From Roseomonas sp. OT10 (lineage in GTDB: Bacteria; Pseudomonadota; Alphaproteobacteria; Acetobacterales; Acetobacteraceae): a DNA stretch of 64,000 nt. Shown one piece after another: positions 1 to 64,000 of this stretch. Under the pieces are notes generated by a model. It was not told where the DNA came from and made no database searches. It saw only the letters and a program-made list of their open reading frames with translations. A program made the translations under genes and the position numbers. Numbering within the stretch: the first letter of the stretch is position 1; the number at the start of each line of letters is the position of its first letter. The stretch lies in the NCBI RefSeq assembly GCF_020991085.1, contig NZ_CP087719.1:248001-312000 (forward strand), read 5' to 3'.

Positions 1-144
1 GCCATCCGCCTGCGCGCCGCCCGCCTCGCCGTGGTGCGGCGCGGCCGCGTGGTGGCGGAATCCCCGTCCCGCCGGGCCAGCCTGTACCTGGAGGGCCGGC
101 CGGAGGGCGTCGCCGCCTGGGACTACGCGCCGCGCGCCGGGTAG
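1..144 (+). CDS. Amidohydrolase C-terminus (cytosine-deaminase-like), partial
   Basis: The first 47 codons form an open frame that enters from outside the window and stops at TAG 142-144. The segment reads AIRLRAARLAVVRRGRVVAE and then a short tail. This is the usual C-terminal end of metal-dependent amidohydrolases of the cytosine deaminase (CodA) group, in which a final strand-turn-strand of the small beta-domain follows a phrase such as 'A.R......VIR.GRVVA'. No catalytic residue lies in this fragment, so the substrate cannot be judged. Cytosine deaminase, guanine deaminase or a D-aminoacylase-like enzyme are all possible. It converges with the next gene, only about 30 bases away. Confidence 0.45.
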   Translation, partial: AIRLRAARLAVVRRGRVVAESPSRRASLYLEGRPEGVAAWDYAPRAG

Positions 145-175
145 GGCGGATCGCATCCGCGGGGAAGGCGCCGCG

Positions 176-1747
176 TCAGCGCCCGTCTGCGAGGATCGCG
201 GCGGCCCGTCGGACCACCGGCTGCCAGTCGCCGAACCGCTCCTGCCGGATGATCCGCAGCGTCGGGTACCAGGGGCTGTCCTCCCGCCCGGTCAGCCAGC
301 GCCAGCAACTGTCGTAGCGGTCGAGCATCAGCACCGGCTTTCCCATCGCCCCGGCGAGGTGGACGATCGCGGTGTCCACGGCCACCACCGCGTCCAGCGA
401 GGCCAGCAGGGCGGCCGTGTCGGCGAAGTCCCGCACCTCCGCCATCGCGTCGTGCAGGGCGAGCCCCGGCGGCGGTGCCTGCGCGCGGGCGGTCTCGCCC
501 TTCTGCAGGCTGATCCAGTCGATGCCGGGGACCGTCGCCAGCGGCGCGAGGGCGGCGAGCGGCAGGCTGCGCCGCCGGTCCATCCTCCCGGGCTCCGCCG
601 CGCTGCGGGGCGAGCCGGCCCAGACCAGCCCGACGCGCCGGCGCCCCGCGGCGCGCGGCGGCAGGCGGGCGGCCCGATGCGGGACGAGGGCGGGATCGGG
701 CGTGATGTAGGGGATGCCCGCGGGGATCGTCTCCAGCGTGGTCCCGAACACCTGCGCCAGCCGCATGAACGGGCAATGCGCGTCCAGGCGCGGCAGGGCG
801 ACGTGGCCGGACAGCACCTCCGCCACGCCCGGAATGCCCTGGAACAGGCGCCGCAGCTCCTCCGGCACCCAGGCCAGGACGCGGGCGCCGCGTTCCGCCA
901 GCAGCGGCAGGTAGCGGGCGAATTGCAGCATGTCGCCGAAGCCGCGATCGGCCGTCGCCATCACCACCTGGCCGTCCAGCCGCTGCCCCGGCCGCAGCGG
1001 CGCCAGCAGCCGCGCGGGCGGCAGCGCCGGCGGGCCGTACAGCCCGCGGCGCCGGTCGAACTCCGGCCAGCCCTCCGCCAGCCGCCCGGCGCGCAGCAGC
1101 GCCATGCCGTGGTTGAGGTGGATCGCGTCGTCCCCGGGCGCGAGCGCCAGCGCCTGCCGGAAATTCCCGAACGCTTCCTCGAAGTGCCCCTGGTGGCTGA
1201 GCGCGAGGCCGAGGTTGTTCAGCGCCGCGGGGCGGGGCCCGGTCCGTTCCAGCAGCCGGCGCAGGCGCGCGATGGCGCCGTCGAGCGCACCTTCCTCCGC
1301 CATCAGCGTGCACAGGGCGAGCTCCGCCGCGCCGTCGTCCGGGCGCAAGGCGAGCGCCGCCTCCAGGGCGGCCCGCGCCGCGCCGGCCTGCCCCTGCTCC
1401 ATCCGCCACTCGCCTTCGGCCACCAGCAGGCGCGCATCCTCCGGCGCCAGCGCGCGGGCGGCCGCGAAGTAGGCCGCGACCGCGTCCCCGCGCCCGGCGC
1501 GGTCCAGCAGGCGCACGACGTCCCCGGCCGGGTGCGGCGCCCCTGGCCGTCGCGCGGCCACCTCGTCCAGCAGGTCCGCCGCGAGGTCGGGATGGCCGCA
1601 GCCGGAGAGGGCGAGGCCGAGCACCAGCAGACTCTCCAGCCGCGCGGGATCGGCGTAATAGAGCGGTTCGGCAAGCCGCGCCGCCGTGGCGAAGGCGCCG
1701 TCTTCCAGCGCCTGGATCGCGTCCCGCAGCCTGTCCCCGGCGGTCAT
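176..1747 (-). CDS. TPR-repeat protein with GT9-like glycosyltransferase C-terminus
   Basis: A 523-residue protein. Residues 1 to about 265 are helical tetratricopeptide-like repeats, for example AALNNLGLALSHQGHFEEAF. The C-terminal half (about 270-520) resembles the heptosyltransferase-like/GT9 fold often fused to TPRs: a GFGDMLQFARYLPLL helix, a GLVWAGSP strand, and the late signature VDTAIVHLAGAMGKPVLML followed by a DSCWRWL..R.DSPWYP block. Such proteins are usually linked to surface glycan or O-GlcNAc-like transfer, but acceptor and donor are unknown. I chose the ATG at 1747 because the 43 codons upstream in frame are low-complexity and lie in the divergent promoter gap. It is transcribed away from the ABC operon at 1894. 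Confidence 0.75.
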   Translation of the reverse strand: MTAGDRLRDAIQALEDGAFATAARLAEPLYYADPARLESLLVLGLALSGCGHPDLAADLLDEVAARRPGAPHPAGDVVRLLDRAGRGDAVAAYFAAARALAPEDARLLVAEGEWRMEQGQAGAARAALEAALALRPDDGAAELALCTLMAEEGALDGAIARLRRLLERTGPRPAALNNLGLALSHQGHFEEAFGNFRQALALAPGDDAIHLNHGMALLRAGRLAEGWPEFDRRRGLYGPPALPPARLLAPLRPGQRLDGQVVMATADRGFGDMLQFARYLPLLAERGARVLAWVPEELRRLFQGIPGVAEVLSGHVALPRLDAHCPFMRLAQVFGTTLETIPAGIPYITPDPALVPHRAARLPPRAAGRRRVGLVWAGSPRSAAEPGRMDRRRSLPLAALAPLATVPGIDWISLQKGETARAQAPPPGLALHDAMAEVRDFADTAALLASLDAVVAVDTAIVHLAGAMGKPVLMLDRYDSCWRWLTGREDSPWYPTLRIIRQERFGDWQPVVRRAAAILADGR

Positions 1748-1893
1748 CCGTGCCACACCATCCGGGCGGGCTTGTAGGGCGTCGGGCCCGGCGCCGGATA
1801 GCCCGCCCGGATTCCACCGGATGAATTTCTGGGCTAGGCAGGAGGGGAACCGGGGCGCGACCCCGGACCGCACCATGCCGAGGAGGCCCAGGG

Positions 1894-3225
1894 ATGATCC
1901 GCCGCCGTACCGTCGCAGCCGCCGCGCTGCTCGCCCCCGCCGCCCTTGCGTCCCGTGCCCGGGCCCAGGCGCCCACGGGCAAGGTGACGGTCGTCACCTC
2001 CTTCGCCAAGGACGTCACCGACCCCTTCAAGCGCGCCTTCGAGAAGGCGGTGCCGGGCGTGACGCTGGAGGTGCAGAACCGCAACACCAATGCCGGGGTG
2101 AAGTTCGTCGAGGAGACGCGCGGCAACAACCAGACGGACCTGTTCTGGGCCTCCGCCCCCGATGCCTTCGAGGTGCTGAAGGGCAAGAGGCTGCTCCAGG
2201 AGTACCGCCCGCGCGCCGCGGGCATCCCGGAGAAGGTCGGCAGCTATCCGATCCACGACCCGCAGGGCTTCTATTGCGGCTTCGCGGCCTCGGGCTATGG
2301 CATCATGTGGAACACGCGCTACGCCCGCGCCAACCGCCTGCCCGATCCGAAGGAATGGGCGGACCTCGCCGCGCCCGCCTTCCACGACCACGTCGCCATC
2401 GCCGCCCCCTCGCGCTCCGGCACGACGCACCTGACGATCGAGACGATCCTGCAGGGCGAGGGCTGGGAGAAGGGCTGGGACACCATCAAGCGGATGGCGG
2501 GCAATTTCCGCACCGTCTCCGACCGCTCCTTCGGCGTGCCGGAGGCGGTGAACTCCGGCCAGGTCGGCGCGGGCATCGTGATCGACTTCTTCGCCTTCTC
2601 CGCCCAGGCCTCCGGCTTCCCGGTGCGCTTCGTCTATCCCTCCGTCACGGCCATCGTGCCGGCCAATATCGGCATCGTCGCCAATGCGCCGAACCAGGCG
2701 GGGGCGCGGGCCTTCGTGGAGTTCCTGCTCTCGCCGGCCGGGCAGGAGGTGCTGCTGGAGCCGGGCATCCGCCGCCTGCCGGTGCTGCCCTCCGTCTACG
2801 CCAAGGCGCCGGCCGACTACCCGAACCCCTTCACCGACCCGCGCCTCTCCGCCACGCCCCCCTTCGACGCCGACCGTTCGGAAGGGCGCACGGCGGCGGT
2901 GGACACGCTGTTCGACCAGCTCATCACCTTCCAGCTCGACGCGCTGAAGGGCGCGACCAAGGCGGTGCAGGAGGCCGAGGCGGCTCTGGCGAAGCGCGAC
3001 AACGCCCAGGCCCGCGCGGTAGTGGCCGAGGCGCGCGCCCTGATCGCCGCCATGCCGGTGAGCGAGGCGGAAGCCTCGGGCGCCGAGCTGCGCGCGGCCT
3101 TCGCGGGCGGGGCGGCGGCCGGCGGGCGCCAGGCGGAGGTGGAGCAGCGCTGGGCTGCCTTCGGCCGCGAACGCTACGCCCAGGCGAAGGCCAAGGCGGA
3201 GGAGGCGGCGCGGCTGGCGCGCTGA
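1894..3225 (+). CDS. ABC transporter periplasmic substrate-binding protein (AfuA/PgtC-like)
   Basis: 443 residues with an RRR-containing export signal and an alanine-rich hydrophobic core ending ARAQA near residue 26. The body (about 30-330) has the family 1/13 solute-binding pattern (KVTVVTSFAKDV at the start, a GIMWNTRYA strand, VPANIGIVANAPN). It resembles Fe(III), 2-aminoethylphosphonate or phosphoglycerate binding proteins. The C-terminal 100 residues are unusual: a charged, alanine-rich, probably helical extension that ordinary Fe-binding AfuA proteins of about 330 residues lack. PgtC-like proteins are longer, so PgtC-type is an alternative. AGGAGG lies a few bases before the ATG. The permease gene starts one base after the stop, so the genes are coupled. 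The ligand cannot be told from sequence alone. Confidence 0.85.
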   Translation: MIRRRTVAAAALLAPAALASRARAQAPTGKVTVVTSFAKDVTDPFKRAFEKAVPGVTLEVQNRNTNAGVKFVEETRGNNQTDLFWASAPDAFEVLKGKRLLQEYRPRAAGIPEKVGSYPIHDPQGFYCGFAASGYGIMWNTRYARANRLPDPKEWADLAAPAFHDHVAIAAPSRSGTTHLTIETILQGEGWEKGWDTIKRMAGNFRTVSDRSFGVPEAVNSGQVGAGIVIDFFAFSAQASGFPVRFVYPSVTAIVPANIGIVANAPNQAGARAFVEFLLSPAGQEVLLEPGIRRLPVLPSVYAKAPADYPNPFTDPRLSATPPFDADRSEGRTAAVDTLFDQLITFQLDALKGATKAVQEAEAALAKRDNAQARAVVAEARALIAAMPVSEAEASGAELRAAFAGGAAAGGRQAEVEQRWAAFGRERYAQAKAKAEEAARLAR

Positions 3226-3226
3226 G

Positions 3227-4948
3227 GTGTCGCTCGCCCCCGGAAGCCTGGCCCTGGGTTCGCCGGCCCGGGCCGCGCCCCGCTTCACCGCGGGGCAGGC
3301 CCTGGCCGGGCTGCTGATCGCCCTGTTCCTGGGGCTGTTCCTGCTGCTGCCGGTGGCGCAGGTCGCCTATGTCGCCTTCACCGAGAAGGGGACGGGCGCC
3401 TTCACCCTGGTCAACTTCCTGGACTTCGCGCGCACCGACCTGTTCGTGCGGTCCTTCTGGAACTCCGTCTATGTCTCCGCCATGTCCGTGGTGCTGGCCT
3501 CCGTCTTCGCCCTGCCGCTCGCCTATCTCACCACGCGCTTCGAGTTCCGCGGCGCCGGGCTGGTGCAGACCCTGGGCTTCATCCCGCTGATCATGCCGCC
3601 CTTCGTCGGCGCGGTGGCGATGCAGCTGCTGTTCGGCCGCAGCGGCACGGTCAACCTGCTGCTGGAGGACCATCTCGGGATCAACATCCCCTTCATGGAG
3701 GGGCTGAACGGGGTGATCCTGGTGCAGTCCGTCCACTACTTCCCTTTCATCCTGATCAACCTCTCCGCCGCCCTGCGCAACATCGACCGCGCGATGGAGG
3801 AGGCGGCGCAGAACCTCGGCTCCTCCGGGATGCGGCTGTTCCGGCGCATCGTCTTCCCGCTCGCCATGCCGGGCTATGTTGCCGGCGCCTCGCTGGTCTT
3901 CGTGAAGGTGTTCGACGACCTGGCGACGCCGCTGCTGCTGAACGTGAAGGACATGCTGGCGCCGCAGGCCTACCTGCGCGTCACCTCGATCGGCATCGCC
4001 GACCCGATGGGCTACGTCATCGCCATCGTGCTGATCGTGGCGTCCGTCGCGGCCATGGCGCTCTCCGCGCTGGCCATGCGCGGGCGCGACTACGCCACGG
4101 TGCAGCGCGGCGGCGGGGGCCTGGCAAAGCGCCGGCTGCGGCCGTGGGAATTGGTGCTCGCCTACTGCACCGTGGGGCTGATCCTGCTGCTGGTGCTGGC
4201 GCCGCATCTGGGCCTCGCGCTGCTCTCCTTCGCCACGATCTGGTCCTACAGCCCGCTGCCCGACGCCTTCACGCTCGCGCACTACGCCCGCGTCTTCGGC
4301 GAGAGCGGCGTCTTCATCCGCAACACCCTGCTCTACGCCACGCTGGCCGGCGGCATCGACGTGGTGCTGGGGGTGGCCATCGCCTACCTGCTGCTGCGCA
4401 CGCAGTTGCCCTTCCGCCGCTGGCTGGACTGGGCGGCGACCTCGGCGCTGGCCATCCCCGGCGTGGTGCTGGGCATCGGCTACCTGCGCACCTTCTACAA
4501 CGTCACCCTGCCGGACGGGCGGCCGCTCGCCTCGCTCTGGGTGATGATCGTCCTGGCGCTGGCCATCCGCCGCCTGCCCTACGCCCTGCGCGCCTGCGTC
4601 GCGGCGTTGCAGCAGCTCTCCGTCTCGCTGGAGGAAGCGGCCGAGAACCTGGGCGCCACCCGCTGGCGCACCCTCCGCCGCGTGGTCGTGCCGCTGATGA
4701 CGGGCGGCATCCTGGCGGGCTTCGTCACCTCCTTCGCCACCGCCGCCGTCGAGCTCTCCGCGACCCTGATGCTGGTGCAGAGCGAATCCGACGCGCCGCT
4801 CGCCTTCGGGCTCTACCTGTTCATGCAGTCCGCCGCCGGGCGCGGGCCGGGGGCTGCGCTGGGCGTGATCGCCGTGGTGCTGGTCGCCACCTGCACGCTG
4901 CTGTCGCACTGGCTGGTGGAACGCGGGCAGCGGGCGGTGCGCGGATGA
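3227..4948 (+). CDS. ABC transporter permease, two fused inner-membrane halves (FbpB type)
   Basis: 573 residues starting at GTG 3227, one base after the binding-protein stop. It contains two tandem six-helix permease domains. Each carries the EAA loop that docks the ATPase: MEEAAQNLGSSGMRLFRRI around residue 190 and LEEAAENLGATRWRTLRRV around residue 470. This duplicated arrangement is typical of Fe(III) (FbpB/AfuB) and 2-aminoethylphosphonate importers. The protein would pass the ligand delivered by the upstream binding protein across the inner membrane. A palindromic non-coding element separates it from its ATPase gene. Confidence 0.9.
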   Translation: MSLAPGSLALGSPARAAPRFTAGQALAGLLIALFLGLFLLLPVAQVAYVAFTEKGTGAFTLVNFLDFARTDLFVRSFWNSVYVSAMSVVLASVFALPLAYLTTRFEFRGAGLVQTLGFIPLIMPPFVGAVAMQLLFGRSGTVNLLLEDHLGINIPFMEGLNGVILVQSVHYFPFILINLSAALRNIDRAMEEAAQNLGSSGMRLFRRIVFPLAMPGYVAGASLVFVKVFDDLATPLLLNVKDMLAPQAYLRVTSIGIADPMGYVIAIVLIVASVAAMALSALAMRGRDYATVQRGGGGLAKRRLRPWELVLAYCTVGLILLLVLAPHLGLALLSFATIWSYSPLPDAFTLAHYARVFGESGVFIRNTLLYATLAGGIDVVLGVAIAYLLLRTQLPFRRWLDWAATSALAIPGVVLGIGYLRTFYNVTLPDGRPLASLWVMIVLALAIRRLPYALRACVAALQQLSVSLEEAAENLGATRWRTLRRVVVPLMTGGILAGFVTSFATAAVELSATLMLVQSESDAPLAFGLYLFMQSAAGRGPGAALGVIAVVLVATCTLLSHWLVERGQRAVRG

Positions 4949-4960
4949 CAGGTGTCGCAG

Positions 4961-5127
4961 CCTGGGGGAGTGACCTCCCCCAGACCCCCTCCCTCTTTCG
5001 GGAGTCCGCCAGGAGGCAAGACCTGCGCCCGTGTCACGCGGGCTCCGCCCGCGGGTCCGGTGCAGGCCCCGCAACGCGCGGGCGTCTGAAAGAGGGAGGG
5101 GAATTCGGGGGAGTTCACTCCCCCGGG
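4961..5127. repeat. Inverted-repeat element inside the ABC operon
   Basis: Two arms of about 40 bases (4961-4999 and 5088-5127) are near reverse complements, with about four fifths of positions matching by eye. Both contain the phrase GGGGGAGT-GA..TCCCCC and a CTCCCTCTTTC block. About 88 bases of GC-rich, itself partly palindromic sequence lie between them. The element fills the gap between permease and ATPase genes that are otherwise one operon. It looks like a small MITE/REP-type insertion that could form a large hairpin in the transcript. Only one copy is in this window and it is unrelated to the 420-bp repeat. Confidence 0.6.
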
Positions 5128-5150
5128 ATTCGACGCCGGAACACCGAGCG

Positions 5151-6251
5151 ATGAGGGACGGAACCGTGACCACCACCGCACCGGCGGGAATCCGGGTCGA
5201 GGGCGTGGACCTCTCCTTCGGCACGCACCGGGTGCTGAAGGACATCCATCTGGAGATCCAGCCGGGCGAGCTCTTCGCCTTCCTCGGCCCCTCCGGCTGC
5301 GGCAAGACGACGCTGCTGCGCCTCATCGCCGGGTTCAACCGCGCCGATCGCGGGCGGGTGCTGGTGGGCGGGCGCGACATCTCCGCCCTGCCGCCCTGGA
5401 AGCGCGACGTGGGGATGGTGTTCCAGTCCTATGCGCTGTGGCCGCACATGACCGTGCGCCGCAACGTCGCCTTCGGGCTGGAGGAACGCCGCGTGCCCCG
5501 CGCGGAGATCGCCCGGCGGGTGGAGGCGGCGCTCGCCCTGGTCGGGCTCTCCGCCCTGGCGGAGCGGCGGCCGTCGCAGCTGTCCGGCGGGCAGCAGCAG
5601 CGCGTGGCGCTGGCCCGCACGCTGGTGATCGAGCCGCGCGTGCTGCTGCTGGACGAGCCATTGTCCAACCTCGACGCCAGCCTGCGCGTGCAGGTGCGGC
5701 GGGAGCTGCGGGAATTGCAGCAACGGCTGGGGCTGACGACCATCTTCGTCACCCACGACCAGGAGGAGGCGAACACCATCTGCGACCGTATCGCCGTGAT
5801 GAGCGACGGGGTGGTGCAGCAGGTCGGCACGCCGATGGAGCTGTACCAGCGCCCGGCCAACCTCTTCGTCGCGGGCTTCCTGGGCACGGCGAACGTGCTG
5901 GCCGGCGAGGTGGTGGGAGAGGGCGCCGCCCGCGCCTTCCGCATCGCGCCGGAGGTCGCCGTGCCGGTCCCGCCCGGCACCGCGGTCCCACCCGGCGCGC
6001 GCCTGGTCTTCCGGCCCCAGGCGGCGTCGCTGGGCCCCGGCGGGCCGGGCGCGGTGGCCATGCCGGGCGTCCTCCGCCACCGCGAGTTCCTCGGCCCCTT
6101 CGTGCGCTACGCCGTCACCGTGCCGGGGGGCGAGGTGCTGGTGGACCAGCCCTTCCACGCCGGCGTGCCGGTGCGCGAGGTGGGCGAGGCGGCGGAGGTC
6201 TCGCTCTCCCCCTCCGGGCTGCTGTGGCTCGAGAACGCGCCGCCCCGCTGA
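5151..6251 (+). CDS. ABC transporter ATP-binding protein (FbpC/PotA-like)
   Basis: 366 residues energising the importer encoded upstream. Visible motifs in order: Walker A GPSGCGKTTLL around residue 47, Q-loop VFQSYALWPHM, signature LSGGQQQRVALARTL, Walker B VLLLDEPLSNLDA, and switch histidine in FVTHDQEEAN. Residues after about 250 form the TOBE-type regulatory domain of CUT1/Fe/phosphonate ATPases. I chose ATG 5151; a GTG at 5167 is an alternative start nearer the conserved region. The 200-base gap from the permease holds the inverted-repeat element at 4961-5127, which may change how much ATPase is made relative to permease. Confidence 0.9.
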   Translation: MRDGTVTTTAPAGIRVEGVDLSFGTHRVLKDIHLEIQPGELFAFLGPSGCGKTTLLRLIAGFNRADRGRVLVGGRDISALPPWKRDVGMVFQSYALWPHMTVRRNVAFGLEERRVPRAEIARRVEAALALVGLSALAERRPSQLSGGQQQRVALARTLVIEPRVLLLDEPLSNLDASLRVQVRRELRELQQRLGLTTIFVTHDQEEANTICDRIAVMSDGVVQQVGTPMELYQRPANLFVAGFLGTANVLAGEVVGEGAARAFRIAPEVAVPVPPGTAVPPGARLVFRPQAASLGPGGPGAVAMPGVLRHREFLGPFVRYAVTVPGGEVLVDQPFHAGVPVREVGEAAEVSLSPSGLLWLENAPPR

Positions 6252-6332
6252 TCCTCGCGAGCAGCCCCGTTCCGGCCGGCATCCCCGATCGCCGGAAGCA
6301 GGGCCGCGGGGCCGACGCCGCGATTGGCGGCC

Positions 6333-6757
6333 TCATCCGCGCGGCGTGATGCGCCGGTCCGTGCCGGCGCGGGGTGCGCGCGTGGCCCGGGGGCAAGGCT
6401 CTGCCTCGCCCCTGATACCCCCACTCCGCCAGGACCCTGCGGGCCCTGGACCCGGTGGGCGCTGCCGCGGGACAGCCTGATACGGGGTCACAGCGCCGAG
6501 GAGCCATGCTCCTCGGCGGGTACGGCCGCAGCACTCGCTGACGCCCTCTGAATCTTTTCCAGGGTCCCGCCTGTCCGCGCGCTGTCAGGGTTCAGCCCGC
6601 AGGCTGACGGCAGCCACGAAGCACCAGACTCCCAGCGGGGACCGGGGCCCGCTTGTGGCCCCGGCAGGGGAGGGTCTGGGAGGGGACGGCGTCCCCTCCC
6701 GGTCCGACGCCCGAACACGACAGTACGACGGGTCAGGTCGTCCTGTCGCCCGTATCA
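6333..6757 (-). repeat. 420-bp interspersed hairpin repeat, copy A
   Basis: One of five copies of the same element. Defining order, read on the minus strand here: the TGA-containing end, a TGACCCGTCGT box, a GGGAGGGGAC/GTCCCCTCCC hairpin, a GGGGCC..GGCCCC hairpin, a CAGCCTGCGGGCTG hairpin, a GCCGAGGAG/CTCCTCGGC hairpin, a CCAGG.CCC/GGG.CCTGG hairpin, a GGGGGC.AGGC/GCCT.GCCCCC hairpin, and the other end. Left end (6333) reads inward TCATCCGCGCGGCGTGATG; right end reads inward TGATACGGGCGACAGG. The right-end TGA is the stop codon of the ABC ATPase gene ending at 6755. The copy fills the gap between two convergent ABC ATPase genes, and the 6252-6332 leftover shows nothing. Confidence 0.85.
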
Positions 6758-7675
6758 GGCCAGCACGTAGTGCCCGGCCGATACCTCGCGCAGTGCTGCC
6801 TCGGCGGGCGGCGTGACGGCCTCGTAGGCGATGCGCTGGCTCAGGCGCTCCCGGTCCGGGTCGGCGATCGGGGCGGCGGACAGCAGGGCACGGGTATAGG
6901 GGTGCTGTGCATCGGCGAAGACCTGGGCGGTGCTGCCCATCTCGACGATCCGGCCGCGCAGCATGACGGCGACGCGGTGGCACAGGTGGCGGACCATGCC
7001 GAGGTCGTGGGCGATGAACAGGTAGGCCATGCCCATCTCCTCCTGCAGGTCCATGAACAGGTTCACGATCTGCGCCTGGATCGAGACGTCCAGCGCGGTG
7101 ATCGGCTCGTCCGCCACGATCAGCTGCGGGCGGAGCGCGATGGCGCGGGCGATGCCGATGCGCTGGCGCTGCCCGCCCGAGAACTGGTGCGGGAAGCGGT
7201 CGAGGAAGCGCGGGTCCAGCCCCACCTGGCGGAACAGCTCCGACACCTTCTCGCGCTGGTCTTCCGCGTTGCGGACGCGGCCATGGACGCGCAGCGGCTC
7301 GCCCACGCTCTCCCCCACCCGCATGCGCGGGTTCAGGGAGGCATAGGGGTCCTGGAACACCACCTGCAGCCGCTGGCGGATCGGCCGCATCGCGCCCTTG
7401 CCCATCCGGGTGATGTCCTGGCCCTCGAAGCGGATGCGGCCGCCGGTCGGATCGTCCAGCCGCAGGACGAGGCGCCCGGTGGTGCTCTTGCCCGAGCCGG
7501 ATTCGCCGACCAGGCCCAGCGTCTCGCCTGGCTTCACGGTGAAGGAGATGCCGTCCACCGCCTTCACCGTGTGGTCGATCCGGCCGAACAGCCCGCGTGT
7601 GGTGTGGAAGTGGCGGGAGAGGTTCTCCACCTCCAGCAGCGGCGTTGCGGAAGGCGCGGGAGGGATGGCGTTCAT
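6755..7675 (-). CDS. Oligo/dipeptide-type ABC transporter ATPase (DppF-like)
   Basis: 306 residues with all ABC motifs: Walker [15 protein letters not shown]-loop VFQDPYASLNPRMRVGE, signature FSGGQRQRIGIARAI, Walker B LIVADEPITALDVS, and H-loop FIAHDLGMV. The early [20 protein letters not shown] start and the HPYTRALLSA phrase place it with the F-type subunits of peptide/nickel/glutathione importers. The usual C-terminal cysteine-rich zone after HPYTRALL is replaced by a shorter tail ending REVSAGHYVLA. It overlaps the D-type ATPase by ATGA at 7672-7675. No permease or binding-protein gene is nearby, so the partner proteins must be encoded elsewhere. Its stop codon is supplied by the end of repeat copy A. 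Confidence 0.88.
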   Translation of the reverse strand: MNAIPPAPSATPLLEVENLSRHFHTTRGLFGRIDHTVKAVDGISFTVKPGETLGLVGESGSGKSTTGRLVLRLDDPTGGRIRFEGQDITRMGKGAMRPIRQRLQVVFQDPYASLNPRMRVGESVGEPLRVHGRVRNAEDQREKVSELFRQVGLDPRFLDRFPHQFSGGQRQRIGIARAIALRPQLIVADEPITALDVSIQAQIVNLFMDLQEEMGMAYLFIAHDLGMVRHLCHRVAVMLRGRIVEMGSTAQVFADAQHPYTRALLSAAPIADPDRERLSQRIAYEAVTPPAEAALREVSAGHYVLA

Positions 7676-8706
7676 GCCGGGGCTCCTTCGGCGCGAACGG
7701 CGCGCAGGTCGTACCAGGCGGCGACCAGATGGCCCGGCACGCCGCCTTCGGCCTGCAGCAGGGGCGGCACCTCCGTGCGGCAGCGATCGGTGGCGAAGGG
7801 GTTGCGGGGGGCGAAGGGGTCGCCCTGCGGCGGGCGGAACATGTCGGGCGGCTGGCCGGGAATCTGGTAGAGCCGGCGCCGCTTCGTGCTGCCGGCCGCG
7901 CCCGCGCCGGGCTCCTCCTCCTCATCGGGCAGGGAGCGCAGCAGGCCCCAGGTATAGGCGCTGCGGGTGTCGTGGAAGACGGCCCGCGCCGGCCCGCGTT
8001 CCATGATGCGGCCGCCGTACATGACCTGCACGTTGTCGGCGAGCCCGGCCACCACCCCCATGTCGTGGGTGATCCAGATCATCGCCATGCCGAGCTGCGA
8101 GCGCAGCCGCTTCATCAGGTCCAGCACCTGGGCCTGCACCGTCACGTCCAGCGCGGTGGTGGCCTCGTCGGCGATGAGGAGCTTCGGCTCGCAGGCGATG
8201 CCGATGGCGATCATCGCGCGCTGGCGCATGCCGCCGGAGAACTGGTGCGGATACTGCTCCACCCGCTTCTGCGGGTCGGGGATGCCGACCAGGTCCAGCA
8301 GCTCCACCGCCCGCTTCATCGCCGCCGCGCGGGAGAGCTTCAGGTGCGTCACCAGCACCTCGCTGATCTGGTAGCCGACCGTCAGCACCGGGTTCAGCGA
8401 GGTCATCGGGTCCTGGAAGATCATGCCGATCTTCCCGCCGCGCAGGGCGCGCAACTCGCGTTCCGGCATGGTCAGCAGGTCGCGGCCCTCGAACAGGGCC
8501 TGGCCGCGCTCGATGCGGCCGGGTGGACGGGGGATCAGGCCGAGCATGGCGAGGACATGGACGCTCTTGCCGCTGCCGCTCTCCCCCACGATGCCGAGCG
8601 TCTCGCCGGGGGCAAGGTCGTAGGTGACGCCGGTCACGGCATGGACCGTGCCGTCCCAGGTGTCGAAGCGGACGGTCAGGTCGCGGACCTGCAGCAATGC
8701 GCTCAT
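7672..8706 (-). CDS. Oligo/dipeptide-type ABC transporter ATPase (DppD-like)
   Basis: 344 residues from ATG 8706 ([19 protein letters not shown]). Motifs: Walker [31 protein letters not shown], signature [16 protein letters not shown], Walker [14 protein letters not shown], and H-loop [12 protein letters not shown]. After [13 protein letters not shown] the oligo_HPY-like C-terminal extension follows ([12 protein letters not shown]..). The frame stays open upstream to 8949, but there is no Shine-Dalgarno before 8706. The ATG overlaps the stop of a 68-codon ORF by ATGA, so translation is probably coupled to it. With the F-type ATPase it forms the heterodimeric motor of a peptide-, nickel- or siderophore-type importer. 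Confidence 0.88.
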
Positions 8707-8909
8707 CGGGGCCGCCGCGCCGGGACGGGGCGCAGGGCGGGCGCCAGGGGCGGTGGCGCGAAGAGCGCCGCGAGCCGGGCCGCCAGGCCGGGCCGGGAGG
8801 AGCGGCGCGGCGAGGCCCTGGAGGAGAGCAGGGCGTGCAGCCGTGGCATGGACCGCGGTGCGTGGAAGTCCTCGAGACCGAGCCATCCCCAAGGCGGCAT
8901 CGCCCGCAT
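8703..8909 (-). CDS. Small Arg/Pro-rich ORF translationally coupled to the ABC ATPases
   Basis: 68 residues, function unknown. Begins MRAMPPWGWLGLEDFHAP, then an Arg/Ala/Pro-rich body with no predicted export signal. Evidence that it is real: a strong AAGGAG sits about 8 bases upstream of its ATG, the Fur-box-like site 8929-8947 lies just upstream, and its TGA overlaps the ATPase ATG (ATGA at 8703-8706), while the ATPase itself lacks an obvious ribosome site. It may be a leader ORF whose translation feeds the ATPase, or a remnant of a larger gene. High-GC DNA makes chance ORFs of this size common, so confidence is moderate. Confidence 0.45.
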   Translation of the reverse strand: MRAMPPWGWLGLEDFHAPRSMPRLHALLSSRASPRRSSRPGLAARLAALFAPPPLAPALRPVPARRPR

Positions 8910-8928
8910 GCCCCCACTCCTTACATAT

Positions 8929-8947
8929 GATAACGATTCTTAATATC
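8929..8947 (-). promoter_or_regulatory. Fur-box-like operator
   Basis: An AT-rich island in very GC-rich surroundings. The 19 bases GATAACGATTCTTAATATC match 13 of 19 positions of the classical Fur consensus GATAATGATAATCATTATC, and are part of a TGATA...TATCA inverted repeat. It lies about 20 bases upstream of the small ORF at 8909 and its ribosome site, exactly where a repressor of the ORF-dppD-dppF transcript would bind. This suggests the orphan ATPases serve a metal or siderophore uptake system. Confidence 0.5.
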
Positions 8948-8999
8948 ATTCAGTGGAGGAGGGCAAGCCCGTTCGGGATCTCCCTGGCGGATGGCGCCG

Positions 9000-10469
9000 T
9001 CAGTCGCGGGGCAGCGGCCTCCCGGCCTCCCCATGGCTGGACAGGGGAGCGGCCACCTCCTCCAGCGGCCGGCGCTCCGCGGCGAAGCCCAGGCGCCATT
9101 CGGTGAAGGCCGCGAGCAGCATCAGCGCGGCGCCGATCAGGTAGCCCCACAGGATGCTGAAGCGGTCGCCGCCCTCGATCAGCGCGCCGAACAGGGCGGG
9201 GCCGATGACGCCGCCGACGCCCGTGCCGAAGGCGTAGAACAGGGCGATGGCCATGGCGCGCATCTCCAGCGGGAAGCCCTCGCCCACGGTGAGGTAGGCG
9301 GCGGAGGCGGCGGCCGAGGCGAAGAAGAAGATCACCGTCCAGGCGGCCGTCTGCTCCCACGCGGAGAGCCAACCATGGGCGAAGGCGAAGCCGGTGATGG
9401 CCATCAGGATGCCGGAGAGGGCATAGGTCGCGGTGATCATCGGCTTGCGGCCGATGCTGTCGAACAGGTGGCCGAGGAGGAGGGGCCCCATCAGGTTGCC
9501 CAGGGCGAAGGGCAGCATGAACCAGCCGATGTGGTGGCTCTCGATGCCGTAGAAGGTCGTCAGCACCAGGGCGTAGGTGAAGAAGATCGCATTGTAGCAG
9601 AAGGCCTGGCAGGCCATCAGCACCACGCCCAGCACGGTGCGCCGGGGATAGGTGTGCCACAGGGTGCGCGCCACCTCGGCCATCGAGGTGCCGTCGCGCC
9701 GGTGCAGCCGGATGCCGCGCCCGACCACCGGGGGCAGGGGGCCGCGCTCCGCCGCCACCCGCGCCTCGATGCTGCTCACGATCGCCTCGGCCTCCTCCGG
9801 GCGCCCGTGCGTCATCAGCCAGCGCGGGCTTTCCGGGATCCAGCGTCGCAGGAACAGCACCACCGCCGAGAGCGCGCCGCCGATGGCGAAGGCCAGCCGC
9901 CAGCCCAACTCCGGGTCGATCACCCGGGGGTCGAGCAGCACCACCGCCCCCAGCGCGCCGATCGCCGCACCGGCCCAGAAGGTGCCGTTGATCGAAAGGT
10001 CGGTGATGCCGCGCCGCCGCGCCGGGATCAGTTCCTGGATGGCGGAGTTCACCGCCGCGTACTCGCCGCCGATGCCGGCGCCGGTGAGGAAGCGGAAGAA
10101 GGCGAAGGACCAGAAATCCCAGGAGAAGCCGGTGGCGATGGTCGCCAGCAGGTAGACCAGCACGGTGACGGTGAAGAGCTTCTTGCGCCCCAGCCGGTCG
10201 GTCAGCCAGCCGAACAGCAGCGCACCCAGCACCGCGCCGAGCAGGTACGCGGAGGCGGTCAGCCCCACCTGGCTCTCGCTGAGCCGCAGGCTGGGGCTCT
10301 GGTGGATGGCGCCGGCCAGCGAGCCGACCAGCGTCACCTCCAGCCCGTCCAGGATCCAGGTGACGCCCAGCGCGACCACCACCAGCCAGTGGAAGCGCGA
10401 CCAGGGAAGCCGGTCGAGTCGCGCGGGGACCTGGGTGAGGAAGGAATCCCGTGAGGTCCCGTCTGGCAT
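9000..10469 (-). CDS. Major facilitator superfamily transporter (sugar/aromatic-acid porter type)
   Basis: 489 residues, twelve membrane segments. The loop between TM2 and TM3 has the family signature FGWLTDRLGRKKLFT, followed by RFLTGAGIGGEYAAVNS in TM4, the usual sugar-porter/aromatic acid:H+ symporter pattern. A long central cytoplasmic loop (about residues 220-270) separates the two six-helix halves. GGAGGAAG about 8 bases before the ATG at 10469 fixes the start (MPDGTSRDSFLTQVP). Substrate not predictable. It diverges from the DMT transporter gene across about 130 bases. The 90 bases after its stop lead to the Fur-like site of the next gene set. Confidence 0.87.
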   Translation of the reverse strand: MPDGTSRDSFLTQVPARLDRLPWSRFHWLVVVALGVTWILDGLEVTLVGSLAGAIHQSPSLRLSESQVGLTASAYLLGAVLGALLFGWLTDRLGRKKLFTVTVLVYLLATIATGFSWDFWSFAFFRFLTGAGIGGEYAAVNSAIQELIPARRRGITDLSINGTFWAGAAIGALGAVVLLDPRVIDPELGWRLAFAIGGALSAVVLFLRRWIPESPRWLMTHGRPEEAEAIVSSIEARVAAERGPLPPVVGRGIRLHRRDGTSMAEVARTLWHTYPRRTVLGVVLMACQAFCYNAIFFTYALVLTTFYGIESHHIGWFMLPFALGNLMGPLLLGHLFDSIGRKPMITATYALSGILMAITGFAFAHGWLSAWEQTAAWTVIFFFASAAASAAYLTVGEGFPLEMRAMAIALFYAFGTGVGGVIGPALFGALIEGGDRFSILWGYLIGAALMLLAAFTEWRLGFAAERRPLEEVAAPLSSHGEAGRPLPRD

Positions 10470-10598
10470 AGGCTGCTTCCTCCCGTTCCATCCATCGCAG
10501 GGGCCGCCGGCCCGGCGCACCACGACTGGAACGCGGGAGCCGGCGAAGGTTACGCCGCCTGCTTGACCGGGATGGGCGGCCCGGCCAACCCAGCGGGC

Positions 10599-11516
10599 AT
10601 GATCCTCTCTCCTTTGTGGCTGCCGGCCACGCTGCTGGCGGCCCTGTTCCAAGCCTGGCGAACCGCGTTGCAGCAGCGGCTCCGGGGCCACATGTCCGTC
10701 AACGCCGCCGGGCTGGTGCGCTACCTGTATGGCGCGCCCACCGCCCTGCTGCTGCTCGGGATCAACATGGCCGTCCTCGGCGGCCCGCTGCCGCGGCCGG
10801 AGGGGAGGTTCTGGCTCTGGGTGCTGTGCGGCGGGCTGGCCCAGATCGCCGGCACCAACCTGCTGATCATGGCCTTCGGCCATCGCAACTTCGTCGTCGG
10901 CACGGCCTATGCCAAGACCGACGCCGTGCAGGGCGCCGTGCTGGGCGCCGTGGTGCTGCGCGAGGCGCTTTCGCCCCTCGCCTGGATCGGGGTGGCGACC
11001 AGCGTGGCCGGCACGCTGGTCCTCTCGCTGGCCGGCAAGGCGCCGCGCGCGGCGGAGCTGCTGCGCGCCACGGTGCAGCCTGCGGCCCTGTGTGGCCTGG
11101 GCGCCGGGCTAGGCTTCGCCTTCTCCGGCGTCTTCATCAAGCTGGCCGCCGCCAGCCTGCCGCCAGAGACCGAGGCGCTCCGCCGCGCGCTCTGCGTGCT
11201 GTTGGCAATGAACGTGCTGCAGACCCTCATCCAGGGCGGCTGGATGCTGTGGCGGGAGCCGGACCAGCTGCGCGGCGCCTTCACCGGCTGGCGCAACGCC
11301 GCCCCGATCGGCGCCCTCTCCGCCCTCGGCTCCGCCTGCTGGTTCCTGGGCTTCGTCCTGGCCCCCCTCGGCCTGGTGCGCAGCGTCGGCCAGGTGGAGA
11401 TACTGTTCACCCTGATGCTGGGCCATTTCTACCTGCGCGAACGCTTCACCCGCGCGGAGGTGCTGGGCGCCGTGACCGTGGTGCTGGGCGTGCTGCTGGT
11501 GCTGGCCGGGGCGTAG
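10599..11516 (+). CDS. EamA/DMT-superfamily membrane transporter
   Basis: 305 residues with ten hydrophobic segments in two repeated halves, typical of drug/metabolite transporters. Examples are VVGTAYAKTDAVQGAVLGAVVL in the first half and VRSVGQVEILFTLMLGHFYL in the second, the EamA-like end-of-repeat motif. Exports or imports a small metabolite; substrate unknown. ATG 10599 was chosen because the first hydrophobic segment begins immediately after it; upstream in-frame TTG 10563 and ATG 10572 would only add a short polar leader. The 3' end faces repeat copy B. Confidence 0.82.
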   Translation: MILSPLWLPATLLAALFQAWRTALQQRLRGHMSVNAAGLVRYLYGAPTALLLLGINMAVLGGPLPRPEGRFWLWVLCGGLAQIAGTNLLIMAFGHRNFVVGTAYAKTDAVQGAVLGAVVLREALSPLAWIGVATSVAGTLVLSLAGKAPRAAELLRATVQPAALCGLGAGLGFAFSGVFIKLAAASLPPETEALRRALCVLLAMNVLQTLIQGGWMLWREPDQLRGAFTGWRNAAPIGALSALGSACWFLGFVLAPLGLVRSVGQVEILFTLMLGHFYLRERFTRAEVLGAVTVVLGVLLVLAGA

Positions 11517-11572
11517 GCATCCGCCCGTAGCCCGGAACCGGCGCTTCCACCGATGACCCCTCCCGCCGGGGG

Positions 11573-11991
11573 TTATACGGGTGGCGGGATGACCTGACCC
11601 GTCGTGCTGTGGTGTTCGGGCGGCGGACCGGGAGGGGACGCCGTCCCCTCCCAGACCCTCCCCTGCCGGGGCCACAAGCGGGCCCCGGTCCCCGCTGGGA
11701 GTTTGGTGCTGGCTGCTGCCGTCAGCCTGCGGGCTGAACCCTGAGGAACGCGGACAGGCGGGACCCTGGAAAAGATTCAGAGGGCGTCCGCGAGCACCGA
11801 GCCCGTGCCCGCCGAGGAGCAATGCTCCTCGGCGCCTCGACCCAGTGTCCGGCTGACCCGCGGCAGCGCTCATCGGGTCCAGGGCCCGCAGGGTCCTGGC
11901 GGAGTGGGGGTATCGGGGGCGAGGCAGAGCCTTGCCCCCGGGCCACGGGTGCAAGTCCGGCAGGCATCAACGCATCACGCCGCGCGTATCA
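11573..11991 (+). repeat. 420-bp interspersed hairpin repeat, copy B
   Basis: Same element as copy A but in the other orientation. This copy shows the terminal inverted repeats best: the left end reads TTATACGGGTGGCGGGATGA and the right end, inward, TGATACGCGCGGCGTGATGC, 15 of 20 positions identical. All internal hairpins are recognisable, and the stem around 11815-11840 (GCCGAGGAG/CTCCTCGGC) is intact. It lies between the DMT gene (ending 11516) and the FAD oxidase gene (ending 12075), which converge. The bases 11517-11572 and 11992-12074 hold no recognisable feature. No flanking target duplication is evident. Confidence 0.85.
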
Positions 11992-12074
11992 CCGGGTGGC
12001 GGGGGTCAGCCTGCAGGTCGAGCCGGATGGGCGCGCGGGCGGTCGGGGCGCTGGAAGGACGGGCGGCACGCGCA

Positions 12075-13259
12075 TCACGCGGCCTCTCCAGCCGCCCAGG
12101 CTGTGATCGCCGCGCGCCGCGACGGGTCGGCCGCGGCGGCCGTGGCGACGGCCTGGCCCAGGGCGGGGCCGAACTTGAAGCCGTGGCCGGAGGTGCCGCA
12201 GAGGGCGAGGCAGCCTTCACCCAGCGGCTCCAGGGCGATGCGCTCGCCGGGCGAGACCTCGTAGTAGCAGGCGCGGGCGGAGAGGATCCGGTAGGCGCCG
12301 GCATCGCGCAGGCGGGGCAGGGCCAGGGCGAGGATGGCCTCCGCCTCGGCCGGGCTGGCCTCGCGCGGGTCGTCCGGGTCGCCCTGCAGGCTGAAGCTGT
12401 GGTCGCCCACCTTCAGGGGCGTGCCGGCCACCGGGGGCACGGCGTAGAAGCCGCCCGAGAGGTCCAGCAGCATCGGGGCCGCCTCCCAGCCGGCCCGCAG
12501 GGCGGGAGGCGGCTCCAGGTTCACCAGGATCTGCCGGGAGGGGACGGCGCGGGGCGCCAGGCCCGGCAGCAGCCGCGCGGTCCAGGGGCCGGCGGCCAGG
12601 ACCAGCAGGTCGGCGGACAGGGCGGTGCCGTCCTCCAGCACGACGCGGGCGGCGGCGGGCTCCACCCCGGCGACACGGGCGCGGCGGAGGGCCACCCCCC
12701 GGGCGGCAAGGTGCCGGGCCAAGCCGGCCACGATGCGGTCGGCCAGAAGCACGCCCCCGGTGGGAAGGTACAGCGCCTCCTCCACCGCCGAGACATCGAG
12801 AAAGGGGAGGCGCCGGGCGAGGGCGTCCGGCGAGAGCGCCTCGAAGGGGCGGCCATCCTCGCGCAGCGCGGCGCGGGTGGCGGACAGCCAGCCCAGCGCC
12901 TCGCCATGGTCCGCCGGGCTACCGAGGGTGCTGCCCGTGGCCGCGGGCGGCGGATGGCGGCCGGCGAGGGCGAGGGTGCCGGTGGGCCGGTAGGGACGCT
13001 CGCCGAGATCGGCGAAGACCGACTCCCAGGCGTCGTGCGCCGCGTCGACCATCCGCATGTAGCCACGCTGGTCGCCATAGGCGTGGCGGATCAGCCGGTG
13101 GCGGTCCACCGAGCTGCCGCGGGGATTGGGGATCGGGTCCTGCTCGACCAGCTCCACCACCCAGCCGTCGCGGGCCAGGGCCCAGGCGGAGCACAGGCCC
13201 ATGATCCCGCCGCCCACCACCAGGGCGCGCCGCCCCCGGTCCAGGGATGCCGCACTCAT
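12075..13259 (-). CDS. FAD-dependent amine oxidase (sarcosine oxidase/DAO family)
   Basis: 394 residues. The N-terminal Rossmann dinucleotide motif is ALVVGGGIMGLCSAWALARDG at residues 12-31 and the late FAD-binding signature is CGTSGHGFKFGPALGQ. This is the DAO/monomeric sarcosine oxidase-N-methyltryptophan oxidase fold, which oxidises an N-methyl or secondary amine to give H2O2. Its substrate is unknown. The ATG at 13259 overlaps the stop of the DUF2474 gene by ATGA, so it is the last gene of the cytochrome bd operon. That is an unusual partner: the oxidase would consume O2 and release peroxide. Convergent with repeat copy B. Confidence 0.82.
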   Translation of the reverse strand: MSAASLDRGRRALVVGGGIMGLCSAWALARDGWVVELVEQDPIPNPRGSSVDRHRLIRHAYGDQRGYMRMVDAAHDAWESVFADLGERPYRPTGTLALAGRHPPPAATGSTLGSPADHGEALGWLSATRAALREDGRPFEALSPDALARRLPFLDVSAVEEALYLPTGGVLLADRIVAGLARHLAARGVALRRARVAGVEPAAARVVLEDGTALSADLLVLAAGPWTARLLPGLAPRAVPSRQILVNLEPPPALRAGWEAAPMLLDLSGGFYAVPPVAGTPLKVGDHSFSLQGDPDDPREASPAEAEAILALALPRLRDAGAYRILSARACYYEVSPGERIALEPLGEGCLALCGTSGHGFKFGPALGQAVATAAAADPSRRAAITAWAAGEAA

Positions 13260-13387
13260 GGCATCAGCACCGCGCGGATCAGCAGCCCCACCGTGCCGAC
13301 GGCCGCCACCCCACAGGCCCAGAGGAGGACGAACCAGCCGAGCCGCCGCCACATGCCTCCGCGCGGTTCCACGCCTGCCGGTGCCAT
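13256..13387 (-). CDS. DUF2474 small membrane protein of the cytochrome bd operon
   Basis: A 43-residue ORF starting MAPAGVEPRGGMWRRLGWF, with one membrane helix (VLLWACGVAAVGTVGLLIRAV). The RLGW..L.WA..V...G.....R pattern and the place directly after cydB match DUF2474, a short protein that accompanies CIO-type cytochrome bd. By analogy with CydX/CbdX it may stabilise the oxidase. GGAAAGG precedes the ATG. Its TGA overlaps the ATG of the FAD oxidase. Confidence 0.8.
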   Translation of the reverse strand: MAPAGVEPRGGMWRRLGWFVLLWACGVAAVGTVGLLIRAVLMP

Positions 13388-13412
13388 GCCGCCTGCCTTT
13401 CCCCGGCCGGGT

Positions 13413-14456
13413 TCAGTGGTACCCGGCATCCGCGCGCACCTTGCCGCGGAACAGCCAGTACACGTAGCCGGTATAGGCCAGGATGATCGGGATCAGCACC
13501 GCCGCGCCGACCAGCAGGAAGAGCTGGCTGTCGCGCGGCGCGGCGGCGTCCCAGATCGAGACGGAGGGCGGCACGATCCAGGGCCACATGCTGATGCCCA
13601 GCCCGAGGTAGCAGAGCAGGAACAGCCCCAACGCCAGGACGAAGGGCTTCGCATCCGCCCAGAGCCCATGCTGGTCCGCCTCATCCAGCGCGCGGAAGAA
13701 GAACCAGGCGAGCAGGATCACCAGGATCGGCACGGGGGCGGCGAGGAGCAGGTTCGGGAAGGTCAGCCAGCGCGCGTGGAAGGCCGGCTGCAGGAAGGGC
13801 ATGGCGACGGAGACGGCGAAGACGAAGAACAGCAGCACGCCGCCCATCACCCGCGCCTGGGTGCGCGCCCGCTCGTGCAGCCCGCCCTCCGTCTTCCACA
13901 CCAGCCAGCAGGCGCCGAGCACGCCGTAGCCGGTGACGAGCGCGAGGCCCGTCAGCAGCGAGAAGGGCGTCAGCCAGTCCCACCAGCCGCCGGCATAGGC
14001 GCGGCCCTGGACCTCGATGCCCTGGACGAAGGCGCCGAGCGCGATGCCCTGGGTGAAGGCCGCGACGTAGGAGCCCCAGGAGAAGGCGCGGTCCCACCAG
14101 AGCTGCTGCTTCGGCGTCTCCGCCCGGAAGCGCATCTCGAAGGAGACGCCGCGGAAGACGAGGGCCAGCAGCATCAGGATCAGCGGCATGTAGAGCGCGG
14201 GCAGGATGGTGGCATAGGCCAGCGGGAAGACCGCCAGCAGCCCGCCGCCGCCCAGCACCAGCCAGGTCTCGTTGCCGTCCCAGACGGGGGCGACGGTGTT
14301 CACCGCCACGTCGCGGTCGTGCTTGTCCTTCAGCACGGGGAAGAGGATGCCGATGCCCAGGTCGAAGCCGTCCATCACCACGTAGAGGAAGACGGCGGTG
14401 GCGATCAGCAGCGCCCAGATCAGGGCGACCGCGTGGGCGTCGAAGATCTCGGCCAT
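13413..14456 (-). CDS. cydB: Cytochrome bd ubiquinol oxidase subunit II
   Basis: 347 residues, membrane protein. The N-terminal block LYVVMDGFDLGIGILFP, then VAPVWDGNETWLVLGGGGL and FRGVSFEMRFR, are CydB/CioB hallmarks. With CydA it forms the high-affinity quinol oxidase that reduces O2 to water without pumping protons and supports growth at low O2 or under cyanide or nitric-oxide stress. It begins 5 bases after the cydA stop and is followed 25 bases later by the DUF2474 gene. Hydrophobicity indicates eight or nine helices. Confidence 0.95.
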   Translation of the reverse strand: MAEIFDAHAVALIWALLIATAVFLYVVMDGFDLGIGILFPVLKDKHDRDVAVNTVAPVWDGNETWLVLGGGGLLAVFPLAYATILPALYMPLILMLLALVFRGVSFEMRFRAETPKQQLWWDRAFSWGSYVAAFTQGIALGAFVQGIEVQGRAYAGGWWDWLTPFSLLTGLALVTGYGVLGACWLVWKTEGGLHERARTQARVMGGVLLFFVFAVSVAMPFLQPAFHARWLTFPNLLLAAPVPILVILLAWFFFRALDEADQHGLWADAKPFVLALGLFLLCYLGLGISMWPWIVPPSVSIWDAAAPRDSQLFLLVGAAVLIPIILAYTGYVYWLFRGKVRADAGYH

Positions 14457-14461
14457 GTCCC

Positions 14462-15934
14462 TTACTCCGCCGGCTGGGGCTGCGGCCGGGTGTCGGCGCC
14501 GTGCTGGGCCGAGGGGGCGGGCGTGATGCCCGCCGAGCGGATCGGCTTGTCCGTCCGCGGCCCCTCCTCGTGCGGCTCGGGCGTCTTGCCGAACAGCTTG
14601 AACAGGTACCAGATGCCCGCGCCGAAGACGACGAAGTAGACCACGGCGAAGGCGGCGAGCGAGGCCGCGACGGCGGGCGCTGCGATCGGCGCCACGCTGT
14701 CGGCGGTGCGCAGGTGGCCGTAGACGGTGAAGGGCTGGCGCCCCGCCTCCGTCACGATCCAGCCCGCGGTCACCGCGACGATGCCCGACGGCCCCATGGC
14801 GATCGCCGCGCGCAGCAGCCAGGGCGTGTCGTAGAGCCGGCCCCGCACGCGCAGCAGCAGCCCGGCCAGCCCCAGGCCGATCATCAGCAGCCCCATCCCC
14901 ACCATGATGCGGAAGGAGAAGAAGACCAGCGGGATGTTGGTGGGCCAGTGGTCGCGCGGGATGTCCTTCAGCCCGCGCACCTCGCCGTTCCATTCGTGGG
15001 TGAGGTAGAGGCTGGCGAGGTTCGGGATGCCGATCTCCAGCTTCACCCGCTCCTCCTCCGCCGAGGGGATGCCGAAGAGGATGGCGGGCGCGCCGCGCTG
15101 CGTCTCGAAATGCCCCTCCATCGCGGCCAGCTTGGCCGGCTGGTGGTGGAAGGTGTTGTTGCCGTGCAGGTCGCCCAGCACCATCTGCACCGGGGCGACG
15201 ACCGCCAGCATCCACATGGCCATGGAGAACATGACCTTCGCCCGCTCGTTCGGGCCTGGGGCGGCCCGCACGGACGCACGGGCCGCCTGCCAGTCGCGCA
15301 GGAGGTGGTAGGCGCCGACCGCGCCGACGATCGCCGCCGTGGTCAGGTAGGCGGCGGTGACGGTGTGCGCGTAGCGGAAGGGGAAGGAGGGGTTGAAGAT
15401 GATCGCCCACCAGTCCGCCGGCAGGAACCGCCCGTGCTCGTCGATGGTGAAGCCCGCAGGCGTCTGCATCCAGGAGTTCACCGACAGGATCCAGAAGGCG
15501 GAGATCGAGGTGCCGATGGCCACCAGCAGCGTGGCGGCGAAGTGCAGCCCCTTGCCCACGCGGCCCAGCCCGAACAGCATCACACCGAGGAAGCCCGCCT
15601 CCAGGAAGAAGGCTGTCAGCACCTCATAGCCCATCAGCGGCCCGATCACCGGCCCGGCCTTGTCGGAGAAGACCGACCAGTTGGTGCCGAACTGGTAGGA
15701 CATGACGATGCCCGAGACGACGCCCATGGCGAAGGCGATGGCGAAGATCTTCAGCCAGTAGCGGAAGACGTCCAGGTAGACCGACCGCCCCGTCCAAAGC
15801 CACAGCCCCTCCAGCACCGCGAGGAAGGAGGCCAGGCCGATGGTGAAGGCGGGGAAGATGAAGTGCCACACCACCACGAAGGCGAACTGGAAGCGCGCGA
15901 GGTCGAGCGCGCTGGGCAGCAGGGATTCAAGCAT
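14462..15934 (-). CDS. cydA: Cytochrome bd ubiquinol oxidase subunit I (CIO type)
   Basis: 490 residues carrying the haems. Visible hallmarks: ARFQFAFVVVWHFIFPAFTIG at the start with the haem histidine, FFLEAGFLGVMLFG, FHHQPAKLAAMEGHFET, and the quinol-loop end THEWNGEVRGL. The segment between the GHFET helix and the next helix is short, and total length is near 490 rather than 520. This marks the short-Q-loop, cyanide-insensitive (CioA) branch. First structural gene after the GbsR-type regulator, 72 bases downstream, so probably controlled by it. Confidence 0.95.
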   Translation of the reverse strand: MLESLLPSALDLARFQFAFVVVWHFIFPAFTIGLASFLAVLEGLWLWTGRSVYLDVFRYWLKIFAIAFAMGVVSGIVMSYQFGTNWSVFSDKAGPVIGPLMGYEVLTAFFLEAGFLGVMLFGLGRVGKGLHFAATLLVAIGTSISAFWILSVNSWMQTPAGFTIDEHGRFLPADWWAIIFNPSFPFRYAHTVTAAYLTTAAIVGAVGAYHLLRDWQAARASVRAAPGPNERAKVMFSMAMWMLAVVAPVQMVLGDLHGNNTFHHQPAKLAAMEGHFETQRGAPAILFGIPSAEEERVKLEIGIPNLASLYLTHEWNGEVRGLKDIPRDHWPTNIPLVFFSFRIMVGMGLLMIGLGLAGLLLRVRGRLYDTPWLLRAAIAMGPSGIVAVTAGWIVTEAGRQPFTVYGHLRTADSVAPIAAPAVAASLAAFAVVYFVVFGAGIWYLFKLFGKTPEPHEEGPRTDKPIRSAGITPAPSAQHGADTRPQPQPAE

Positions 15935-16006
15935 GGCGAGCGGTCCCGTCGGCTGTGTCGCGCGCGGCCCGGGCGGGCACGGCGGGGAGAGGGGGCGCGG
16001 GGGCGG

Positions 16007-16660
16007 TCATCGCGATCCGCTTCCCGGTGGCCGGGATGGCGCAGGGGGCAGGGCCGGGGCCAGGGCGGCGCTGGAGGAGTCGGGCCCGGGCGGGGCGGGG
16101 GAGGCGCGGCGGCCGCGGCCCAGGGCGACGACCTTGTCCGTCGCCTCCAGCAGCCGCGTGACGCGGGCGCCGAGAGCAAGCAGCGTCGCCAGGCGCTCGG
16201 TCTCCAGCCGCCGGACATCGTCGTACCAGGTGGTCAGCTGCTCGATCAGCGTATGCATCTCCGCCATGCGATGCTGCGCATGTTGCTCGGCCTCGCTAGC
16301 GGGGTTCTGCATCAACAAGCCGCGAAGCACGGAGAGGGTCGGGTCGACCTCGCGCTTCTTCCGCTCCTCCGCGAGGGTGCGCAGGATCTGCCATACATCC
16401 TCGGGCGTGGTGAAGAAGTCGCGCCGGTCCCCGGGCCGGTGTCGCAGCAGCACGAGGTTCCAGGCTTGCAGCTCGCGCAGCCCCATGGAGACGTTGGAGC
16501 GTGAGATGCCGAGCGAGTCGACGATCCGGTCGGCCGGCAGCGGCTCGGGCGAGACGTAGAGCAGGGCATAGATCTGCCCGACGGTGCGGTTGATTCCCCA
16601 GCGGCTGCCCATCTCGCCGAAATGCAGCACGAAGGCCTGGATCAGGGGCGGGAGGTTCAC
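16007..16660 (-). CDS. GbsR/MarR-family transcriptional regulator
   Basis: 217 residues. The winged helix-turn-helix lies at about 30-90: RIVDSLGISRSNVSMGLREL is the recognition region, followed by the wing RHRPGDRRDFFTTPED. After a helical dimerisation region the last 40 residues are a Pro/Ala/Arg-rich disordered tail. GbsR-type regulators sense small ligands such as choline; here the neighbours suggest control of cytochrome bd. It is upstream of, and co-directional with, cydAB, and a perfect 20-bp palindrome sits 54 bases before its start codon, consistent with autoregulation. Confidence 0.85.
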   Translation of the reverse strand: MNLPPLIQAFVLHFGEMGSRWGINRTVGQIYALLYVSPEPLPADRIVDSLGISRSNVSMGLRELQAWNLVLLRHRPGDRRDFFTTPEDVWQILRTLAEERKKREVDPTLSVLRGLLMQNPASEAEQHAQHRMAEMHTLIEQLTTWYDDVRRLETERLATLLALGARVTRLLEATDKVVALGRGRRASPAPPGPDSSSAALAPALPPAPSRPPGSGSR

Positions 16661-16713
16661 GGGAGCATCCGCTGCGGCGCACCATCCGGGAATCCGGTTC
16701 CGTTCGGGTGGAA

Positions 16714-16733
16714 ATTTCAGGAATTCCTGAAAT
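16714..16733. promoter_or_regulatory. Perfect 20-bp palindrome, likely GbsR-family operator
   Basis: ATTTCAGGAATTCCTGAAAT is an exact palindrome and the most AT-rich spot in the 190-base gap between the divergent regulator (16660) and GST (16852) genes. MarR/GbsR dimers bind such sites, so it is the best candidate operator for both directions. Confidence 0.6.
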
Positions 16734-16851
16734 CACCGTAGGCATGGCAGCCGCAGGACGCAAGCTTTCCCTTGGTGGGCTGCCCGCCGGCCAGTGCCGC
16801 GGCGCCACGATCGGCCCTATCCTGCCATCCTGTCCTTTTACGGAGCCCGGC

Positions 16852-17460
16852 GTGAAGCTCTTCCACTCCCCCCTCTCCCCCTTCGTCCGGAAGGTTCGGA
16901 TCGTTGCCATCGAAGGCGGCCTGGCCGACCGGCTGGAGCTGGTCTCCGCCGCCGCGCACCCGGTCGACCGCAGCGAGGCGATCGCCGTGGCCAATCCTCT
17001 GGCCAAGATCCCGACCCTGGTCCTGGATGACGGCACCGCCCTCTACGACAGCCGGGTCATCGCCGAGTACCTGGACACGCTGGGCGGGGCGGGCCTCGTC
17101 CCCGCCGCCGGGCCGGCCCGCTGGCAGGCCCTGACTCTTCAGTCGCTGGCCGACGGGGTGGCGGATGCGGCGCTGCTCGCCCGCTACGAGAACTCCGTCC
17201 GCGAGCCGGCGCAGCGCCATGCGGGCTGGCTCGCCGGCCAGATGGCGAAGGTGACGGCCGGGCTGGACGAGGCGGCGCGCCAGGCGCCGGGCTTCGGCGA
17301 CCGGCTGGACATCGGCACCATCGCGCTGGGCTGCACCCTCGGCTACCTGGACCTTCGCTTCCCCGAGCTGGGCTGGCGCCAGGGCCGCGAGGCGCTGGCG
17401 GCCTGGTTCGAAGGCATCTCCGGCCGCCCGTCCTTCCGCGACACCGCGCCGGCGACCTGA
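16852..17460 (+). CDS. Glutathione S-transferase family protein
   Basis: 202 residues from GTG 16852, chosen because GGAG lies 7 bases upstream and the first residues (VKLFHSPLSPFVRKVRIVA) are the canonical thioredoxin-fold beta1-alpha1 with the S/C-P-x-x active loop. NPLAKIPTLVLDDGTALYDSRVI holds the cis-proline and glutathione-binding ESRVI-like motif. Residues after 90 form the all-helical C-terminal domain. Likely a cytosolic, beta/zeta-like enzyme or reductase for electrophiles. It diverges from the cydAB regulator across the palindrome and might share its regulation. Confidence 0.88.
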   Translation: MKLFHSPLSPFVRKVRIVAIEGGLADRLELVSAAAHPVDRSEAIAVANPLAKIPTLVLDDGTALYDSRVIAEYLDTLGGAGLVPAAGPARWQALTLQSLADGVADAALLARYENSVREPAQRHAGWLAGQMAKVTAGLDEAARQAPGFGDRLDIGTIALGCTLGYLDLRFPELGWRQGREALAAWFEGISGRPSFRDTAPAT

Positions 17461-17681
17461 CAGGGGAGGGCCCCGGCCGGCAGGACGGCGGCCAGCCGCC
17501 CGCCGCGAGGGGGGCTTTGCCGCCGGCCCCGTGCGTCAGTCCCCGGACCTCCCCCTGCGCCGGGGGTTCCTGCACGCGCGGCGCGCCGAGGCGGCTTCCC
17601 CCCGGCGCGCCGTGGCGCGACAACGCCCCCGATGGCACCCCGGCAGCGGGCCGGGGCGAAGCGCGAGAGGCAGCAGGCGGC

Positions 17682-18926
17682 ATGAGCGGCACCAACCAGC
17701 GGATCGACGGGGCGCGGCTCTGGGACAGCCTGATGGGCTTCGCGCAGATCGGCGCGACCCCCAAGGGCGGCGTGCGCCGCCTGACGCTGACGGAGGTGGA
17801 CAAGGCCGGCCGCGACCGCTTCCGCGCGGAGTGCGAGTCGCTGGGCCTCACGGTGCGGGTGGACGCCATCGGCAACATGTTCGCCCGGCGCGAGGGGCGC
17901 GACCCGACGCGCCTGCCGGTGATGTTCGGCAGCCACCTGGACAGCCAGCCCTCGGGCGGGAAGTTCGACGGGGCGCTGGGGGTGATCGCCGGGCTGGAGG
18001 TGATGCGCACCCTCCATACGCTCGGCATCGAGACCGAGGCGCCGCTGGAGCTGGTGAACTGGACGGACGAGGAGGGCAGCCGCTTCGGCCATTCGCTGAT
18101 GGGCAGCGGCGTCTGGGCGGGCGTCTTCACCCAGGAGAAGGCTTATGGGCTGAAGGACGTGGACGGCGTGACCGTCTCCGAGGCGCTGGATTCCATCGGC
18201 TACAAGGGCGAGGTGCCGGCGAAGGCGTATCCGGCCGATGCCTATTTCGAGCTGCATATCGAGCAGGGGCCGATCCTGGAGGCGGAGCGGAAGACCATCG
18301 GCATCGTCACCGGCGGCCAGGCCATGGTCTGGTGGGATGCGCGGATCGTCGGCCAGGACGCCCATGCCGGCACCACGCCCCCCTCCGCGCGCAAGGACGC
18401 GCTGGTGGGGGCGGCGAAGGTGATCGGGCTGGTGGACCGGCTGATGCGTGACCGTGGCGAGGACGGGCGCGGCACGGTGGGCTTCCTCCAGGTGATCCCG
18501 AACAGCCGCAACGTCGTCCCCGGCGAGGTCCGCTTCTCGGTCGAGTTCCGCCACCCGGAGACGGAGGCGATCGAGGAGCTGGCCGACCGCTTCCCCGGCT
18601 GGGCCCAGGCGGAGCTGGTCGGCAGCGGGCTGGAGCTGGAGCTGACGGAGCTGTTCCGCTACCCGTTCCAGCCCTTCGACGCGGGGTGCGTGGACCTGGT
18701 GCGGCAGGCGGCGGCGCGGCTGGGCTATCCGGCGCGCGAGATCGTCAGCGGCGCCGGGCATGATGCGGTCTATGTCTCGCGCAGCGTGCCGACGGCGATG
18801 ATCTTCACCCCCTGCAAGGACGGCCTCTCCCACAACGAGGCGGAGAGCATCCAGCCGGAGGAGGCCGAGGCCGGCTGCCAGGTGCTGTTCGAGGCGGTGG
18901 TGGCGCGGGCCAACCGCAGCCTCTGA
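17682..18926 (+). CDS. Zn-dependent N-carbamoyl-amino-acid hydrolase / allantoate amidohydrolase family
   Basis: 414 residues of the M20-type amidase/hydantoinase branch (HyuC, AllC, beta-ureidopropionase). Metal ligands and motifs: MFGSHLDSQPSGGKFDGALG, NWTDEEGSRFGHSLMGSGVW, ELHIEQGPILE, VIPNSRNVVPGEVRFSVEF, and the late GAGHDAVYVSRSVPTAMIF. It hydrolyses an N-carbamoyl (ureido) group, in pyrimidine, hydantoin or purine breakdown; the exact substrate is not visible. ATG 17682 is preceded by a purine-rich stretch; in-frame codons back to 17517 look non-coding. Bases 17461-17681 contain only GC-rich palindromic sequence. Confidence 0.85.
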   Translation: MSGTNQRIDGARLWDSLMGFAQIGATPKGGVRRLTLTEVDKAGRDRFRAECESLGLTVRVDAIGNMFARREGRDPTRLPVMFGSHLDSQPSGGKFDGALGVIAGLEVMRTLHTLGIETEAPLELVNWTDEEGSRFGHSLMGSGVWAGVFTQEKAYGLKDVDGVTVSEALDSIGYKGEVPAKAYPADAYFELHIEQGPILEAERKTIGIVTGGQAMVWWDARIVGQDAHAGTTPPSARKDALVGAAKVIGLVDRLMRDRGEDGRGTVGFLQVIPNSRNVVPGEVRFSVEFRHPETEAIEELADRFPGWAQAELVGSGLELELTELFRYPFQPFDAGCVDLVRQAAARLGYPAREIVSGAGHDAVYVSRSVPTAMIFTPCKDGLSHNEAESIQPEEAEAGCQVLFEAVVARANRSL

Positions 18927-18990
18927 CGGGCCAGGCGCCGCCGCGAGGGCCCCGGTCCCTCCGGCCCTGCGGGCTCACGCCGGTGTGAAC

Positions 18991-19021
18991 CGGATCGGGT
19001 GGCATCGCGCCGCCCGATCCG
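18991..19021 (+). terminator. Strong hairpin between the amidohydrolase gene and nhaA
   Basis: Arms 18991-19002 (CGGATCGGGTGG) and 19010-19021 (CCGCCCGATCCG) pair over 12 bases with one G-U, around a 7-base loop. No T-run follows. It may end transcription from the hydrolase gene or be part of the nhaA leader. Confidence 0.45.
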
Positions 19022-19110
19022 GTAGCCGGGTCCGGTCCGCCGGCGTGTGCTGCGTGCGCCCGGGCCGCTGACCCAACGGAGACCCCTTCGCCATCCCAGG
19101 GATCCCCGCG

Positions 19111-20319
19111 ATGAACCATGCCCAGGCCCTTGGCCGCCGCCCTACCGTGCTGCGGCGCTTCCTCGACAACGAGGCCTCCGGCGGCCTGGTGCTGATGGGG
19201 GTGGCGCTGCTCGCCATCCTCGTCGCCAACTCGCCGCTGGCGCCCGCCTATTTCGGCGCACTGCACGCTTATCTCGGCCCGCTCAGCCTCCAGCACTGGG
19301 TGAACGACGCCCTGATGGTGCTGTTCTTCCTGATGGTCGGGCTGGAGATCAAGCGCGAGATGCTGGACGGCCGGCTCGCCACCTGGAGCGGGCGGGCCCT
19401 GCCGGGGATCGCGGCGCTGGGCGGCATGATCGTGCCCGGGCTGATCTACGTCGCGCTCAACCGGCACGACCCCGCGCTGCTGCGCGGCTGGGCGATCCCG
19501 ACGGCCACCGACATCGCCTTCGCCCTCGGGGTGCTGTCGCTGCTGGGGCCGCGCGTGCCCGTCTCGCTGAAGGTCTTCCTCGCGGCGCTGGCGATCATCG
19601 ACGACCTGGGCGCCGTCATCATCATCGCCCTGTTCTACACGGAGGGCCTGTCGCTGCCCGACCTGCTCGGGGCGGCCGCGGTGCTGGCGGCGCTGGTCTG
19701 GATGAACCGGCGCGGCGTCGGCACCCTGGTGCCCTACCTGCTGCTGGGCGCCTTGCTCTGGCTGCTCGTGCTGCGCTCGGGCGTGCATGCGACGCTGGCC
19801 GGCGTGCTGCTGGCCCTGGCCATCCCGCTGCGCCGCACCCCCGGCACGCCCGAGGCCGGCGCGGCGGAATCGCCGCTGCACCGGCTGGAGCACGCGCTCC
19901 AGGTGCCGGTCGCCTTCCTGGTGGTGCCGGTCTTCGGCTTCGCCAATGCCGGCGTGTCCTTCGCCGGCGTCACCGTCGCCACCGTCACCGAACCGCTGAC
20001 GCTGGGGGTGGCGATGGGCCTGCTGCTCGGCAAGCTGGTCGGGGTGCTGGGCTTCTCGGCTCTGCTGATCCGCAGCGGCGTCGCCGACCTGCCGGCGGCG
20101 GCGAGCTGGGGGCAGATGCTGGGCGTCTCGCTGCTCTGCGGCATCGGCTTCACCATGAGCCTGTTCATCGGCTCCCTCGCCTTCGAGGAGACGCCGGCCC
20201 TGCTGGACAAGGTGAAGCTGGGAATCCTGGCCGGGTCGGTGACGGCGGGCCTCGCCGGCTATGCCGTGCTGCGCCTGTCGCGGCGGGAGGGGAAGGCGCC
20301 GGGAACGGCCGGCGCCTGA
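19111..20319 (+). CDS. nhaA: Na+/H+ antiporter NhaA
   Basis: 402 residues, twelve membrane helices. Diagnostic segments: [20 protein letters not shown] (TM2), [17 protein letters not shown] and the double-aspartate [19 protein letters not shown] in the ion-binding core, and [14 protein letters not shown] with the TM10 lysine. Exchanges internal Na+ (or Li+) for external H+ for pH and salt homeostasis. N-terminal [17 protein letters not shown] is the typical start. Starts at ATG 19111. No relation to the flanking genes is evident. Confidence 0.95.
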
Positions 20320-20516
20320 TCCCCGCCGGCCGGGTGCCGCGCGGGGGACGCGGCCCGATGCCCCTCCGCGCGGCCATGCGAGGCATGCGCCGCCCACCCC
20401 TTTCCATGGGCGCGGTAACATGCGGTTTTGCCGCCTTCACAAGCCTCTGCACCGGCCCCGGCCGGGTTGGCAGCCCGCCGGGCCCTGTCTATAGCGGCCC
20501 CCTGTCGGAGGACCCC

Positions 20517-22565
20517 GTGGCGACAACCGAACCCGACTCGCAGGCGCCCGCGCCGCCCAACCCCGCCCTCGCGGCCCAGGCGGCGATCCTCGCCCGCCCG
20601 GCGACGCCCGGGCGGCACATGGCCGACGCCATCCGCGCGCTGGCCATCGACGCCGTCGAGAAGGCTAAGTCCGGCCATCCCGGCATGCCGATGGGCATGG
20701 CGGACGTGGCCACCGTGCTCTGGACCCGCTTCCTGAAATACGACGCGGACGACCCCCGCTGGGCGGACCGCGACCGCTTCGTGCTCTCGGCCGGGCACGG
20801 CTCGATGCTGCTCTACGCGCTGCTCTATCTGACCGGGCAGGCAGGGATGGGCATCGAGGACATCGAGCGCTTCCGCCAGCTCCATTCCCCCGCCGCCGGG
20901 CATCCGGAGTATGGCGAGCATCCGGGGATCGAGATGACCACCGGCCCGCTGGGCCAGGGCATCTCCACCGCCGTCGGCATGGCCCTGGCCGAGCGCCTCA
21001 CCGCCGCGCGCTTCGGCCGGTCGCTGGTCGACCACCGCACCTGGGTCATCGCCTCGGACGGCGACCTGCAGGAGGGCGTCAGCCACGAGGCCTGCTCGCT
21101 CGCCGGGCACCTGAAGCTGAACAAGCTCTGCGTGCTGTGGGACGACAACCACATCTCGATCGACGGCGACACGGCGCTGTCCTTCTCCGAGGACGTGCTG
21201 GCGCGCTTCCGGGCCTATGGCTGGGCCACCCGCCGCGTGGACGGGCACGACCAGGAGGCGGTCGCCGCGGCGCTCGCCTGGGCGCAGAAGTCGCGCCGGC
21301 CGGTCATCATCGCCTGCCGCACCATCATCGGCTTCGCCGCGCCGAAGAAGGCCGGCACCGCCGCCAGCCACGGCTCGCCCCTGGGCGGGGAGGAGGCGAA
21401 GGCGGCCAAGGAGGCGCTGGGCTGGACCGCCGCCCCCTTCGAGGTGCCCGCCGAGATCAAGCAGCAGTGGGAGGCCGCCGGCCATCGCGGCGGCGGCACC
21501 CGCCGCTCCTGGCTCAAGCGCCTGGCCAAGCACCCGCAGCGCGCGGAGTTCGAGCGCGCCATGGCCGGCAAGCTGCCCGATGGCTGGCAGGACGCCTTCG
21601 CCGCCTACAAGGCGAAGGTCGCGGAGGAGAAGCCCAAGCTCGGCAGCCGCATCGCCTCGCAGCGCGCGCTGGAGGTGCTGGTGCCGGCGATCCCGGAGAT
21701 GGTGGGCGGCTCCGCCGACCTGACGGGGTCGAACAACACCAACGTGAAGGGCATCCCCGCCGTCACGTCGGACAACTTCTCCGGCCGCTTCATCCATTAC
21801 GGCATCCGCGAGCACGGCATGGCCGCCGCGATGAACGGCATGGCGCTGCATGGCGGCGTCATCCCCTATTCCGGCACCTTCCTGGTCTTCGCCGACTACC
21901 TGCGCCCGGCGCTGCGCCTCTCCGCCCTGATGAAGCAGCGCGTGGTCCACGTGCTGACGCATGACAGCATCGGGCTGGGCGAGGACGGGCCGACGCACCA
22001 GCCGGTGGAGACGCTCGCCTCGCTGCGCGCCATCCCCAACGTCTTCGTCTTCCGCCCGGCGGACGCGCTGGAGACGGCGGAGTGCTGGGAGCTGGCGATC
22101 CGCCGCGCCGACGGGCCGAGCGTGCTGGCCCTCTCGCGCCAGCCGCTGCCGGCGGTGCGGAGCGATGCGGGGGAGAACCGCTCCTCCCGCGGCGGCTACG
22201 TGCTGGCCGAGGCCTCGGGCGAGCGGAAGGCCACGCTGGTCGCCACCGGCTCGGAGGTCCATATCGCCCTCGCCGCGCGCGAGGCGCTGGAGGCCGAGGG
22301 CATCCCCACCGCCCTCGTCTCCCTCCCATGCTGGGAACTCTTCGCGTTGCAGGACGTCTCCTACCAGCAGGCGGTGCTGGGCGACGTGCTGCGCGTCGGC
22401 GTCGAGGCGGCGCTGGAGTTCGGCTGGGAACGCTGGCTGGGCGACAACCGGCTGTTCATCGGCATGACCGGCTTCGGCGCCTCCGCCCCGGTCGAGGTGC
22501 TCTACCCGCATTTCGGCATCACGGCCGAGGCCATCGCCGCCGCCGTGCGCAAGCGCCTCTCCTGA
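20517..22565 (+). CDS. tkt: Transketolase
   Basis: 682 residues from GTG 20517, which has GGAGG six bases upstream. TPP enzyme: [18 protein letters not shown] near residue 55, [18 protein letters not shown], the TPP motif [37 protein letters not shown] in the pyrimidine domain, and a C-terminal transketolase fold. Transfers two-carbon ketol units in the pentose phosphate and Calvin cycles. It heads a carbohydrate cluster tkt-gap, which in related genomes often continues straight into pgk; here pgk is displaced by an insert. Confidence 0.95.
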
Positions 22566-22591
22566 ATCGTCAAGCAGAAGGAATCGACGCC

Positions 22592-23611
22592 ATGGCCGTC
22601 AAGGTCGCGATCAACGGGTTCGGCCGCATCGGCCGCCTGGTCCTGCGCGCCGCCTGCGAGAGCGCGCGCGACGACGTCGAGTTCGTCGCCATCAACGACC
22701 TCGGCTCCGTCGAGGCGAACGCCCACCTGTTCCGCTACGACAGCGTCCACGGCCGCTTCCCGGGCGAGGTGATCGTCGAGGGCGACAGCATCACCATCAA
22801 GGCCCACGGCAAGACCTGGGGCCCGATCAAGGTGACGGCCGAGCGCGACCCGACCAAGCTGAAGTGGGACGGCGTGGACATCGCCGCCGAGTGCACGGGC
22901 ATCTTCACCGCGCGCGACAAGGCGCAGGTGCTGCTCGGCACGGGGGCCAAGCGCGTGCTGATCTCTGCCCCCGGCGACGGCGCTGACAAGACCATCGTCT
23001 ACGGCGTGAACCACAAGACGCTGACGGCGGAGGACAAGATCGTCTCCAACGCCTCCTGCACCACCAACTGCCTGGCGCCGATCGCCAAGGTGCTGCACGA
23101 GACCTTCGGCATCCTGCGCGGCTACATGGTCACCATCCATGCCTATACCGGCGACCAGAACACCGTGGACACGCTGCACAAGGACCTGCACCGCGCCCGC
23201 GCGGCGGCGGTGTCCGCCATCCCGACCTCGACCGGCGCGGCGAAGGCCGTGGGCCTCGTGCTGCCGGAGCTGAAGGGCAAGCTGGACGGCACCGCCATCC
23301 GCATCCCGACGCCAAACGTGTCGCTCGTCAGCCTGGACTTCGTGCCTGCCAAGACCGAGGGGCTGACCAAGGAAGCCGTCAACGCCGCGCTGAAGGCGGC
23401 GGCCGAGGGCGAGCTGAAGGGCATCCTGGGCTACAACACCGCGCCGCTGGTCTCGGTGGACTTCAACCACGACCCGCACTCCTCCACCTTCGACGCGACG
23501 CAGACCCAGGTGGTCGATGGCGGGCTGGTCCGGGTGATGTCCTGGTACGACAACGAGTGGGGCTTCTCGAACCGGATGAGCGACACCGCCGCCTATCTCG
23601 GCAAGCTCTGA
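22592..23611 (+). CDS. gap: Glyceraldehyde-3-phosphate dehydrogenase, type I
   Basis: 339 residues. N-terminal Rossmann motif [16 protein letters not shown], catalytic cysteine in [17 protein letters not shown] (about residue 155), phosphate-binding [20 protein letters not shown], and [13 protein letters not shown] near the end. Oxidises glyceraldehyde-3-phosphate with NAD(P)+ and phosphate. Starts 27 bases after tkt, so co-transcribed with it. A strong terminator follows. Pieces of this gene reappear in decayed form at 25188. Confidence 0.96.
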
Positions 23612-23620
23612 GCCGTTGCG

Positions 23621-23670
23621 CGGCGCCGGGGGGACCTCTCCGGGGTCCTTCCCGGCGCCGCGGGCGTTTT
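23621..23670 (+). terminator. Rho-independent terminator after gap
   Basis: Outer arms CGGCGCCGGG (23621-23630) and CCCGGCGCCG (23651-23660) with an inner GGACC/GGTCC stem, then GGGCGTTTT. Well-formed hairpin plus T-run, ending the tkt-gap transcript. Confidence 0.8.
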
Positions 23671-23699
23671 AGGCTTTACTGTTTTAGGAATTTAGTCCT
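23666..23699 (+). promoter_or_regulatory. Direct repeat and palindrome upstream of the AbrB-like gene
   Basis: GTTTTAGG occurs twice (23666-23673 and 23681-23688) with a 15-base period, running into the inverted repeat AGGAATTTAGTCCT (23686-23699). This is the only AT-rich stretch around and lies 24 bases before the AbrB-like start. A related ATTATAGTCCTATGA sequence occurs just after that gene (about 23983-23997). Likely promoter and operator for autoregulation by the AbrB-like protein. Confidence 0.45.
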
Positions 23700-23722
23700 T
23701 TATTGGCCGGTTCGGATGAAGG

Positions 23723-23983
23723 ATGCAGCCCGTGGACGGCAACAGGGTTCTGCTCAAGCTCTCGCCCCAGGGGCAGGTGACGCTGCGGCGCGGGGTGCGC
23801 GAGGCGCTGGGCAACCCACGGCACCTGGAATGCTGGCTGGAGAACGGGACGCTGATGCTGCGGCCGGCGGTGTCCGCCACGCTGGCGGAGGCCGAGGCGC
23901 TGTACGGGAAGCACGGCATCACGCGGGACGTGCTGGCGGAGGCGCTGCGGATCGTGCGACGCGGGGCCAGCAGGGTTCTTTGA
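23723..23983 (+). CDS. AbrB/MazE-like (SpoVT-fold) antitoxin-type regulator
   Basis: 86 residues. The first 50 (VLLKLSPQGQVTLRRGVREAL, then LECWLENGTLMLRP) show the swapped-hairpin AbrB/MazE DNA-binding pattern 'V..gQvtlP..vR..Lg..g..l......g.l.L'. The helical C-terminus (LAEAEALYGKHGITRDVLAEALRIVRR) is the part that usually binds the partner. ATG 23723 follows GGATGAAGG; GTG 23732 is possible. First gene of a small module with an unknown 71-residue protein and a nucleotidyltransferase, inserted between gap and pgk. Confidence 0.75.
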   Translation: MQPVDGNRVLLKLSPQGQVTLRRGVREALGNPRHLECWLENGTLMLRPAVSATLAEAEALYGKHGITRDVLAEALRIVRRGASRVL

Positions 23984-24098
23984 TTATAGTCCTATGACAT
24001 GAGGCGTGGACGCAAGCAAGGAAACTCCACCCCGGGGGTGCCCCGTTCGCGGAGACGGTAGCCGGCCATCACGTCGCCCATGCTATCCTGGAGCCGCC

Positions 24099-24314
24099 AT
24101 GAGCCCAGAGCCAGCACAGGCGGAGGACTTCGCCAGCCTCTACCGTCGCGCCTTCGAGGAATATGGGTCACGCGCGCTGTGGCACATGCGCCCGGTCAGG
24201 CATCCGACCCCGGCGGACGCCCTGGCCATCACCCAGGCGTTGCGGACGCATGGACGCATGGACGGGCGTCGACTGGCCGAGCGGATCGAGGCACTCTGCC
24301 GTGCCCATCAGTAG
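24099..24314 (+). CDS. Unknown 71-residue protein overlapping the nucleotidyltransferase
   Basis: I do not recognise this family. Sequence starts MSPEPAQAEDFASLYRRAFEEYG, contains ALWHMRPVRHPTPADALAITQALRTHG, and ends in a helix (MDGRRLAERIEALCRAH). Mostly helical, soluble, basic. Its last 14 bases overlap the start of the nucleotidyltransferase gene, which argues for coupled translation and joint function, as antitoxin or accessory protein. ATG 24099 is preferred over the upstream in-frame ATG 24006 because the intervening codons look random. Confidence 0.6.
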   Translation: MSPEPAQAEDFASLYRRAFEEYGSRALWHMRPVRHPTPADALAITQALRTHGRMDGRRLAERIEALCRAHQ

Positions 24315-25131
24315 GTTCCAGTCGGCGGTGCTGCGGCTCCTGGCGGCGCAGCGCAGCCCCGACAGCTACGTCGCGGGCGGAGTCGCCATCAACCGGCAAG
24401 GCCCGCGCTTTTCGGGCGACATCGACATCTTTCACGATTCCGTCGAGCGGCAGGAAAGCGCGGTCAAGGCGGACGAGGCTGCGCTCGCCGCCGCCGGATA
24501 CGCGCTCACCTGGCCGCCAGGGCAGCGTACCGGCAGGCGCGAGGCGACGATCGAGAAGGCGGGCGAGCGGATGCAGCTCGAATGGGTGACGGATTCCGCC
24601 TTCCGTTTCTTCCCGACGCAGCCGGACGAGCTGTTCGGCTACGTGCTGCACCCGGTCGACCTTGCCGCCAACAAGGCATCGGCGGCGGCGGACCGGCGCG
24701 TGCCACGCGACATCGTCGATCTCGTCACCATTCATGAGACCATCCTGCCGCTGGGAGCCGTGGTCGCGGCGGCGGTCGGGAAGTTTCCCGGCACCACGCC
24801 GGAGGAGATGCTGGCCGAGATCACCCGGCACAGCCGGTTCACGGCGGAGGAGTTCCGGGCGCTGGCGACCGAACAGCCGATCGACGTGCAGGGGCTGCAT
24901 CGCCGCATCCGCGGCATGATCGAGGAGGCGGAAGCCTTCGTCGGGACGCTGCCGAGCGACGCCGTCGGCTTCGTGTTCCTGGATGGCGGCAAGCCCGTGC
25001 AGCCGGACGTGACCGCGCTCGACCGCTATGAACGCAACCCCGGCGCGCCGTCAGGCGTGTGGCCGACCTCCGCCGATATCGGGCGGGCGATGCTCGAACG
25101 CCATGGCAGGCCGAAGCCTGCGGGCGGATAG
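24301..25131 (+). CDS. Nucleotidyltransferase, AbiEii/AbiGii toxin-like
   Basis: 276 residues from GTG 24301. The N-terminal part has the polymerase-beta-type signature: GG at residues 26-27 (SYVAGGVAINRQG) and the metal-binding pair in RFSGDIDIFHD (Asp40, Asp42). LHPVDLAANKASAAADRRVPRDIVDLV is the second conserved block of AbiEii-like enzymes (KxxA..R....DxxDL). These proteins act as toxins in type IV-like systems or phage abortive infection by adding nucleotides to target molecules. The C-terminal third is a helical domain I cannot assign. Start overlaps the 71-residue ORF. Confidence 0.75.
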   Translation: MPISRFQSAVLRLLAAQRSPDSYVAGGVAINRQGPRFSGDIDIFHDSVERQESAVKADEAALAAAGYALTWPPGQRTGRREATIEKAGERMQLEWVTDSAFRFFPTQPDELFGYVLHPVDLAANKASAAADRRVPRDIVDLVTIHETILPLGAVVAAAVGKFPGTTPEEMLAEITRHSRFTAEEFRALATEQPIDVQGLHRRIRGMIEEAEAFVGTLPSDAVGFVFLDGGKPVQPDVTALDRYERNPGAPSGVWPTSADIGRAMLERHGRPKPAGG

Positions 25132-25187
25132 GCCGGGATCGAGGCGAAAGCGGAATCGAGAGTCTGGGGCGGGAGGGTTAGCAAAGC

Positions 25188-25330
25188 ATGGTCGCCATCT
25201 ACGCCCATACGGCGACCGGAACACGATGGACACGCTGCAAGGTACCTGCATCGTGTCCGCGCGGCGCTTGGTTAAAGGGCTCTGCTCAAGGTCTACCCTG
25301 GGGGCAAGTGACGCTGCGGCGCGGCCGGAA
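25188..25330 (+). pseudogene. Decayed fused fragments of gap and the AbrB-like gene
   Basis: 25188-25270 aligns with the interior of gap starting at 23126 (ATGGTC.CCATC..., GGCGACC.GAACAC, TGGACACGCTGC) at roughly 85% by eye with several indels that destroy the frame. Directly after it, 25275-25323 aligns with the AbrB-like gene around 23743-23792 (GCTCAAG, GTGACGCTGCGGCGCGG), again about 85%. The 530 bases that separate these segments in the intact copy are missing. This is a rearranged, dead duplicate lying on the far side of the nucleotidyltransferase gene. The rest of 25132-25381 holds nothing recognisable. Confidence 0.7.
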
Positions 25331-25381
25331 CAACGCCAGCACGGATGGGAACGTTGACCAAGTACTGCGAGAAATAGCGAA

Positions 25382-25594
25382 CTATTTCTTTGATGGTGTG
25401 CCACCAGTCCCGCGGTTGGGAGTCGGTCCAGCCGGTGTACCAACACCCTTCGTGGGCTGGTAGCCACCTTGGATGCCAGGCCGGTCCACAATTGCGCCCG
25501 ATCCCGGTGTGAAGCCCTTCTGGAGTGGTTGCACTCCGGGTTGATAGCCACGGTGACTAATAATGGAGCGACGCGTGGGCCTATCTTCAGCCAT
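25382..25594 (-). CDS. Small GYQP-repeat protein partnered with the DUF6338-like protein
   Basis: 70 residues, no known domain. It is Gly/Pro/Gln-rich and probably disordered, with the repeated tetrapeptides GYQP (16-19), GFTP (27-30) and GYQP (44-47), and a TPNRGTGGTPSKK end. The ATG at 25594 overlaps the end of the upstream membrane-protein gene by 8 bases. This supports one two-gene transcript. Base composition is clearly lower in GC than the surroundings. I have only a loose memory of similar YQP-rich short proteins beside DUF6338-like genes, so function is left open. Confidence 0.6.
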   Translation of the reverse strand: MAEDRPTRRSIISHRGYQPGVQPLQKGFTPGSGAIVDRPGIQGGYQPTKGVGTPAGPTPNRGTGGTPSKK

Positions 25595-26204
25595 GGTGGC
25601 ATCCTTTCTGTTCTGGCATGAACTCGATGCTGCGAATCTCGCCAGCGGCGATGAGCAGGCCGCCGCCGAGAGACTCCCAAGCGCCGCTGTCGGCGATGCG
25701 ATAGGCGTGCGGCACGTAGAGATCGCGTTCTCTCGGATCAGACGAGACAAAGCTTCCCTCGCCGCACCACCCGCCGAACTGTGTGCCATCCTTCAGGACA
25801 AGGATGACCCATTCGGCCTTTGTCATGTCCTGGAACTTCCAATCCCAGGCCGTGGGCTGCGGGTGAACGACACGAATCCGGAGCAACCTGAGGATGGATC
25901 GAGTCCAGCCCTTGCTCGCATTCAGTCCAAGCAGGGCGCCGAAGAGTGCGGGACCCAGTACCGTCCAAAAGAACCAAGCACCACTGCGGATGTAGGGCGA
26001 TGATCCGAGGTCTCCGACCCAGGTCATGAAAGGGGCGGAGATTCCGTACCAGACGAGCGAAAGCGCCACGAACGTCAGCATCGTATCTTTCGACACGACC
26101 ACTCGACCGTGGAGAAACTGTGCCCGTATCCATAAAGCCACGAGGCCGGGGACCAAGAAGGCAGCAACAAGGTTTAAGTGTTCGAGCGACTTAATTTCGC
26201 CCAT
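25587..26204 (-). CDS. DUF6338-like membrane protein
   Basis: 205 residues. Three N-terminal membrane helices (about 10-27 [17 protein letters not shown], 43-60, and 75-93 [18 protein letters not shown]) are followed by a cytoplasmic domain. That domain contains [43 protein letters not shown], and a late strand [19 protein letters not shown]. The PG-hALW helix followed by a W..hh.hKDG...GG......S..p..rDlYh domain fits DUF6338, a family of unknown function. GC content is much lower than average, so recently acquired. It is oriented against pgk and separated from it by 190 bases. Possible role in stress or phage defence is only a guess from context. Confidence 0.65.
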
Positions 26205-26393
26205 GAGTCCCCCGATTCGGGACAGAACATATCATGCACACGCCCGAATTGCCAGGCGTCGGCTTGTGCCGGCAACTTGGTCATTGGGCTAAAGCCGCCT
26301 AGATCCGGGCTTAACTGGCCCTGCCCATGCCCCGATGGTACCAGGGACTCCGTCCGCCGTTCGAAGCCCCTCCCCCGTTTTCAGGACCTTCCC

Positions 26394-27596
26394 ATGCCGG
26401 CTTTCCGCACCCTCGACGACCTTGATGCCCAGGGCCAGCGCGTGCTGCTGCGCGCCGACCTGAACGTGCCGGTGCGCGACGGGCAGATCAGCGACTTCAC
26501 CCGCATCGAGCGCCTCTGCCCCACGATCAAGGAGCTGTCCGACAAGGGCGCGAAGGTCATCATCTGCTCCCACTTCGACCGGCCCAAGGGCAAGGTCGTG
26601 CCGGAGATGTCGCTCAAGCCGCTGGCCGCCGCGCTGGAGAAGGCGCTGAACAAGCCGGTTGCCTTCGCGGACGACTGCGTCGGCCCGGTGGCCGAGGCCG
26701 CGGTCGCGAAGCTCGCCGACGGCGACATCCTGCTGCTGGAGAACACCCGCTTCCACGCGGGCGAGGAGAAGAACGACCCCGCGCTCGCCCAGGGCCTGGC
26801 GAAGCTCGCCGACGTTTACGTGAACGACGCCTTCTCCGCCGCGCACCGCGCCCATGCCTCGACCGAGGGCGTGGCCAGGCTCCTCCCCGCCTATGCCGGC
26901 CGGCTGATGCAGCAGGAGCTGGAGGCGCTGGACGCGGCGCTCGGCACCCCCTCGCGCCCCGTCGTCGCCATCGTCGGCGGCGCCAAGGTCTCCACCAAGC
27001 TCGACCTGATCGGCAACCTGTCGAGGAAGGTGGACGTGCTGGTGATCGGCGGCGCCATGGCCAACACCTTCCTCGCTGCCCAGGGCTATTCCGTCGGCAA
27101 GTCCCTCCAGGAGGCGGAGATGCACGAGACCGCCCTGCGGATGCTGGAGGAGGCGAAGGCCGCCAACTGCAAGGTGCTGCTCCCGGTCGATCTCGTCGTG
27201 GCGTCCGAGTTCAAGCCCAACCCCGCCACCCGCACCGTCGCCATCGACAGCGTGCCCGCCGACATGATGGCGCTCGACGTGGGGCCGGAGACGGTGGAGG
27301 CGATCGAGGCGGAGCTGCGCAAGGCCTCCACCCTGGTCTGGAACGGCCCGCTCGGCGCCTTCGAGACCCCGCCCTTCGACACCGCCACCGTCGCCGTGGC
27401 GCAGACCGTCGCCTCGCTCGGCACCTCCGCCGGGCTGAAGTCCATCGGCGGCGGCGGCGACACCGTCTCCGCCCTGCGCCACGCGGGCGTCCTCGACCGC
27501 ATGACCTATGTCTCCACTGCCGGCGGCGCCTTCCTGGAATGGCTGGAGGGCAAGACCCTGCCGGGCGTCGCGGCGCTGGAAGCGGCGGTGGGGTAG
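26394..27596 (+). CDS. pgk: Phosphoglycerate kinase
   Basis: 400 residues. Substrate-binding [19 protein letters not shown] near residue 20, [21 protein letters not shown], the hinge [12 protein letters not shown], nucleotide-binding [13 protein letters not shown], and [13 protein letters not shown] at the end. Interconverts 1,3-bisphosphoglycerate and 3-phosphoglycerate with ADP/ATP, using the product of gap upstream. ATG 26394 was chosen because the family starts with this short FRTLDDLD phrase; codons upstream run into the island. It must have its own promoter because the island genes next to it point the other way. Confidence 0.96.
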
Positions 27597-27728
27597 CGCC
27601 GCTGTCCACCCGGGGGAAGGCGCCGCCGGGCGTCGGGGCGGCGTCTCGGCCCCCCCGATTCCCGCTCTCCGCCGGGACCGAGGGTCCACACGGGCTCGGG
27701 GCTGACTCCCCGGCGGCTCGTGTCGTCC

Positions 27729-28154
27729 TGATAATGCCGATGGCGGAATGGCCTGACCCGTGGCGCTGTCGTGGTCGGGCGTCGGACCGGGAGGGGACGC
27801 CGTCCCCTCCCAGACCCTCCCCTGCCGGGGCCACAAGCGGGCCCCGGTTCCCGCTGGGAGTCTGGTGCTTCGTGGCTGCCGTCAGCCTGCGGGCTGAACC
27901 CTGACGGCGCGCGGACAGGCGGGACTCCGAAAAAGGTTCAGAGCGCGTCAGCGAGAACGGACACCGTACCCGCCGAGGAGCATGGCTCCTCGGCGCCTTG
28001 ACCCCGTCGCAGGCTGTCCCGCGGCAGCGCCCTTTGGGTCCAGGGCCCGCAGGGTCCTGGCGGAGTGGGGGTACGGGGGCGAGGCAGAGCCTTGCCCCCG
28101 GGCCACGCGCGCGGCCCGTGCCGGCACGGACCAGGGCGTCCCGCCGTTCGTATA
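27729..28154 (+). repeat. 420-bp interspersed hairpin repeat, copy C
   Basis: Same orientation as copies B and D. The only copy between tandem genes: pgk upstream and lpd downstream, both on the plus strand. Its left end starts TGATAATGCCGATGGCGG and its right end, inward, TATACGAACGGCGGGAC. The GCCGAGGAG/CTCCTCGGC stem (27976-27998) and both flanking palindromes are intact. The bases 27597-27728 are GC-rich with short inverted repeats only; 28155-28390 contains the lpd leader with no clear element. Confidence 0.83.
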
Positions 28155-28390
28155 CTGCTTTCGGGCACCCCCCCCCGGCATGGCCTTACGGGCTGGCTCG
28201 CCCTGGAAGGTCCGATATCCGGCGGGGTTCGGGGCCAGTCCGTGGCCCTGGCGAAGGGGTTCGCGGGGGAGGCGGGGCCCCTAACGGGGGCTGGCGCCCG
28301 CCATGGCGCTCGCTTGCGGACTTCAATCCGCAGGGCTGCCCTGCTAACCCGGGCGGGCTTTCCCGTACGGCACAGGACCATATCCGCATC

Positions 28391-29782
28391 ATGTCCGAGA
28401 GCTTCGACCTCATCGTCATCGGCGCCGGCCCCGGCGGCTATGTCTGCGCCATCCGCGCCGCGCAGCTCGGCATGAAGGTGGCCTGCGTGGAGAAGCGCGA
28501 CACGCTGGGCGGCACCTGCCTGAACATCGGCTGCATCCCCTCCAAGGCGCTGCTGCAATCCTCCGAGAATTACGAGGAGGCGGCGCACCACTTCGCCGAG
28601 CACGGCATCGGCGTCGGCCAGCTCACCCTGGACCTGGCCCGCATGCAGGCCCGCAAGGGCGAGGTGGTGGGCGCCAACGTCAAGGGCGTCGAGTTCCTGT
28701 TCAAGAAGAACAAGGTCACCTGGTTGAAGGGCGCCGGGAAGATCGTCTCGGCCGGCAAGGTCGAGGTCGAGGGCACGACCTACGAGACGAAGGCCATCGT
28801 CATCGCCTCCGGCTCCGACAGCACCCCGCTGCGCGGCGTCGAGGTGGACGAGGCGCAGATCGTCACCTCCACCGGCGCGCTGGAGCTGGAGAAGGTTCCG
28901 GGCCATCTGGTCGTCATCGGCGGCGGTGTGATCGGGCTGGAGCTGGGCTCCGTCTGGCGCCGCCTGGGCGCGGAGGTGACGGTGATCGAGTTCCTCGACC
29001 GCCTCGTCCCCGGCATGGATGGCGAGATCGCCAAGCAGTCCGAGCGCGTGCTGTCCAAGCAGGGGATCAAGTTCCGGCTGAAGTCCAAGGTCACCGGCGC
29101 GACCAAGTCCGCCGAGGGCGTGACCCTGACGGTCGAGCCCGCCGCCGGCGGCGCGGCCGAGGAGCTGAAGGCGGACATCGTCCTGCTGGCCATCGGCCGC
29201 CGCCCCTATGTCGAGGGGCTGGGGCTGGACGCGGCGGGCGTGGCGCTGGACGAGCGCGGCCGGGTCAAGGTGGACGGCCACTACGCCACCAACGTCCCCG
29301 GCATCTACGCCATCGGCGACGTGATCGCCGGCCCGATGCTGGCCCACAAGGCCGAGGAGGAGGGCGTCGCGGTGGCCGAGATCCTGGCCGGGCAGCATGG
29401 CCACGTGAACTACGGCGCCATCCCGGGCGTGGTCTACACTTGGCCGGAGGTCGCCTCGGTCGGCGAGACGGAGGAGCAGCTGAAGGAGCGCGGGCAGGCC
29501 TACAAGGTCGGCAAGTTCCCCTTCACCGCCAACGGCCGCGCCCGCGCCATGGGCTCCACGGACGGCTTCGTGAAGATCCTGGCCGACAAGGAGACGGACC
29601 GGGTCCTGGGCGCGCACATCATCGGCCCGGATGCCGGCACGCTGATCGCCGAGCTGGTGATGGCGATCGAGTTCGGCGCCTCGGCCGAGGATGTCGCTCG
29701 CACCTGCCACGCCCACCCCTCGCTGAACGAGGCGGTGAAGGAGGCGGCGCTGGCCGTGGACGGGCGCGCCCTGCATATCTGA
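28391..29782 (+). CDS. lpdA: Dihydrolipoyl dehydrogenase (E3)
   Basis: 463 residues. FAD motif VIGAGPGGYVCAIRAAQLG at 10-28, redox-active disulphide C43-C48 in TLGGTCLNIGCIPSKALL, NAD motif VIGGGVIGLELGSVWRRLG, second FAD block NVPGIYAIGDVIAGPML, and catalytic His-Glu in HAHPSLNEAVKEAAL. Reoxidises dihydrolipoyl groups of pyruvate or 2-oxoglutarate dehydrogenase and the glycine cleavage system. No lipoyl domain is fused and the other complex subunits are not in the window. The in-frame extension upstream runs through repeat C and is not coding. Confidence 0.96.
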   Translation: MSESFDLIVIGAGPGGYVCAIRAAQLGMKVACVEKRDTLGGTCLNIGCIPSKALLQSSENYEEAAHHFAEHGIGVGQLTLDLARMQARKGEVVGANVKGVEFLFKKNKVTWLKGAGKIVSAGKVEVEGTTYETKAIVIASGSDSTPLRGVEVDEAQIVTSTGALELEKVPGHLVVIGGGVIGLELGSVWRRLGAEVTVIEFLDRLVPGMDGEIAKQSERVLSKQGIKFRLKSKVTGATKSAEGVTLTVEPAAGGAAEELKADIVLLAIGRRPYVEGLGLDAAGVALDERGRVKVDGHYATNVPGIYAIGDVIAGPMLAHKAEEEGVAVAEILAGQHGHVNYGAIPGVVYTWPEVASVGETEEQLKERGQAYKVGKFPFTANGRARAMGSTDGFVKILADKETDRVLGAHIIGPDAGTLIAELVMAIEFGASAEDVARTCHAHPSLNEAVKEAALAVDGRALHI

Positions 29783-29881
29783 CGCGCCACGCCGGCGGGG
29801 CGGCCGCCCCGTCCCGCCGGCGCCGTTGCGGCGGGCGATGGAATCGCCTGGAATTCCGGGGCTGGCCTCTGCCCCAATGTC

Positions 29882-29991
29882 TGCGAACCGTTCGCAACCT
29901 ATTGGAAGCCTTCGACAAGCGCGGCCGTATCGCGCTTGACAAGACGGGGCCGCCTCCGCATCTGGACGATACCGGACCGCGCTGGTCCGGT
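29882..29991 (+). promoter_or_regulatory. Candidate regulatory region of the SUF operon (two inverted repeats and an ICE-like core)
   Basis: TGCGAA-CCG-TTCGCA (29882-29896) is a perfect inverted repeat. Seven bases on, TTGGAAGCCTTCGAC carries the GAA-N3-TTC core of Irr iron-control elements (29905-29913). TTGACA at 29936-29941 could be a -35 element, though no good -10 is visible at normal spacing. ACCGGACC-GCGCT-GGTCCGGT (29971-29991) is a second inverted repeat just before the regulator gene, suitable for the Rrf2 protein itself. Iron and cluster status are the expected signals. Confidence 0.4.
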
Positions 29992-30024
29992 TTAGCGCTT
30001 CCAGCCCCGGGGGACCTCGCCGCC

Positions 30025-30555
30025 GTGCTGCGCCTGTCGAAAATGACCGATTACGCGGTCGCCGTCCTGGCCCGCTTGGGAGAGGCCCGCCCGGGGGACG
30101 GCCAGGCGGGGGAAAGCCGGTCCGGCGAGAGGCAGGACGCGCTCCGCACGGCCCCGGACCTCGCCGCCGCCACGGGCCTGGGCGAGCCGACCGTCGCCAA
30201 GATCCTCAAGATGCTCTCCCAGGCCTGCCTGGTCGAGGGGCTGCGCGGCGCCCGCGGCGGCTATCGCCTGACCCGCCCGCTGGACCGGATCGCGGTGGCG
30301 GAGGTGATCGTCGCCATGGACGGCCCCATCGCGCTCACCGCCTGCGTCGATGGCGCCAGCGGCGCCTGCGACGCGGAGGCGCTGTGCCCCGTGCGCGGCC
30401 GCTGGGACCCGGTGAACGACGCCATCCGCCACGCCCTGTCCGGCATCACCCTGGCCGACCTGTCCGGCCCGACCTGTCACGCCCATCACGCCGCCGCCCC
30501 TGTCGCGGAGGCCGTCGTCCCGGCCCGCGCGCCGGCCGTCGCGGCCGCCGAGTAG
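30025..30555 (+). CDS. Rrf2-family SUF operon regulator
   Basis: 176 residues from GTG 30025, giving the standard [19 protein letters not shown] start. The helix-turn-helix is [21 protein letters not shown] and the wing [14 protein letters not shown]. Three cysteines follow in [17 protein letters not shown], the position where Rrf2 proteins such as IscR bind an Fe-S cluster. An insert of about 25 polar residues after the first helix ([18 protein letters not shown]) and an alanine-rich tail are unusual. It is the first gene of the SUF operon, 10 bases before sufB, and probably represses it when clusters are plentiful. Confidence 0.9.
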
Positions 30556-30565
30556 AGGACCCCGC

Positions 30566-32062
30566 ATGCCCGCCGTCGCCGAGACGATCGACGCCGTCCA
30601 GTCCGTCACCCAGAGCACCTACAAGTGGGGCTTCGAGACGGATATCGAGATGGAGATGGCCCCGAAGGGGCTGAACGAGGATATCGTCCGCTTCATCAGC
30701 GCGAAGAAGAACGAGCCGGAATGGCTGCTCGAATGGCGCCTGAAGGCCTTCCGCCTGTGGCAGACCATGGAGGAGCCGCGCTGGCCGGCGGTGAGCTATC
30801 CGCCGATCGACTACCAGGACGCCTACTACTACGCTGCGCCGAAGCAGAAGCAGGGACCGAAGTCGCTCGACGAGGTCGATCCCGAGCTGCTGAAGACCTA
30901 TGCGAAGCTGGGCATCCCGCTGAAGGAGCAGGCCATCCTGGCCGGCGTCGAGGGCGCGGGCGAGAGCCCGGCCGAGGCGCGCATGCCCGTCGCGGTGGAT
31001 GCGGTGTTCGACAGCGTCTCCGTCGCCACCTCCTACAAGGAGCGGCTGGCGAAGGAGGGCATCATCTTCTGCGCCATCTCCGAGGCGGTGCAGGAGCACC
31101 CGGAGTTGGTGCGCCAGTACCTGGGCAGCGTGGTGCCGCAGGGCGACAACTTCTTCGCTGCCCTCAACAGCGCGGTCTTCACCGATGGCAGCTTCGTCTA
31201 CATCCCCAAGGGCGTCCGCTGCCCGATGGAGCTGTCCACCTACTTCCGCATCAACGCCAAGAGCACCGGCCAGTTCGAGCGGACGCTGATCATCGCCGAG
31301 GAGGGCAGCACCGTCTCCTACCTGGAGGGCTGCACCGCGCCGCAGCGCGACGAGAACCAGCTGCACGCCGCGGTGGTGGAGCTGGTCGCTCTGGATGACG
31401 CCAGCATCAAGTATAGCACGGTGCAGAACTGGTACCCGGGCGATGAGAACGGCAAGGGCGGCATCTACAACTTCGTCACCAAGCGCGCCGCCTGCCGCGG
31501 CAAGCGGTCCAAGGTGTCCTGGACCCAGGTGGAGACGGGTTCCGCCATCACCTGGAAGTACCCCTCCTGCATCCTGCAGGGCGACGACAGCGTGGGCGAG
31601 TTCTATTCGGTCGCCATCACCAACAACTGGCAGCAGGCCGATACCGGCACCAAGATGATCCATCTGGGCGCCAACACGAAGTCCACCATCGTCTCCAAGG
31701 GCATCAGCGCGGGTCAGGGGCAGAACACCTATCGCGGCCTGGTGAAGATCAGCCCGAAGGCGCGGAACGCCCGCAACTTTACCCAATGCGACAGCCTGCT
31801 GATCGGCGACCGCTGCGGGGCGCACACCGTGCCCTACATCGAGAACCGCAGCCTGACCGCCAAGGTGGAGCACGAGGCGACGACCAGCCGCATCGCCGAG
31901 GACCAGCTCTTCTACTGCCGCCAGCGCGGCCTCAGCCAGGAGGATGCCGTCGGCCTGATCGTCAACGGCTTCTGCCGCGAGGTGCTGAAGGAGCTGCCGA
32001 TGGAGTTCGCGGTGGAGGCCCAGAAGCTGTTGCAGATCTCGCTCGAAGGGAGCGTCGGCTAA
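30566..32062 (+). CDS. sufB: Fe-S cluster scaffold subunit SufB
   Basis: 498 residues. Starts with the conserved [21 protein letters not shown], continues with [19 protein letters not shown] (VYIPKG here), [20 protein letters not shown], and ends with [19 protein letters not shown]. The invariant cysteine and histidines for cluster assembly are within the beta-helix core (for example in [18 protein letters not shown]). With SufC and SufD it builds new 4Fe-4S clusters from SufS-derived sulfur. Rrf2 regulator precedes it by 10 bases. Confidence 0.97.
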
Positions 32063-32066
32063 GACC

Positions 32067-32816
32067 ATGCTGCGTATCGAAGGACTGACCGCCGAGATCG
32101 ACGGCAAGGAGATCCTCAAGGGGATCGACCTGGAGGTGCCGACCGGCGAGGTGCATGCGGTGATGGGGCCGAACGGCTCCGGCAAGTCCACCCTCTCCTA
32201 CGTCCTCGCCGGACGCGAGGGCTACGAGGTCACGGGCGGCACCGCCACCTTCGACGGCGTCGACATCCTGGCGATGGAGCCGGAGGAGCGCGCGGCGGCC
32301 GGGCTGTTCCTGGCCTTCCAGTACCCGGTGGAGCTGCCGGGCGTGGGCAACGCCAACTTCCTGCGCACCGCGCTGAACGCGCTGCGCCGCGGCCGCGGCG
32401 AGCCGGAGCTGGACGCGATGCAGTTCCTCAAGCTGGCGCGCGAGCGCATGCGCGCCCTCTCCATGCCCGAGGACATGCTGAAGCGTGGCGTCAATGTCGG
32501 CTTCTCCGGCGGCGAGAAGAAGCGCAACGAGGTGCTGCAGATGGCCCTGCTGCGCCCGAAGCTCGCCATCCTGGACGAGACGGATTCCGGCCTGGACATC
32601 GACGCGCTGAAGATCGTGGCCGAGGGGGTGAACGCCGCGCGCGGCCCGGACTTCTCCGCCCTCGTCATCACCCACTACCAGCGCCTGCTGGACCATATCG
32701 TGCCCGACCGCGTGCATGTGCTGGCCCATGGCCGCATCGTCACCTCCGGCGGCCCCGAGTTGGCGCACCGGCTGGAGGCCGAGGGCTATGCCGGCGTGCT
32801 GGAGGAGGCCGCGTGA
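32067..32816 (+). CDS. sufC: SUF complex ATPase SufC
   Basis: 249 residues, cytosolic ABC-type ATPase: Walker A GPNGSGKSTLSYVLAG, LFLAFQYPVELPGV in the Q-loop region, signature FSGGEKKRNEVLQM, Walker B LAILDETDSGLDIDALK, and ITHYQRLLDHI. Dimerises on SufB-SufD and drives their rearrangement. 4 bases after sufB; overlaps sufD by ATGA-type 4 bases. Confidence 0.97.
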   Translation: MLRIEGLTAEIDGKEILKGIDLEVPTGEVHAVMGPNGSGKSTLSYVLAGREGYEVTGGTATFDGVDILAMEPEERAAAGLFLAFQYPVELPGVGNANFLRTALNALRRGRGEPELDAMQFLKLARERMRALSMPEDMLKRGVNVGFSGGEKKRNEVLQMALLRPKLAILDETDSGLDIDALKIVAEGVNAARGPDFSALVITHYQRLLDHIVPDRVHVLAHGRIVTSGGPELAHRLEAEGYAGVLEEAA

Positions 32817-34114
32817 GCGCGATCCCCGGCGCGGGCTTTCTCGCCCGCTACGACGGGCTGAAGGACCGGCTGCCCGGCGCCCGCATCCCCGCCATCGCCG
32901 CGCTGCGCGAGGCGGCGGCCGAGGCCTTCGGTGCCGCCGGCCTGCCGACGCGGCGGGTGGAGGCTTGGCGCTACACCGATCTCGGCCCCGTGGCGCGGGA
33001 AGCCTTCCGCGAGCCGCTGTCGCTGGCCGAGGAGTTCCCGGTCCTGCCACCCGCCCGCTGCGCCGCACGCGCGGTCTTCGTGGACGGCCGCTTCCAGCCG
33101 GAGCTGTCCGAGGGGCTGCCGGGCTTCGCCGCGACGCTGGCGGACCGCCTGGCCGAGGTGGCGCCGCTGCTGGCCGCGCCTGGCCCACTGCGCCCGACCG
33201 AGGCGCTGAACGCCCTGCTGTTTGAGGACGGGCTGGTGCTCGACCTCGGCGAGGGCGTGCAGGGCGGGGAAGTGGAGCTGCTCTCGCTTGCCTCCGGGCA
33301 CGCCGTTTCCGGTCAGGGCGCGGCCGTCGCCTTCCACCCGCGCCACGTCGTGCGTCTGGCCAAGGGCGCCTCGCTGACCCTGATCGAGACCTCCACCGGT
33401 CCCGAGGGCAGCCGGCACCTGGCCAACCCCGCCTTCGACATCCACGTCGCGGAGGAGGCGCACATGGTCCATGTCCGCATCCAGCGCGAGCCGGCGACGG
33501 CCTTCCACCTGGGCCATGTCAGCGTCGGCGTGGGCGCGCGCGGCACTTATGACAGCTTCTCGCTGAACGCCGGCGCCCGGGTGGCACGGAGCGAGATGCG
33601 CCTCGCCTTCGCGGGCGACCACGCCCAGGCGCATCTCAACGGCGCGCAGCTCGCGGCGGGCGAGCAGGTCGCCGACATCACCAGCGGCATCGACCACGCG
33701 CATCCGAACTGCGACAGCCGGCAGACGGTGAAGACCGTGCTGGCCGGCCGGGCGCGCGGCGTGTTCCAGGGGAAGATCCTGGTCCGTCGCCCGGCGCAGA
33801 AGACGGACGGCTACCAGATGAACCAGGCTCTGCTGCTTTCCGAGCAGGCGGAGATGGACAGCAAGCCGCAGCTGGAGATCTACGCCGACGACGTGAAGTG
33901 CAGCCACGGCGCGACCGTGGGCGCGCTGGACGAGGGGCAGCTCTTCTACCTGCGCTCGCGCGGCATTCCGGCCGCCCCGGCCCGGGCCATGCTGGTGCGC
34001 GCCTTCCTGGCCGAGGCGATCGAGACGGTGGCCAGCGAGCCCGGCCGCGCCGCGCTGGAGGAGGCGGTGGAGTCCTGGTGGGCCGCGCACGAGACGGTGG
34101 CGGAGGCCGCGTGA
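32813..34114 (+). CDS. sufD: SUF complex subunit SufD
   Basis: 433 residues, GTG start overlapping sufC. N-terminal helical region with the PTRRVEAWRYTDL motif, then a beta-helix core and the C-terminal block CSHGATVGALDEGQLFYLRSRG followed by AFLAEAIETV. The conserved histidine of the SufB-SufD interface lies in the CSHGAT stretch. Partner of SufB and SufC in cluster formation. Its stop overlaps the sufS start (TGATG). Confidence 0.95.
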   Translation: MSAIPGAGFLARYDGLKDRLPGARIPAIAALREAAAEAFGAAGLPTRRVEAWRYTDLGPVAREAFREPLSLAEEFPVLPPARCAARAVFVDGRFQPELSEGLPGFAATLADRLAEVAPLLAAPGPLRPTEALNALLFEDGLVLDLGEGVQGGEVELLSLASGHAVSGQGAAVAFHPRHVVRLAKGASLTLIETSTGPEGSRHLANPAFDIHVAEEAHMVHVRIQREPATAFHLGHVSVGVGARGTYDSFSLNAGARVARSEMRLAFAGDHAQAHLNGAQLAAGEQVADITSGIDHAHPNCDSRQTVKTVLAGRARGVFQGKILVRRPAQKTDGYQMNQALLLSEQAEMDSKPQLEIYADDVKCSHGATVGALDEGQLFYLRSRGIPAAPARAMLVRAFLAEAIETVASEPGRAALEEAVESWWAAHETVAEAA

Positions 34115-35364
34115 TGGACGGCCTCGTCACCCCCGTGCGGCCCGGCTTCGACGTGGCGCGCATCCGACAGGATTTCCCGATCCTGTCCACGACGCATCGC
34201 GGCAAGCCGCTGGTCTTCCTGGATTCCGGCGCCTCGGCGCAGAAGCCGCGTGTGGTGATCGAGGCGATGGTGCGGATGATGGAGACGGCCTATGCCAACG
34301 TCCATCGCGGCGCCTACCACCTGAGCGAGGCGGCGACCGAGGCCTACGAGGCCGCGCGCCGCGCCGCCGCGCGCTTCGTCAACGCGGCCGACGAGCGGGA
34401 GATCGTGCTGACCGGCACGGGCTCCACCCAGGCGATCAACCTCGTCGCGCATTGCTACGGCAAGGTGATGCGCCCGGGGCAGGCGGTGCTGGTGTCCGAG
34501 ATGGAGCACCACGCCAACCTCGTCCCCTGGCAGATGCTGCGCGACGAGCGGGGGATCGAGCTGCGCATCGCCCGCGTGACCGATGCGGGCGAGCTGGACA
34601 TGGCCGATCTGGAGGCGAAGCTCGCCGACGGCAAGGTCGGGCTGGTCGCCGTCACCCACATGTCCAACGTGCTGGGCACGGTGACGCCGGTGGAACGCAT
34701 CGCGGCCCTCGCCCATGCCCATGGCGCGAAGGTGCTGTTCGACGGCAGCCAGGGTGCGGTGCACCGCAAGGTGGACGTGCAGGCGATGGGGGCGGATTTC
34801 TACGTCTTCACCAGCCACAAGCTGTACGGACCGACCGGGCTGGGCGTGCTGTACGGGAAGCTGGAGCTGTTGGAGCGGATGCCGCCCTTCATGGGCGGCG
34901 GCGACATGATCACCGAGGTCTCGCTGGAGCGCTCGCTCTACGCCCCGCCGCCGCTGCGCTTCGAGGCGGGCACGCCGCCGATCGTCGAGGCGATCGGGCT
35001 GCATGCCGCGATCGACTATGTCGAGGCGATCGGCATGGAGGCCATCGAGGCGCATGAGCGCGCGCTGGTGGACCACGCCATGGCGAGGCTCTCCGACCTC
35101 GACGGCGTGACCCTGCTGGGCCGGGCGCAGGACCGCGGCGGGGTCTTCGCCTTCGCGCTGGACAACGCGCACAGCCACGACCTGGCGACCCTGCTCGACC
35201 GCGTCGGCATCTGCGTGCGCTCGGGCCGGCACTGCGCCGAGCCGCTGCATGCGCGCTTCGGCGTGGACAGCACCTGCCGTGCCTCCTTCGGCCTGTACAC
35301 GACGACGGAGGAGATCGACACGCTCGCCGAGGCGCTGGCCCAGGCACGGGAGTTTTTTCGATGA
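34114..35364 (+). CDS. sufS: Cysteine desulfurase SufS
   Basis: 416 residues, PLP fold type I. The PLP lysine is in YVFTSHKLYGPTGLGVLYG; the catalytic cysteine is in CVRSGRHCAEPLHARFG near the C-terminus, with the short loop typical of class II (SufS) enzymes. N-terminal FPILSTTHRGKPLVFLDSGASAQ is standard. Delivers persulfide sulfur to SufU. Overlaps sufD by one base. Confidence 0.96.
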   Translation: MDGLVTPVRPGFDVARIRQDFPILSTTHRGKPLVFLDSGASAQKPRVVIEAMVRMMETAYANVHRGAYHLSEAATEAYEAARRAAARFVNAADEREIVLTGTGSTQAINLVAHCYGKVMRPGQAVLVSEMEHHANLVPWQMLRDERGIELRIARVTDAGELDMADLEAKLADGKVGLVAVTHMSNVLGTVTPVERIAALAHAHGAKVLFDGSQGAVHRKVDVQAMGADFYVFTSHKLYGPTGLGVLYGKLELLERMPPFMGGGDMITEVSLERSLYAPPPLRFEAGTPPIVEAIGLHAAIDYVEAIGMEAIEAHERALVDHAMARLSDLDGVTLLGRAQDRGGVFAFALDNAHSHDLATLLDRVGICVRSGRHCAEPLHARFGVDSTCRASFGLYTTTEEIDTLAEALAQAREFFR

Positions 35365-35388
35365 GCGGGCGATGAAGGCGGGACGCTG

Positions 35389-35862
35389 ATGTTCGACGAC
35401 CTGCGCGACCTCTACCAGGAGGTCATCCTCGACCACGGGCGCAAGCCACGGAACTTCCGCCGGCTCGACGATGCCGACCGCACCGCGCGCGGCGACAACC
35501 CGATGTGCGGCGACCGGATGACGCTCTGGGTGAAGCTGGACGGCGACCGGCTTGCCGACGTCGCCTTCGAGGGCAAGGGCTGCGCCATCTCCATGGCCAG
35601 CGCCTCGCTGATGACGGAGACGGTGCGCGGCAAGACGGAGGCCGAGGCGCATGAGCTGGCGGCGAAGTTCCGCGAGCTGGCGATGACCGGCACCTGCCCG
35701 GATTGCGGGCCGGCGCTGGCCGACGAGATGGAGCGCCTGCAGGTGCTGGGCGGCGTGGCGGAATTCCCCTCCCGGGTGAAGTGCGCGACGCTCGCCTGGC
35801 ACACGCTGAACGCCGCGCTGGACAGCCGGCCGGGCGAGACGAAGGAGGCGAGCAGTGAGTGA
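35389..35862 (+). CDS. sufU: SufU-family sulfur acceptor/scaffold
   Basis: 157 residues. Starts LYQEVILDHGRKPRNFRRL, with cysteines in NPMCGDRMTLWV, FEGKGCAISMASASLM, TGTCPDC and RVKCATLAWHTL. The spacing is SufU-like (an insert with CPDC before the last cysteine) rather than IscU. Accepts sulfur from SufS, using a bound zinc to open the desulfurase site. Overlaps the next gene by 8 bases. Confidence 0.9.
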   Translation: MFDDLRDLYQEVILDHGRKPRNFRRLDDADRTARGDNPMCGDRMTLWVKLDGDRLADVAFEGKGCAISMASASLMTETVRGKTEAEAHELAAKFRELAMTGTCPDCGPALADEMERLQVLGGVAEFPSRVKCATLAWHTLNAALDSRPGETKEASSE

Positions 35863-36295
35863 CGGATCCTCCGAGCCGCGCGTGGAGCGTCCCTTCGGCC
35901 CGCCGCCCTCGGCCCCGAACCGGGCGCCGGACCCCGCGCCCGTCACGGCGGAGCGCCACGGCGTCTGGACGCCGGAGGGCGAGGTGCGGCCGAAGGTGGA
36001 CGAGGAAAAGGTCCTGTCCATGTGCAAGACCGTCTTCGACCCCGAGATCCCGGTGGATATCTACGAGCTGGGGCTGATCTACGCGATCGACATCGAGGAT
36101 GACGGCAAGGTCAAGGTCGAGATGACCCTGACCACCCCCTCCTGCCCCTCGGCACAGGAGCTGCCGAGCCAGGTGGAGGAGGCGATCCGCTTGGTGGACG
36201 GCGTGACGGACGTGAAGGTGGAGGTCGTCTGGGACCCCCCCTGGGACCAGTCGCGCATGAGCGAGGATGCCCGCCTCGCGCTCAACATGTACTGA
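35855..36295 (+). CDS. sufT: SUF-associated DUF59/MIP18-family protein
   Basis: 146 residues from GTG 35855. After a Pro-rich, probably disordered N-terminus of 45 residues comes the DUF59 core: VFDPEIPVDIYELGLIYAI, VEMTLTTPSCPSAQELPSQVE with the reactive cysteine, and VVWDPPWDQSRMSEDARLAL. This is the SUF-system protein (SufT) that helps deliver clusters to target enzymes. Overlaps sufU. Confidence 0.92.
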   Translation: MSDGSSEPRVERPFGPPPSAPNRAPDPAPVTAERHGVWTPEGEVRPKVDEEKVLSMCKTVFDPEIPVDIYELGLIYAIDIEDDGKVKVEMTLTTPSCPSAQELPSQVEEAIRLVDGVTDVKVEVVWDPPWDQSRMSEDARLALNMY

Positions 36296-36307
36296 AAGGG
36301 GGACGCG

Positions 36308-36676
36308 ATGAGCACCACCACCACCGCCCCGAGGCCGAAGCGTGCCCTGCCGCCGCTGATGAACCTGTCCGACGCCGCAGCCGACCGGCTGCGCGCCATG
36401 TACGAACGCGCCGAGGGCTCGAAGCTGCTGCGCGTCGCCGTGCGCGCCAAGGGCTGCTCCGGCCTGTCCTACGACCTGTCCTGGGTCGACGCGGCGGGGC
36501 CGAACGACGAGGTGGTGACGGACAAGGGCGTGACGCTGCTGGTCGACCGCAAGGCGACGCTCTACCTGATCGGCACCACCATGGACTACGAGGTGAAGGC
36601 GATGTCCGCGGGCTTCGTCTTCACCAACCCGAACGAGAAGGGCCGCTGCGGCTGCGGCGAGAGCTTCCACGTGTGA
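36308..36676 (+). CDS. sufA: A-type Fe-S carrier (SufA/IscA/HesB)
   Basis: 122 residues, last gene of the SUF operon. Three conserved cysteines: RAKGCSGLSYDLSW and the C-terminal pair in GRCGCGESFHV. Carries clusters from SufBCD to apo-proteins. N-terminal threonine/proline-rich leader of about 15 residues. A double hairpin follows. Confidence 0.94.
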   Translation: MSTTTTAPRPKRALPPLMNLSDAAADRLRAMYERAEGSKLLRVAVRAKGCSGLSYDLSWVDAAGPNDEVVTDKGVTLLVDRKATLYLIGTTMDYEVKAMSAGFVFTNPNEKGRCGCGESFHV

Positions 36677-36677
36677 T

Positions 36678-36740
36678 CCCGGCCTGACGCCGGGCGATGG
36701 TCCCTGGCCGGCGGCCTCCGCCCCGGCCCCTCGGGCCGGG
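36678..36740. terminator. Two hairpins between convergent sufA and M29 aminopeptidase genes
   Basis: CCCGGC-CTGAC-GCCGGG (36678-36694) and CCCGGCCC-CTC-GGGCCGGG (36722-36740) lie in the 69-base convergent gap. No T-run. Likely bidirectional terminator. The CTGAC-loop hairpin also occurs after ribF near 61263. Confidence 0.5.
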
Positions 36741-36745
36741 CGGCG

Positions 36746-37999
36746 TCAGTCCGCCCATTCCCCGCCGCGCATCACCGGCTCGGCCGCGCCCTCGGCGGTG
36801 ATGCCGTCCACGTCCACCTCGCCGGAGCCGATCATCCAGTCGATGTGGATCAGGCTGGAATTGCCGCCCCGGGCCGTGAAGCCCTCCGGCGTCAGGCTGG
36901 CGGCGTCGCGGAAGCAGGTCTTGTAGGCCTGGCCGAGGGCGATGTGGCTCGCGGCGTTCTCGTCGTAGAGCGTGTTGAAGAACAGCAGCCCGCTCTTCGA
37001 GATGGGCGAGGAATGCGGCACCAGCGCCACCTCGCCCAGCCGCCGCGCGCCCTCGTCCGTGTCCAGCACCTTGTTCAGCACCTCCGCCCCGGTGCGCGCC
37101 GTGGCCTCGACGATCCGCCCTCCCTCGAAGCGCACGGCGATGTCCCGGATCAGCGTGCCCTGGTAGGAGAGCGGCTTGGTGCTGCGGACATGCCCCTCCA
37201 CCCGCGCGGCGTGCGGGGTGGTGAAGACCTCCTCGGTGGGGATGTTGGGGTTGCAGACCAGGCCGTTGCGGGCCGTCTCCGCCCCGCCCATCCAGGCATG
37301 GCCCTCGGCCAGCCCCACGGTCAGGTCCGTCCCCGGCCCGCGGAAGCGCAGGGCGGCGTAGTCCCGGCCGGTCAGCCGCTTCCGGCGCCCGTGCAGGGCT
37401 GCGTTGTGCGCGGCCCAGGCGGCAATGGGATCGGGCGCATCGACGCGGGAGGCGGCGAAGATCGCGTCCCACAGCTTCGCCACCGCCTGTGCCTCCGGCT
37501 CGCCCGGGAAGACAGCGCGCGCCCAGGCGGGTGAGGCGAAGGAGGTGATGTTCCAGTTGATGTCGAAGTTCACGATTCGCTCCAGCGCCGGCAGATAGGC
37601 CTTGGAGCGGGCGCGGTTGGCGCGGGCGACCTTCTCCGGGTCCTCCTTCGCCAGCAGCGAGGGGTCCTCGCCGCTGATCGCCAGCCGCGCGGCACCGTCG
37701 CGATAGGCGGCGGCCATGCCGTCGAACAGCCAGCCGGTGGCGCGGTCGAAGCTCTCCTCCGGCGCGTGGCGGAAGCGCATCAGCGTCGCCTCCTCGTCCG
37801 TATAGAGGGCCGTCACCAGCGCGGCGCCGGCGCGGTAGGCGTGCTCGGTGATCCGCCGGGCCAGCGGCAGGGCGTCGAGCGGGGCGGTCATCACCAGCTC
37901 CTGCCCCGGGGCCAGGCCCAGCCCGACCTTCACCGCCACCTCGGCGAGGCGGTCCAGCCGGGCGGCGAAGGCGGCGGCTTCGGGAAGGGCGTCGGTCAT
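36746..37999 (-). CDS. M29-family aminopeptidase
   Basis: 417 residues. Characteristic blocks of AmpS/AmpT-like thermophilic-type aminopeptidases: LGLAPGQELVMTAPLDALPLA, GTDLTVGLAEGHAWMGGAE, CNPNIPTEEVFTTPHAARVEG, and the C-terminal metal-binding GGNSSLIHIDWMIGSGEVDVDG. Cleaves N-terminal residues from peptides using two metal ions; cytosolic since there is no signal peptide. ATG at 37999. Converges with the SUF operon. Confidence 0.88.
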   Translation of the reverse strand: MTDALPEAAAFAARLDRLAEVAVKVGLGLAPGQELVMTAPLDALPLARRITEHAYRAGAALVTALYTDEEATLMRFRHAPEESFDRATGWLFDGMAAAYRDGAARLAISGEDPSLLAKEDPEKVARANRARSKAYLPALERIVNFDINWNITSFASPAWARAVFPGEPEAQAVAKLWDAIFAASRVDAPDPIAAWAAHNAALHGRRKRLTGRDYAALRFRGPGTDLTVGLAEGHAWMGGAETARNGLVCNPNIPTEEVFTTPHAARVEGHVRSTKPLSYQGTLIRDIAVRFEGGRIVEATARTGAEVLNKVLDTDEGARRLGEVALVPHSSPISKSGLLFFNTLYDENAASHIALGQAYKTCFRDAASLTPEGFTARGGNSSLIHIDWMIGSGEVDVDGITAEGAAEPVMRGGEWAD

Positions 38000-38103
38000 G
38001 GGGTCTCTCCAGGCGGACGGGGATCAGAAGACCCGTTCGCCGCCCCAGGCAAGGGGAGTCTCCTTGCACCGCCCGTTAAGCCCTGCGCCCCTAGGTTGCC
38101 AGG

Positions 38104-38472
38104 GTGCGACCGAAGAACCCCGCCTGCCTCCTGCTGCCGCTGAGCCTGCTCCTCGCCGGCTGCGACGCCTTCCTGGGCTGGGGGGCGGCGGTCAACGTGG
38201 TGTCGCTCACCACGGTCGGGCGCACCGTGCCGGACCTCGTGGTGTCCGCGGTGACGGGACGCGACTGCTCGATCGCCCATATCGACGCGGGGGAGACACG
38301 CTACTGCCGCGCCGACCCGCTGCCGTCCGCCGCCTCCTATTGCACGCGAAGCCTGGGTGGCATCGACTGCTGGTCCTCCCCGCCGCCAGGCCTGCCGCCA
38401 CCGCGCCCCGTGGCAGATGCGCCGCCGGTCCCGGCCGTGGAGCCACAGCGCTGGCCGCTGAACCGGCTCTGA
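38104..38472 (+). CDS. Small lipoprotein of unknown function
   Basis: 122 residues from GTG 38104. A lipoprotein signal (CLLLPLSLLLAGC, acylated Cys20) is followed by a short domain with paired cysteines (GRDCSIAHID, RYCRADPL, SYCTRSLGGIDCW) and a Pro-rich tail. The cysteines probably form disulphides in the periplasm. I know of similar alphaproteobacterial lipoproteins but no function. Its stop codon TGA is the first three bases of repeat copy D, so the gene end and the repeat end coincide. Confidence 0.7.
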   Translation: MRPKNPACLLLPLSLLLAGCDAFLGWGAAVNVVSLTTVGRTVPDLVVSAVTGRDCSIAHIDAGETRYCRADPLPSAASYCTRSLGGIDCWSSPPPGLPPPRPVADAPPVPAVEPQRWPLNRL

Positions 38473-38893
38473 TCCCAACGGCGGGATGGGGCTGACCCGT
38501 CGTGCCGTCGTGTTCCGGCGTCGGACTGGGAGGGGACGCCGTCCCCTCCCGGACCCTTCCCTGCCGGGGCCACAAGCGGGCCCCGGTCCCCGCTGCGAGT
38601 TGGTGGCTCTACGCAGTAGGCGTCAGCCTCCGGGCTGAACCCTGACGGAGCGCGGACAGGCGGAACGCTGGATAAAGCTTCAGAAGGCGCCCGCGAGGGC
38701 TGCGTCCGTGCCCGCCGAGGAGCCATGCTCCTCGGCGCCTCGACCCCGTCGCAGGCTGTCCCGCGGCAGCGCCCACCGGGTCCAGGGCCCGCAGGGTCCT
38801 GGCGGAGTGGGGGTACGGGGGCGAGGCAGCGCCTTGCCCCCGGGCCACGGGCGCCAGTCCGGCAGACGTCAGCGCATCACGCCGCGCGTATGA
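38470..38893 (+). repeat. 420-bp interspersed hairpin repeat, copy D
   Basis: Same orientation as B and C. Left end TGATCCCAACGGCGGGATGG (nearly identical to the corresponding end of copy E) starts at the lipoprotein stop codon. The right end, inward, is TCATACGCGCGGCGTGATG. It fills the gap between the convergent lipoprotein and YggS-like genes. A few stems carry compensating or near-compensating changes, for example GTCAGCCTCCGGGCTGA where other copies have CAGCCTGCGGGCTG. Confidence 0.85.
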
Positions 38894-38924
38894 GGCCGTG
38901 GCCTCGGTATGGCCCTGCGCCGGG

Positions 38925-39608
38925 TCAGGCCGGGTAGGGGCGGGAACCAAAGATGGCGCTGCCCACGCGGACATGGGTGGCGCCCTGGGCGATGGCGGCC
39001 TCGAAATCGCCGCTCATCCCCATGGACAGGGTGCGCAGTCCCTCGCGCGCCGCCAGCCCGGCCAGCCAGGCGAAATGCGGCGCCGGGTCCTCGTCGGCGG
39101 GCGGGATGCACATCAGCCCGTCGATGGCGAGCCCGTACTCGTCGCGGCAGGCGCGCAGGAAGGCGGCCGCCCCGGCCTTCGGTACCCCGGCCTTCTGCGG
39201 CTCCTCGCCGGTGTTCACCTGGACCAGCAGGCGGGGCGCCCGTCCCTCCTTGGCGATGGCCTCGGCCAGGGCGGCGGCCAGCTTCGGGCGGTCCAGGCTT
39301 TCGATGACATCGGCGATGCGCACGGCATCGCGGGCCTTGTTGGTCTGCAGCGCGCCGATCAGGTGCAGCCGCAGGGCCGGATGCGCCGGGCGGAGCGGCG
39401 GGAACTTGGCCATCGCCTCCTGCACCCGGTTCTCGCCGAAGGCCTCCTGGCCGGCCGCCAGCGCCTGCGCCACGCTCCCGGCGGGATGGGTCTTCGACAC
39501 GGCCACCAGCTGCACCGAGTCCCGCGGCCGGCCGGCCCGTTCGCAGGCCCTGGCGATCCTGGCGCGGACGCGGTCGAGGGCGGCGGCGATATCCTGCGGC
39601 TGATCCAT
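38925..39608 (-). CDS. YggS/PROSC-family PLP homeostasis protein
   Basis: 227 residues, alanine-racemase-like barrel without a second domain. PLP lysine in QLVAVSKTHPAGSVAQALA, then FGENRVQEAMAKF, LHLIGALQTNKARDAV, and LSMGMSGDFEAAIAQGATHVRVGSAIFG. Controls free pyridoxal phosphate; not an enzyme with a known reaction. ATG 39608; start faces the ThiE-like gene. Confidence 0.93.
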   Translation of the reverse strand: MDQPQDIAAALDRVRARIARACERAGRPRDSVQLVAVSKTHPAGSVAQALAAGQEAFGENRVQEAMAKFPPLRPAHPALRLHLIGALQTNKARDAVRIADVIESLDRPKLAAALAEAIAKEGRAPRLLVQVNTGEEPQKAGVPKAGAAAFLRACRDEYGLAIDGLMCIPPADEDPAPHFAWLAGLAAREGLRTLSMGMSGDFEAAIAQGATHVRVGSAIFGSRPYPA

Positions 39609-39706
39609 GGGGAGAGGGAGATAACGGCCTGGGCATCGCGACGATAGACGGCGCGGTCCGTCGCCTGCGCCCCCCGCCCGGCTCGCGCGCGCCGCGGCTG
39701 TGGCTG

Positions 39707-40300
39707 GTGACCGATTCGCGGCGCCTGCCCGACCCGCTGGCCGCCGCCGCCGCCCTGCCGCCGGGCTCGGCGGTCCTGGCGCGCGACCTGCCGGCGGCGA
39801 TGCTGCGCCGCCTGGCACCGCTCTGCCGCCGGCACCGGCTGGCCCTGGTGGTCAGCGGCGACGGCCGCGCGGCGCTGGCGCACCGGGCCGGGCTGCACCT
39901 GCCCGACCGGCGCGGAGTCGCGGGGCTGCTGCCCTGGCTGCTGGCCCGGCGCGGCCGGCGTGGCCCGGCGCGGCCGCTGCTCAGCGCCGCCGCCCATGGC
40001 CGCCGGGGGCTGGCGCGGGCCAGGCGGCTGGGGGCGGACGTCGTGCTGCTCTCGCCCGTCTTCCCGACGGCGAGCCATCCCGGGGCACCGGCCCTGGGGC
40101 CGCTGCGCTGGGCGGCGCTGGCGCGGCGGGCGGGACGGCCGGCCATCGCCCTGGGCGGGATGACGGCCCGCGGAACGCGACGCCTGCCGCGGCGGGCCGG
40201 CGGGGTGGCGGCGCTCGCCGGGTTGTGTCGGCCTCGCCACACTGTCTCGCAGAAGTCGCGGGGTGGGTCCGGCAACCATTGCCCCCCGCGAACGGGCTGA
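39707..40300 (+). CDS. Thiamine-phosphate-synthase-like (ThiE/TenI) protein
   Basis: At least 197 residues. GADVVLLSPVFPTASHPGAPALG and RPAIALGGMTARG match the phosphate-binding end of the ThiE/TenI barrel. GTG 39707 cuts into the first strand (RLWLVTDSRRLP), so the true start may be a non-standard codon upstream, such as CTG 39629, as no ATG/GTG/TTG is in frame there. The active-site region of ThiE is poorly kept and the last 25 residues after the barrel look random. A TenI-like or degenerate protein is as likely as a working thiamine enzyme. Divergent from the YggS-like gene. Confidence 0.6.
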   Translation: MTDSRRLPDPLAAAAALPPGSAVLARDLPAAMLRRLAPLCRRHRLALVVSGDGRAALAHRAGLHLPDRRGVAGLLPWLLARRGRRGPARPLLSAAAHGRRGLARARRLGADVVLLSPVFPTASHPGAPALGPLRWAALARRAGRPAIALGGMTARGTRRLPRRAGGVAALAGLCRPRHTVSQKSRGGSGNHCPPRTG

Positions 40301-40430
40301 CCCATAGTCCGCCCGGACCTGGCCCCGCCGAGCGCATCCGTGATGCTTCGTCAGGGGGCATTCTGCCAGGGGGGCAGGCGGGTCGAGGGAACAGCCGGGC
40401 CATGGGCCTGGTGCGTGAGGAGGATTTGGG

Positions 40431-41822
40431 ATGCGCAAGCTTTTGCTGGGATCGACCGCGGTGGCCGCCGCGGCGCTGTTCGCGCCGCAGGACGCGCTGG
40501 CGCAGGCGGCCGACCCCTTCCTGCCGCCGGGCCCGCCGATGATGTCCCAGCGCGCCCTTGAGGTTCGCGTGGGCGGCTATTTCCGCTTCAACTACAGCTT
40601 CACGGACCAGGACGGCTCGGGCTCCAACGGCACGGCCCTGCCGGTCCCCGCCGGCGCCGCGCCGGTCACGGCGCTGACCCCGACGGCCGGCCGCCATTCC
40701 GCCAACACCGGCAAGTCTGACTTCTCGTCCGACGCCGAGATCCACATCACCGCGAACGGCAAGGCCGCCAACGGCCTCCGCTACGGTGGCGCGATCGAGC
40801 TGCAGGTCGACCAGAACGACGGCGCCGGCGTGGCCGGCACCCGCACCAACGGCGGCAGCAAGACCACCGTCGACACGGACGAGATGTGGATGTTCGTGGC
40901 CGGCACCTACGGCCAGCTGCGCTTCGGCGACGAGGACGGCCCGCTGGGCGGCCTGATGAACTCCGGTCACGTCACCAACTTCGCCACCGGCGGCGTCGAC
41001 GGCGACTGGTTCGACAGCGTGATCGTGGGCGTCCGCAACAGCACCTTCTTCGCCGGCGACGTCGGCGACAACACCAAGATCATCTACCTGTCGCCGCAGT
41101 TCTTCGGCTTCGACGTCGGCGCCAGCTTCGCCTTCAACAACGGCGAGGGCGAGGACACGGGCTGCGTCCTGATCTACGCGACCGCGAACTGCGACCGCGC
41201 GAACCAGTTCTCCGGCACGGGCCGCGCGAACCAGTTCTTCGGCACGCCGCGCCGCCGCAACGAGACGCAGCTCGCCGCCCGCTGGCGCGGGTCCTTCGGC
41301 GGCGTCGGCATCGCCGTGACCGGCGGTGCGATCCTGGCCGACCCGACCAAGGTCATGCCGGCGGTTCCGGGCCTGGCCGCGACGAACAGCGCCATGTCCT
41401 ACCGCGTCTACGAAGCCGGCGCGCAGGTCTCCGCCTTCGGCGCGCTGGTCGGCGGCTGGTACCGCTGGGGCCCGGCGAACGGCGGCACCCCGCTGCAGAA
41501 CGCCGGCGGCTCGATCGTCGATACCCGTGACCTGAGCGAGTACTTCGTCGGCGCGTCCTACACCTTCGGCGACATCACGGTCGGCGCGAACTACTACAAC
41601 CTGCTGACCGCCGGTTCGCAGTCGGTCCTCGGCGGCCGCCGCGAGAGCGCGTGGTCGGTGGGCGCCACCTACCGCGTCGCGCCGGGCCTGGAGCTGGTGG
41701 CCGACTACACCAACGCCCAGCGCCGGGAGAGCGGCTTCGACTTCCTGGCCGGCTCCTCCGGCTCCGCCAACAACAAGGTGGACGCCCAGGTCGTCATCGT
41801 CGGCACCCGCATCGCCTTCTGA
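40431..41822 (+). CDS. Outer-membrane porin
   Basis: 463 residues with a typical Sec signal (MRKLLLGSTAVAAAALFAPQ...ALAQA, cleavage near residue 25). The mature chain is a beta-barrel: many alternating strands, FRFNYSFTDQDGSG near the start, GTYGQLRFGDEDGPLGGLM, VVGASYTFGD-like strands and a C-terminal phenylalanine (VVIVGTRIAF), the signature for BAM insertion. General or anion-type diffusion pore of the Rhodospirillales porin group. Strong GAGGAGG site before the ATG and a textbook terminator after it suggest high expression as a single gene. Confidence 0.92.
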   Translation: MRKLLLGSTAVAAAALFAPQDALAQAADPFLPPGPPMMSQRALEVRVGGYFRFNYSFTDQDGSGSNGTALPVPAGAAPVTALTPTAGRHSANTGKSDFSSDAEIHITANGKAANGLRYGGAIELQVDQNDGAGVAGTRTNGGSKTTVDTDEMWMFVAGTYGQLRFGDEDGPLGGLMNSGHVTNFATGGVDGDWFDSVIVGVRNSTFFAGDVGDNTKIIYLSPQFFGFDVGASFAFNNGEGEDTGCVLIYATANCDRANQFSGTGRANQFFGTPRRRNETQLAARWRGSFGGVGIAVTGGAILADPTKVMPAVPGLAATNSAMSYRVYEAGAQVSAFGALVGGWYRWGPANGGTPLQNAGGSIVDTRDLSEYFVGASYTFGDITVGANYYNLLTAGSQSVLGGRRESAWSVGATYRVAPGLELVADYTNAQRRESGFDFLAGSSGSANNKVDAQVVIVGTRIAF

Positions 41823-41846
41823 TCGGGCGACCGGACCGGAACGGGG

Positions 41847-41880
41847 AAGGGCGGCAGGGCAACCTGCCGCCCTTCTTCTT
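41847..41880 (+). terminator. Rho-independent terminator of the porin gene
   Basis: Perfect 12-bp arms AAGGGCGGCAGG (41847-41858) and CCTGCCGCCCTT (41863-41874) with a four-base loop, followed by CTTCTTT. Confidence 0.92.
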
Positions 41881-41973
41881 TCCCGCTTTTCATCATGGCG
41901 CCTTGCGGTTTCTTGTGACCGGCGCCGCACGGCCCCTTGCGCCGGGCGCGCCGCTGCATACTGTGCCGCCGCC

Positions 41974-42498
41974 ATGACATATCCCCGCCTCGCAGCCCTG
42001 GCGCTGCTTCCGGCCCTGCTGATCGGTTGCGGGCAGACGCGCCAGGTCGGCAATGACGAATACGGTGACAACAGCGGACGCTCCCGCGTGGCGGGCCGTC
42101 TGGGCGGGTCGGATGGCATCCTGCTCTTCGGGACGGACCGGTCCAACCGGAACGCCGCCGGGGATGCGGGGGCGGGCCTCGGCGTCAACGCCTATCTCTG
42201 GCGCGCCAGCCTCGACACCCTGTCCTTCATGCCGCTGGCCTCCGCCGATCCCTTCGGCGGCGTGATCATTACCGACTGGTACTCGCCGCCCTCCGCCCAG
42301 GGTGAGCGTTTCCGCGCCACGGCCTATATCCTGGGCCGCCAGCTCCGCTCGGACGGCGTGCGAATCTCCGTCTTCAAGCAGGAACTGCGGGGCAGCACCT
42401 GGCAGGATGCCCCGGTGGCCGCAGCGACAGCGACGGAGCTGGAGGACAAGGTCCTCGCCCGCGCCCGCGAACTGCGTAGCCAGACCGCCTCGAACTGA
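41974..42498 (+). CDS. DUF3576-domain lipoprotein
   Basis: 174 residues. Lipoprotein signal LALLPALLIGC (Cys19), then the DUF3576 pattern: LGVNAYLWRASLDTLSFMPLASADPFGGVIITDWYSPPSAQGERFRATAYILGRQLRSDGVRISVFKQ is recognisable in pieces such as NAYLWRASLDTLSFMPL and GGVIITDWY. Widespread in alphaproteobacteria; probably an envelope protein of unknown function. A 13-bp hairpin follows. Confidence 0.88.
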   Translation: MTYPRLAALALLPALLIGCGQTRQVGNDEYGDNSGRSRVAGRLGGSDGILLFGTDRSNRNAAGDAGAGLGVNAYLWRASLDTLSFMPLASADPFGGVIITDWYSPPSAQGERFRATAYILGRQLRSDGVRISVFKQELRGSTWQDAPVAAATATELEDKVLARARELRSQTASN

Positions 42499-42501
42499 TC
42501 C

Positions 42502-42544
42502 TCCGGCCCCGGGGGTATGCCGCCGCCGGAGCCCCGGGGCCGGA
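42502..42544 (+). terminator. Hairpin after the DUF3576 gene
   Basis: 13-bp arms TCCGGCCCCGGGG (42502-42514) and CCCCGGGGCCGGA (42532-42544) around a 17-base loop, no T-run. Confidence 0.55.
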
Positions 42545-42617
42545 CACGGCACGAGAGCTGCGGCCCTTCGGCGGCAACCCCCTCCAAGCGGGCCTCCCTG
42601 GCAGCAACGGCCTGCCT

Positions 42618-43040
42618 CATACGGATGGCGTGTTGCGCCGGTTCGTGCCGGCGCGGGGTGCTTCCGTGGCCCGGGGGCAAGGCTCTGCCTCGCCCCCGTA
42701 CCCCCACTCCGCCAGGACCCTGCGGGCCCTGGACCCGATTGGCGCTGCCGCGGGACAGCCTGCGACGGGGTCACGGCGCCGAGGAGCCATGCTCCTCGGC
42801 GGGGACGGCCTCAGCCCTCGCTGACGCCCTCTGAAGCTTTTTCGGAGTCCCGCCTGTCCGCGCTCTGTCAGGGTTCAGACCGCAGGCTGACGGCAGCCGC
42901 GTAGAGCCAACTCCCAGCGGGGACCGGGGCCCGCTTGTGGCCCCGGCAGGGGAGGGTCTGGGAGGGGACGGCGTCCCCTCCCGGTCCACCGCCCGAACAC
43001 CACAGCACGAAGGGTCAGCCCCATCCCGCCGTCGGGATCA
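42618..43040 (-). repeat. 420-bp interspersed hairpin repeat, copy E
   Basis: Same orientation as copy A. Best place to read the internal stems: 42635-42654 (GCGCCGG/CCGGCGC), 42673-42697 (GGGGGCAAGGC/GCCTCGCCCCC), 42712-42732 (CCAGGACCCTGCGGGCCCTGG), 42778-42800 (GCCGAGGAGC/GCTCCTCGGC), the CAGCC-like stem near 42876, CCGGGGCC/GGCCCCGG near 42925, and GGGAGGGGAC/GTCCCCTCCC near 42961. Left end inward TCATACGGATGGCGTG; right end inward TGATCCCGACGGCGGGATG, whose TGA is the stop codon of the minus-strand gene ending at 43038. Lies between convergent genes. Confidence 0.85.
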
Positions 43041-43460
43041 GTCCTTCATGGAACCGATCGTCGTCCCGTAGCCGTAGTCATAGGCTGCCGGCGGCGCGCG
43101 GTGCCAAGCGTCCGGCCGGTAGACCACGGGCGGCGGCTGATAGACCACCGGCGGGGGCTGGTACATCACGGGCGGGGGCGGGGCGTAGACCACGGGTGGG
43201 GGCGCGTAGACCACCGGCGGCGGTGCATAGGCGGCCGGAGGCGGCGCCAGGGCTGCGCCCAGGGCCAGCGCGCCGAGCACGCCGACGCCCAGGCCGATGG
43301 CTGCGGCGGCGCCTGCATCGGAACCGCGGTGATGATGGTAGTAGCCGGGCCCGCCCCAGCCGGGGCCGCCCCAGGGGCCGCGCTGGGCCTGGGCGGGCAG
43401 TGCGGCGGCGGTGCCCAGCAGGGCGGTGGCGGCGATGGCGGCAATCCGGAGGGTGCGCAT
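43038..43460 (-). CDS. Secreted proline-rich repeat protein
   Basis: 140 residues from ATG 43460 (a second ATG two codons upstream, 43466, is too close to the GAGG site). Signal peptide IAAIAATALLGTAAALPAQAQ, a Gly/Trp/His-rich stretch (WGGPGWGGPGYYHHHRG), a glycine-zipper hydrophobic helix (IGLGVGVLGALALGAAL), and then a run of VVYAPPP/VVYQPPP heptads. Probably an envelope-associated structural protein; function unknown. The stop codon coincides with the end of repeat copy E. Confidence 0.75.
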   Translation of the reverse strand: MRTLRIAAIAATALLGTAAALPAQAQRGPWGGPGWGGPGYYHHHRGSDAGAAAAIGLGVGVLGALALGAALAPPPAAYAPPPVVYAPPPVVYAPPPPVMYQPPPVVYQPPPVVYRPDAWHRAPPAAYDYGYGTTIGSMKD

Positions 43461-43543
43461 GTCCATATCCTCGATGGGGGGAAGGTGGGCACGCGCCGTG
43501 GCGGAATCGAGGCGCCGGTGTGGAGCGGCCGGCGCGAAGCGTG

Positions 43544-44938
43544 TCAAAGCGTGACCGGCTCCACCGGGGTGATCGGCCGTGGCGCGATCACCTCTCCGGC
43601 CGCCAGCAGCAGGTCCTCGCGGTAGCGCCCGGCGATGAGCTGCACCCCCATCGGCGCCGCGGAGTCGCCGCTGGTGGCGACGCTCAGCCCCGGCAGGCCC
43701 ATCAGCGGCAGGCCGACCTGGACCAGCTGCGCCTCCATCACCCGCGCGAAGGCCGACTCGCTCTCCACGTCGAGCTGGTCCGGGAAGGGCGGCTCGGCGG
43801 ACACGGGCAGCAGGACCACCGGATAGCGCTCCAGGAACAGGCTCCACTGTCGCAGGAAGCCCGCCCGGGCCTGGAGCCCGTCCTGGAAGAGGTTCAGGTC
43901 CGGCGCGGGGCAGAGCGACTCCATGCAGCGGAAGACGAAGCTGGCATCCGGGTCCGCCTCCTCCACCAGCGCCTTGTTCAGCCCGCGCCGGGACTCGGCC
44001 AGCCAGAGCATGGCCTGCAGCCGCGCCGGCTCGCGCAGCGGCGGGCAGGGGGTCTCCACCACCGTCCAGCCGGATTCCTGCAGGGCCAGGGCGGCGGCGC
44101 GCAGCGCCTTCTCCACCTCGGGCGTGGTGGCCAGCCCCTCGGGCCGCACGCAGAGCGCCGCGCGCCGCGGGGCGGGCGGCCCCTCCAGCGGGGCCGGCAC
44201 CCACCAGGGGTCGCGGGCATCGGGCGCGGCCATGGCGGCGAGCGCGGCGCGGATGTCCGGGATGGAGCGCGCCAGCGGGCCGGAGACCGCCATCAACTGC
44301 GCCCCGATCGCCCGCTCCGGGCCCGAGGCGTTGAAGGCTGCGACGCGCCCCAGCGTCGGCCGCAGCCCATGGATGCCGCAGGCATAGGCGGGGTAGCGGA
44401 TGGAGCCGCCGATATCCGTCCCGTGTCCGATCGCCCCGATCCCCGCCGCCGTGGCCGCGGCCGCCCCGCCGGAGGAGCCGCCCGGCGTCAGGCCCGGGTC
44501 GCGCGGGTTGCGGGTGTGGCCGTGCAGGCTGTTGCGGGTGAACCAGCGCAGCGAGAAGGCGGGGGTGTTGGTCCGTCCCAGCACCACCGCGCCGGCCCGG
44601 CGCAGGTTGCCCACCACCGGGCTGTCCTCCTTCGCCAGCAGCGCGCGCTGCAACCGCAGCCCGTTGGTGGTGGGGTAGCCCGCCTGGTCGACATTGACCT
44701 TGATCGTCACCGGCACGCCGGCCAGCGGGCCGGGGTCCTCGCCCCGGCCCAGGGCGGCATCCACGGCCCGGGCCGCCGCCAGGACCTCCTCCGGCCGGTG
44801 CTCCACCACCGCGTTGATCGCCGGATTGGCCGAGTCCAGCCGGGCGAGGGCGTCGCGTGCCACCTCCTCGGCCGAGATGTCGCGGGCCCTCACCCGGGCG
44901 GCGAGGTCGGTGGCGGTCAGGCGCCAGGATTCGGTCAT
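43544..44938 (-). CDS. Amidase (amidase signature family)
   Basis: 464 residues with the Ser-Ser-Lys triad: catalytic lysine in LAGVPVTIKVNVDQAG, GGSSGGAAAATAAG and the nucleophile-bearing GTDIGGSIRYPAYACG. N-terminal helical part LTATDLAARVRARDISAEEV. Hydrolyses an amide to acid and ammonia; substrate unknown (Glu-tRNA amidotransferase GatA is unlikely because no gatB/C is present and the length and context differ). It diverges from the racemase-like gene 45069. Confidence 0.9.
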   Translation of the reverse strand: MTESWRLTATDLAARVRARDISAEEVARDALARLDSANPAINAVVEHRPEEVLAAARAVDAALGRGEDPGPLAGVPVTIKVNVDQAGYPTTNGLRLQRALLAKEDSPVVGNLRRAGAVVLGRTNTPAFSLRWFTRNSLHGHTRNPRDPGLTPGGSSGGAAAATAAGIGAIGHGTDIGGSIRYPAYACGIHGLRPTLGRVAAFNASGPERAIGAQLMAVSGPLARSIPDIRAALAAMAAPDARDPWWVPAPLEGPPAPRRAALCVRPEGLATTPEVEKALRAAALALQESGWTVVETPCPPLREPARLQAMLWLAESRRGLNKALVEEADPDASFVFRCMESLCPAPDLNLFQDGLQARAGFLRQWSLFLERYPVVLLPVSAEPPFPDQLDVESESAFARVMEAQLVQVGLPLMGLPGLSVATSGDSAAPMGVQLIAGRYREDLLLAAGEVIAPRPITPVEPVTL

Positions 44939-45068
44939 GGGTCGGGTCCAGCCAGGTTCCGTCCGCCGCATGGGAGCCCCGGCACGCCGCCGGGGCAAGC
45001 CGCGGCCCGCCGCAGAGGCGTGCCAAGGCGATTGACCCGGCGCGGCGCGGCTGGCGATGGTGGCCGCG

Positions 45069-45800
45069 ATGAAGCTCCTCCTCGCCAATGCCAACACCAC
45101 CCAGGCCATCACCGACCTCTGCGCCGAGGCGGCCCGCGCCGCCGCCGCGCCGGGGACGGAGATCCTTCCCGCCACGCCGCGCTTCGGCCCGGCGGTGATC
45201 TCCAGCCGGGCGGAGAATGCCATCGCCGGCCATGCCGTGCTGGATCTGCTGGCGGAGCATGCCGGGCAGGTGGACGCGGTGGTGCTGGCCGTCTCGCACG
45301 ACACGGCGCTGGATGCGGCGCGGCAGCTCATGCCCTGCCCGGTGGTCGGCATGACCGAGGCCGCCTGCTTCACCGCCTGCCTGCTCGGCACCCGCTTCGG
45401 GCTGGTCACCTTCGGCAACGGCGCGATGTATGGCGAACTGATCGCCCGCCACGGCCTGACGACCCGCTGCGTCGGGGTGGAGGGGGTGGCGGCCACCCCG
45501 GCCGAGGCGCTGGCCGATCCCGGGGGCGTCGCGGACAAGGTGGCGGCCGGGATCGGACGGCTGGCAGCGGCCGGGGCGGATGCGGTGGTGCTGGGCGGCG
45601 CCGCGCTGGCCGGCATGGAGCCGCGGCTGCGCGGCCGCGTCGAGCTGCCGCTGCTGGAGGGAATCGCCTGCGGCGTGCGCATGGCGGAGGCGCTGGTGCG
45701 GGCGGCGCCGCGCAAGCCGGGCCAGGGCAGCATGGCAGCGCCCGCGGGCCGTGCCTCGGTGGGGCTGTCGCCGGCCCTGGCGGCGCTGCTGAACCGCTGA
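45069..45800 (+). CDS. Asp/Glu/hydantoin racemase-like protein lacking the usual cysteines
   Basis: 243 residues, two-domain racemase fold: MKLLLANANTTQAITDLC (the N.NT nucleation strand), VVLAVSHDTALDAARQL, VVGMTEAACFTACLLGTRFGLVTFG, and AVVLGGAALAGMEPRL. In hydantoin and aspartate/glutamate racemases the two catalytic cysteines sit in the equivalents of AVSHDTAL and LGGAALAG; here they are Ser/His-Asp and Gly. It is therefore unlikely to racemise by the standard two-base cysteine mechanism. ATG 45069 chosen; ATG 45057 would add MVAA. Confidence 0.75.
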   Translation: MKLLLANANTTQAITDLCAEAARAAAAPGTEILPATPRFGPAVISSRAENAIAGHAVLDLLAEHAGQVDAVVLAVSHDTALDAARQLMPCPVVGMTEAACFTACLLGTRFGLVTFGNGAMYGELIARHGLTTRCVGVEGVAATPAEALADPGGVADKVAAGIGRLAAAGADAVVLGGAALAGMEPRLRGRVELPLLEGIACGVRMAEALVRAAPRKPGQGSMAAPAGRASVGLSPALAALLNR

Positions 45801-45891
45801 CGCCGGCGGCCAGCCCACCCGGGCCGTGGCGGCCGCCATGGCAACCCCGGCCCGGCGGGCTACGTTGCCGGCCGCAGAGGAGGGATACCGC

Positions 45892-46836
45892 ATGCGTCTC
45901 GATGGTCCGGAAAGCCAGAATGTGGAGGACCGGCGCGGCCAGGGCGGTGGCTTCGGCGGCGGCACGGGGGGGCGCGGCTTCCGCATCCCCATTCCGACGG
46001 GGGGCGGTGGCGGCATCCGTGTCGGCGGCGGCCTGGGCGGCATCGCCATCCTGCTGATCGCCCTGTTCCTGGGCGTCGACCTCACCGGCCTGGTGGGCGG
46101 CGACGATCCTTCCGTCCAGCCGGCGCCGCAGGAGCGGCGGATCGACCCTGGCCAGACGGCGAATCCGGGCGATGCCCGCAACCCCTCGCAGGATGCCGGG
46201 CGGCGCTTCGTCGGGCAGGTGCTGGGCGAGACGGAGCAGGTCTGGCGCGACCAGTTCGCCCGGGCGGGCCGGACCTACCAGGAGCCGACGCTGGTGCTGT
46301 TCTCCAACTACACCCGGTCGGGCTGCGGCGACGCGGAGGCGCAGACGGGGCCGTTCTACTGCCCGCTCGACCAGAAGGTGTACATCGACCTGGACTTCAT
46401 GGCGCAGCTCCAGCGCCGCCTGGGGGCGCAGGGCGACTTCGCCGCCGCCTACATCATCGCGCACGAGGTCGGGCATCACGTGCAGAACCAGCTCGGCGTC
46501 CTGCAGCGTGCGCGCGAGGCGCAGCAGCGCTACGGCGGCGGGGTGGAGGCGAACCAGATCCAGGTGCGCGTCGAGCTGCAGGCCGACTGCCTCGCCGGCG
46601 TCTGGGCGTATCACGCCAACCGCGAGCGCAACATCCTCGAGGAGGGCGACCTGGAGGAGGGGCTGAACGCGGCGGCCGCCGTGGGCGACGACCGGCTGCA
46701 GCGCCAGGCGCGCGGCACGGTGCAGCCGGAGAGCTTCACCCATGGCTCCTCGGCCCAGCGGGTGCGCTGGTTCCGGCGCGGCTTCCAGAACGGCAACATC
46801 AGCGCCTGCGATACCTTCGGGGCGCAGCAGCTCTGA
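45892..46836 (+). CDS. Neutral zinc metallopeptidase, YpfJ/KPN_02809 family
   Basis: 314 residues. Gly-rich N-terminal cytosolic part, one membrane helix (VGGGLGGIAILLIALFLGVDL, about 40-65), then a catalytic domain with the zinc site IIAHEVGHHVQNQLG (HExxH near residue 190), QADCLAGVWAYHANR and SFTHGSSAQRVRWFRRGF. ATG 45892 preceded by AGGAGGGATACC. Type II membrane-anchored metalloprotease of unknown target. Terminator hairpin follows at 46843. Confidence 0.92.
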   Translation: MRLDGPESQNVEDRRGQGGGFGGGTGGRGFRIPIPTGGGGGIRVGGGLGGIAILLIALFLGVDLTGLVGGDDPSVQPAPQERRIDPGQTANPGDARNPSQDAGRRFVGQVLGETEQVWRDQFARAGRTYQEPTLVLFSNYTRSGCGDAEAQTGPFYCPLDQKVYIDLDFMAQLQRRLGAQGDFAAAYIIAHEVGHHVQNQLGVLQRAREAQQRYGGGVEANQIQVRVELQADCLAGVWAYHANRERNILEEGDLEEGLNAAAAVGDDRLQRQARGTVQPESFTHGSSAQRVRWFRRGFQNGNISACDTFGAQQL

Positions 46837-46842
46837 CGGGAA

Positions 46843-46866
46843 GCCGGACGGCGGTGGCCGTCCGGC
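46843..46866. terminator. Hairpin in the convergent gap after the metallopeptidase gene
   Basis: Arms GCCGGACGGC (46843-46852) and GCCGTCCGGC (46857-46866) pair perfectly around GGTG. Lies between two convergent genes, so can serve both. Confidence 0.6.
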
Positions 46867-46980
46867 CAATCCCGAGCAGGCGCAGGCGGGCACCCCGGGC
46901 GGTGCCGGCGCCACGGGCGTAGCAGCGATCCGGGCCCGCGGGAGAGCTGCCCTGGGCAGCCTCCCGGCGGGCCGGCGGCG

Positions 46981-48411
46981 TCAGGCCGCGCCCTTGCTCA
47001 TCTGCGCGATGGGCGGGGCGAGGTCGGCCGGGAGCGGGCAGGCATAGGGCGAATCCGCCGTGCGCGCGGCGAGGTCCGCCTTGGCCTTCTCCACCAGCGC
47101 CGGGTCGCGAAGCGCGTCCACCGCCGTGCCGGCCATCACCTTGGCCACGTGCATCATCCCCTTGTGGGCGATGCCCGACTTGCCCTGGGCCGTGAGCTGC
47201 CAGGAATGGCCCGGCGTGCCGATGGCATAGGTCGCGCCACGCGCCTGCACGGTCGGCACCACCCAGGAGACGTCGCCCACGTCGGTGGAGCCGATGCCGC
47301 CCTTGCCGCGGGCGTCGAGCGGGACGACGAAGTCGCAGAGGGGCTTGTCCTTCTCCAGCGGCACGCCGTGGCGGCGGAAGGCGGCGGCGATGTCCTCGTC
47401 CGACAGGGTGGCGCGGATCTCGCGCGCATAGGCGCGGTCCGCCTCGTCGAACTCCGGCGGGCCGAGGCGCTGGAAGTTGTCGTACATCGCCTGTTCCAGC
47501 GGCGCGTTGCCGAGCAGGTTGGAGACGGCGCTGACCACCTTCGTCGTCACCGTCGTCTCCGTCATCAGCGCGGCACCGTCGGCGATCTTGCGCACCCGGG
47601 CGACAAGCGCGTTCAGCTCCACCAGATTCGCCGCGCGGATCAGGTAGCGCACGCGCGCGCTGGCCTGCACCACGTTCGGGGCGATGCCGCCGGCGTCGAG
47701 ATAGGCGTAGTGGATGCGCGCATGATCCGGCATGTGCTCGCGCATGTAGTTCACGCCCACGCTCATCAGCTCCACCGCGTCCAGGGCGGAGCGGCCCAGG
47801 TCGGGCGCGGCGGCGGCGTGGCTGGAGCGGCCGTGGAACTGGAAGTCGATGCGGGTGTTGGCGAGGCTGACCGCCTCGTTCACGCCCGAGAGCGGCGCGG
47901 GATGCCAGCAGATGGCGACGTCCACGTCGTCGAAGGCGCCGTCGCGCACCATGAAGCCCTTGGCGGCGCCGCCCTCCTCGGCCGGGCAGCCGTAGTAGCG
48001 CACGCGGCCCGGGAGGTTGTTCGCGGCCAGCCAATCCTTGACCGCCGCCGCCGCCAGCAGCGAGGCGGAGCCGAGCAGGTTGTGGCCGCAGCCATGGCCG
48101 ACGCCGTCGCCGGGCAGGGGCTTGTGCTCGGCGATGCCCGCCTCCTGGCTCAGCCCTGGCAGGGCGTCGTACTCGCCCAGGATGGCAATGACGGGCCCGC
48201 CCTCGCCGGCCTCGCCCATCACCGCCGTCGGGATGCCCGCGACGTTGGTGGTCACGCGGAAGCCCTCCGCCTCCAACTGCTTCGTGTGCTCGGCGCAGGA
48301 ACGGTGCTCGCCATAGGCCAGCTCCGGCATGTCCCAGATCCGGTCGGACAGGGCGACGTAGTCGTCGCGGCGCTGGTCCACCAGGCGCCAGATTTCCTCG
48401 GTGTTCCTCAT
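46981..48411 (-). CDS. M20-family amidohydrolase, AbgB-like
   Basis: 476 residues. ILGEYDALPGLSQEAG and GDGVGHGCGHNLLGSASLLA hold the metal ligands, GCPAEEGGAAKGFM is the catalytic Glu block, FHGRSSHAAAAPDLGRSALDA the dimerisation domain, and GSTDVGDVSWVVPT plus GTPGHSWQLTAQGKSGIAHKG the last ligand region. Closest to the AbgB branch (p-aminobenzoyl-glutamate hydrolase subunit), though no abgA partner is adjacent. Likely cleaves an N-acyl or N-aroyl amino acid. ATG 48411. Confidence 0.88.
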   Translation of the reverse strand: MRNTEEIWRLVDQRRDDYVALSDRIWDMPELAYGEHRSCAEHTKQLEAEGFRVTTNVAGIPTAVMGEAGEGGPVIAILGEYDALPGLSQEAGIAEHKPLPGDGVGHGCGHNLLGSASLLAAAAVKDWLAANNLPGRVRYYGCPAEEGGAAKGFMVRDGAFDDVDVAICWHPAPLSGVNEAVSLANTRIDFQFHGRSSHAAAAPDLGRSALDAVELMSVGVNYMREHMPDHARIHYAYLDAGGIAPNVVQASARVRYLIRAANLVELNALVARVRKIADGAALMTETTVTTKVVSAVSNLLGNAPLEQAMYDNFQRLGPPEFDEADRAYAREIRATLSDEDIAAAFRRHGVPLEKDKPLCDFVVPLDARGKGGIGSTDVGDVSWVVPTVQARGATYAIGTPGHSWQLTAQGKSGIAHKGMMHVAKVMAGTAVDALRDPALVEKAKADLAARTADSPYACPLPADLAPPIAQMSKGAA

Positions 48412-48582
48412 CTCGGCTGGGTCTCCTGGCTGGGGGCGGGGGTTGCCCGCGTTTCTAGCGCCGCTGCCGCCGCCAGGGCCAGCCTCGCCGCATCCGCCTT
48501 GACAGGGCGGGTGCATCGGCGAACGCTTGCGCAACCGCAACGGCGTCCGGGACGACGGCCGGGCGGATGAGGAAACGCCCGG

Positions 48583-49737
48583 ATGAAATCCCATCCCGCC
48601 ACCTTGCGCGCGGCCGTGCTGCCATTGCTCGCGGCCCTGCTGCTGCCCGCCCCGTCATCGGCGCAGTCTCCTCCCGCCCCGCCCGCGGCGACCGCGGCCC
48701 CGCAGTACCAGGTCGATCCGTTCTGGCCGAAGCCCTTGCCGAACCAGTGGGGCATCGGCCAGGCGGCCGGGGTCGCGGTGGACCGGCGAGACCATGTCTG
48801 GATCATCCACCGCCCCGCCTCGATGACGGCGGACGAGCGCGGCGCCACCGCCAGCCCGCCGCTCTCCGAATGCTGCGTGCCGGCGCCCTCGGTGATGGCC
48901 TTCGACACCGACGGCAACCTGCTGCGGGCCTGGGGCGGGCCCGGCCACCACCCGGACTGGTCGGAGCGCGAGCACGGCATCTACGTGGACGCCCAGGACA
49001 ACGTCTGGCTCGCCGGCAACGCGCCGACCGACCATGTGGTGCTGAAGTTCGACCGCGACGGCCGCTTCCTGCTGCGCCTGGGCGTCCCGCGCGAGACGGG
49101 CGGCAGCAACGACACGGCCCGGCTGGGCCTGCCGGCGGACATCTTCGTCGACGAGGCGGCGAACGAGGTCTACATCGCCGACGGCTACGGCAACCGGCGC
49201 GTCATCGTCTTCGATGCGCAGACCGGCGCCTACAAGCGGCACTGGGGCGCCTATGGCGAGCGGCCGCACGACGACCCGCTGCCGGCCTACCGGCCCAACC
49301 AGCAGCCGCCCTCGCGCAGCTTCGGCAGCCCCGTGCACAGCGTGCGCATCGCGAGCGACGGGCTGCTCTACGTCGCCGACCGGCGCAACGACCGGGTGCA
49401 GGTCTTCCGCAAGGACGGCAGCTTCGTGCGCGAGTTCTTCATCGCCCCCGCGACGCTGGGCCCTGGCTCCGTCTGGGACCTCGACATGATTCCGAACAGC
49501 AGCCCGCCGCTCTTCGTCATCGCGGACGGGTCGAACAATGTCGTCTGGCTGGTCTCGGACACCGGCGAGATCCGCGGCCGCTTCGGGCGGAACGGGCGCA
49601 TGGCCGGCGAATTCCACTGGGTGCACAACATCGCCACGGATTCGCGCGGCAACGTCTACACCACCGAGGTGGATACCGGGAAACGCGCCCAGCGCTTCCG
49701 CCTGACCTCGCCGCTGCCTGCCGCACCGACGAGGTAG
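48583..49737 (+). CDS. Secreted NHL-type beta-propeller protein
   Basis: 384 residues with a Sec signal (LRAAVLPLLAALLLPAPSSAQ). The mature part is six NHL-like blades, each like 'V.vD..dnVWl..n..DhVvkFd.dG.fl': for example GIYVDAQDNVWLAGNAPTDH, ADIFVDEAANEVYIADGYGN, and VHNIATDSRGNVYTTEVDTG. Resembles the catalytic-type propeller of peptidyl-hydroxyglycine alpha-amidating lyase, but metal ligands were not verified. Periplasmic binding or lyase role; no functional neighbour. Hairpin terminator after it. Confidence 0.82.
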   Translation: MKSHPATLRAAVLPLLAALLLPAPSSAQSPPAPPAATAAPQYQVDPFWPKPLPNQWGIGQAAGVAVDRRDHVWIIHRPASMTADERGATASPPLSECCVPAPSVMAFDTDGNLLRAWGGPGHHPDWSEREHGIYVDAQDNVWLAGNAPTDHVVLKFDRDGRFLLRLGVPRETGGSNDTARLGLPADIFVDEAANEVYIADGYGNRRVIVFDAQTGAYKRHWGAYGERPHDDPLPAYRPNQQPPSRSFGSPVHSVRIASDGLLYVADRRNDRVQVFRKDGSFVREFFIAPATLGPGSVWDLDMIPNSSPPLFVIADGSNNVVWLVSDTGEIRGRFGRNGRMAGEFHWVHNIATDSRGNVYTTEVDTGKRAQRFRLTSPLPAAPTR

Positions 49738-49745
49738 GACCCTGC

Positions 49746-49770
49746 GGGGGCGGGCGTCGTTCCCGCCCCC
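49746..49770. terminator. Hairpin in the convergent gap after the propeller gene
   Basis: Arms GGGGGCGGG (49746-49754) and CCCGCCCCC (49762-49770), perfect, 7-base loop; no T-run. Between convergent genes. Confidence 0.6.
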
Positions 49771-49790
49771 ATGCCCGACGGCCCGGCGCG

Positions 49791-50792
49791 CTACTCCGCC
49801 TTGATGTTGCGCTTGCGGATGAGCTCGCCCCAGCGCCGGCCTTCCTCGGCGAGGTAGGCCGGGAAGGCCTCGGCGCTGCCGCCGATCACGTCGATCGAGG
49901 CGGCCTCCAGCTTGGCCTTCACCTCCGGGTTGTTCAGCGCCTCCCGCGCGGCGGTGGCCAGGCGCTGCACGATCGCGTCGGGCGTGCCGGCCGGGGCGAA
50001 GAAGCCGAAGTCGTTGGTGGCGTGGTAGCCGGCGAGGCCGCTCTCGGCGAGGGTGGGCACGTCCGGCGCCTTGGGGTCGCGCTGGCGGCCGGTGACGGCC
50101 AGGGCGCGCAGCTCGCCCGACTGCAGGTAGGGCAGGGCGCTGACCGTGTCCACGAAGCCCATGGTCGCCTCCTTGGTGAGGAGCGCCTGCAAGGCCGGCG
50201 CGCCGCCGCGGTAGGAGACGTGCAGAATGTCGATCCCCGCCATGTCCAGCATCAGCTCCGGCGCGAGCTGCCCGACCGTGCCCGAGCCCGGCGAGGCATA
50301 GGTCAGCTTGCCGGGATCGCGCTTCGCCGCCGCGATCAGGTCGGCGATGGTCCGGATCGGGCTGGAGGAATGCACCATGACGAACATGGCGTTGCCGGCC
50401 AGCAGGCTGATCGGCGTGAAGGCCTTGTCGTTGTCGTAGGGCAGGGGGCTGAACAGGGTGGGCGCGATGGCGAAGGTGCCCGTCGGCGCCACGTCCAGCG
50501 TGTAGCCATCCGGCCGCGCCCGGGCCACTGCGCCGTGCCCGACCGTGCCGCTGGCCCCCGCCCGGTTCTCCACCACGAAGGAGCCGCCGAGGCTGGCGGC
50601 GAGCTGCTGCGCCAGCAGCCGCGCGACGAAGTCGGTGGAGCCGCCGGGCGCGAAGGGCACGATGATGGTCACCGGCCGGGTCGGATAGGCGGGCTGCTGC
50701 GCCAGGGCCGGCCGCAGCAGCGTCGGGGCGGCGGCGCCCAGGCCGAGCGCGGCGGTGCCGCGCAGCAGGGTGCGGCGGGAAAGATCGTTCAT
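49791..50792 (-). CDS. Bug/TctC-family tripartite tricarboxylate transporter binding protein
   Basis: 333 residues. Tat-like signal (RRTLLRGTAALGLGAAAPTLL), then YPTRPVTIIVPFAPGGSTDFVARLLA, the unmistakable Bug start, VENRAGASGTVGHGAVARA, YASPGSGTVGQLAPELM and the PDVPTLAESGL block. Such proteins bind carboxylates outside the membrane; no TctA/B membrane partners are adjacent, as is common for this expanded family. Followed on the same strand, and probably preceded, by the AroQ-like gene upstream (40 bases apart), forming one operon opposite a GntR regulator. Confidence 0.92.
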   Translation of the reverse strand: MNDLSRRTLLRGTAALGLGAAAPTLLRPALAQQPAYPTRPVTIIVPFAPGGSTDFVARLLAQQLAASLGGSFVVENRAGASGTVGHGAVARARPDGYTLDVAPTGTFAIAPTLFSPLPYDNDKAFTPISLLAGNAMFVMVHSSSPIRTIADLIAAAKRDPGKLTYASPGSGTVGQLAPELMLDMAGIDILHVSYRGGAPALQALLTKEATMGFVDTVSALPYLQSGELRALAVTGRQRDPKAPDVPTLAESGLAGYHATNDFGFFAPAGTPDAIVQRLATAAREALNNPEVKAKLEAASIDVIGGSAEAFPAYLAEEGRRWGELIRKRNIKAE

Positions 50793-50832
50793 CGACGTTG
50801 TCCTCGTGTTTCGTTGCCGGGCTCGCCCGTTG

Positions 50833-51267
50833 TCAGGCGAGCAGGTCCTGCACCGCGCGCATGGCGGTCGCGTAGCCCTTCGCCCCCAGCCCCGCGATCA
50901 CGGCGGTGGCGACGGTGGAGACGAGCGAGCGGTGATAGATCGCCTCGCGCTTGTGGATGTTGGTGATGTGCAGCTCCACCACCGGCCCGGGGAACATCTT
51001 CAGCGCATCGATCACCGGGACGGAGGTGAAGGTCAGGCCCGCCGGGTTGATGACGATGCCATCCGCCGGGGCGTCGATCGCGTCGTGGATCCACTCCACG
51101 AGCTGCCCCTCGTAGTTGGTCTGGCGGAAGACGACGTCCGCCCCGCCGGCCGCCTCGCGGCACAGCGCCTCGACCTCGGCCAGGGTGGTGCGGCCGTAGA
51201 TCTCCGGCTCGCGCTTGCCCAGCCGGTTCAGGTTCGGCCCGTTCAGGACGTGGATCACCCGGCTCAC
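50833..51267 (-). CDS. Type II 3-dehydroquinate dehydratase paralogue with altered active site
   Basis: 144 residues from GTG 51267, the normal AroQ length. VIHVLNGPNLNRLGKREPEIYG keeps the lid Arg and Tyr24; VELHITNIHKRE keeps His101 (here 100) and Arg108; Asn75 is present in IVINPAG. However the His of the usual LTHTS motif is Phe (LTFTS, residue 80) and the position of Arg112 is Tyr (REAIYHRS, residue 111). Residue numbers for known enzymes are from memory of the M. tuberculosis protein. So the fold is certain but dehydroquinate turnover is doubtful. It stands with a Bug binding protein and a GntR regulator, a catabolic rather than an aromatic-synthesis setting. Confidence 0.82.
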   Translation of the reverse strand: MSRVIHVLNGPNLNRLGKREPEIYGRTTLAEVEALCREAAGGADVVFRQTNYEGQLVEWIHDAIDAPADGIVINPAGLTFTSVPVIDALKMFPGPVVELHITNIHKREAIYHRSLVSTVATAVIAGLGAKGYATAMRAVQDLLA

Positions 51268-51353
51268 CGGCCCGTCCCGCCGCGTCGTTCGGCTCGCATG
51301 CTGCGCACCCCGTCTCCTCCCGCCGCGACCCTTCGCGGCCGTCGGGCGGCAAG

Positions 51354-51408
51354 TTGTCATGCGATGGAACGACAATCAACAGATGATTCGACGTTCATGT
51401 GATATAAT
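51354..51408 (+). promoter_or_regulatory. Divergent promoter/operator between the AroQ-like and GntR genes
   Basis: TATAAT at 51403-51408 is a perfect -10 element toward the GntR gene; a poor -35 lies 17 bases upstream. TTGTC-N12-GACAA (51354-51375) is an inverted repeat in the same AT-rich stretch, a candidate GntR site. Confidence 0.45.
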
Positions 51409-51506
51409 GGAATTCGGCGGCGTTTCCGGGGACTGCCATGGCACGGCGTTTCCGGGCATGGTCGCCAGGCCGGTCCCGGACCGGCGCGCATTCGACAGGA
51501 GGCGGC

Positions 51507-52292
51507 GTGGAGGAGGTTTCGGTCGGCGAGGTCGCCTATCGCCGGATCAGGGCGGACATCGTCTTCGGGCGCCTCGCGCCCGGCCAGCGCCTGGGGCTGG
51601 AGGGGATGCGCGCCGCCTACGGGGCGGGGGTCAGCACCCTGCGCGAGCTGCTGAGCCGCCTCTCCTCGGAGGGGCTGGTGACGGCCGAGGGCCAGCGCGG
51701 CTTCGAGGTCGCCCCGGTCTCCGCCGCCGAGCTGCGCGAGATCGCGGCCCTGCGCCTGCTGCTGGAGACGCATGCGCTGGAGCAGTCCTTCGCCGCAGGC
51801 GGGCTGGAATGGGAGAGCGGCGTGGTCGCCGCGCACCACCGGCTGGCGGCGATGGAGCGGCTGCTGCTCGCCGGCGAGGCCAGCGAGGCGGAACGCTGGA
51901 AGCGCTACGACTGGGAGTTCCACCACGCGCTGGTGGCGGCCTGCGGCTCGCAGGTGCTGCTGCAGGCGCATGCGGCGATCTACGACCGCTACCTCCGCTA
52001 CCAGATGGTCGCGGCCGTCTTCCGCGGCGCCGTGGCGGCGGAGGAGCACCGCCGGCTGCTCGACGCCGCCCTGGCGCGGGACGTCGCCGCCGCCCGGAGC
52101 CTGCTGGCGGACCATATCCATGGCTGCGTCGCCCAGGTGCTGGAGACCGGGGCGCTGGACGCCTTCCGCTCCCGCCCCCCCGTCGCGGCGGCCGGCCGGG
52201 CGGCGGCCCGCCGGCGGCGCCCGGGTGCCGAGCCCGCGCCCGGCCGGGGCACGGCGAAGCGACGGGAGAGGGGCGGGAAGGCGGCGGGCTGA
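51507..52292 (+). CDS. GntR-family transcriptional regulator (FCD domain)
   Basis: 261 residues from GTG 51507, chosen for AGGAGG five bases upstream. Winged helix: VAYRRIRADIVFGRLAPGQRL, AYGAGVSTLRELLSRLSSEGLV, and AEGQRGFEVAPVS. The helical FCD effector domain (about 85-225) follows, with the metal/ligand-type residues in RYDWEFHHALVAACGS and DHIHGC. The C-terminal 35 residues are Arg/Pro/Gly-rich and likely disordered. Probably controls the divergent AroQ-like/Bug genes in response to a carboxylate. Confidence 0.9.
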   Translation: MEEVSVGEVAYRRIRADIVFGRLAPGQRLGLEGMRAAYGAGVSTLRELLSRLSSEGLVTAEGQRGFEVAPVSAAELREIAALRLLLETHALEQSFAAGGLEWESGVVAAHHRLAAMERLLLAGEASEAERWKRYDWEFHHALVAACGSQVLLQAHAAIYDRYLRYQMVAAVFRGAVAAEEHRRLLDAALARDVAAARSLLADHIHGCVAQVLETGALDAFRSRPPVAAAGRAAARRRRPGAEPAPGRGTAKRRERGGKAAG

Positions 52293-52299
52293 GCGCCGC

Positions 52300-53166
52300 T
52301 CAGGCGCGCTCGCGCAGCGTGACCGGGATGCGCAGATAGCGGACGCCGTTGGCCTCCGCCTCCGGGAAGCGTCCCGCCTGCATGTTCACCTGGATCGAGG
52401 GCAGCAGCAGCACCGGCGGTGCCAGCGTGGCATCCCGTGCCTGGCGCAGGGCGACGTACTCTTCCTCGGTCATGCCGTCGCGGACATGGGGGTTGCGGGC
52501 GCGCTCCTCGGCGACCGTCGTCTCCCAGGCCACGGCGTCGCGTCCCGGCGCCTTGTAGTCGTGGCAGATGAACAGCCGCGTCTCCGGCGGCAGGTCGAGC
52601 AGCCGGCGGATGGAGCGGTACAGCGTCCGTGCGTCGCCGCCCGGGAAATCGGCGCGGGCCGTGCCGGCATCGGGCATGAACAGCGTATCGCCGACGAAGC
52701 AGGTGTCGCCGATGCGATAGGCGATGCAGGCGGGGGTATGGCCGGGGACGTGCAGCACCTCGACCGTCAGCTTGCCCAGGGGGAAGCGGTCGCCATCCTC
52801 GTACAGCTCGTCGAAGTCGCCGCCGGCGGGGATGTCGTTCAGCCCGAAGATCGGCCGGAAGATGCGCTGCACGTCGCGGATATGCGCGCCGATGCCGATG
52901 CGCGCCCCCGTGCGGGCCTTGATCCAGGGGGCGGCGGTCAGGTGGTCGGCATGGACGTGGGTTTCCAGGATGCGCGCGACCGTCAGCCCCTCGGCCCGCG
53001 CCGCCCCCAGCACGGCGGCGGCGGAATCCGTCCCGGCCTCCCCGGTCCTGTGGTCATAGTCCAGCACCGGGTCGATGATGGCGGCCTGCTTCGTCGCGGG
53101 GCACCAGGCGAGGTAGGTGACGGTGCCGCTGGCCGGGTCGTGGAAGCCGCGGATGGCGGGGTCCAT
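52300..53166 (-). CDS. MBL-fold hydrolase, persulfide-dioxygenase/Blh-like
   Basis: 288 residues. The metal motif THVHADHLTAAPWIK (HxHxDH), VLHVPGHTPACIAYRIGDTCFVGDTLF and LFICHDYKAPG are ETHE1/Blh-like: a single iron site that oxidises glutathione persulfide. The 60-residue C-terminal part (MTEEEYVALRQARDATLAPPVLLLPSIQVNM) is typical of the bacterial Blh branch near BigR-type sulfide regulons. No rhodanese or BigR gene is adjacent. Convergent with GntR gene at 8 bases. Confidence 0.88.
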   Translation of the reverse strand: MDPAIRGFHDPASGTVTYLAWCPATKQAAIIDPVLDYDHRTGEAGTDSAAAVLGAARAEGLTVARILETHVHADHLTAAPWIKARTGARIGIGAHIRDVQRIFRPIFGLNDIPAGGDFDELYEDGDRFPLGKLTVEVLHVPGHTPACIAYRIGDTCFVGDTLFMPDAGTARADFPGGDARTLYRSIRRLLDLPPETRLFICHDYKAPGRDAVAWETTVAEERARNPHVRDGMTEEEYVALRQARDATLAPPVLLLPSIQVNMQAGRFPEAEANGVRYLRIPVTLRERA

Positions 53167-53245
53167 GGCATGGTCCTCCTTCCGGCCGGGGGAGGGCCCT
53201 GGCCCCGGCCTCCGGCCGCCAGCCTAGCGCCGGCCGCGCCCCGCG

Positions 53246-54373
53246 TCACAGCGTCTCCAGCAGCCCCGCGATCACCCGGCCGCGCGGCGCCAGGTCGCGC
53301 CACAGGATGTGCTCGAAGGGCGCATGCGCCCCGGCCCCGGTGCAGCCCAGCCCGTCCAGCGTGGGGATGCCCAGCGCCGCGGTGAAGTTGCCGTCCGACC
53401 CGCCGCCGCGATGCTGCTTCGGCAGGTCGTAGCCCGCCTCCTTCGCGAGATCCCGGGCGAGGGCGTAGAGCTGCAGCGTCTCCGGCGTCTCCACCATCGG
53501 CGGGCGGTTCATGCCACCGGTCACGGCGATGCGGATGCCGTCCCGCTCGCCCGCGAGGCCGAGGATGGCCGCCTCCATCGCCAGCCCGTCCTCGATGGAG
53601 GAGACCCGCAGGTCGATCTCGCACCCCGCCTCGGGCGGGACGACGTTGGGCCGCGTGCCGCCCCAGACGGGGGCGACGTTGGTGGTGACCCCGCGCGGCA
53701 GGTCGGTCATCCCGTGGACCGTCTGGATCAGCCCCGCCAGCGCCACCACCGCGCTGCGCCCGTCGGTCCAGTTGCCGCCGGCATGGGCGGAGACGCCGTC
53801 GATCCGCACCACGAAGCGCCCCACCCCCTTGCGCGCGGTGACGCAGGCGCCCTGCGGCGCGCCCGCCGGCTCGGGGATCAGCACGGCGATGGCCTCGGCC
53901 GCCGCCTGCTCGATCGGCTCGCGCGAGGTGGGGGAGCCCACCTCCTCGTCCGGCGTCAGCAGCAGCACGATGGGCCGGCGGGTCTTCACCTTCTGGCGCA
54001 GGATCTCGCGCACCGCGTGGAAGGCCAGGAAGGAGCCGGACTTCATGTCGTAGATGCCCGGCCCGTGCGCCTTGTCGCCCTCGACCTTCCAGGGCATCGG
54101 CCCCGCCAGCGTGCCGTGGTCCCAGACCGTGTCGAGGTGGCCGGAGATCACCACCGGCTTGCCCTCGCCGGGGGTGCGGGCGATCAGCGTGTCGCCATAG
54201 CCGTCGCGCCCGGGGATGCGGGTGAGGGCGGCGCCGGCCTCCGCCAGGCCCGATTGCGCCAGGTCCAGCAGCCGGTTCACCGCCGCCGCATCGGTGGTGG
54301 GGGTCTCGATCTCCACCCAGCTCTTCAGCTCCGCCAGCAGCCGCTCGCTGGTGCCGATCTCCGTCGCCGTCAT
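53246..54373 (-). CDS. M20-family glutamate carboxypeptidase (CPG2-like)
   Basis: 375 residues. Metal ligands: VISGHLDTVWDHG (His/Asp), GPGIYDMKSGSFLAFHA (bridging Asp), LLTPDEEVGSPTSREPIE (catalytic and ligand Glu), VVPPEAGCEIDLRV, and HRGGGSDGNFTAALGIPTLDG (last His/Asp). It would hydrolyse C-terminal Glu-type or related amide bonds in the cytoplasm (no signal peptide). ATG 54373. Opposite direction to the HAD gene at 54524. Confidence 0.88.
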   Translation of the reverse strand: MTATEIGTSERLLAELKSWVEIETPTTDAAAVNRLLDLAQSGLAEAGAALTRIPGRDGYGDTLIARTPGEGKPVVISGHLDTVWDHGTLAGPMPWKVEGDKAHGPGIYDMKSGSFLAFHAVREILRQKVKTRRPIVLLLTPDEEVGSPTSREPIEQAAAEAIAVLIPEPAGAPQGACVTARKGVGRFVVRIDGVSAHAGGNWTDGRSAVVALAGLIQTVHGMTDLPRGVTTNVAPVWGGTRPNVVPPEAGCEIDLRVSSIEDGLAMEAAILGLAGERDGIRIAVTGGMNRPPMVETPETLQLYALARDLAKEAGYDLPKQHRGGGSDGNFTAALGIPTLDGLGCTGAGAHAPFEHILWRDLAPRGRVIAGLLETL

Positions 54374-54523
54374 GGGGTGCGCCTCCGTCACGTCCTGTAC
54401 CCCGGTGTCGCGCCGCGGGCGCCGCCTGTCCATCGGGCGGCCCGGCCCGGCACGGCACGGGGCAGGGCGGCCATGCCCGCTTCCCGCTCCCGGCCGGGCG
54501 CGGCCGGCGCTATCACCCCGCCC

Positions 54524-55219
54524 ATGCCCCTCTCGCCCATGCCGCTCCCGCAACGGCCCGAGGCGGTCGTCTTCGACATGGACGGCCTGCTGTTCGACAC
54601 GGAGACGCTCTACCGCGCCTCCCTCTTCGCCGCCGCCGAGGAGATGGGGCACCCGATGACGGACGAGGTCCACCGCGCCATGCTGGGCTGCCCCTGGCCG
54701 GTGATCCAGGGCCAGCTCGTGGCCCATCTGGGGTCGGAGGCGGCGGTCGCGGCCTTCCGCACCGTCTGGACCGGGCGGTTCGAGGCGCTGCTGGAGACCG
54801 GCCTCTGCCTCAAGGCCGGGGTGGTGGAGCTGCTGGACACGCTGGATGCGCTCGGCCTGCCGCGCGCCATCGCCACCTCCTCCCGCCATGCCAGCGTCTC
54901 GCACCATCTGGCCGCGCACGGGCTGACGGGGCGCTTCCACGCGGTGGTCGCCCAGGGCGACTATGCCCGGAGCAAGCCGGCGCCCGACCCCTTCCTGGCC
55001 GCCGCCGCCCGGCTGGGCCTGGCGCCGGAGCGTTGCCTGGCGCTGGAGGATTCCCATAACGGGGTGCGCTCCGCTGCCTCGGCCGGGATGATGACGGTGA
55101 TGGTTCCCGACCTGCTGGAGGCGACGGAGGAGATGCGCGGGTTGTGCCGGCACGTCGCCGGCGACCTGCATGCCGTCCGCGGGATGGTGCTGGCGAGCTG
55201 GGGCCACGGCGTGGACTGA
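54524..55219 (+). CDS. HAD-superfamily phosphatase (beta-phosphoglucomutase-like)
   Basis: 231 residues. Motif I AVVFDMDGLLFDTE, motif II IATSSRHASVSHHLAAHG, lysine in DYARSKPAPDPFLAAA, and motif IV LALEDSHNGVRSAASAGMM. The cap domain is C1-type (residues 20-85). Dephosphorylates a small sugar phosphate or related compound. ATG 54524; a second in-frame ATG at 54539 is equally possible. Terminator follows. Confidence 0.88.
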   Translation: MPLSPMPLPQRPEAVVFDMDGLLFDTETLYRASLFAAAEEMGHPMTDEVHRAMLGCPWPVIQGQLVAHLGSEAAVAAFRTVWTGRFEALLETGLCLKAGVVELLDTLDALGLPRAIATSSRHASVSHHLAAHGLTGRFHAVVAQGDYARSKPAPDPFLAAAARLGLAPERCLALEDSHNGVRSAASAGMMTVMVPDLLEATEEMRGLCRHVAGDLHAVRGMVLASWGHGVD

Positions 55220-55241
55220 CCCGGGCCATCCCGGGCATGGC

Positions 55242-55274
55242 GGAACCCCCGGCGGGAGGCCCGCCGGGGGTTCC
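55242..55274. terminator. Strong hairpin between convergent HAD and DoxX genes
   Basis: Perfect 15-bp arms (55242-55256 GGAACCCCCGGCGGG and 55260-55274) around AGG, then a second small CGGAGGC/GGCCTCCG stem. Bidirectional terminator by position. Confidence 0.7.
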
Positions 55275-55312
55275 GCGTGCCACGGAGGCGATGGCCTCCG
55301 CGGCACGGTGCC

Positions 55313-55768
55313 TCAGAGCCGGATGTTCCGGCCGAAGCCGAGCAGCCCCGGTTCCTCGCGCCAGGCGTGGACGAAGACCACGAGCGAGGCGAGCCCCCAC
55401 ATCACCAGGTACTCGATGCCGCCGCCCGACCAGTACCAGCCGAGGCCCTTGACCTGGATGATCGCATAGGCCGCCACGACCATCAGGACGAAGGAGACCA
55501 GCGCCGCGTAGCGGGTGAAGAGGCCGAGGATGAGCGCCACGGCCACCGCCAGCTCCGCCGCCGCCGAGAAGGCGACGAAGAACCCGGGCGGATGGAAGCC
55601 GGCCTTGGCGAAGAAGACGCTGGTGCTCTCGAAGCCCACCACCTTGGAATAGAAGTGCGGCAGGTAGAACAGGCCGAGCAGGACCCGGAGCATGGTCATG
55701 GCCGGGACTCCCGGCCGTGCCTGGGCCCGGGCCTGGACGGCATTGGCATGGAGGGCGATGTCGGACAT
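55313..55768 (-). CDS. DoxX-family membrane protein
   Basis: 151 residues, four helices: MLRVLLGLFYLPHFYSKVV, FFVAFSAAAELAVAVALILG, FVLMVVAAYAIIQV, and EYLVMWGLASLVVFVHAW. DoxX-like (thiosulfate:quinone-type or unknown redox role). Starts at ATG 55768 with a 25-residue leader; MTMLRVLL is an alternative start. 130 bases downstream of the sugar ABC permease gene on the same strand, so possibly at the end of that operon, though related function is not evident. Confidence 0.82.
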   Translation of the reverse strand: MSDIALHANAVQARAQARPGVPAMTMLRVLLGLFYLPHFYSKVVGFESTSVFFAKAGFHPPGFFVAFSAAAELAVAVALILGLFTRYAALVSFVLMVVAAYAIIQVKGLGWYWSGGGIEYLVMWGLASLVVFVHAWREEPGLLGFGRNIRL

Positions 55769-55899
55769 GGCCGCTGTCCCGGCGCCTGCGCCGGACTCCT
55801 TTCCGGGGCAAACCCCGATGGCCGCCCCGATGAGGACAGGAGAGCTCCGCTTTCCGCCCGCCGCCTTGACCTGAATCAAGCGGCCGGGCCGATGCGCCG

Positions 55900-56889
55900 C
55901 TACTCCGCCGGCACCCCCGCGAGCTTCGGCGCGGTCCCGGCCAGCGACGCCTGCCGCCGCCGGGAGATCTGCTGGTCGGCGATGGCGCCGAGCAGGATGA
56001 CGCTGCCCATCACCGCGAAGTTCAGCGAGGAGGGGATGCCCAGGATGTTCACCAGGTTCTGCAGGATCTGGAGCAGCACCGTGCCCAGCACGATGCCCAG
56101 GATCGACCCCTCGCCCCCGCGCAGGGAACAGCCGCCCAGCACCGCCGCCGCGATGGCGTAGAGCTCGTAGAAATTGCCGAAGGAGGAGGGCGAGACGGAG
56201 GAGGTGTAGAAGACCAGCAGCACGGTGGAGAGCCCGGCCAGCAGCCCGCCCACCACATAGGCGCCGGTGATCACCCGGTCCGTGTCGATGCCCGAATGCC
56301 GCGCCGCCTCCTCGTTGCGCCCCACGGCGTAGAGGTAGCGCCCGAAGACGGAGCGGTGCAGCACCACCGCCATGACCAGGGAGACCACGATGAGGATGAG
56401 GAAGGGGTTGGGGATGCCGAAGGAGCGCCCCGCCGCCAGCCAGGTCAGCGTGTCGATCCCCGTGGCGTAGCCGAAGCCCATCGTGCCGTCGTTCGAGTAG
56501 TAGCGCGCGGCGCCGCGGTAGATCAGCAGTCCGCAGAGCGTGACCACGAAGGGCTGCAGCTTCATCCGCGTCACCAGCAAGCCGTGCAGCAGCCCCAGCA
56601 GCAGCCCGGCGGCGAGGACGGCCAGCACCGCCAGCGGCCAGGCGACCTCGTAATTCGCCAGCAGGTCGACGAGGATGATGCCGAGCAGGGCGAACATCGA
56701 GCCCACGGACAGGTCGATGCCGCCGGTGATGATGATCAGCCCCTGGCCGATCGAGAAGATGCCGAACAGCCCGATCAGGTTGGCCATGTTCAGCAGGTTC
56801 GTGCTGGACAGGAAGAGCGGGTTCAGCGCCGCCGTGATGCCGCCGATCACCACCAGCAGCACCGCCAGCACCAGTTCCTTCTTGCTCAT
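55900..56889 (-). CDS. Sugar ABC transporter permease (RbsC type)
   Basis: 329 residues, about ten helices. GLIIITGGIDLSVGSMFALLG is the RbsC/AraH signature; FGRYLYAVGRNEEAARHSGID is the coupling loop and VLGGCSLRGGEGSILGIVLG a conserved later segment. Inner-membrane channel of a ribose/xylose/polyol importer with the ATPase and binding protein next door. ATG overlaps the ATPase stop by 4 bases. Confidence 0.92.
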   Translation of the reverse strand: MSKKELVLAVLLVVIGGITAALNPLFLSSTNLLNMANLIGLFGIFSIGQGLIIITGGIDLSVGSMFALLGIILVDLLANYEVAWPLAVLAVLAAGLLLGLLHGLLVTRMKLQPFVVTLCGLLIYRGAARYYSNDGTMGFGYATGIDTLTWLAAGRSFGIPNPFLILIVVSLVMAVVLHRSVFGRYLYAVGRNEEAARHSGIDTDRVITGAYVVGGLLAGLSTVLLVFYTSSVSPSSFGNFYELYAIAAAVLGGCSLRGGEGSILGIVLGTVLLQILQNLVNILGIPSSLNFAVMGSVILLGAIADQQISRRRQASLAGTAPKLAGVPAE

Positions 56890-58466
56890 GCGTGCACCGG
56901 ATCCCTGGCTTCGCTCTCGTGCTGGCCGATGGCGAGGCGCAGCACGGCGGCCTCGCTGAATTGCGGCCGCTCCAGCGTGCCGCTGACGCGCCCCTCATGC
57001 ATCACGGCGATGCGGTCGCTGACGCCGATCACCTCCTCCATGTCGGAGGAGATCATCAGCACCACCACGCCCCGGTCGGCGAGGCCGCGCATCAGCGCGT
57101 AGATCTCGCCGCGCGCGCCCACGTCGATGCCGCGCGTCGGCTCGTCGAACAGGATCGCCCGCGGTGCCATGCTGAGCCACTTGCCCAGCACGACCTTCTG
57201 CTGGTTGCCGCCCGAGAGCGCGCCCGCCCGCGTCGCCACCTCCGGCACCTTGATGCGCAGGGACCGGCGCTGTTCCTCGGCCGCCGCCGTCTCCCGCCCC
57301 CGGTCCACCAGCCCCAGCCTCGCATAGAAGGGCAGGCCGGCGAGGGTGACGTTGTCCCGCACGGGCATCTCCAGCACCAGTCCGGCGCGCTTGCGATCCT
57401 CGGGCGCCAGATAGACCCCGGCGGCGATGGCGTCGCGCGGGCTGCGGATGGGAAGCGCCTTGCCGTCCAGCCGGATGGCGCCGGCCAGCGCCGGGTCCAC
57501 CCCGAAGACGGTGCGGGCGAGCGAGGTCCGCCCCGACCCCACCAGCCCGGCGAGACCCAGGATCTCGCCCGGACGCGCATGCAGGTCGATGGCGCGATCG
57601 GGGAAGAAGGGCGTGACCAGCCCTTCCAGCACCAGCCCACCCTCGCCGGGGGCGCGTCCCGGCGGGATGTAGAGCGAGCGCAGGTCGCGGCCGATCATCA
57701 GCCGGATCATCGCCGCGTGGTCGATCTCCTCCCGCGCCAGCGTGCCCGCCAGCCGCCCGTCGCGCAGGCAGACCACGCGGTCGGCGCAGCGCACCACCTC
57801 GCCCAGCCGGTGGGTGATGTAGACGATGCCCGTCCCCGCCGCGCGCAGCTCGCCGACCAGGGTGAGGAGGCGGTCCGTCTCGCTCAGCGTCAGGGAGGAG
57901 GTGGGCTCGTCCAGTATCAGCACCCGCGCGTCCGCGGCCAGGGCCTTGGCGATCTCGACGAGCTGGCGCTGGGCGATGGAGAGGGCGGCGACCGGCGCGT
58001 CGGGACCGAAATCGGCGCCGAGCCGGCGCAGCAGCGGCGCCACCGTCTCCCGCATCGCCCCCCGGTCGATGAGGCGCAACGGGCCGCCGCGCAGCGGCTC
58101 CCGCCCGAACAGCACGTTCGCCGCCACGTCGAGGTTGTCGAAGAGGTTCAGCTCCTGATGGACGAAGGCGATGCCGGCGCGCTGCGCCGCCGCCACCGTC
58201 AGCGCGGCGTGCTCGCGGCCGCCGATGCGGATCACCCCCGCATCGGGCGCGACCACGCCGCCCAGCACCTTCATCAGGGTGGACTTGCCGGCACCGTTCT
58301 CGCCCAGCAGCGCCACGACCTCGCCGGCGGCCAGGGTCAGCCCCACCCCGTCCAGCGCGCGCACGCCGGGGTAGGACTTCCGGATTCCCTCCAGCTCCAG
58401 CAGAGGGCCCGCCGGAGCCGGTCCCACCGCAGCAGGGGAGGGGCGGGCCGGGGAGGGCCCGTCCAT
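56886..58466 (-). CDS. Sugar ABC transporter ATPase with two nucleotide-binding domains (RbsA type)
   Basis: 526 residues. First domain complete: Walker A GENGAGKSTLMKVLGG, LSIAQRQLVEIAKAL, Walker B VLILDEPTSSL, H-loop ITHRLGEV. Second domain has GLVGSGRTSLARTVFG in place of Walker A, LSGGNQQKVVLGKWL, and AILFDEPTRGIDVGARGEIY. This uneven pair of sites is typical of RbsA/MglA. Energises uptake of a pentose or related sugar. ATG 58466 starts within 8 bases after the binding-protein stop. Confidence 0.93.
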   Translation of the reverse strand: MDGPSPARPSPAAVGPAPAGPLLELEGIRKSYPGVRALDGVGLTLAAGEVVALLGENGAGKSTLMKVLGGVVAPDAGVIRIGGREHAALTVAAAQRAGIAFVHQELNLFDNLDVAANVLFGREPLRGGPLRLIDRGAMRETVAPLLRRLGADFGPDAPVAALSIAQRQLVEIAKALAADARVLILDEPTSSLTLSETDRLLTLVGELRAAGTGIVYITHRLGEVVRCADRVVCLRDGRLAGTLAREEIDHAAMIRLMIGRDLRSLYIPPGRAPGEGGLVLEGLVTPFFPDRAIDLHARPGEILGLAGLVGSGRTSLARTVFGVDPALAGAIRLDGKALPIRSPRDAIAAGVYLAPEDRKRAGLVLEMPVRDNVTLAGLPFYARLGLVDRGRETAAAEEQRRSLRIKVPEVATRAGALSGGNQQKVVLGKWLSMAPRAILFDEPTRGIDVGARGEIYALMRGLADRGVVVLMISSDMEEVIGVSDRIAVMHEGRVSGTLERPQFSEAAVLRLAIGQHESEARDPVHA

Positions 58467-58474
58467 GGTGGCGA

Positions 58475-59428
58475 TCAGCGTCCCGAGAGGAGTTGCCGCA
58501 TCTGGCCCTGGAAGTCGGCCACGTTCGCCTTGTCGATGATCCGGGTGGGGATGATGATCTGCTTGTTGGCGGGGATGAAGGACCTGTCGCCGTTCAGCAC
58601 CTTCACCATGCCGATCATCGACTGGTAGCCGAACTCGAAGGGCTGCTGCACCACGGTGGAGGTGACGACGCCCTCGGCCACGCCGCGCAGGGTCAGCCCG
58701 TCCTCGTCGAAGCCCACCACCTTGACGCTGCCCTCCTTGCCGGCGGCCTTCACCGCCTGGACGATCTGCGGCGTGTTGTAGGCCCAGAGCCCGACCAGCA
58801 GCTTCACGTCGGGCGAGCGGGTCAGCGCGTCCTCGACGTTGCGCTTGGCGCGGGCGATGTCGGATTCGTCGGTGCGGATGTCGGCGATCTCGATGTTCGA
58901 GCCGGCCAGCGCCTCGCGGATGCCCTGCACGCGCTCCCGCGCGTTGGCCGCGTCCATGGTGCCGACGAAGAGCAGCGCCTTGCCGCCCTCGGGCAGGGCG
59001 CGCTTCATCTGGGCGCCGGCCTCGCGCCCGGCCGCGACGTTGTCGGTCCCGATATAGACCAGCCGGTTGCTCTGCGGCGCGTCGCTGTCGGAGGTGAAGA
59101 GCACCGCCTGGGAGGCGGCGCGGTTCAGCACCTCGGTCGAGGAGGCGGGGTCGATCGGCGAGATGGCGATGCCCGCGACCTTGCGCGCCAGCAGCTCGTC
59201 GATGATGCGCCGCTGCTCGGCCGCGCTGGCCTGGCCGGGGACGAGGAGCGACATGTCGTAGTCGGGGTGTTCGCGGTTGGCCTTCTCCACCCCGCGCCGG
59301 CAGATGGTCCAGAAATCGGCCGAGACGTTGACCACGAAGACGAGTTGCCGCTTGGCCTGGGCCCGTGCGACGTGCGGGGCCGCCAGGACGGCGGCCGCGG
59401 GAAGGGCGATGAACGTGCGCCGCTGCAT
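58475..59428 (-). CDS. Sugar ABC transporter substrate-binding protein (RbsB type)
   Basis: 317 residues from ATG 59428 (AGGAG about 10 bases upstream). Signal peptide RRTFIALPAAAVLAAPHVARA. Periplasmic binding fold type I: KRQLVFVVNVSADFWTICRRGVEK, VAGIAISPIDPASSTEVLN, LVYIGTDNVAAGREAGAQM, and VKVVGFDEDGLTLRGVAEG. Likely ligand a sugar such as ribose, xylose or a polyol. First gene of the operon with ATPase and permease. Confidence 0.92.
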   Translation of the reverse strand: MQRRTFIALPAAAVLAAPHVARAQAKRQLVFVVNVSADFWTICRRGVEKANREHPDYDMSLLVPGQASAAEQRRIIDELLARKVAGIAISPIDPASSTEVLNRAASQAVLFTSDSDAPQSNRLVYIGTDNVAAGREAGAQMKRALPEGGKALLFVGTMDAANARERVQGIREALAGSNIEIADIRTDESDIARAKRNVEDALTRSPDVKLLVGLWAYNTPQIVQAVKAAGKEGSVKVVGFDEDGLTLRGVAEGVVTSTVVQQPFEFGYQSMIGMVKVLNGDRSFIPANKQIIIPTRIIDKANVADFQGQMRQLLSGR

Positions 59429-59642
59429 GCGTGATGCTCCTGTACGCTTCCTCACGGCCCGGTGAGCGGGCCCCGGCGCGGTTCACCGCGTCCTTCCGGC
59501 GAGCCTAACAGCCTCCCGCTGCCCGCGGAAAGGACATGATGGAGACTTAATGCCCGCGCCGGTGGCGGGGCTTGCCCCCATCCCGATGGGCGGTGCGGCC
59601 CCGGCCCTCGCGCGCGATCCGGCGGAAGGCTACATCAGGGCC

Positions 59643-60233
59643 ATGACCATGGAACGGATCTGTGTCTTCTGCGGTGCCAATGCCGGCAACCGCGCCGAAT
59701 ATGCCGAGGCCGCCCGTGCCCTGGGCCAGGCCATCGCCGCACGCGGGATGGGGCTGGTCTATGGCGGCGGCAAGGTCGGGCTGATGGGCCTCGTGGCCGA
59801 CGCCGCCCTGGCTGCGGGGGCGGAGGTGGACGGCATCATCCCCGAGGCGCTGATGCAGCGCGAGGTCGGGCATGGCTCGGTCACCCGGCTGCACGTCGTC
59901 CAGTCGATGCACGAGCGCAAGGCGATGATGGCGGAGCTGTCGGACGGCTTCGTGATCCTCCCCGGGGGCTTCGGCACGCTGGAGGAGGTGTTCGAGGTGC
60001 TGACCTGGTCGCAGCTCGGCCTGCACGAGAAGGGCGCCGTCTTCCTGGACATCGCGGGCTACTGGGACGGGCTGCTGCGGACGCTGGACGCGATGCAGCG
60101 GGAGGGCTTCCTGAAGCCCGAGCACCGGCTGCTGGCGATGCGGGCGGAGGACCCCGGGCAGGCGCTGGACATGCTGGCCGCCTTCCGCCCGCCACCGGTG
60201 ACGAAGTGGATCGAAAGCCCGGCCCAGGCCTGA
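59643..60233 (+). CDS. LOG-family (TIGR00730) nucleotide 5'-monophosphate phosphoribohydrolase-like
   Basis: 196 residues. Rossmann fold with ICVFCGANAGNRAEY, GMGLVYGGGKVGLMGLVADA, and the signature LPGGFGTLEEVFEVLTW (PGGxGTxxE) that defines the LOG/lysine-decarboxylase-like family. Probably hydrolyses an N6-substituted or plain nucleoside monophosphate to base and ribose phosphate. MTMERICVF at 59643 was chosen over 59550 because the intervening codons are low complexity. 22 bases before ribF. Confidence 0.9.
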   Translation: MTMERICVFCGANAGNRAEYAEAARALGQAIAARGMGLVYGGGKVGLMGLVADAALAAGAEVDGIIPEALMQREVGHGSVTRLHVVQSMHERKAMMAELSDGFVILPGGFGTLEEVFEVLTWSQLGLHEKGAVFLDIAGYWDGLLRTLDAMQREGFLKPEHRLLAMRAEDPGQALDMLAAFRPPPVTKWIESPAQA

Positions 60234-60254
60234 TCGCCCCATGACGATTCCGAC

Positions 60255-61217
60255 ATGAGCGGCCTCCTGCCCCCCGGACCGCTGCCGGCCGCGGGCCTCG
60301 CGGTCGGGAGCTGGCGCGACCTCCCCCCCGGGCAGCGCGGCGCCACGGTGGCGCTGGGCAATCTCGACGGGGTGCACCACGGCCATCGCGCCGTGCTGCG
60401 CGCCGCCCATGCGGCGCGGCCCGACCTGCCGCTCGCCGCCCTGACCTTCGAGCCGCATCCACGCGAGCATTTCCGTCCGGACGACCCGCCCTTCCGGCTC
60501 ACCCCCTTCCCGGCCAAGCGGGAGGCGCTGGCCGAGGCGGGCTGCGCCCTCGTCTACGCGCTGCCCTTCGGGGCGGAGCTGGCGGCGATGCCGGCGGAGG
60601 AGTTCGTGGAGGCGGTGCTGCACCGGGGGATCGGCGCGCGGCACCTGGCCTGCGGCGCCGACTTCGCCTTCGGCCACCGGCGCGGCGGCGACGTGGCGGT
60701 GCTGGCGCGGCTGGCCGAGGCGCGGGGGATCGGGCTGAGCATCGTCCCCGCCGTCGCGGATGCGGAGGGGACGATCTCCTCCACCCGGATTCGCCGCGCC
60801 CTGCAGGATGGCTACCCGGAGCGGGCGGCGCGCGACCTGGGCCGGCCCTGGGAGATCCGGGGCGAGGTGGTGCATGGCGACAAGCTCGGCCGGGTGCTGG
60901 GCTGGCCGACCGCGAACCTGTGGCTGGGGCGGCACCTGGAGCCGGCGCGCGGGGTCTATGCCGTGACCATCCGCCTGCCCGACGGGGGCGAGGCCCGGGG
61001 CGTGGCCAATATCGGCCGCCGCCCCACCCTGGGGGGCGACCCGCAGACCCGGCTGGAGGTCCATCTCTTCGACTGGTCCGGCGACCTCTACGGACAGGAG
61101 ATCCGGGTCCGGCTGCTTTCCTTCCTGCGGCCGGATGCGACCTTCTCCGGGCTGGAGGAGCTGAAGGCGGCCATTGCCGCCGATGCGGCGCAGGCGCGGG
61201 CGCTGCTGGAGCGCTGA
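60255..61217 (+). CDS. ribF: Bifunctional riboflavin kinase / FAD synthetase
   Basis: 320 residues. N-terminal FAD-synthetase nucleotidyltransferase domain with GNLDGVHHGHRAVL (the usual GxFDGVHxGH has Leu here), GADFAFGHRRGGDV, and EGTISSTRIRRAL. C-terminal riboflavin-kinase domain: GWPTANLWLG, GVYAVTIRL, ANIGRRPTLGG, and LEVHLFDWSGDLYGQEIRV. Makes FMN and FAD. Starts close after the LOG-family gene, likely same transcript. Confidence 0.93.
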   Translation: MSGLLPPGPLPAAGLAVGSWRDLPPGQRGATVALGNLDGVHHGHRAVLRAAHAARPDLPLAALTFEPHPREHFRPDDPPFRLTPFPAKREALAEAGCALVYALPFGAELAAMPAEEFVEAVLHRGIGARHLACGADFAFGHRRGGDVAVLARLAEARGIGLSIVPAVADAEGTISSTRIRRALQDGYPERAARDLGRPWEIRGEVVHGDKLGRVLGWPTANLWLGRHLEPARGVYAVTIRLPDGGEARGVANIGRRPTLGGDPQTRLEVHLFDWSGDLYGQEIRVRLLSFLRPDATFSGLEELKAAIAADAAQARALLER

Positions 61218-61478
61218 GCCGTGCCGGTGCCGGGCCGGCGAGGGGCCGCGGCGTCCGGGGGACGGCCGGCCTGACGCCGGCACTCGGCTTCATGCCTGAA
61301 GACAGGGAACTGCCCGGAAGGCCGCGGGCCGGTCCGCGGCAATGTCCGGCTCCGGCCGCCGCGTCGGCGAGGCTTTCCGCGGGCGGCCGGTCGCCCTGCA
61401 ACGCAGCATCCGGTAGAACCGGTCTCGGCCGGGGCGGATCGCGCGCGGTGCCTCACCCCTCTCCAAGGTGGTAACGGA

Positions 61479-61643
61479 ATGCCTATGACGACGATAGCGC
61501 CGGGCGGTCCTGAATCGCCGTTCCTCGTGTCGCCGGGCCGGGAGAAGGACCGGGGCCGGACCATCGCCCGGCTGAGGGGGTGGGGGGCCAAGCGCCGCCA
61601 GGCCACGGCCGCGGCGTCGCCGGCGCCCGACGAGACGGCCTGA
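61479..61643 (+). CDS. Possible 54-residue ORF before the glycosyltransferase gene
   Basis: MPMTTIAPGGPESPFLVSPG followed by an Arg-rich stretch and a polar tail ending DETA. AAGGTGG lies about 8 bases upstream, and it stops 12 bases before the glycosyltransferase ATG. No family recognised. It could be a leader or simply a chance ORF in GC-rich DNA. The bases 61218-61478 show only a GCCGGC/GCCGGC hairpin near 61263. Confidence 0.3.
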   Translation: MPMTTIAPGGPESPFLVSPGREKDRGRTIARLRGWGAKRRQATAAASPAPDETA

Positions 61644-61655
61644 CGGAGCGCCCGC

Positions 61656-64000
61656 ATGTTGCTGTCCCGGGTTCTCCGCCGGATCTGCCACGGCCGCGGA
61701 TCGCCAGCCCTTCCGCCCGCGCCGCCCGTCCCCGAGCCGGTGCCGGAAGCGGAGGTGCCGGAGCCTGCGCCGATGCCCGACCCCCATGCGGCCATCAACG
61801 CCAGCGGCCTGTTCGACGTGGAGTACTACCGCGCGGTCTATCCCGACATCGACGCGAACCAGCTGGACCCGCTGGAGCACTACCTGTCCCATGGCCATCT
61901 GGAGGGCCGCCGACCCAACCCCTCCTTCGATCCGCTGGCCTACCTTGCCGCCAATCCGGACGTCGCCGCCGCGGGCTTCGAGCCGCTGACGCACTACGTC
62001 CTCTGCGGCATGGCGGAGGACCGGAGGCTGGCGCCCCCGCAGAACGGGCGTTCGGCCACGACGAATGCCGTGATGCGGGAGGTGGTGCAGGGGCGCGCCT
62101 TCTTCCGGCGCTTCGGCCTCTCCGGGCGCCGCGGCGTGCCGCCGGGGGAGGGGGCCGGGGCGGCCGTCGATGACCTGATCGCCCGCAGCCCGGCGATCCC
62201 GCTGGACCGGCTGGAGCCGGAGGTGTCGATCATCATCCCCGTCCACGGCCGGCTCCCCTCCGTGCTGAACTGCCTGGACAGCCTGGCCGGCCACCGCTCG
62301 CGGCACCCGGCGGAGATCATCGTCGTCGACGGCACCCCGCCGGCGGAGATGCGGACGGAAAGCCTCGGCACGATCCCCTGGATCCGCTACCTCCGCCAGG
62401 ACAGGCATGGCGGGTTCGGCGAAGCCTGCAACGGCGGGGCGGCCGTCGCCCGGGGCCGCATCCTCGTCTTCCTGCACAGCGACACCCGCGTCGCCGATGG
62501 CTGGCTGGACGAGCTGATCGGCAGCTTCCGCCTCTTCCGCCGCGCCGGGCTGGTCGGGTCGAAGCTGCTGAACGAGGGCCTGACCCTGCAGGAGGCGGGA
62601 GGCATCCTCTGGCGCAACGGCGACGCCCAGCCATACGGGCAGGGCCAGGATCCGGACAATCCGAAGTATTCCTTCGCACGCCGGGCCGACTACTGCTCCG
62701 GCGCGGCCATCGCCGTCCCGGCGGAGGCCTGGCGGCGCGTGGGCGGGTTCGACGGCACCTTCGCCCCAGCCCGGCGCGAGGATGCCGACCTGGCCTTCCG
62801 GCTGCAGGAGGCGGGATACGAGGTGTGGATGCAGCCCCTGGCCGCCGTGCTGCACTACGGGGGCCAACCGCATGGGCGCGACGCCCCGGCGGATGGCGAG
62901 GCCCGGCAGGCGGCGGAGATGGAGCGCTTCGCCGGGCGCTGGAAGCCTGTCCTCGCGACCCATGGGCCGAGCGGCGGCAATCCGGATACCGAGGCCGGGC
63001 GGTACGCGCAGGAGCGGCTGCTGGCGCTGGACGCGATCACGCCGACGCCGGACCGTGACGCCGGCTCCGTGGTGATGGTCGGCATGCTGCGTGTCCTGCA
63101 GAGCCTCGGCTACCAGGTCGCCTTCGTGCCGCAGCACAACTACCTCCCCGACCCGGACTACACGGCCGCGCTCCAGCGCGAGGGGATCGAGTGCATCCAC
63201 AGCCCCTTCGCCCGCAACATCGACGAGGCGCTCGCCTTCCACGGGGCCTTCGACATCGTCTTCGCCTTCCGCTTCAACGTGCTCGAGCAGGTCTACGGCA
63301 CGTTGCGGCGGGAGCTGCCCCAGGCCCGCATCCTCTTCAACAACGTCGACCTGCACTACCTCCGGCAGGAGCGCGAGGCCCGGCTGCGGCGGCGGCGCAG
63401 CGGCCGCGCCGCCGCCATGATGACGAAGATCGCCGAGCTGGAGCTGATCGCCCAGGTGGACTGCACGATCGTCCATACCCCGGTGGAGACGGCCATCATC
63501 AAGCAGGAGGTGGCCGTCGACAACATCGTCGAGATCCCCTGGATCACGGAGCTGAGCCCCACGCGCTCCGGCCGCGCGGACCGGCACGACATCATGTTCC
63601 TGGGCGGCTTCGCGCACGTGCCGAACGTCGACGCGGTGGAGTACCTCGTCGGCGAGATCTGGCCGCTGCTGCTGCCGCAGCTGCCGCCGGAGGCGCGGCT
63701 GGTCATCGTGGGGGCCGGGGCGCCGCCGTCCATCCAGGCGATGGCCGGCGAACGCATCGTGGTGGTCGGCTATGCCGACGAGCTGGAGCCGTATTTCGAC
63801 GCCACGCGCGTCTTCGTCGCGCCCCTGCGCTACGGGGCGGGCATCAAGGGCAAGGTCATCGAGACCCTGCGGCGCGGCACGCCCTCCGTCATCACCTCCA
63901 TCGCCGCGGAGGGGATGGGGCTGACCAGCGGGCGGGAGACCCTCATCGCCGACGAGGCCGGGGATTTCGCCCGGCAGGTCGCGCGACTCTACAAGGATGC
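61656..64000 (+). CDS. Two-domain glycosyltransferase (GT2 + GT4), partial
   Basis: Open for 781 codons and continuing past the window. A Pro-rich leader (about 1-45) is followed by repeats FDVEYYRAVYPDID (about 54) and YLAANPDVAAAG (about 90), an N-terminal helical region often found in surface-glycan enzymes. Residues about 187-420 are a GT2 domain: VSIIIPVHGRLPSVLNCLDS, IIVVDGTPP, GFGEACNGGAAVARG, FLHSDTRV (the DxD-like SDT), and the acceptor-domain REDADLAFRLQEAG. Residues about 450 onward are a GT-B domain: IMFLGGFAHVPNVDAVEYL, VIVGAGAPPSIQAM, and APLRYGAGIKGKVIETL with the nucleotide-sugar E. Probably synthesises O-antigen or other surface polysaccharide. The stop lies outside the window. 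Confidence 0.88.
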   Translation, partial: MLLSRVLRRICHGRGSPALPPAPPVPEPVPEAEVPEPAPMPDPHAAINASGLFDVEYYRAVYPDIDANQLDPLEHYLSHGHLEGRRPNPSFDPLAYLAANPDVAAAGFEPLTHYVLCGMAEDRRLAPPQNGRSATTNAVMREVVQGRAFFRRFGLSGRRGVPPGEGAGAAVDDLIARSPAIPLDRLEPEVSIIIPVHGRLPSVLNCLDSLAGHRSRHPAEIIVVDGTPPAEMRTESLGTIPWIRYLRQDRHGGFGEACNGGAAVARGRILVFLHSDTRVADGWLDELIGSFRLFRRAGLVGSKLLNEGLTLQEAGGILWRNGDAQPYGQGQDPDNPKYSFARRADYCSGAAIAVPAEAWRRVGGFDGTFAPARREDADLAFRLQEAGYEVWMQPLAAVLHYGGQPHGRDAPADGEARQAAEMERFAGRWKPVLATHGPSGGNPDTEAGRYAQERLLALDAITPTPDRDAGSVVMVGMLRVLQSLGYQVAFVPQHNYLPDPDYTAALQREGIECIHSPFARNIDEALAFHGAFDIVFAFRFNVLEQVYGTLRRELPQARILFNNVDLHYLRQEREARLRRRRSGRAAAMMTKIAELELIAQVDCTIVHTPVETAIIKQEVAVDNIVEIPWITELSPTRSGRADRHDIMFLGGFAHVPNVDAVEYLVGEIWPLLLPQLPPEARLVIVGAGAPPSIQAMAGERIVVVGYADELEPYFDATRVFVAPLRYGAGIKGKVIETLRRGTPSVITSIAAEGMGLTSGRETLIADEAGDFARQVARLYKD

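Follow-up and report, generated by a model that had tools for sequence, protein, structure and literature searches.

Results

Five copies of a gene-less repeat in the window

The window, the whole stretch of 64,000 nucleotides that was analysed (GC content 72%), contains five copies (A to E) of an interspersed repeat, which lie where an earlier note on this DNA had placed them, save that the left edge of copy E is found at 42617, one base off. Both orientations are represented, as had also been stated, with copies B, C and D on the plus strand and copies A and E on the minus strand. The element proper of copy A (419 bp; 6336..6754, minus strand) is positioned between two convergent genes, 5166-6251 (+) and 6755-7675 (-). 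It is bordered by the target duplication TCA, present on the left at 6333..6335; the same letters on the right (6755..6757, minus strand) constitute the TGA stop codon of gene 6755-7675, which encodes an ABC transporter ATPase. Copy E (418 bp; 42620..43037, minus strand) has convergent genes on both sides, and its TCA duplication (42617..42619 and 43038..43040) provides, through the right-hand triplet read on the minus strand, the TGA stop codon of the predicted gene 43038-43466. Copy D (418 bp; 38473..38890, plus strand) is framed by the duplication TGA at 38470..38472 and 38891..38893. Tandem genes, pgk (26394-27596) and a gene for a pyridine nucleotide-disulphide oxidoreductase (28391-29782), flank copy C (418 bp; 27735..28152, plus strand), at which a target duplication is not recognisable (TAA / TAC).

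Copy B (413 bp; 11576..11988, plus strand), whose outer triplets TTA and TCA do not match, carries a left terminal inverted repeat (TIR; 11576..11590) with two and a right one (11974..11988) with three mismatches to the sequence TACGGACGGCGGGAT. The core of the element consists of six palindromes, which in copy B are H1 (11630..11652; GGGAGGGGAC/GTCCCCTCCC; divergence 0.023 in 26 copies), H2 (11666..11688; CCGGGGCC/GGCCCCGG; off consensus at 1 of 624 bases), H3 (11722..11737; TCAGCC/GGCTGA; divergence 0.060), H4 (11810..11834; CGCCGAGGAGC/GCTCCTCGGCG; 2 of 572 stem bases off consensus), H5 (11879..11899; CCAGGGCCC/GGGTCCTGG; 1 of 650 bases off consensus, the flanking GGGT counted in), and H6 (11915..11939; GGGGGCGAGGC/GCCTTGCCCCC; divergence 0.027). 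The folding of copy B beats that of 100 out of 100 shuffled sequences on both strands (z -5.4 and -3.4).

When compared by BLASTN, the 10 copy pairs are 84.1-92.1% identical over 366-427 aligned bases (E <1e-125), and each copy recovers all others. The similarity runs through the whole element, and this excludes the outcome that had been named as refuting the repeat, namely a likeness confined to one short hairpin. No open reading frame of at least 100 amino acids with an ATG, GTG or TTG start lies wholly within any copy, in agreement with the statement of the earlier note that no copy encodes a transposase.

Copy number and distribution

The whole-genome search proposed in the earlier note was carried out with two patterns, each allowing at most two mismatches. 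The H4 core palindrome was found at 231 places (reversed-pattern control: 0), and a non-palindromic core word occurred 111 times on the plus and 110 times on the minus strand (control: 5 and 3). The genome thus carries 221-231 copies, on both strands and chromosome-wide. This is about half of the number expected from the density in the window, on which an extrapolation to several hundred copies had been based. Clustering along the chromosome was not significant for the 87 zero-mismatch places (KS p 0.10). The elements measure 413-419 bp in the window and mostly about 405-420 bp in the family.

The earlier note had not recognised a described family in the repeat. Rfam yielded no family at the gathering cut-off across the whole window, and a search of the literature on repeats of Roseomonas and the Acetobacteraceae, in which subscription journals were covered in part, uncovered no account of such a repeat. 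Plasmid and phage records searched with copy E gave no match, and viral contigs contained no exact match to the H4 palindrome. A pattern search that detected 198 places in the own genome returned a single place in a single genome among 59 other genomes drawn from the family, one of which belongs to the own genus and which do not include the sister genomes G003, G004 and G012.

The ends and the target duplication

At each end, 3 bp of the repeat as drawn earlier lie outside the element proper: the outer TGA or TCA results from the duplication of a 3-bp TNA target. The terminal match of 15 in 20 positions reported for copy B was counted correctly, but its first three bases are the target triplets; the true terminal repeat is not the form TGATACGG but the 15-bp sequence TACGGACGGCGGGAT. 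We also considered ends reading TGATACGG..CCGTATCA, with a further duplication or none, and rejected them: no duplication shows up outside them, and the outer triplets match within copies.

Our discovery set comprised 36 copies in 464 kb, 30 of them near-full-length. Among the latter, 21 have both ends within six mismatches of the 18-bp end consensus. With at most four mismatches allowed, the 18-bp end form matched 49 times in the 464 kb; 44 matches were at copies, and the remaining five do not exceed chance, as two simulated sequences gave 7 and 9. Target site duplications (TSDs) were present in 17/36 copies of the discovery set (7.7 expected; p 5e-5, permutation) and, when both 15-bp ends had at most four mismatches, in 15/21 (7.7 expected; p 1e-4); other lengths and shifts gave no comparable excess in this set. 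In an independent set of 20 copies, whose boundaries had been fixed beforehand, 12 displayed a duplication (5.9 expected; p 4e-4, permutation). All 29 matching triplet pairs are TGA/TGA or TCA/TCA, and no copy pairs TGA with TCA; identical outer triplets are absent in 27 of the 56 copies.

Rather than being the signature of the family, the ends are among its most variable parts (divergence from consensus 0.155 and 0.21), and the internal palindromes are the conserved part. In single copies the inverted repeats are weak, and the left and right TIRs of one copy differ as much (4.85 mismatches) as those of different copies (4.83).

Nearly invariant palindromes in mosaic copies

Divergence from the consensus amounts to 0.2-0.3% in the strongest palindromes and to 12-21% in the non-palindromic parts. 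Changes private to a single copy make up only 0.7-1.9% across the parts of the element, and the rest of the variation is common to several copies and reshuffled among them; outside the palindromes, shared variants account for 11-17% vs. 1-2% for private ones. We therefore dropped a reading of the non-palindromic divergence as long decay. The four-gamete test fails in 73-91% of site pairs. The closest pair among 39 copies is 91.6% alike, and the best match of copy A, among 11 scored genome places, reaches 93%. Each copy thus combines shared variants in its own way and has few private mutations, which would be explained by an exchange of short tracts among source sequences or resident copies. 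Private mutations are fewer in the palindromes and their spacers (39/5536) than between them (77/6495; Fisher p 0.0085).

Gene context and stop codons

The 56 copies lie between convergent genes in 42 cases (28/36 in the discovery set and 14/20 in the fresh copies), between tandem genes in 14 and between divergent genes in none; the 370 neighbouring gene pairs in the 464 kb comprise 66 convergent, 237 tandem and 67 divergent ones. The triplet at the edge of the element is the stop codon of a neighbouring gene in 34/56 copies. Insertions that could be resolved are situated at the stop in 13 of 17 cases, vs. 9.3 +/- 1.6 expected for random TSA sites in the same spacer. We considered a gene-targeted specificity for stops and set it aside: that the edge triplet is often a stop codon is due mostly to the scarcity of other TSA sites in the spacers, and the availability of sites explains most of the pattern. 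The stop does not always occupy its ancestral place, as CobS is 3-6 residues shorter than in the three relatives G003, G004 and G012 and HpnB is shorter by one residue than in 11 of 14 named loci and by 2-3 in the other three.

Relatives and empty gene ends

A related core is present in the three sister genomes, with the GGAGAGC form of H4 at 67 (G003), 79 (G004) and 72 (G012) places. The own genome has 231 places of the GAGGAGC form (at most two mismatches) and none of the GGAGAGC form (at most one mismatch), and the own form occurs in 0 of 19 sampled copies of the relatives. Two base pairs of H4 are A-T and G-C in 40/40 own copies and G-C and A-T in all 18 scorable copies of the relatives; among 19 copies of the relatives, 11 have C-G and 8 have G-C at one pair of H5. 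At a site common to G003 and G012 the letters of the hairpins differ and the pairing is kept; the G003 copy at this site resembles another G003 copy (82.7%) more than it does the G012 copy at the same position (78.2%). Overall likeness is 0.767 within G003, 0.779 within G012, and 0.763 between them.

The comparison of orthologous sites that the earlier note had suggested succeeded on one side of the element only. For four own sites, A and B as well as two that lie beyond the window, the orthologous gene ends have no element in G003, G004 or G012 in the 2.2-2.45 kb examined (at B, 0.17 kb to the contig end in G004). At site A the orthologue in each of the three relatives has its stop codon, a single TGA, after the same residue, and the next 2.2-2.4 kb are free of the element, as should be expected of the target before insertion. 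The two flanks were never found together in the relatives, neither for window positions 5166-13259 and gene 28391-29782 nor for six further pairs. In the stretches compared, no site clearly has the element in the own genome and also in G003 or G012; the loci L087 and L235 are one possible pair.

Search for a mobilising transposase

The earlier note had proposed to look for a full-length transposon with the same ends. None was found in the own genome at the 26 PF13340 loci and at 30 of the 34 PF01609 loci. The best TIR pairs around these 56 transposase loci have a mismatch sum of 6, which equals the minimum of 300 random windows. Loci L122 and L283 reach this sum; L284-L286, which the same family matches with a score equal to that of L283, do not rank with them. 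A scan requiring TNA repeats did detect IS elements in the own genome, but their ends (GAACCCGTTTCATAAC, GAGCGCCTAACACAAC and similar) are unlike those of the element (TACGGACGG).

Discussion

The best reading of these comparisons is a new family of MITEs whose copies recombine and whose hairpins appear to be constrained. Stated in full, we consider it probable that the repeats form a lineage-specific, non-autonomous family of the MITE type that has transposed, exchanges tracts and has its hairpins under constraint. The MITE-like reading of the earlier note is supported by the TNA duplication on fresh copies, the chromosome-wide spread, and the absence at the same gene ends in the three sister genomes. 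With their short length, lack of a transposase gene, TIRs, TSDs and many lineage-specific copies, the repeats resemble bacterial MITEs; no autonomous element sharing their ends turned up at the PF13340 and PF01609 loci examined in the own genome, but such a partner is not counted as required, since the source may have been lost.

A trans-acting DDE transposase would presumably insert the element, with its 15-bp TACGGACGGCGGGAT TIRs on each copy, into a TNA trinucleotide, nearly always TGA or TCA, upon which the target would be duplicated. Insertions would be kept where they do little harm, downstream of gene ends, mostly convergent ones, and in many cases right at a TGA stop codon that would be restored by the 3-bp duplication. 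Short tracts would be exchanged among source or resident copies by gene conversion or an equivalent process, and the internal palindromes would be constrained throughout by mobility, by a role at the mRNA 3' end, or by both. Several observations sit uneasily with this explanation: the lack of a transposon with the element's ends at the own loci examined, the high variability of the TIRs, which match no better within copies and are odd for a TIR-dependent mover, the 27/56 copies with no identical outer triplet, the lack of an empty site with both flanks conserved, and the displaced stops of CobS and HpnB. The four-gamete failures may in part reflect recurrent mutation.

Among known systems, elements of the IS1031 group of the IS5 family prefer a TNA target, generate a 3-bp direct repeat and in one instance inserted into a TGA, according to the accessible part of PMC12016507. 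Such IS elements were detected in the own genome by the scan for TNA repeats. Our repeat shares target and duplication with them and differs in its ends, which were found at none of the transposase loci examined in the own genome. Streptococcus pneumoniae, host of the BOX, RUP and SPRITE repeats, belongs to a different phylum. These small interspersed repeats are over-represented between convergent genes, and 36 of 58 coding sequences overlapping BOX take their stop codon from it, with no strong evidence of truncation (PMC3049150, in the portion available to us); for RUP, mobilisation by an IS has been proposed (PMC2229807, likewise in part). Compared by description, our element is like them in its placement at convergent genes and differs in its length of about 410-420 bp, its six palindromes, most of them hyperconserved, and its TNA duplication. 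Beyond BOX, we found no literature on MITEs targeted to stop codons, with subscription journals covered in part. CIR of the alphaproteobacterium Caulobacter and ERIC/IRU are likewise intergenic, structured and present at many sites (PMC2229807, same portion), but at about 110 and 127 bp they are shorter than our element, which had no Rfam match in the window. REP, BIME and REPIN sequences, composed of 20-40 bp units as far as the accessible text of PMC3733652 goes, are high-copy intergenic palindromes as well; ours is a composite of fixed make-up that has TIRs and target duplications.

The repeats could alternatively be kept for a function, as bidirectional 3'-end structures at convergent genes (terminator, insulator or mRNA 3' protector) with hairpins read both ways, possibly after a spread as MITE and later co-option. 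We regard this as a possibility to be taken seriously, though not as the probable course. The near invariance of H2, H4 and H5 beside 12-21% elsewhere, the fewer private mutations in palindromes and spacers, the compensated H4/H5 pairs in sister genomes, the maintained pairing at the shared site, the 42/56 convergent placements and the folding of copy B on both strands are all consistent with it. Yet the constraint after insertion is only about 1.7-fold, there is no strand preference (111/110), and structural selection alone does not explain why sampled own copies have one H4 sequence in common; a convergent enrichment is equally expected of harmless insertions and is displayed by pneumococcal IS elements in the available portion of PMC3049150. 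That the repeats are old and vertically kept, with gene conversion homogenising the hairpins of each species in concerted evolution, seems rather unlikely to us. The species-specific H4 forms, the mosaic copies and the G003 copy nearer to another G003 copy than to its counterpart argue for it, but the four gene ends empty in relatives suggest that these insertions postdate the split, 29/56 copies still have their TSDs, likeness within G003 or within G012 scarcely exceeds that between the two, and homogenisation alone does not single out palindromes.

We think it distinctly unlikely that selection and recombination keep the hairpins and not the ends, such that the approximately 225 copies would be bidirectional 3'-end structures at the stops of convergent genes, with a species-specific hairpin alphabet produced by concerted evolution. 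A true stop-codon specificity of the mover, which the 34/56 edge stops and the 13/17 resolved insertions would suggest, is improbable: with n=17 the excess comes to about 2.4 SD, alternative TSA sites are few in short GC-rich spacers, and 292/371 predicted genes end in TGA. Very improbable is a REP/BIME-like element mobilised through its hairpins by a tyrosine transposase of the RAYT type; the length of about 410-420 bp and the TIRs do not fit, and enzymes of this class would not be expected to generate a 3-bp target duplication. The conservation of hairpins rather than ends would suit such an element, as would the copy number, since a genome with REPs usually has more than 100 of them (PMC2817692, in the text accessible to us).

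On the MITE reading that we prefer, a target triplet that doubles as stop codon means that insertion would cost little or no coding sequence. The family offers a countable case of the spread of a gene-less repeat in a compact, GC-rich genome, and its nearly invariant palindromes, set against the reshuffled rest, allow one to ask about gene conversion among MITEs and about the use that the host makes of hairpins. In this group of bacteria the repeats may also make short-read assembly and annotation more difficult.

Copies and genomic distribution of the element

Each of the five interspersed copies that the earlier note had reported in the window was recovered from the others by BLASTN (ten pairs, 84-92% identity), and alignment revealed likeness along the whole length of the element instead of a similarity confined to one short hairpin. 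Whole-genome searches with two core patterns found the element dispersed over more than 200 places of the Roseomonas sp. OT10 genome (5.69 Mb in three contigs; the window is contig 1, 248001-312000). The palindrome CGCCGAGGAGCNNNGCTCCTCGGCG occurs there at 231 places with at most two mismatches (control: 0), and a non-palindromic core word was found, without strand preference, at 111 + 110 places (control: 5 + 3). Contig 1 carries all 87 zero-mismatch core-word places; contigs 2 and 3, which represent 6% of the genome, have none (chance 0.003). The stretch of contig 1 between 1.0 and 2.5 Mb is sparser: its three 500-kb bins have 3, 3, and 2 zero-mismatch places, vs. 6-15 in the other full bins. 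The unevenness along this contig is not significant (KS test, p = 0.10). No known Rfam family matched in the window, and copy E had no match in either plasmid or phage records. For further analysis we used the window plus the adjoining 400 kb (464 kb), a region with 36 copies of which 30 are near full length.

Ends of the element and target duplication

Ends first drawn at TGATACGG..CCGTATCA were rejected because no target duplication lies outside them; in 20 of the 36 copies, the overlap between the element so drawn and the stop codon of a neighboring gene, as called by a custom codon-usage gene caller and not by standard software, is exactly 3 bases. With the ends set at TACGG..CCGTA, 17 of 36 copies are flanked by the same triplet on both sides, where permutation predicts 7.7 (p = 5e-5), as are 15 of the 21 copies whose ends both have at most four mismatches. 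Other duplication lengths and offsets gave no comparable excess in the 36-copy set. With these boundaries kept fixed, an independent set of 20 copies, taken in list order from the zero-mismatch places outside the 464 kb, yielded identical flanking triplets in 12 (5.9 expected, p = 4e-4). Matching triplets were always TGA/TGA or TCA/TCA in both sets. A TNA target and a 3-bp duplication are also described for the IS1031 group (PMC12016507). Next to the damaged end of one copy lies a different, small element with inverted repeats (~90 bp; TTGATACGGTGGACGGCC .. GGCCGTCTACCGTATCAA; L051:6948-7037, contig 1, ~678.9 kb); its ends start with TTGATACGG and are superficially family-like.

Placement at gene ends

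Among the 56 copies of both sets, 42 lie between convergent genes, 14 between tandem genes and none between divergent genes; among all 370 neighbor pairs of the 464 kb, the respective numbers are 66, 237, and 67. A neighboring gene stops exactly at the element edge in 21 of 36 copies (464 kb) and in 13 of 20 (independent set). Of the 17 insertions that could be resolved, 13 coincide with a stop, compared with 9.3 +/- 1.6 expected from any TSA in the same spacer; hence stop codons are hit mainly through their availability as TSA sites. Insertion truncated the neighboring genes slightly or not at all. Next to copy A (6333-6757), the gene terminates with TGA at an unchanged residue in the orthologues of three sister genomes of the genus (G003, G004, and G012), and the end residue of the gene preceding copy B (11573-11991) is likewise the same in these genomes. 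CobS, at another insertion site, is 3-6 residues short of its counterparts in the three sister genomes, and HpnB lacks one residue relative to 11 of the 14 named loci and 2-3 relative to the others. Pneumococcal repeats have a similar placement: according to a passage of PMC3049150, 36 of 58 overlapping CDSs receive their stop codon from BOX.

Conserved hairpins in mosaic copies

Counts of conservation and variation leave out copies with odd ends or lengths (10 of 36 and 7 of 20). Divergence from the consensus in 26 copies of the 464-kb set is lowest in the internal palindromes H2 (0.002; 1/624), H5 (0.002; 1/650) and the H4 stem (0.003; 2/572), followed by H1 (0.023), H6 (0.027) and H3 (0.060). 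The segments between hairpins reach 0.12-0.14, the arms 0.15-0.19, and the terminal inverted repeats (TIRs) 0.155-0.21. Copy B folds better than 100 shuffles on both strands.

The divergence outside the hairpins is not simple decay. In 39 copies, hairpins and spacers have 0.7% private changes and 0.5% shared variants; the figures are 1.2 and 11.5% for the sequence between hairpins, 1.5 and 14.6% for the arms, and 1.9 and 16.8% for the TIRs. The four-gamete test is failed by 73-91% of informative site pairs. Each copy is therefore a mosaic built of common variants. Some of the four-gamete failures may reflect recurrent mutation; the simplest reading is that copies recombined with one another, or that source sequences did so as the element spread. 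The nearest neighbor of a copy is 89.4% alike in the median and 91.6% at most (copy A has a best genome-wide match of 93% among the places scored), and the left and right TIRs of one copy differ from each other as much as TIRs taken from different copies (4.85 vs. 4.83 mismatches). Four copies (L047, L220, L230, L233) have a common longer H1 variant, which suggests that whole hairpin modules were swapped between copies.

Occurrence in related genomes

G003, G004, and G012 have recurring copies of a core (~310 bp) with roughly 70% similarity to the OT10 element, and a variant H4 (GGAGAGC, at most one mismatch) is found in them at 67, 79, and 72 places, respectively; this variant is absent from OT10 and from the other 11 genus members. 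Several more genomes of the genus have short matching pieces of 28-98 bp (e.g., G007, E = 1.5e-14), and a conserved spacer of the core was present in one of 59 other family genomes drawn, at one place. Taken together, these searches confine the full core, as far as tested, to OT10 and its sister genomes. The protein encoded at 28391-29782 is shared at 92-93% by the three sister genomes and at 82-85% by the other eleven genus genomes. For hpnB, which flanks a copy, the closest named relatives among the best 80 of a larger number of loci, from a collection that may lack OT10 or near genomes, are Roseomonas pecuniae, Pararoseomonas, and other Roseomonas-type loci (74-81%).

In a 59-copy alignment, two H4 pairs are changed on both sides (OT10 form in 40/40, relatives' form in 18/18 scorable copies), and one H5 pair is changed on both sides within the relatives (11 vs. 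8 of 19). H6 pairing is less regular in the relatives; H1 and H2, which align poorly between species, were left out of the pair counts. Two G003 copies (L089, L091) have ends like those of the OT10 family (TGATCCAACCGGCGG, TGATGCGGGTGGCGG), and other G003 and G012 copies have different outer ends, often near GGCGTTGCGC; hence cores and ends seem to have been exchanged.

The comparison of orthologous sites with and without the element, as proposed in the earlier note, succeeded on one side only. The orthologous gene ends of four OT10 sites have no element within 2.2-2.45 kb in G003, G004, and G012 (at site B of G004, only 0.17 kb remain to the contig end); a two-sided empty site was not found among the relatives compared. 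For copies A, B, and C (27729-28154), the two flanking genes did not turn up next to each other in these relatives; the repeats may mark break points of rearrangements or may simply lie between genes that are independent of each other. Downstream of the gene 9000-10382 orthologue, G003 and G012 each carry a copy at a site where OT10 has none; in G004, a copy lies some 2.2 kb from this site. The two copies at this shared site are 78% alike, their hairpin letters differing with pairing kept, and each has a closer match elsewhere among the copies compared.

Proposed mobilization of the element

A transposon with the same ends and a transposase, sought at 26 DUF4096 and 30 PF01609 loci of OT10, was not found; at these loci, the best-scoring pair of TIRs only matches the lowest value among 300 random windows. 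The scan of the DUF4096 loci, which required TNA repeats, detected three loci with ends within one mismatch and one within three, all unlike those of the element. Fifteen of the 26 DUF4096 (IS5-type) loci are on the small contig 2 (e.g., L107, L108, L114-L124), and three on this contig have TNA target repeats and ends such as GACCCCGTTTCATAAC or GAGCGCCTAACACAAC. The mobilizing enzyme may have been lost, may have diverged, may be of another family, or may reside in another strain.

The element represents a real MITE-type family, for which we found no published description; the analysis establishes its copies, ends, target duplication, context, and palindrome conservation, and its clade restriction within the tested genomes. 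A DDE transposase acting in trans would move the element, insertions downstream of genes would survive as neutral, and tracts would be exchanged between sequences.
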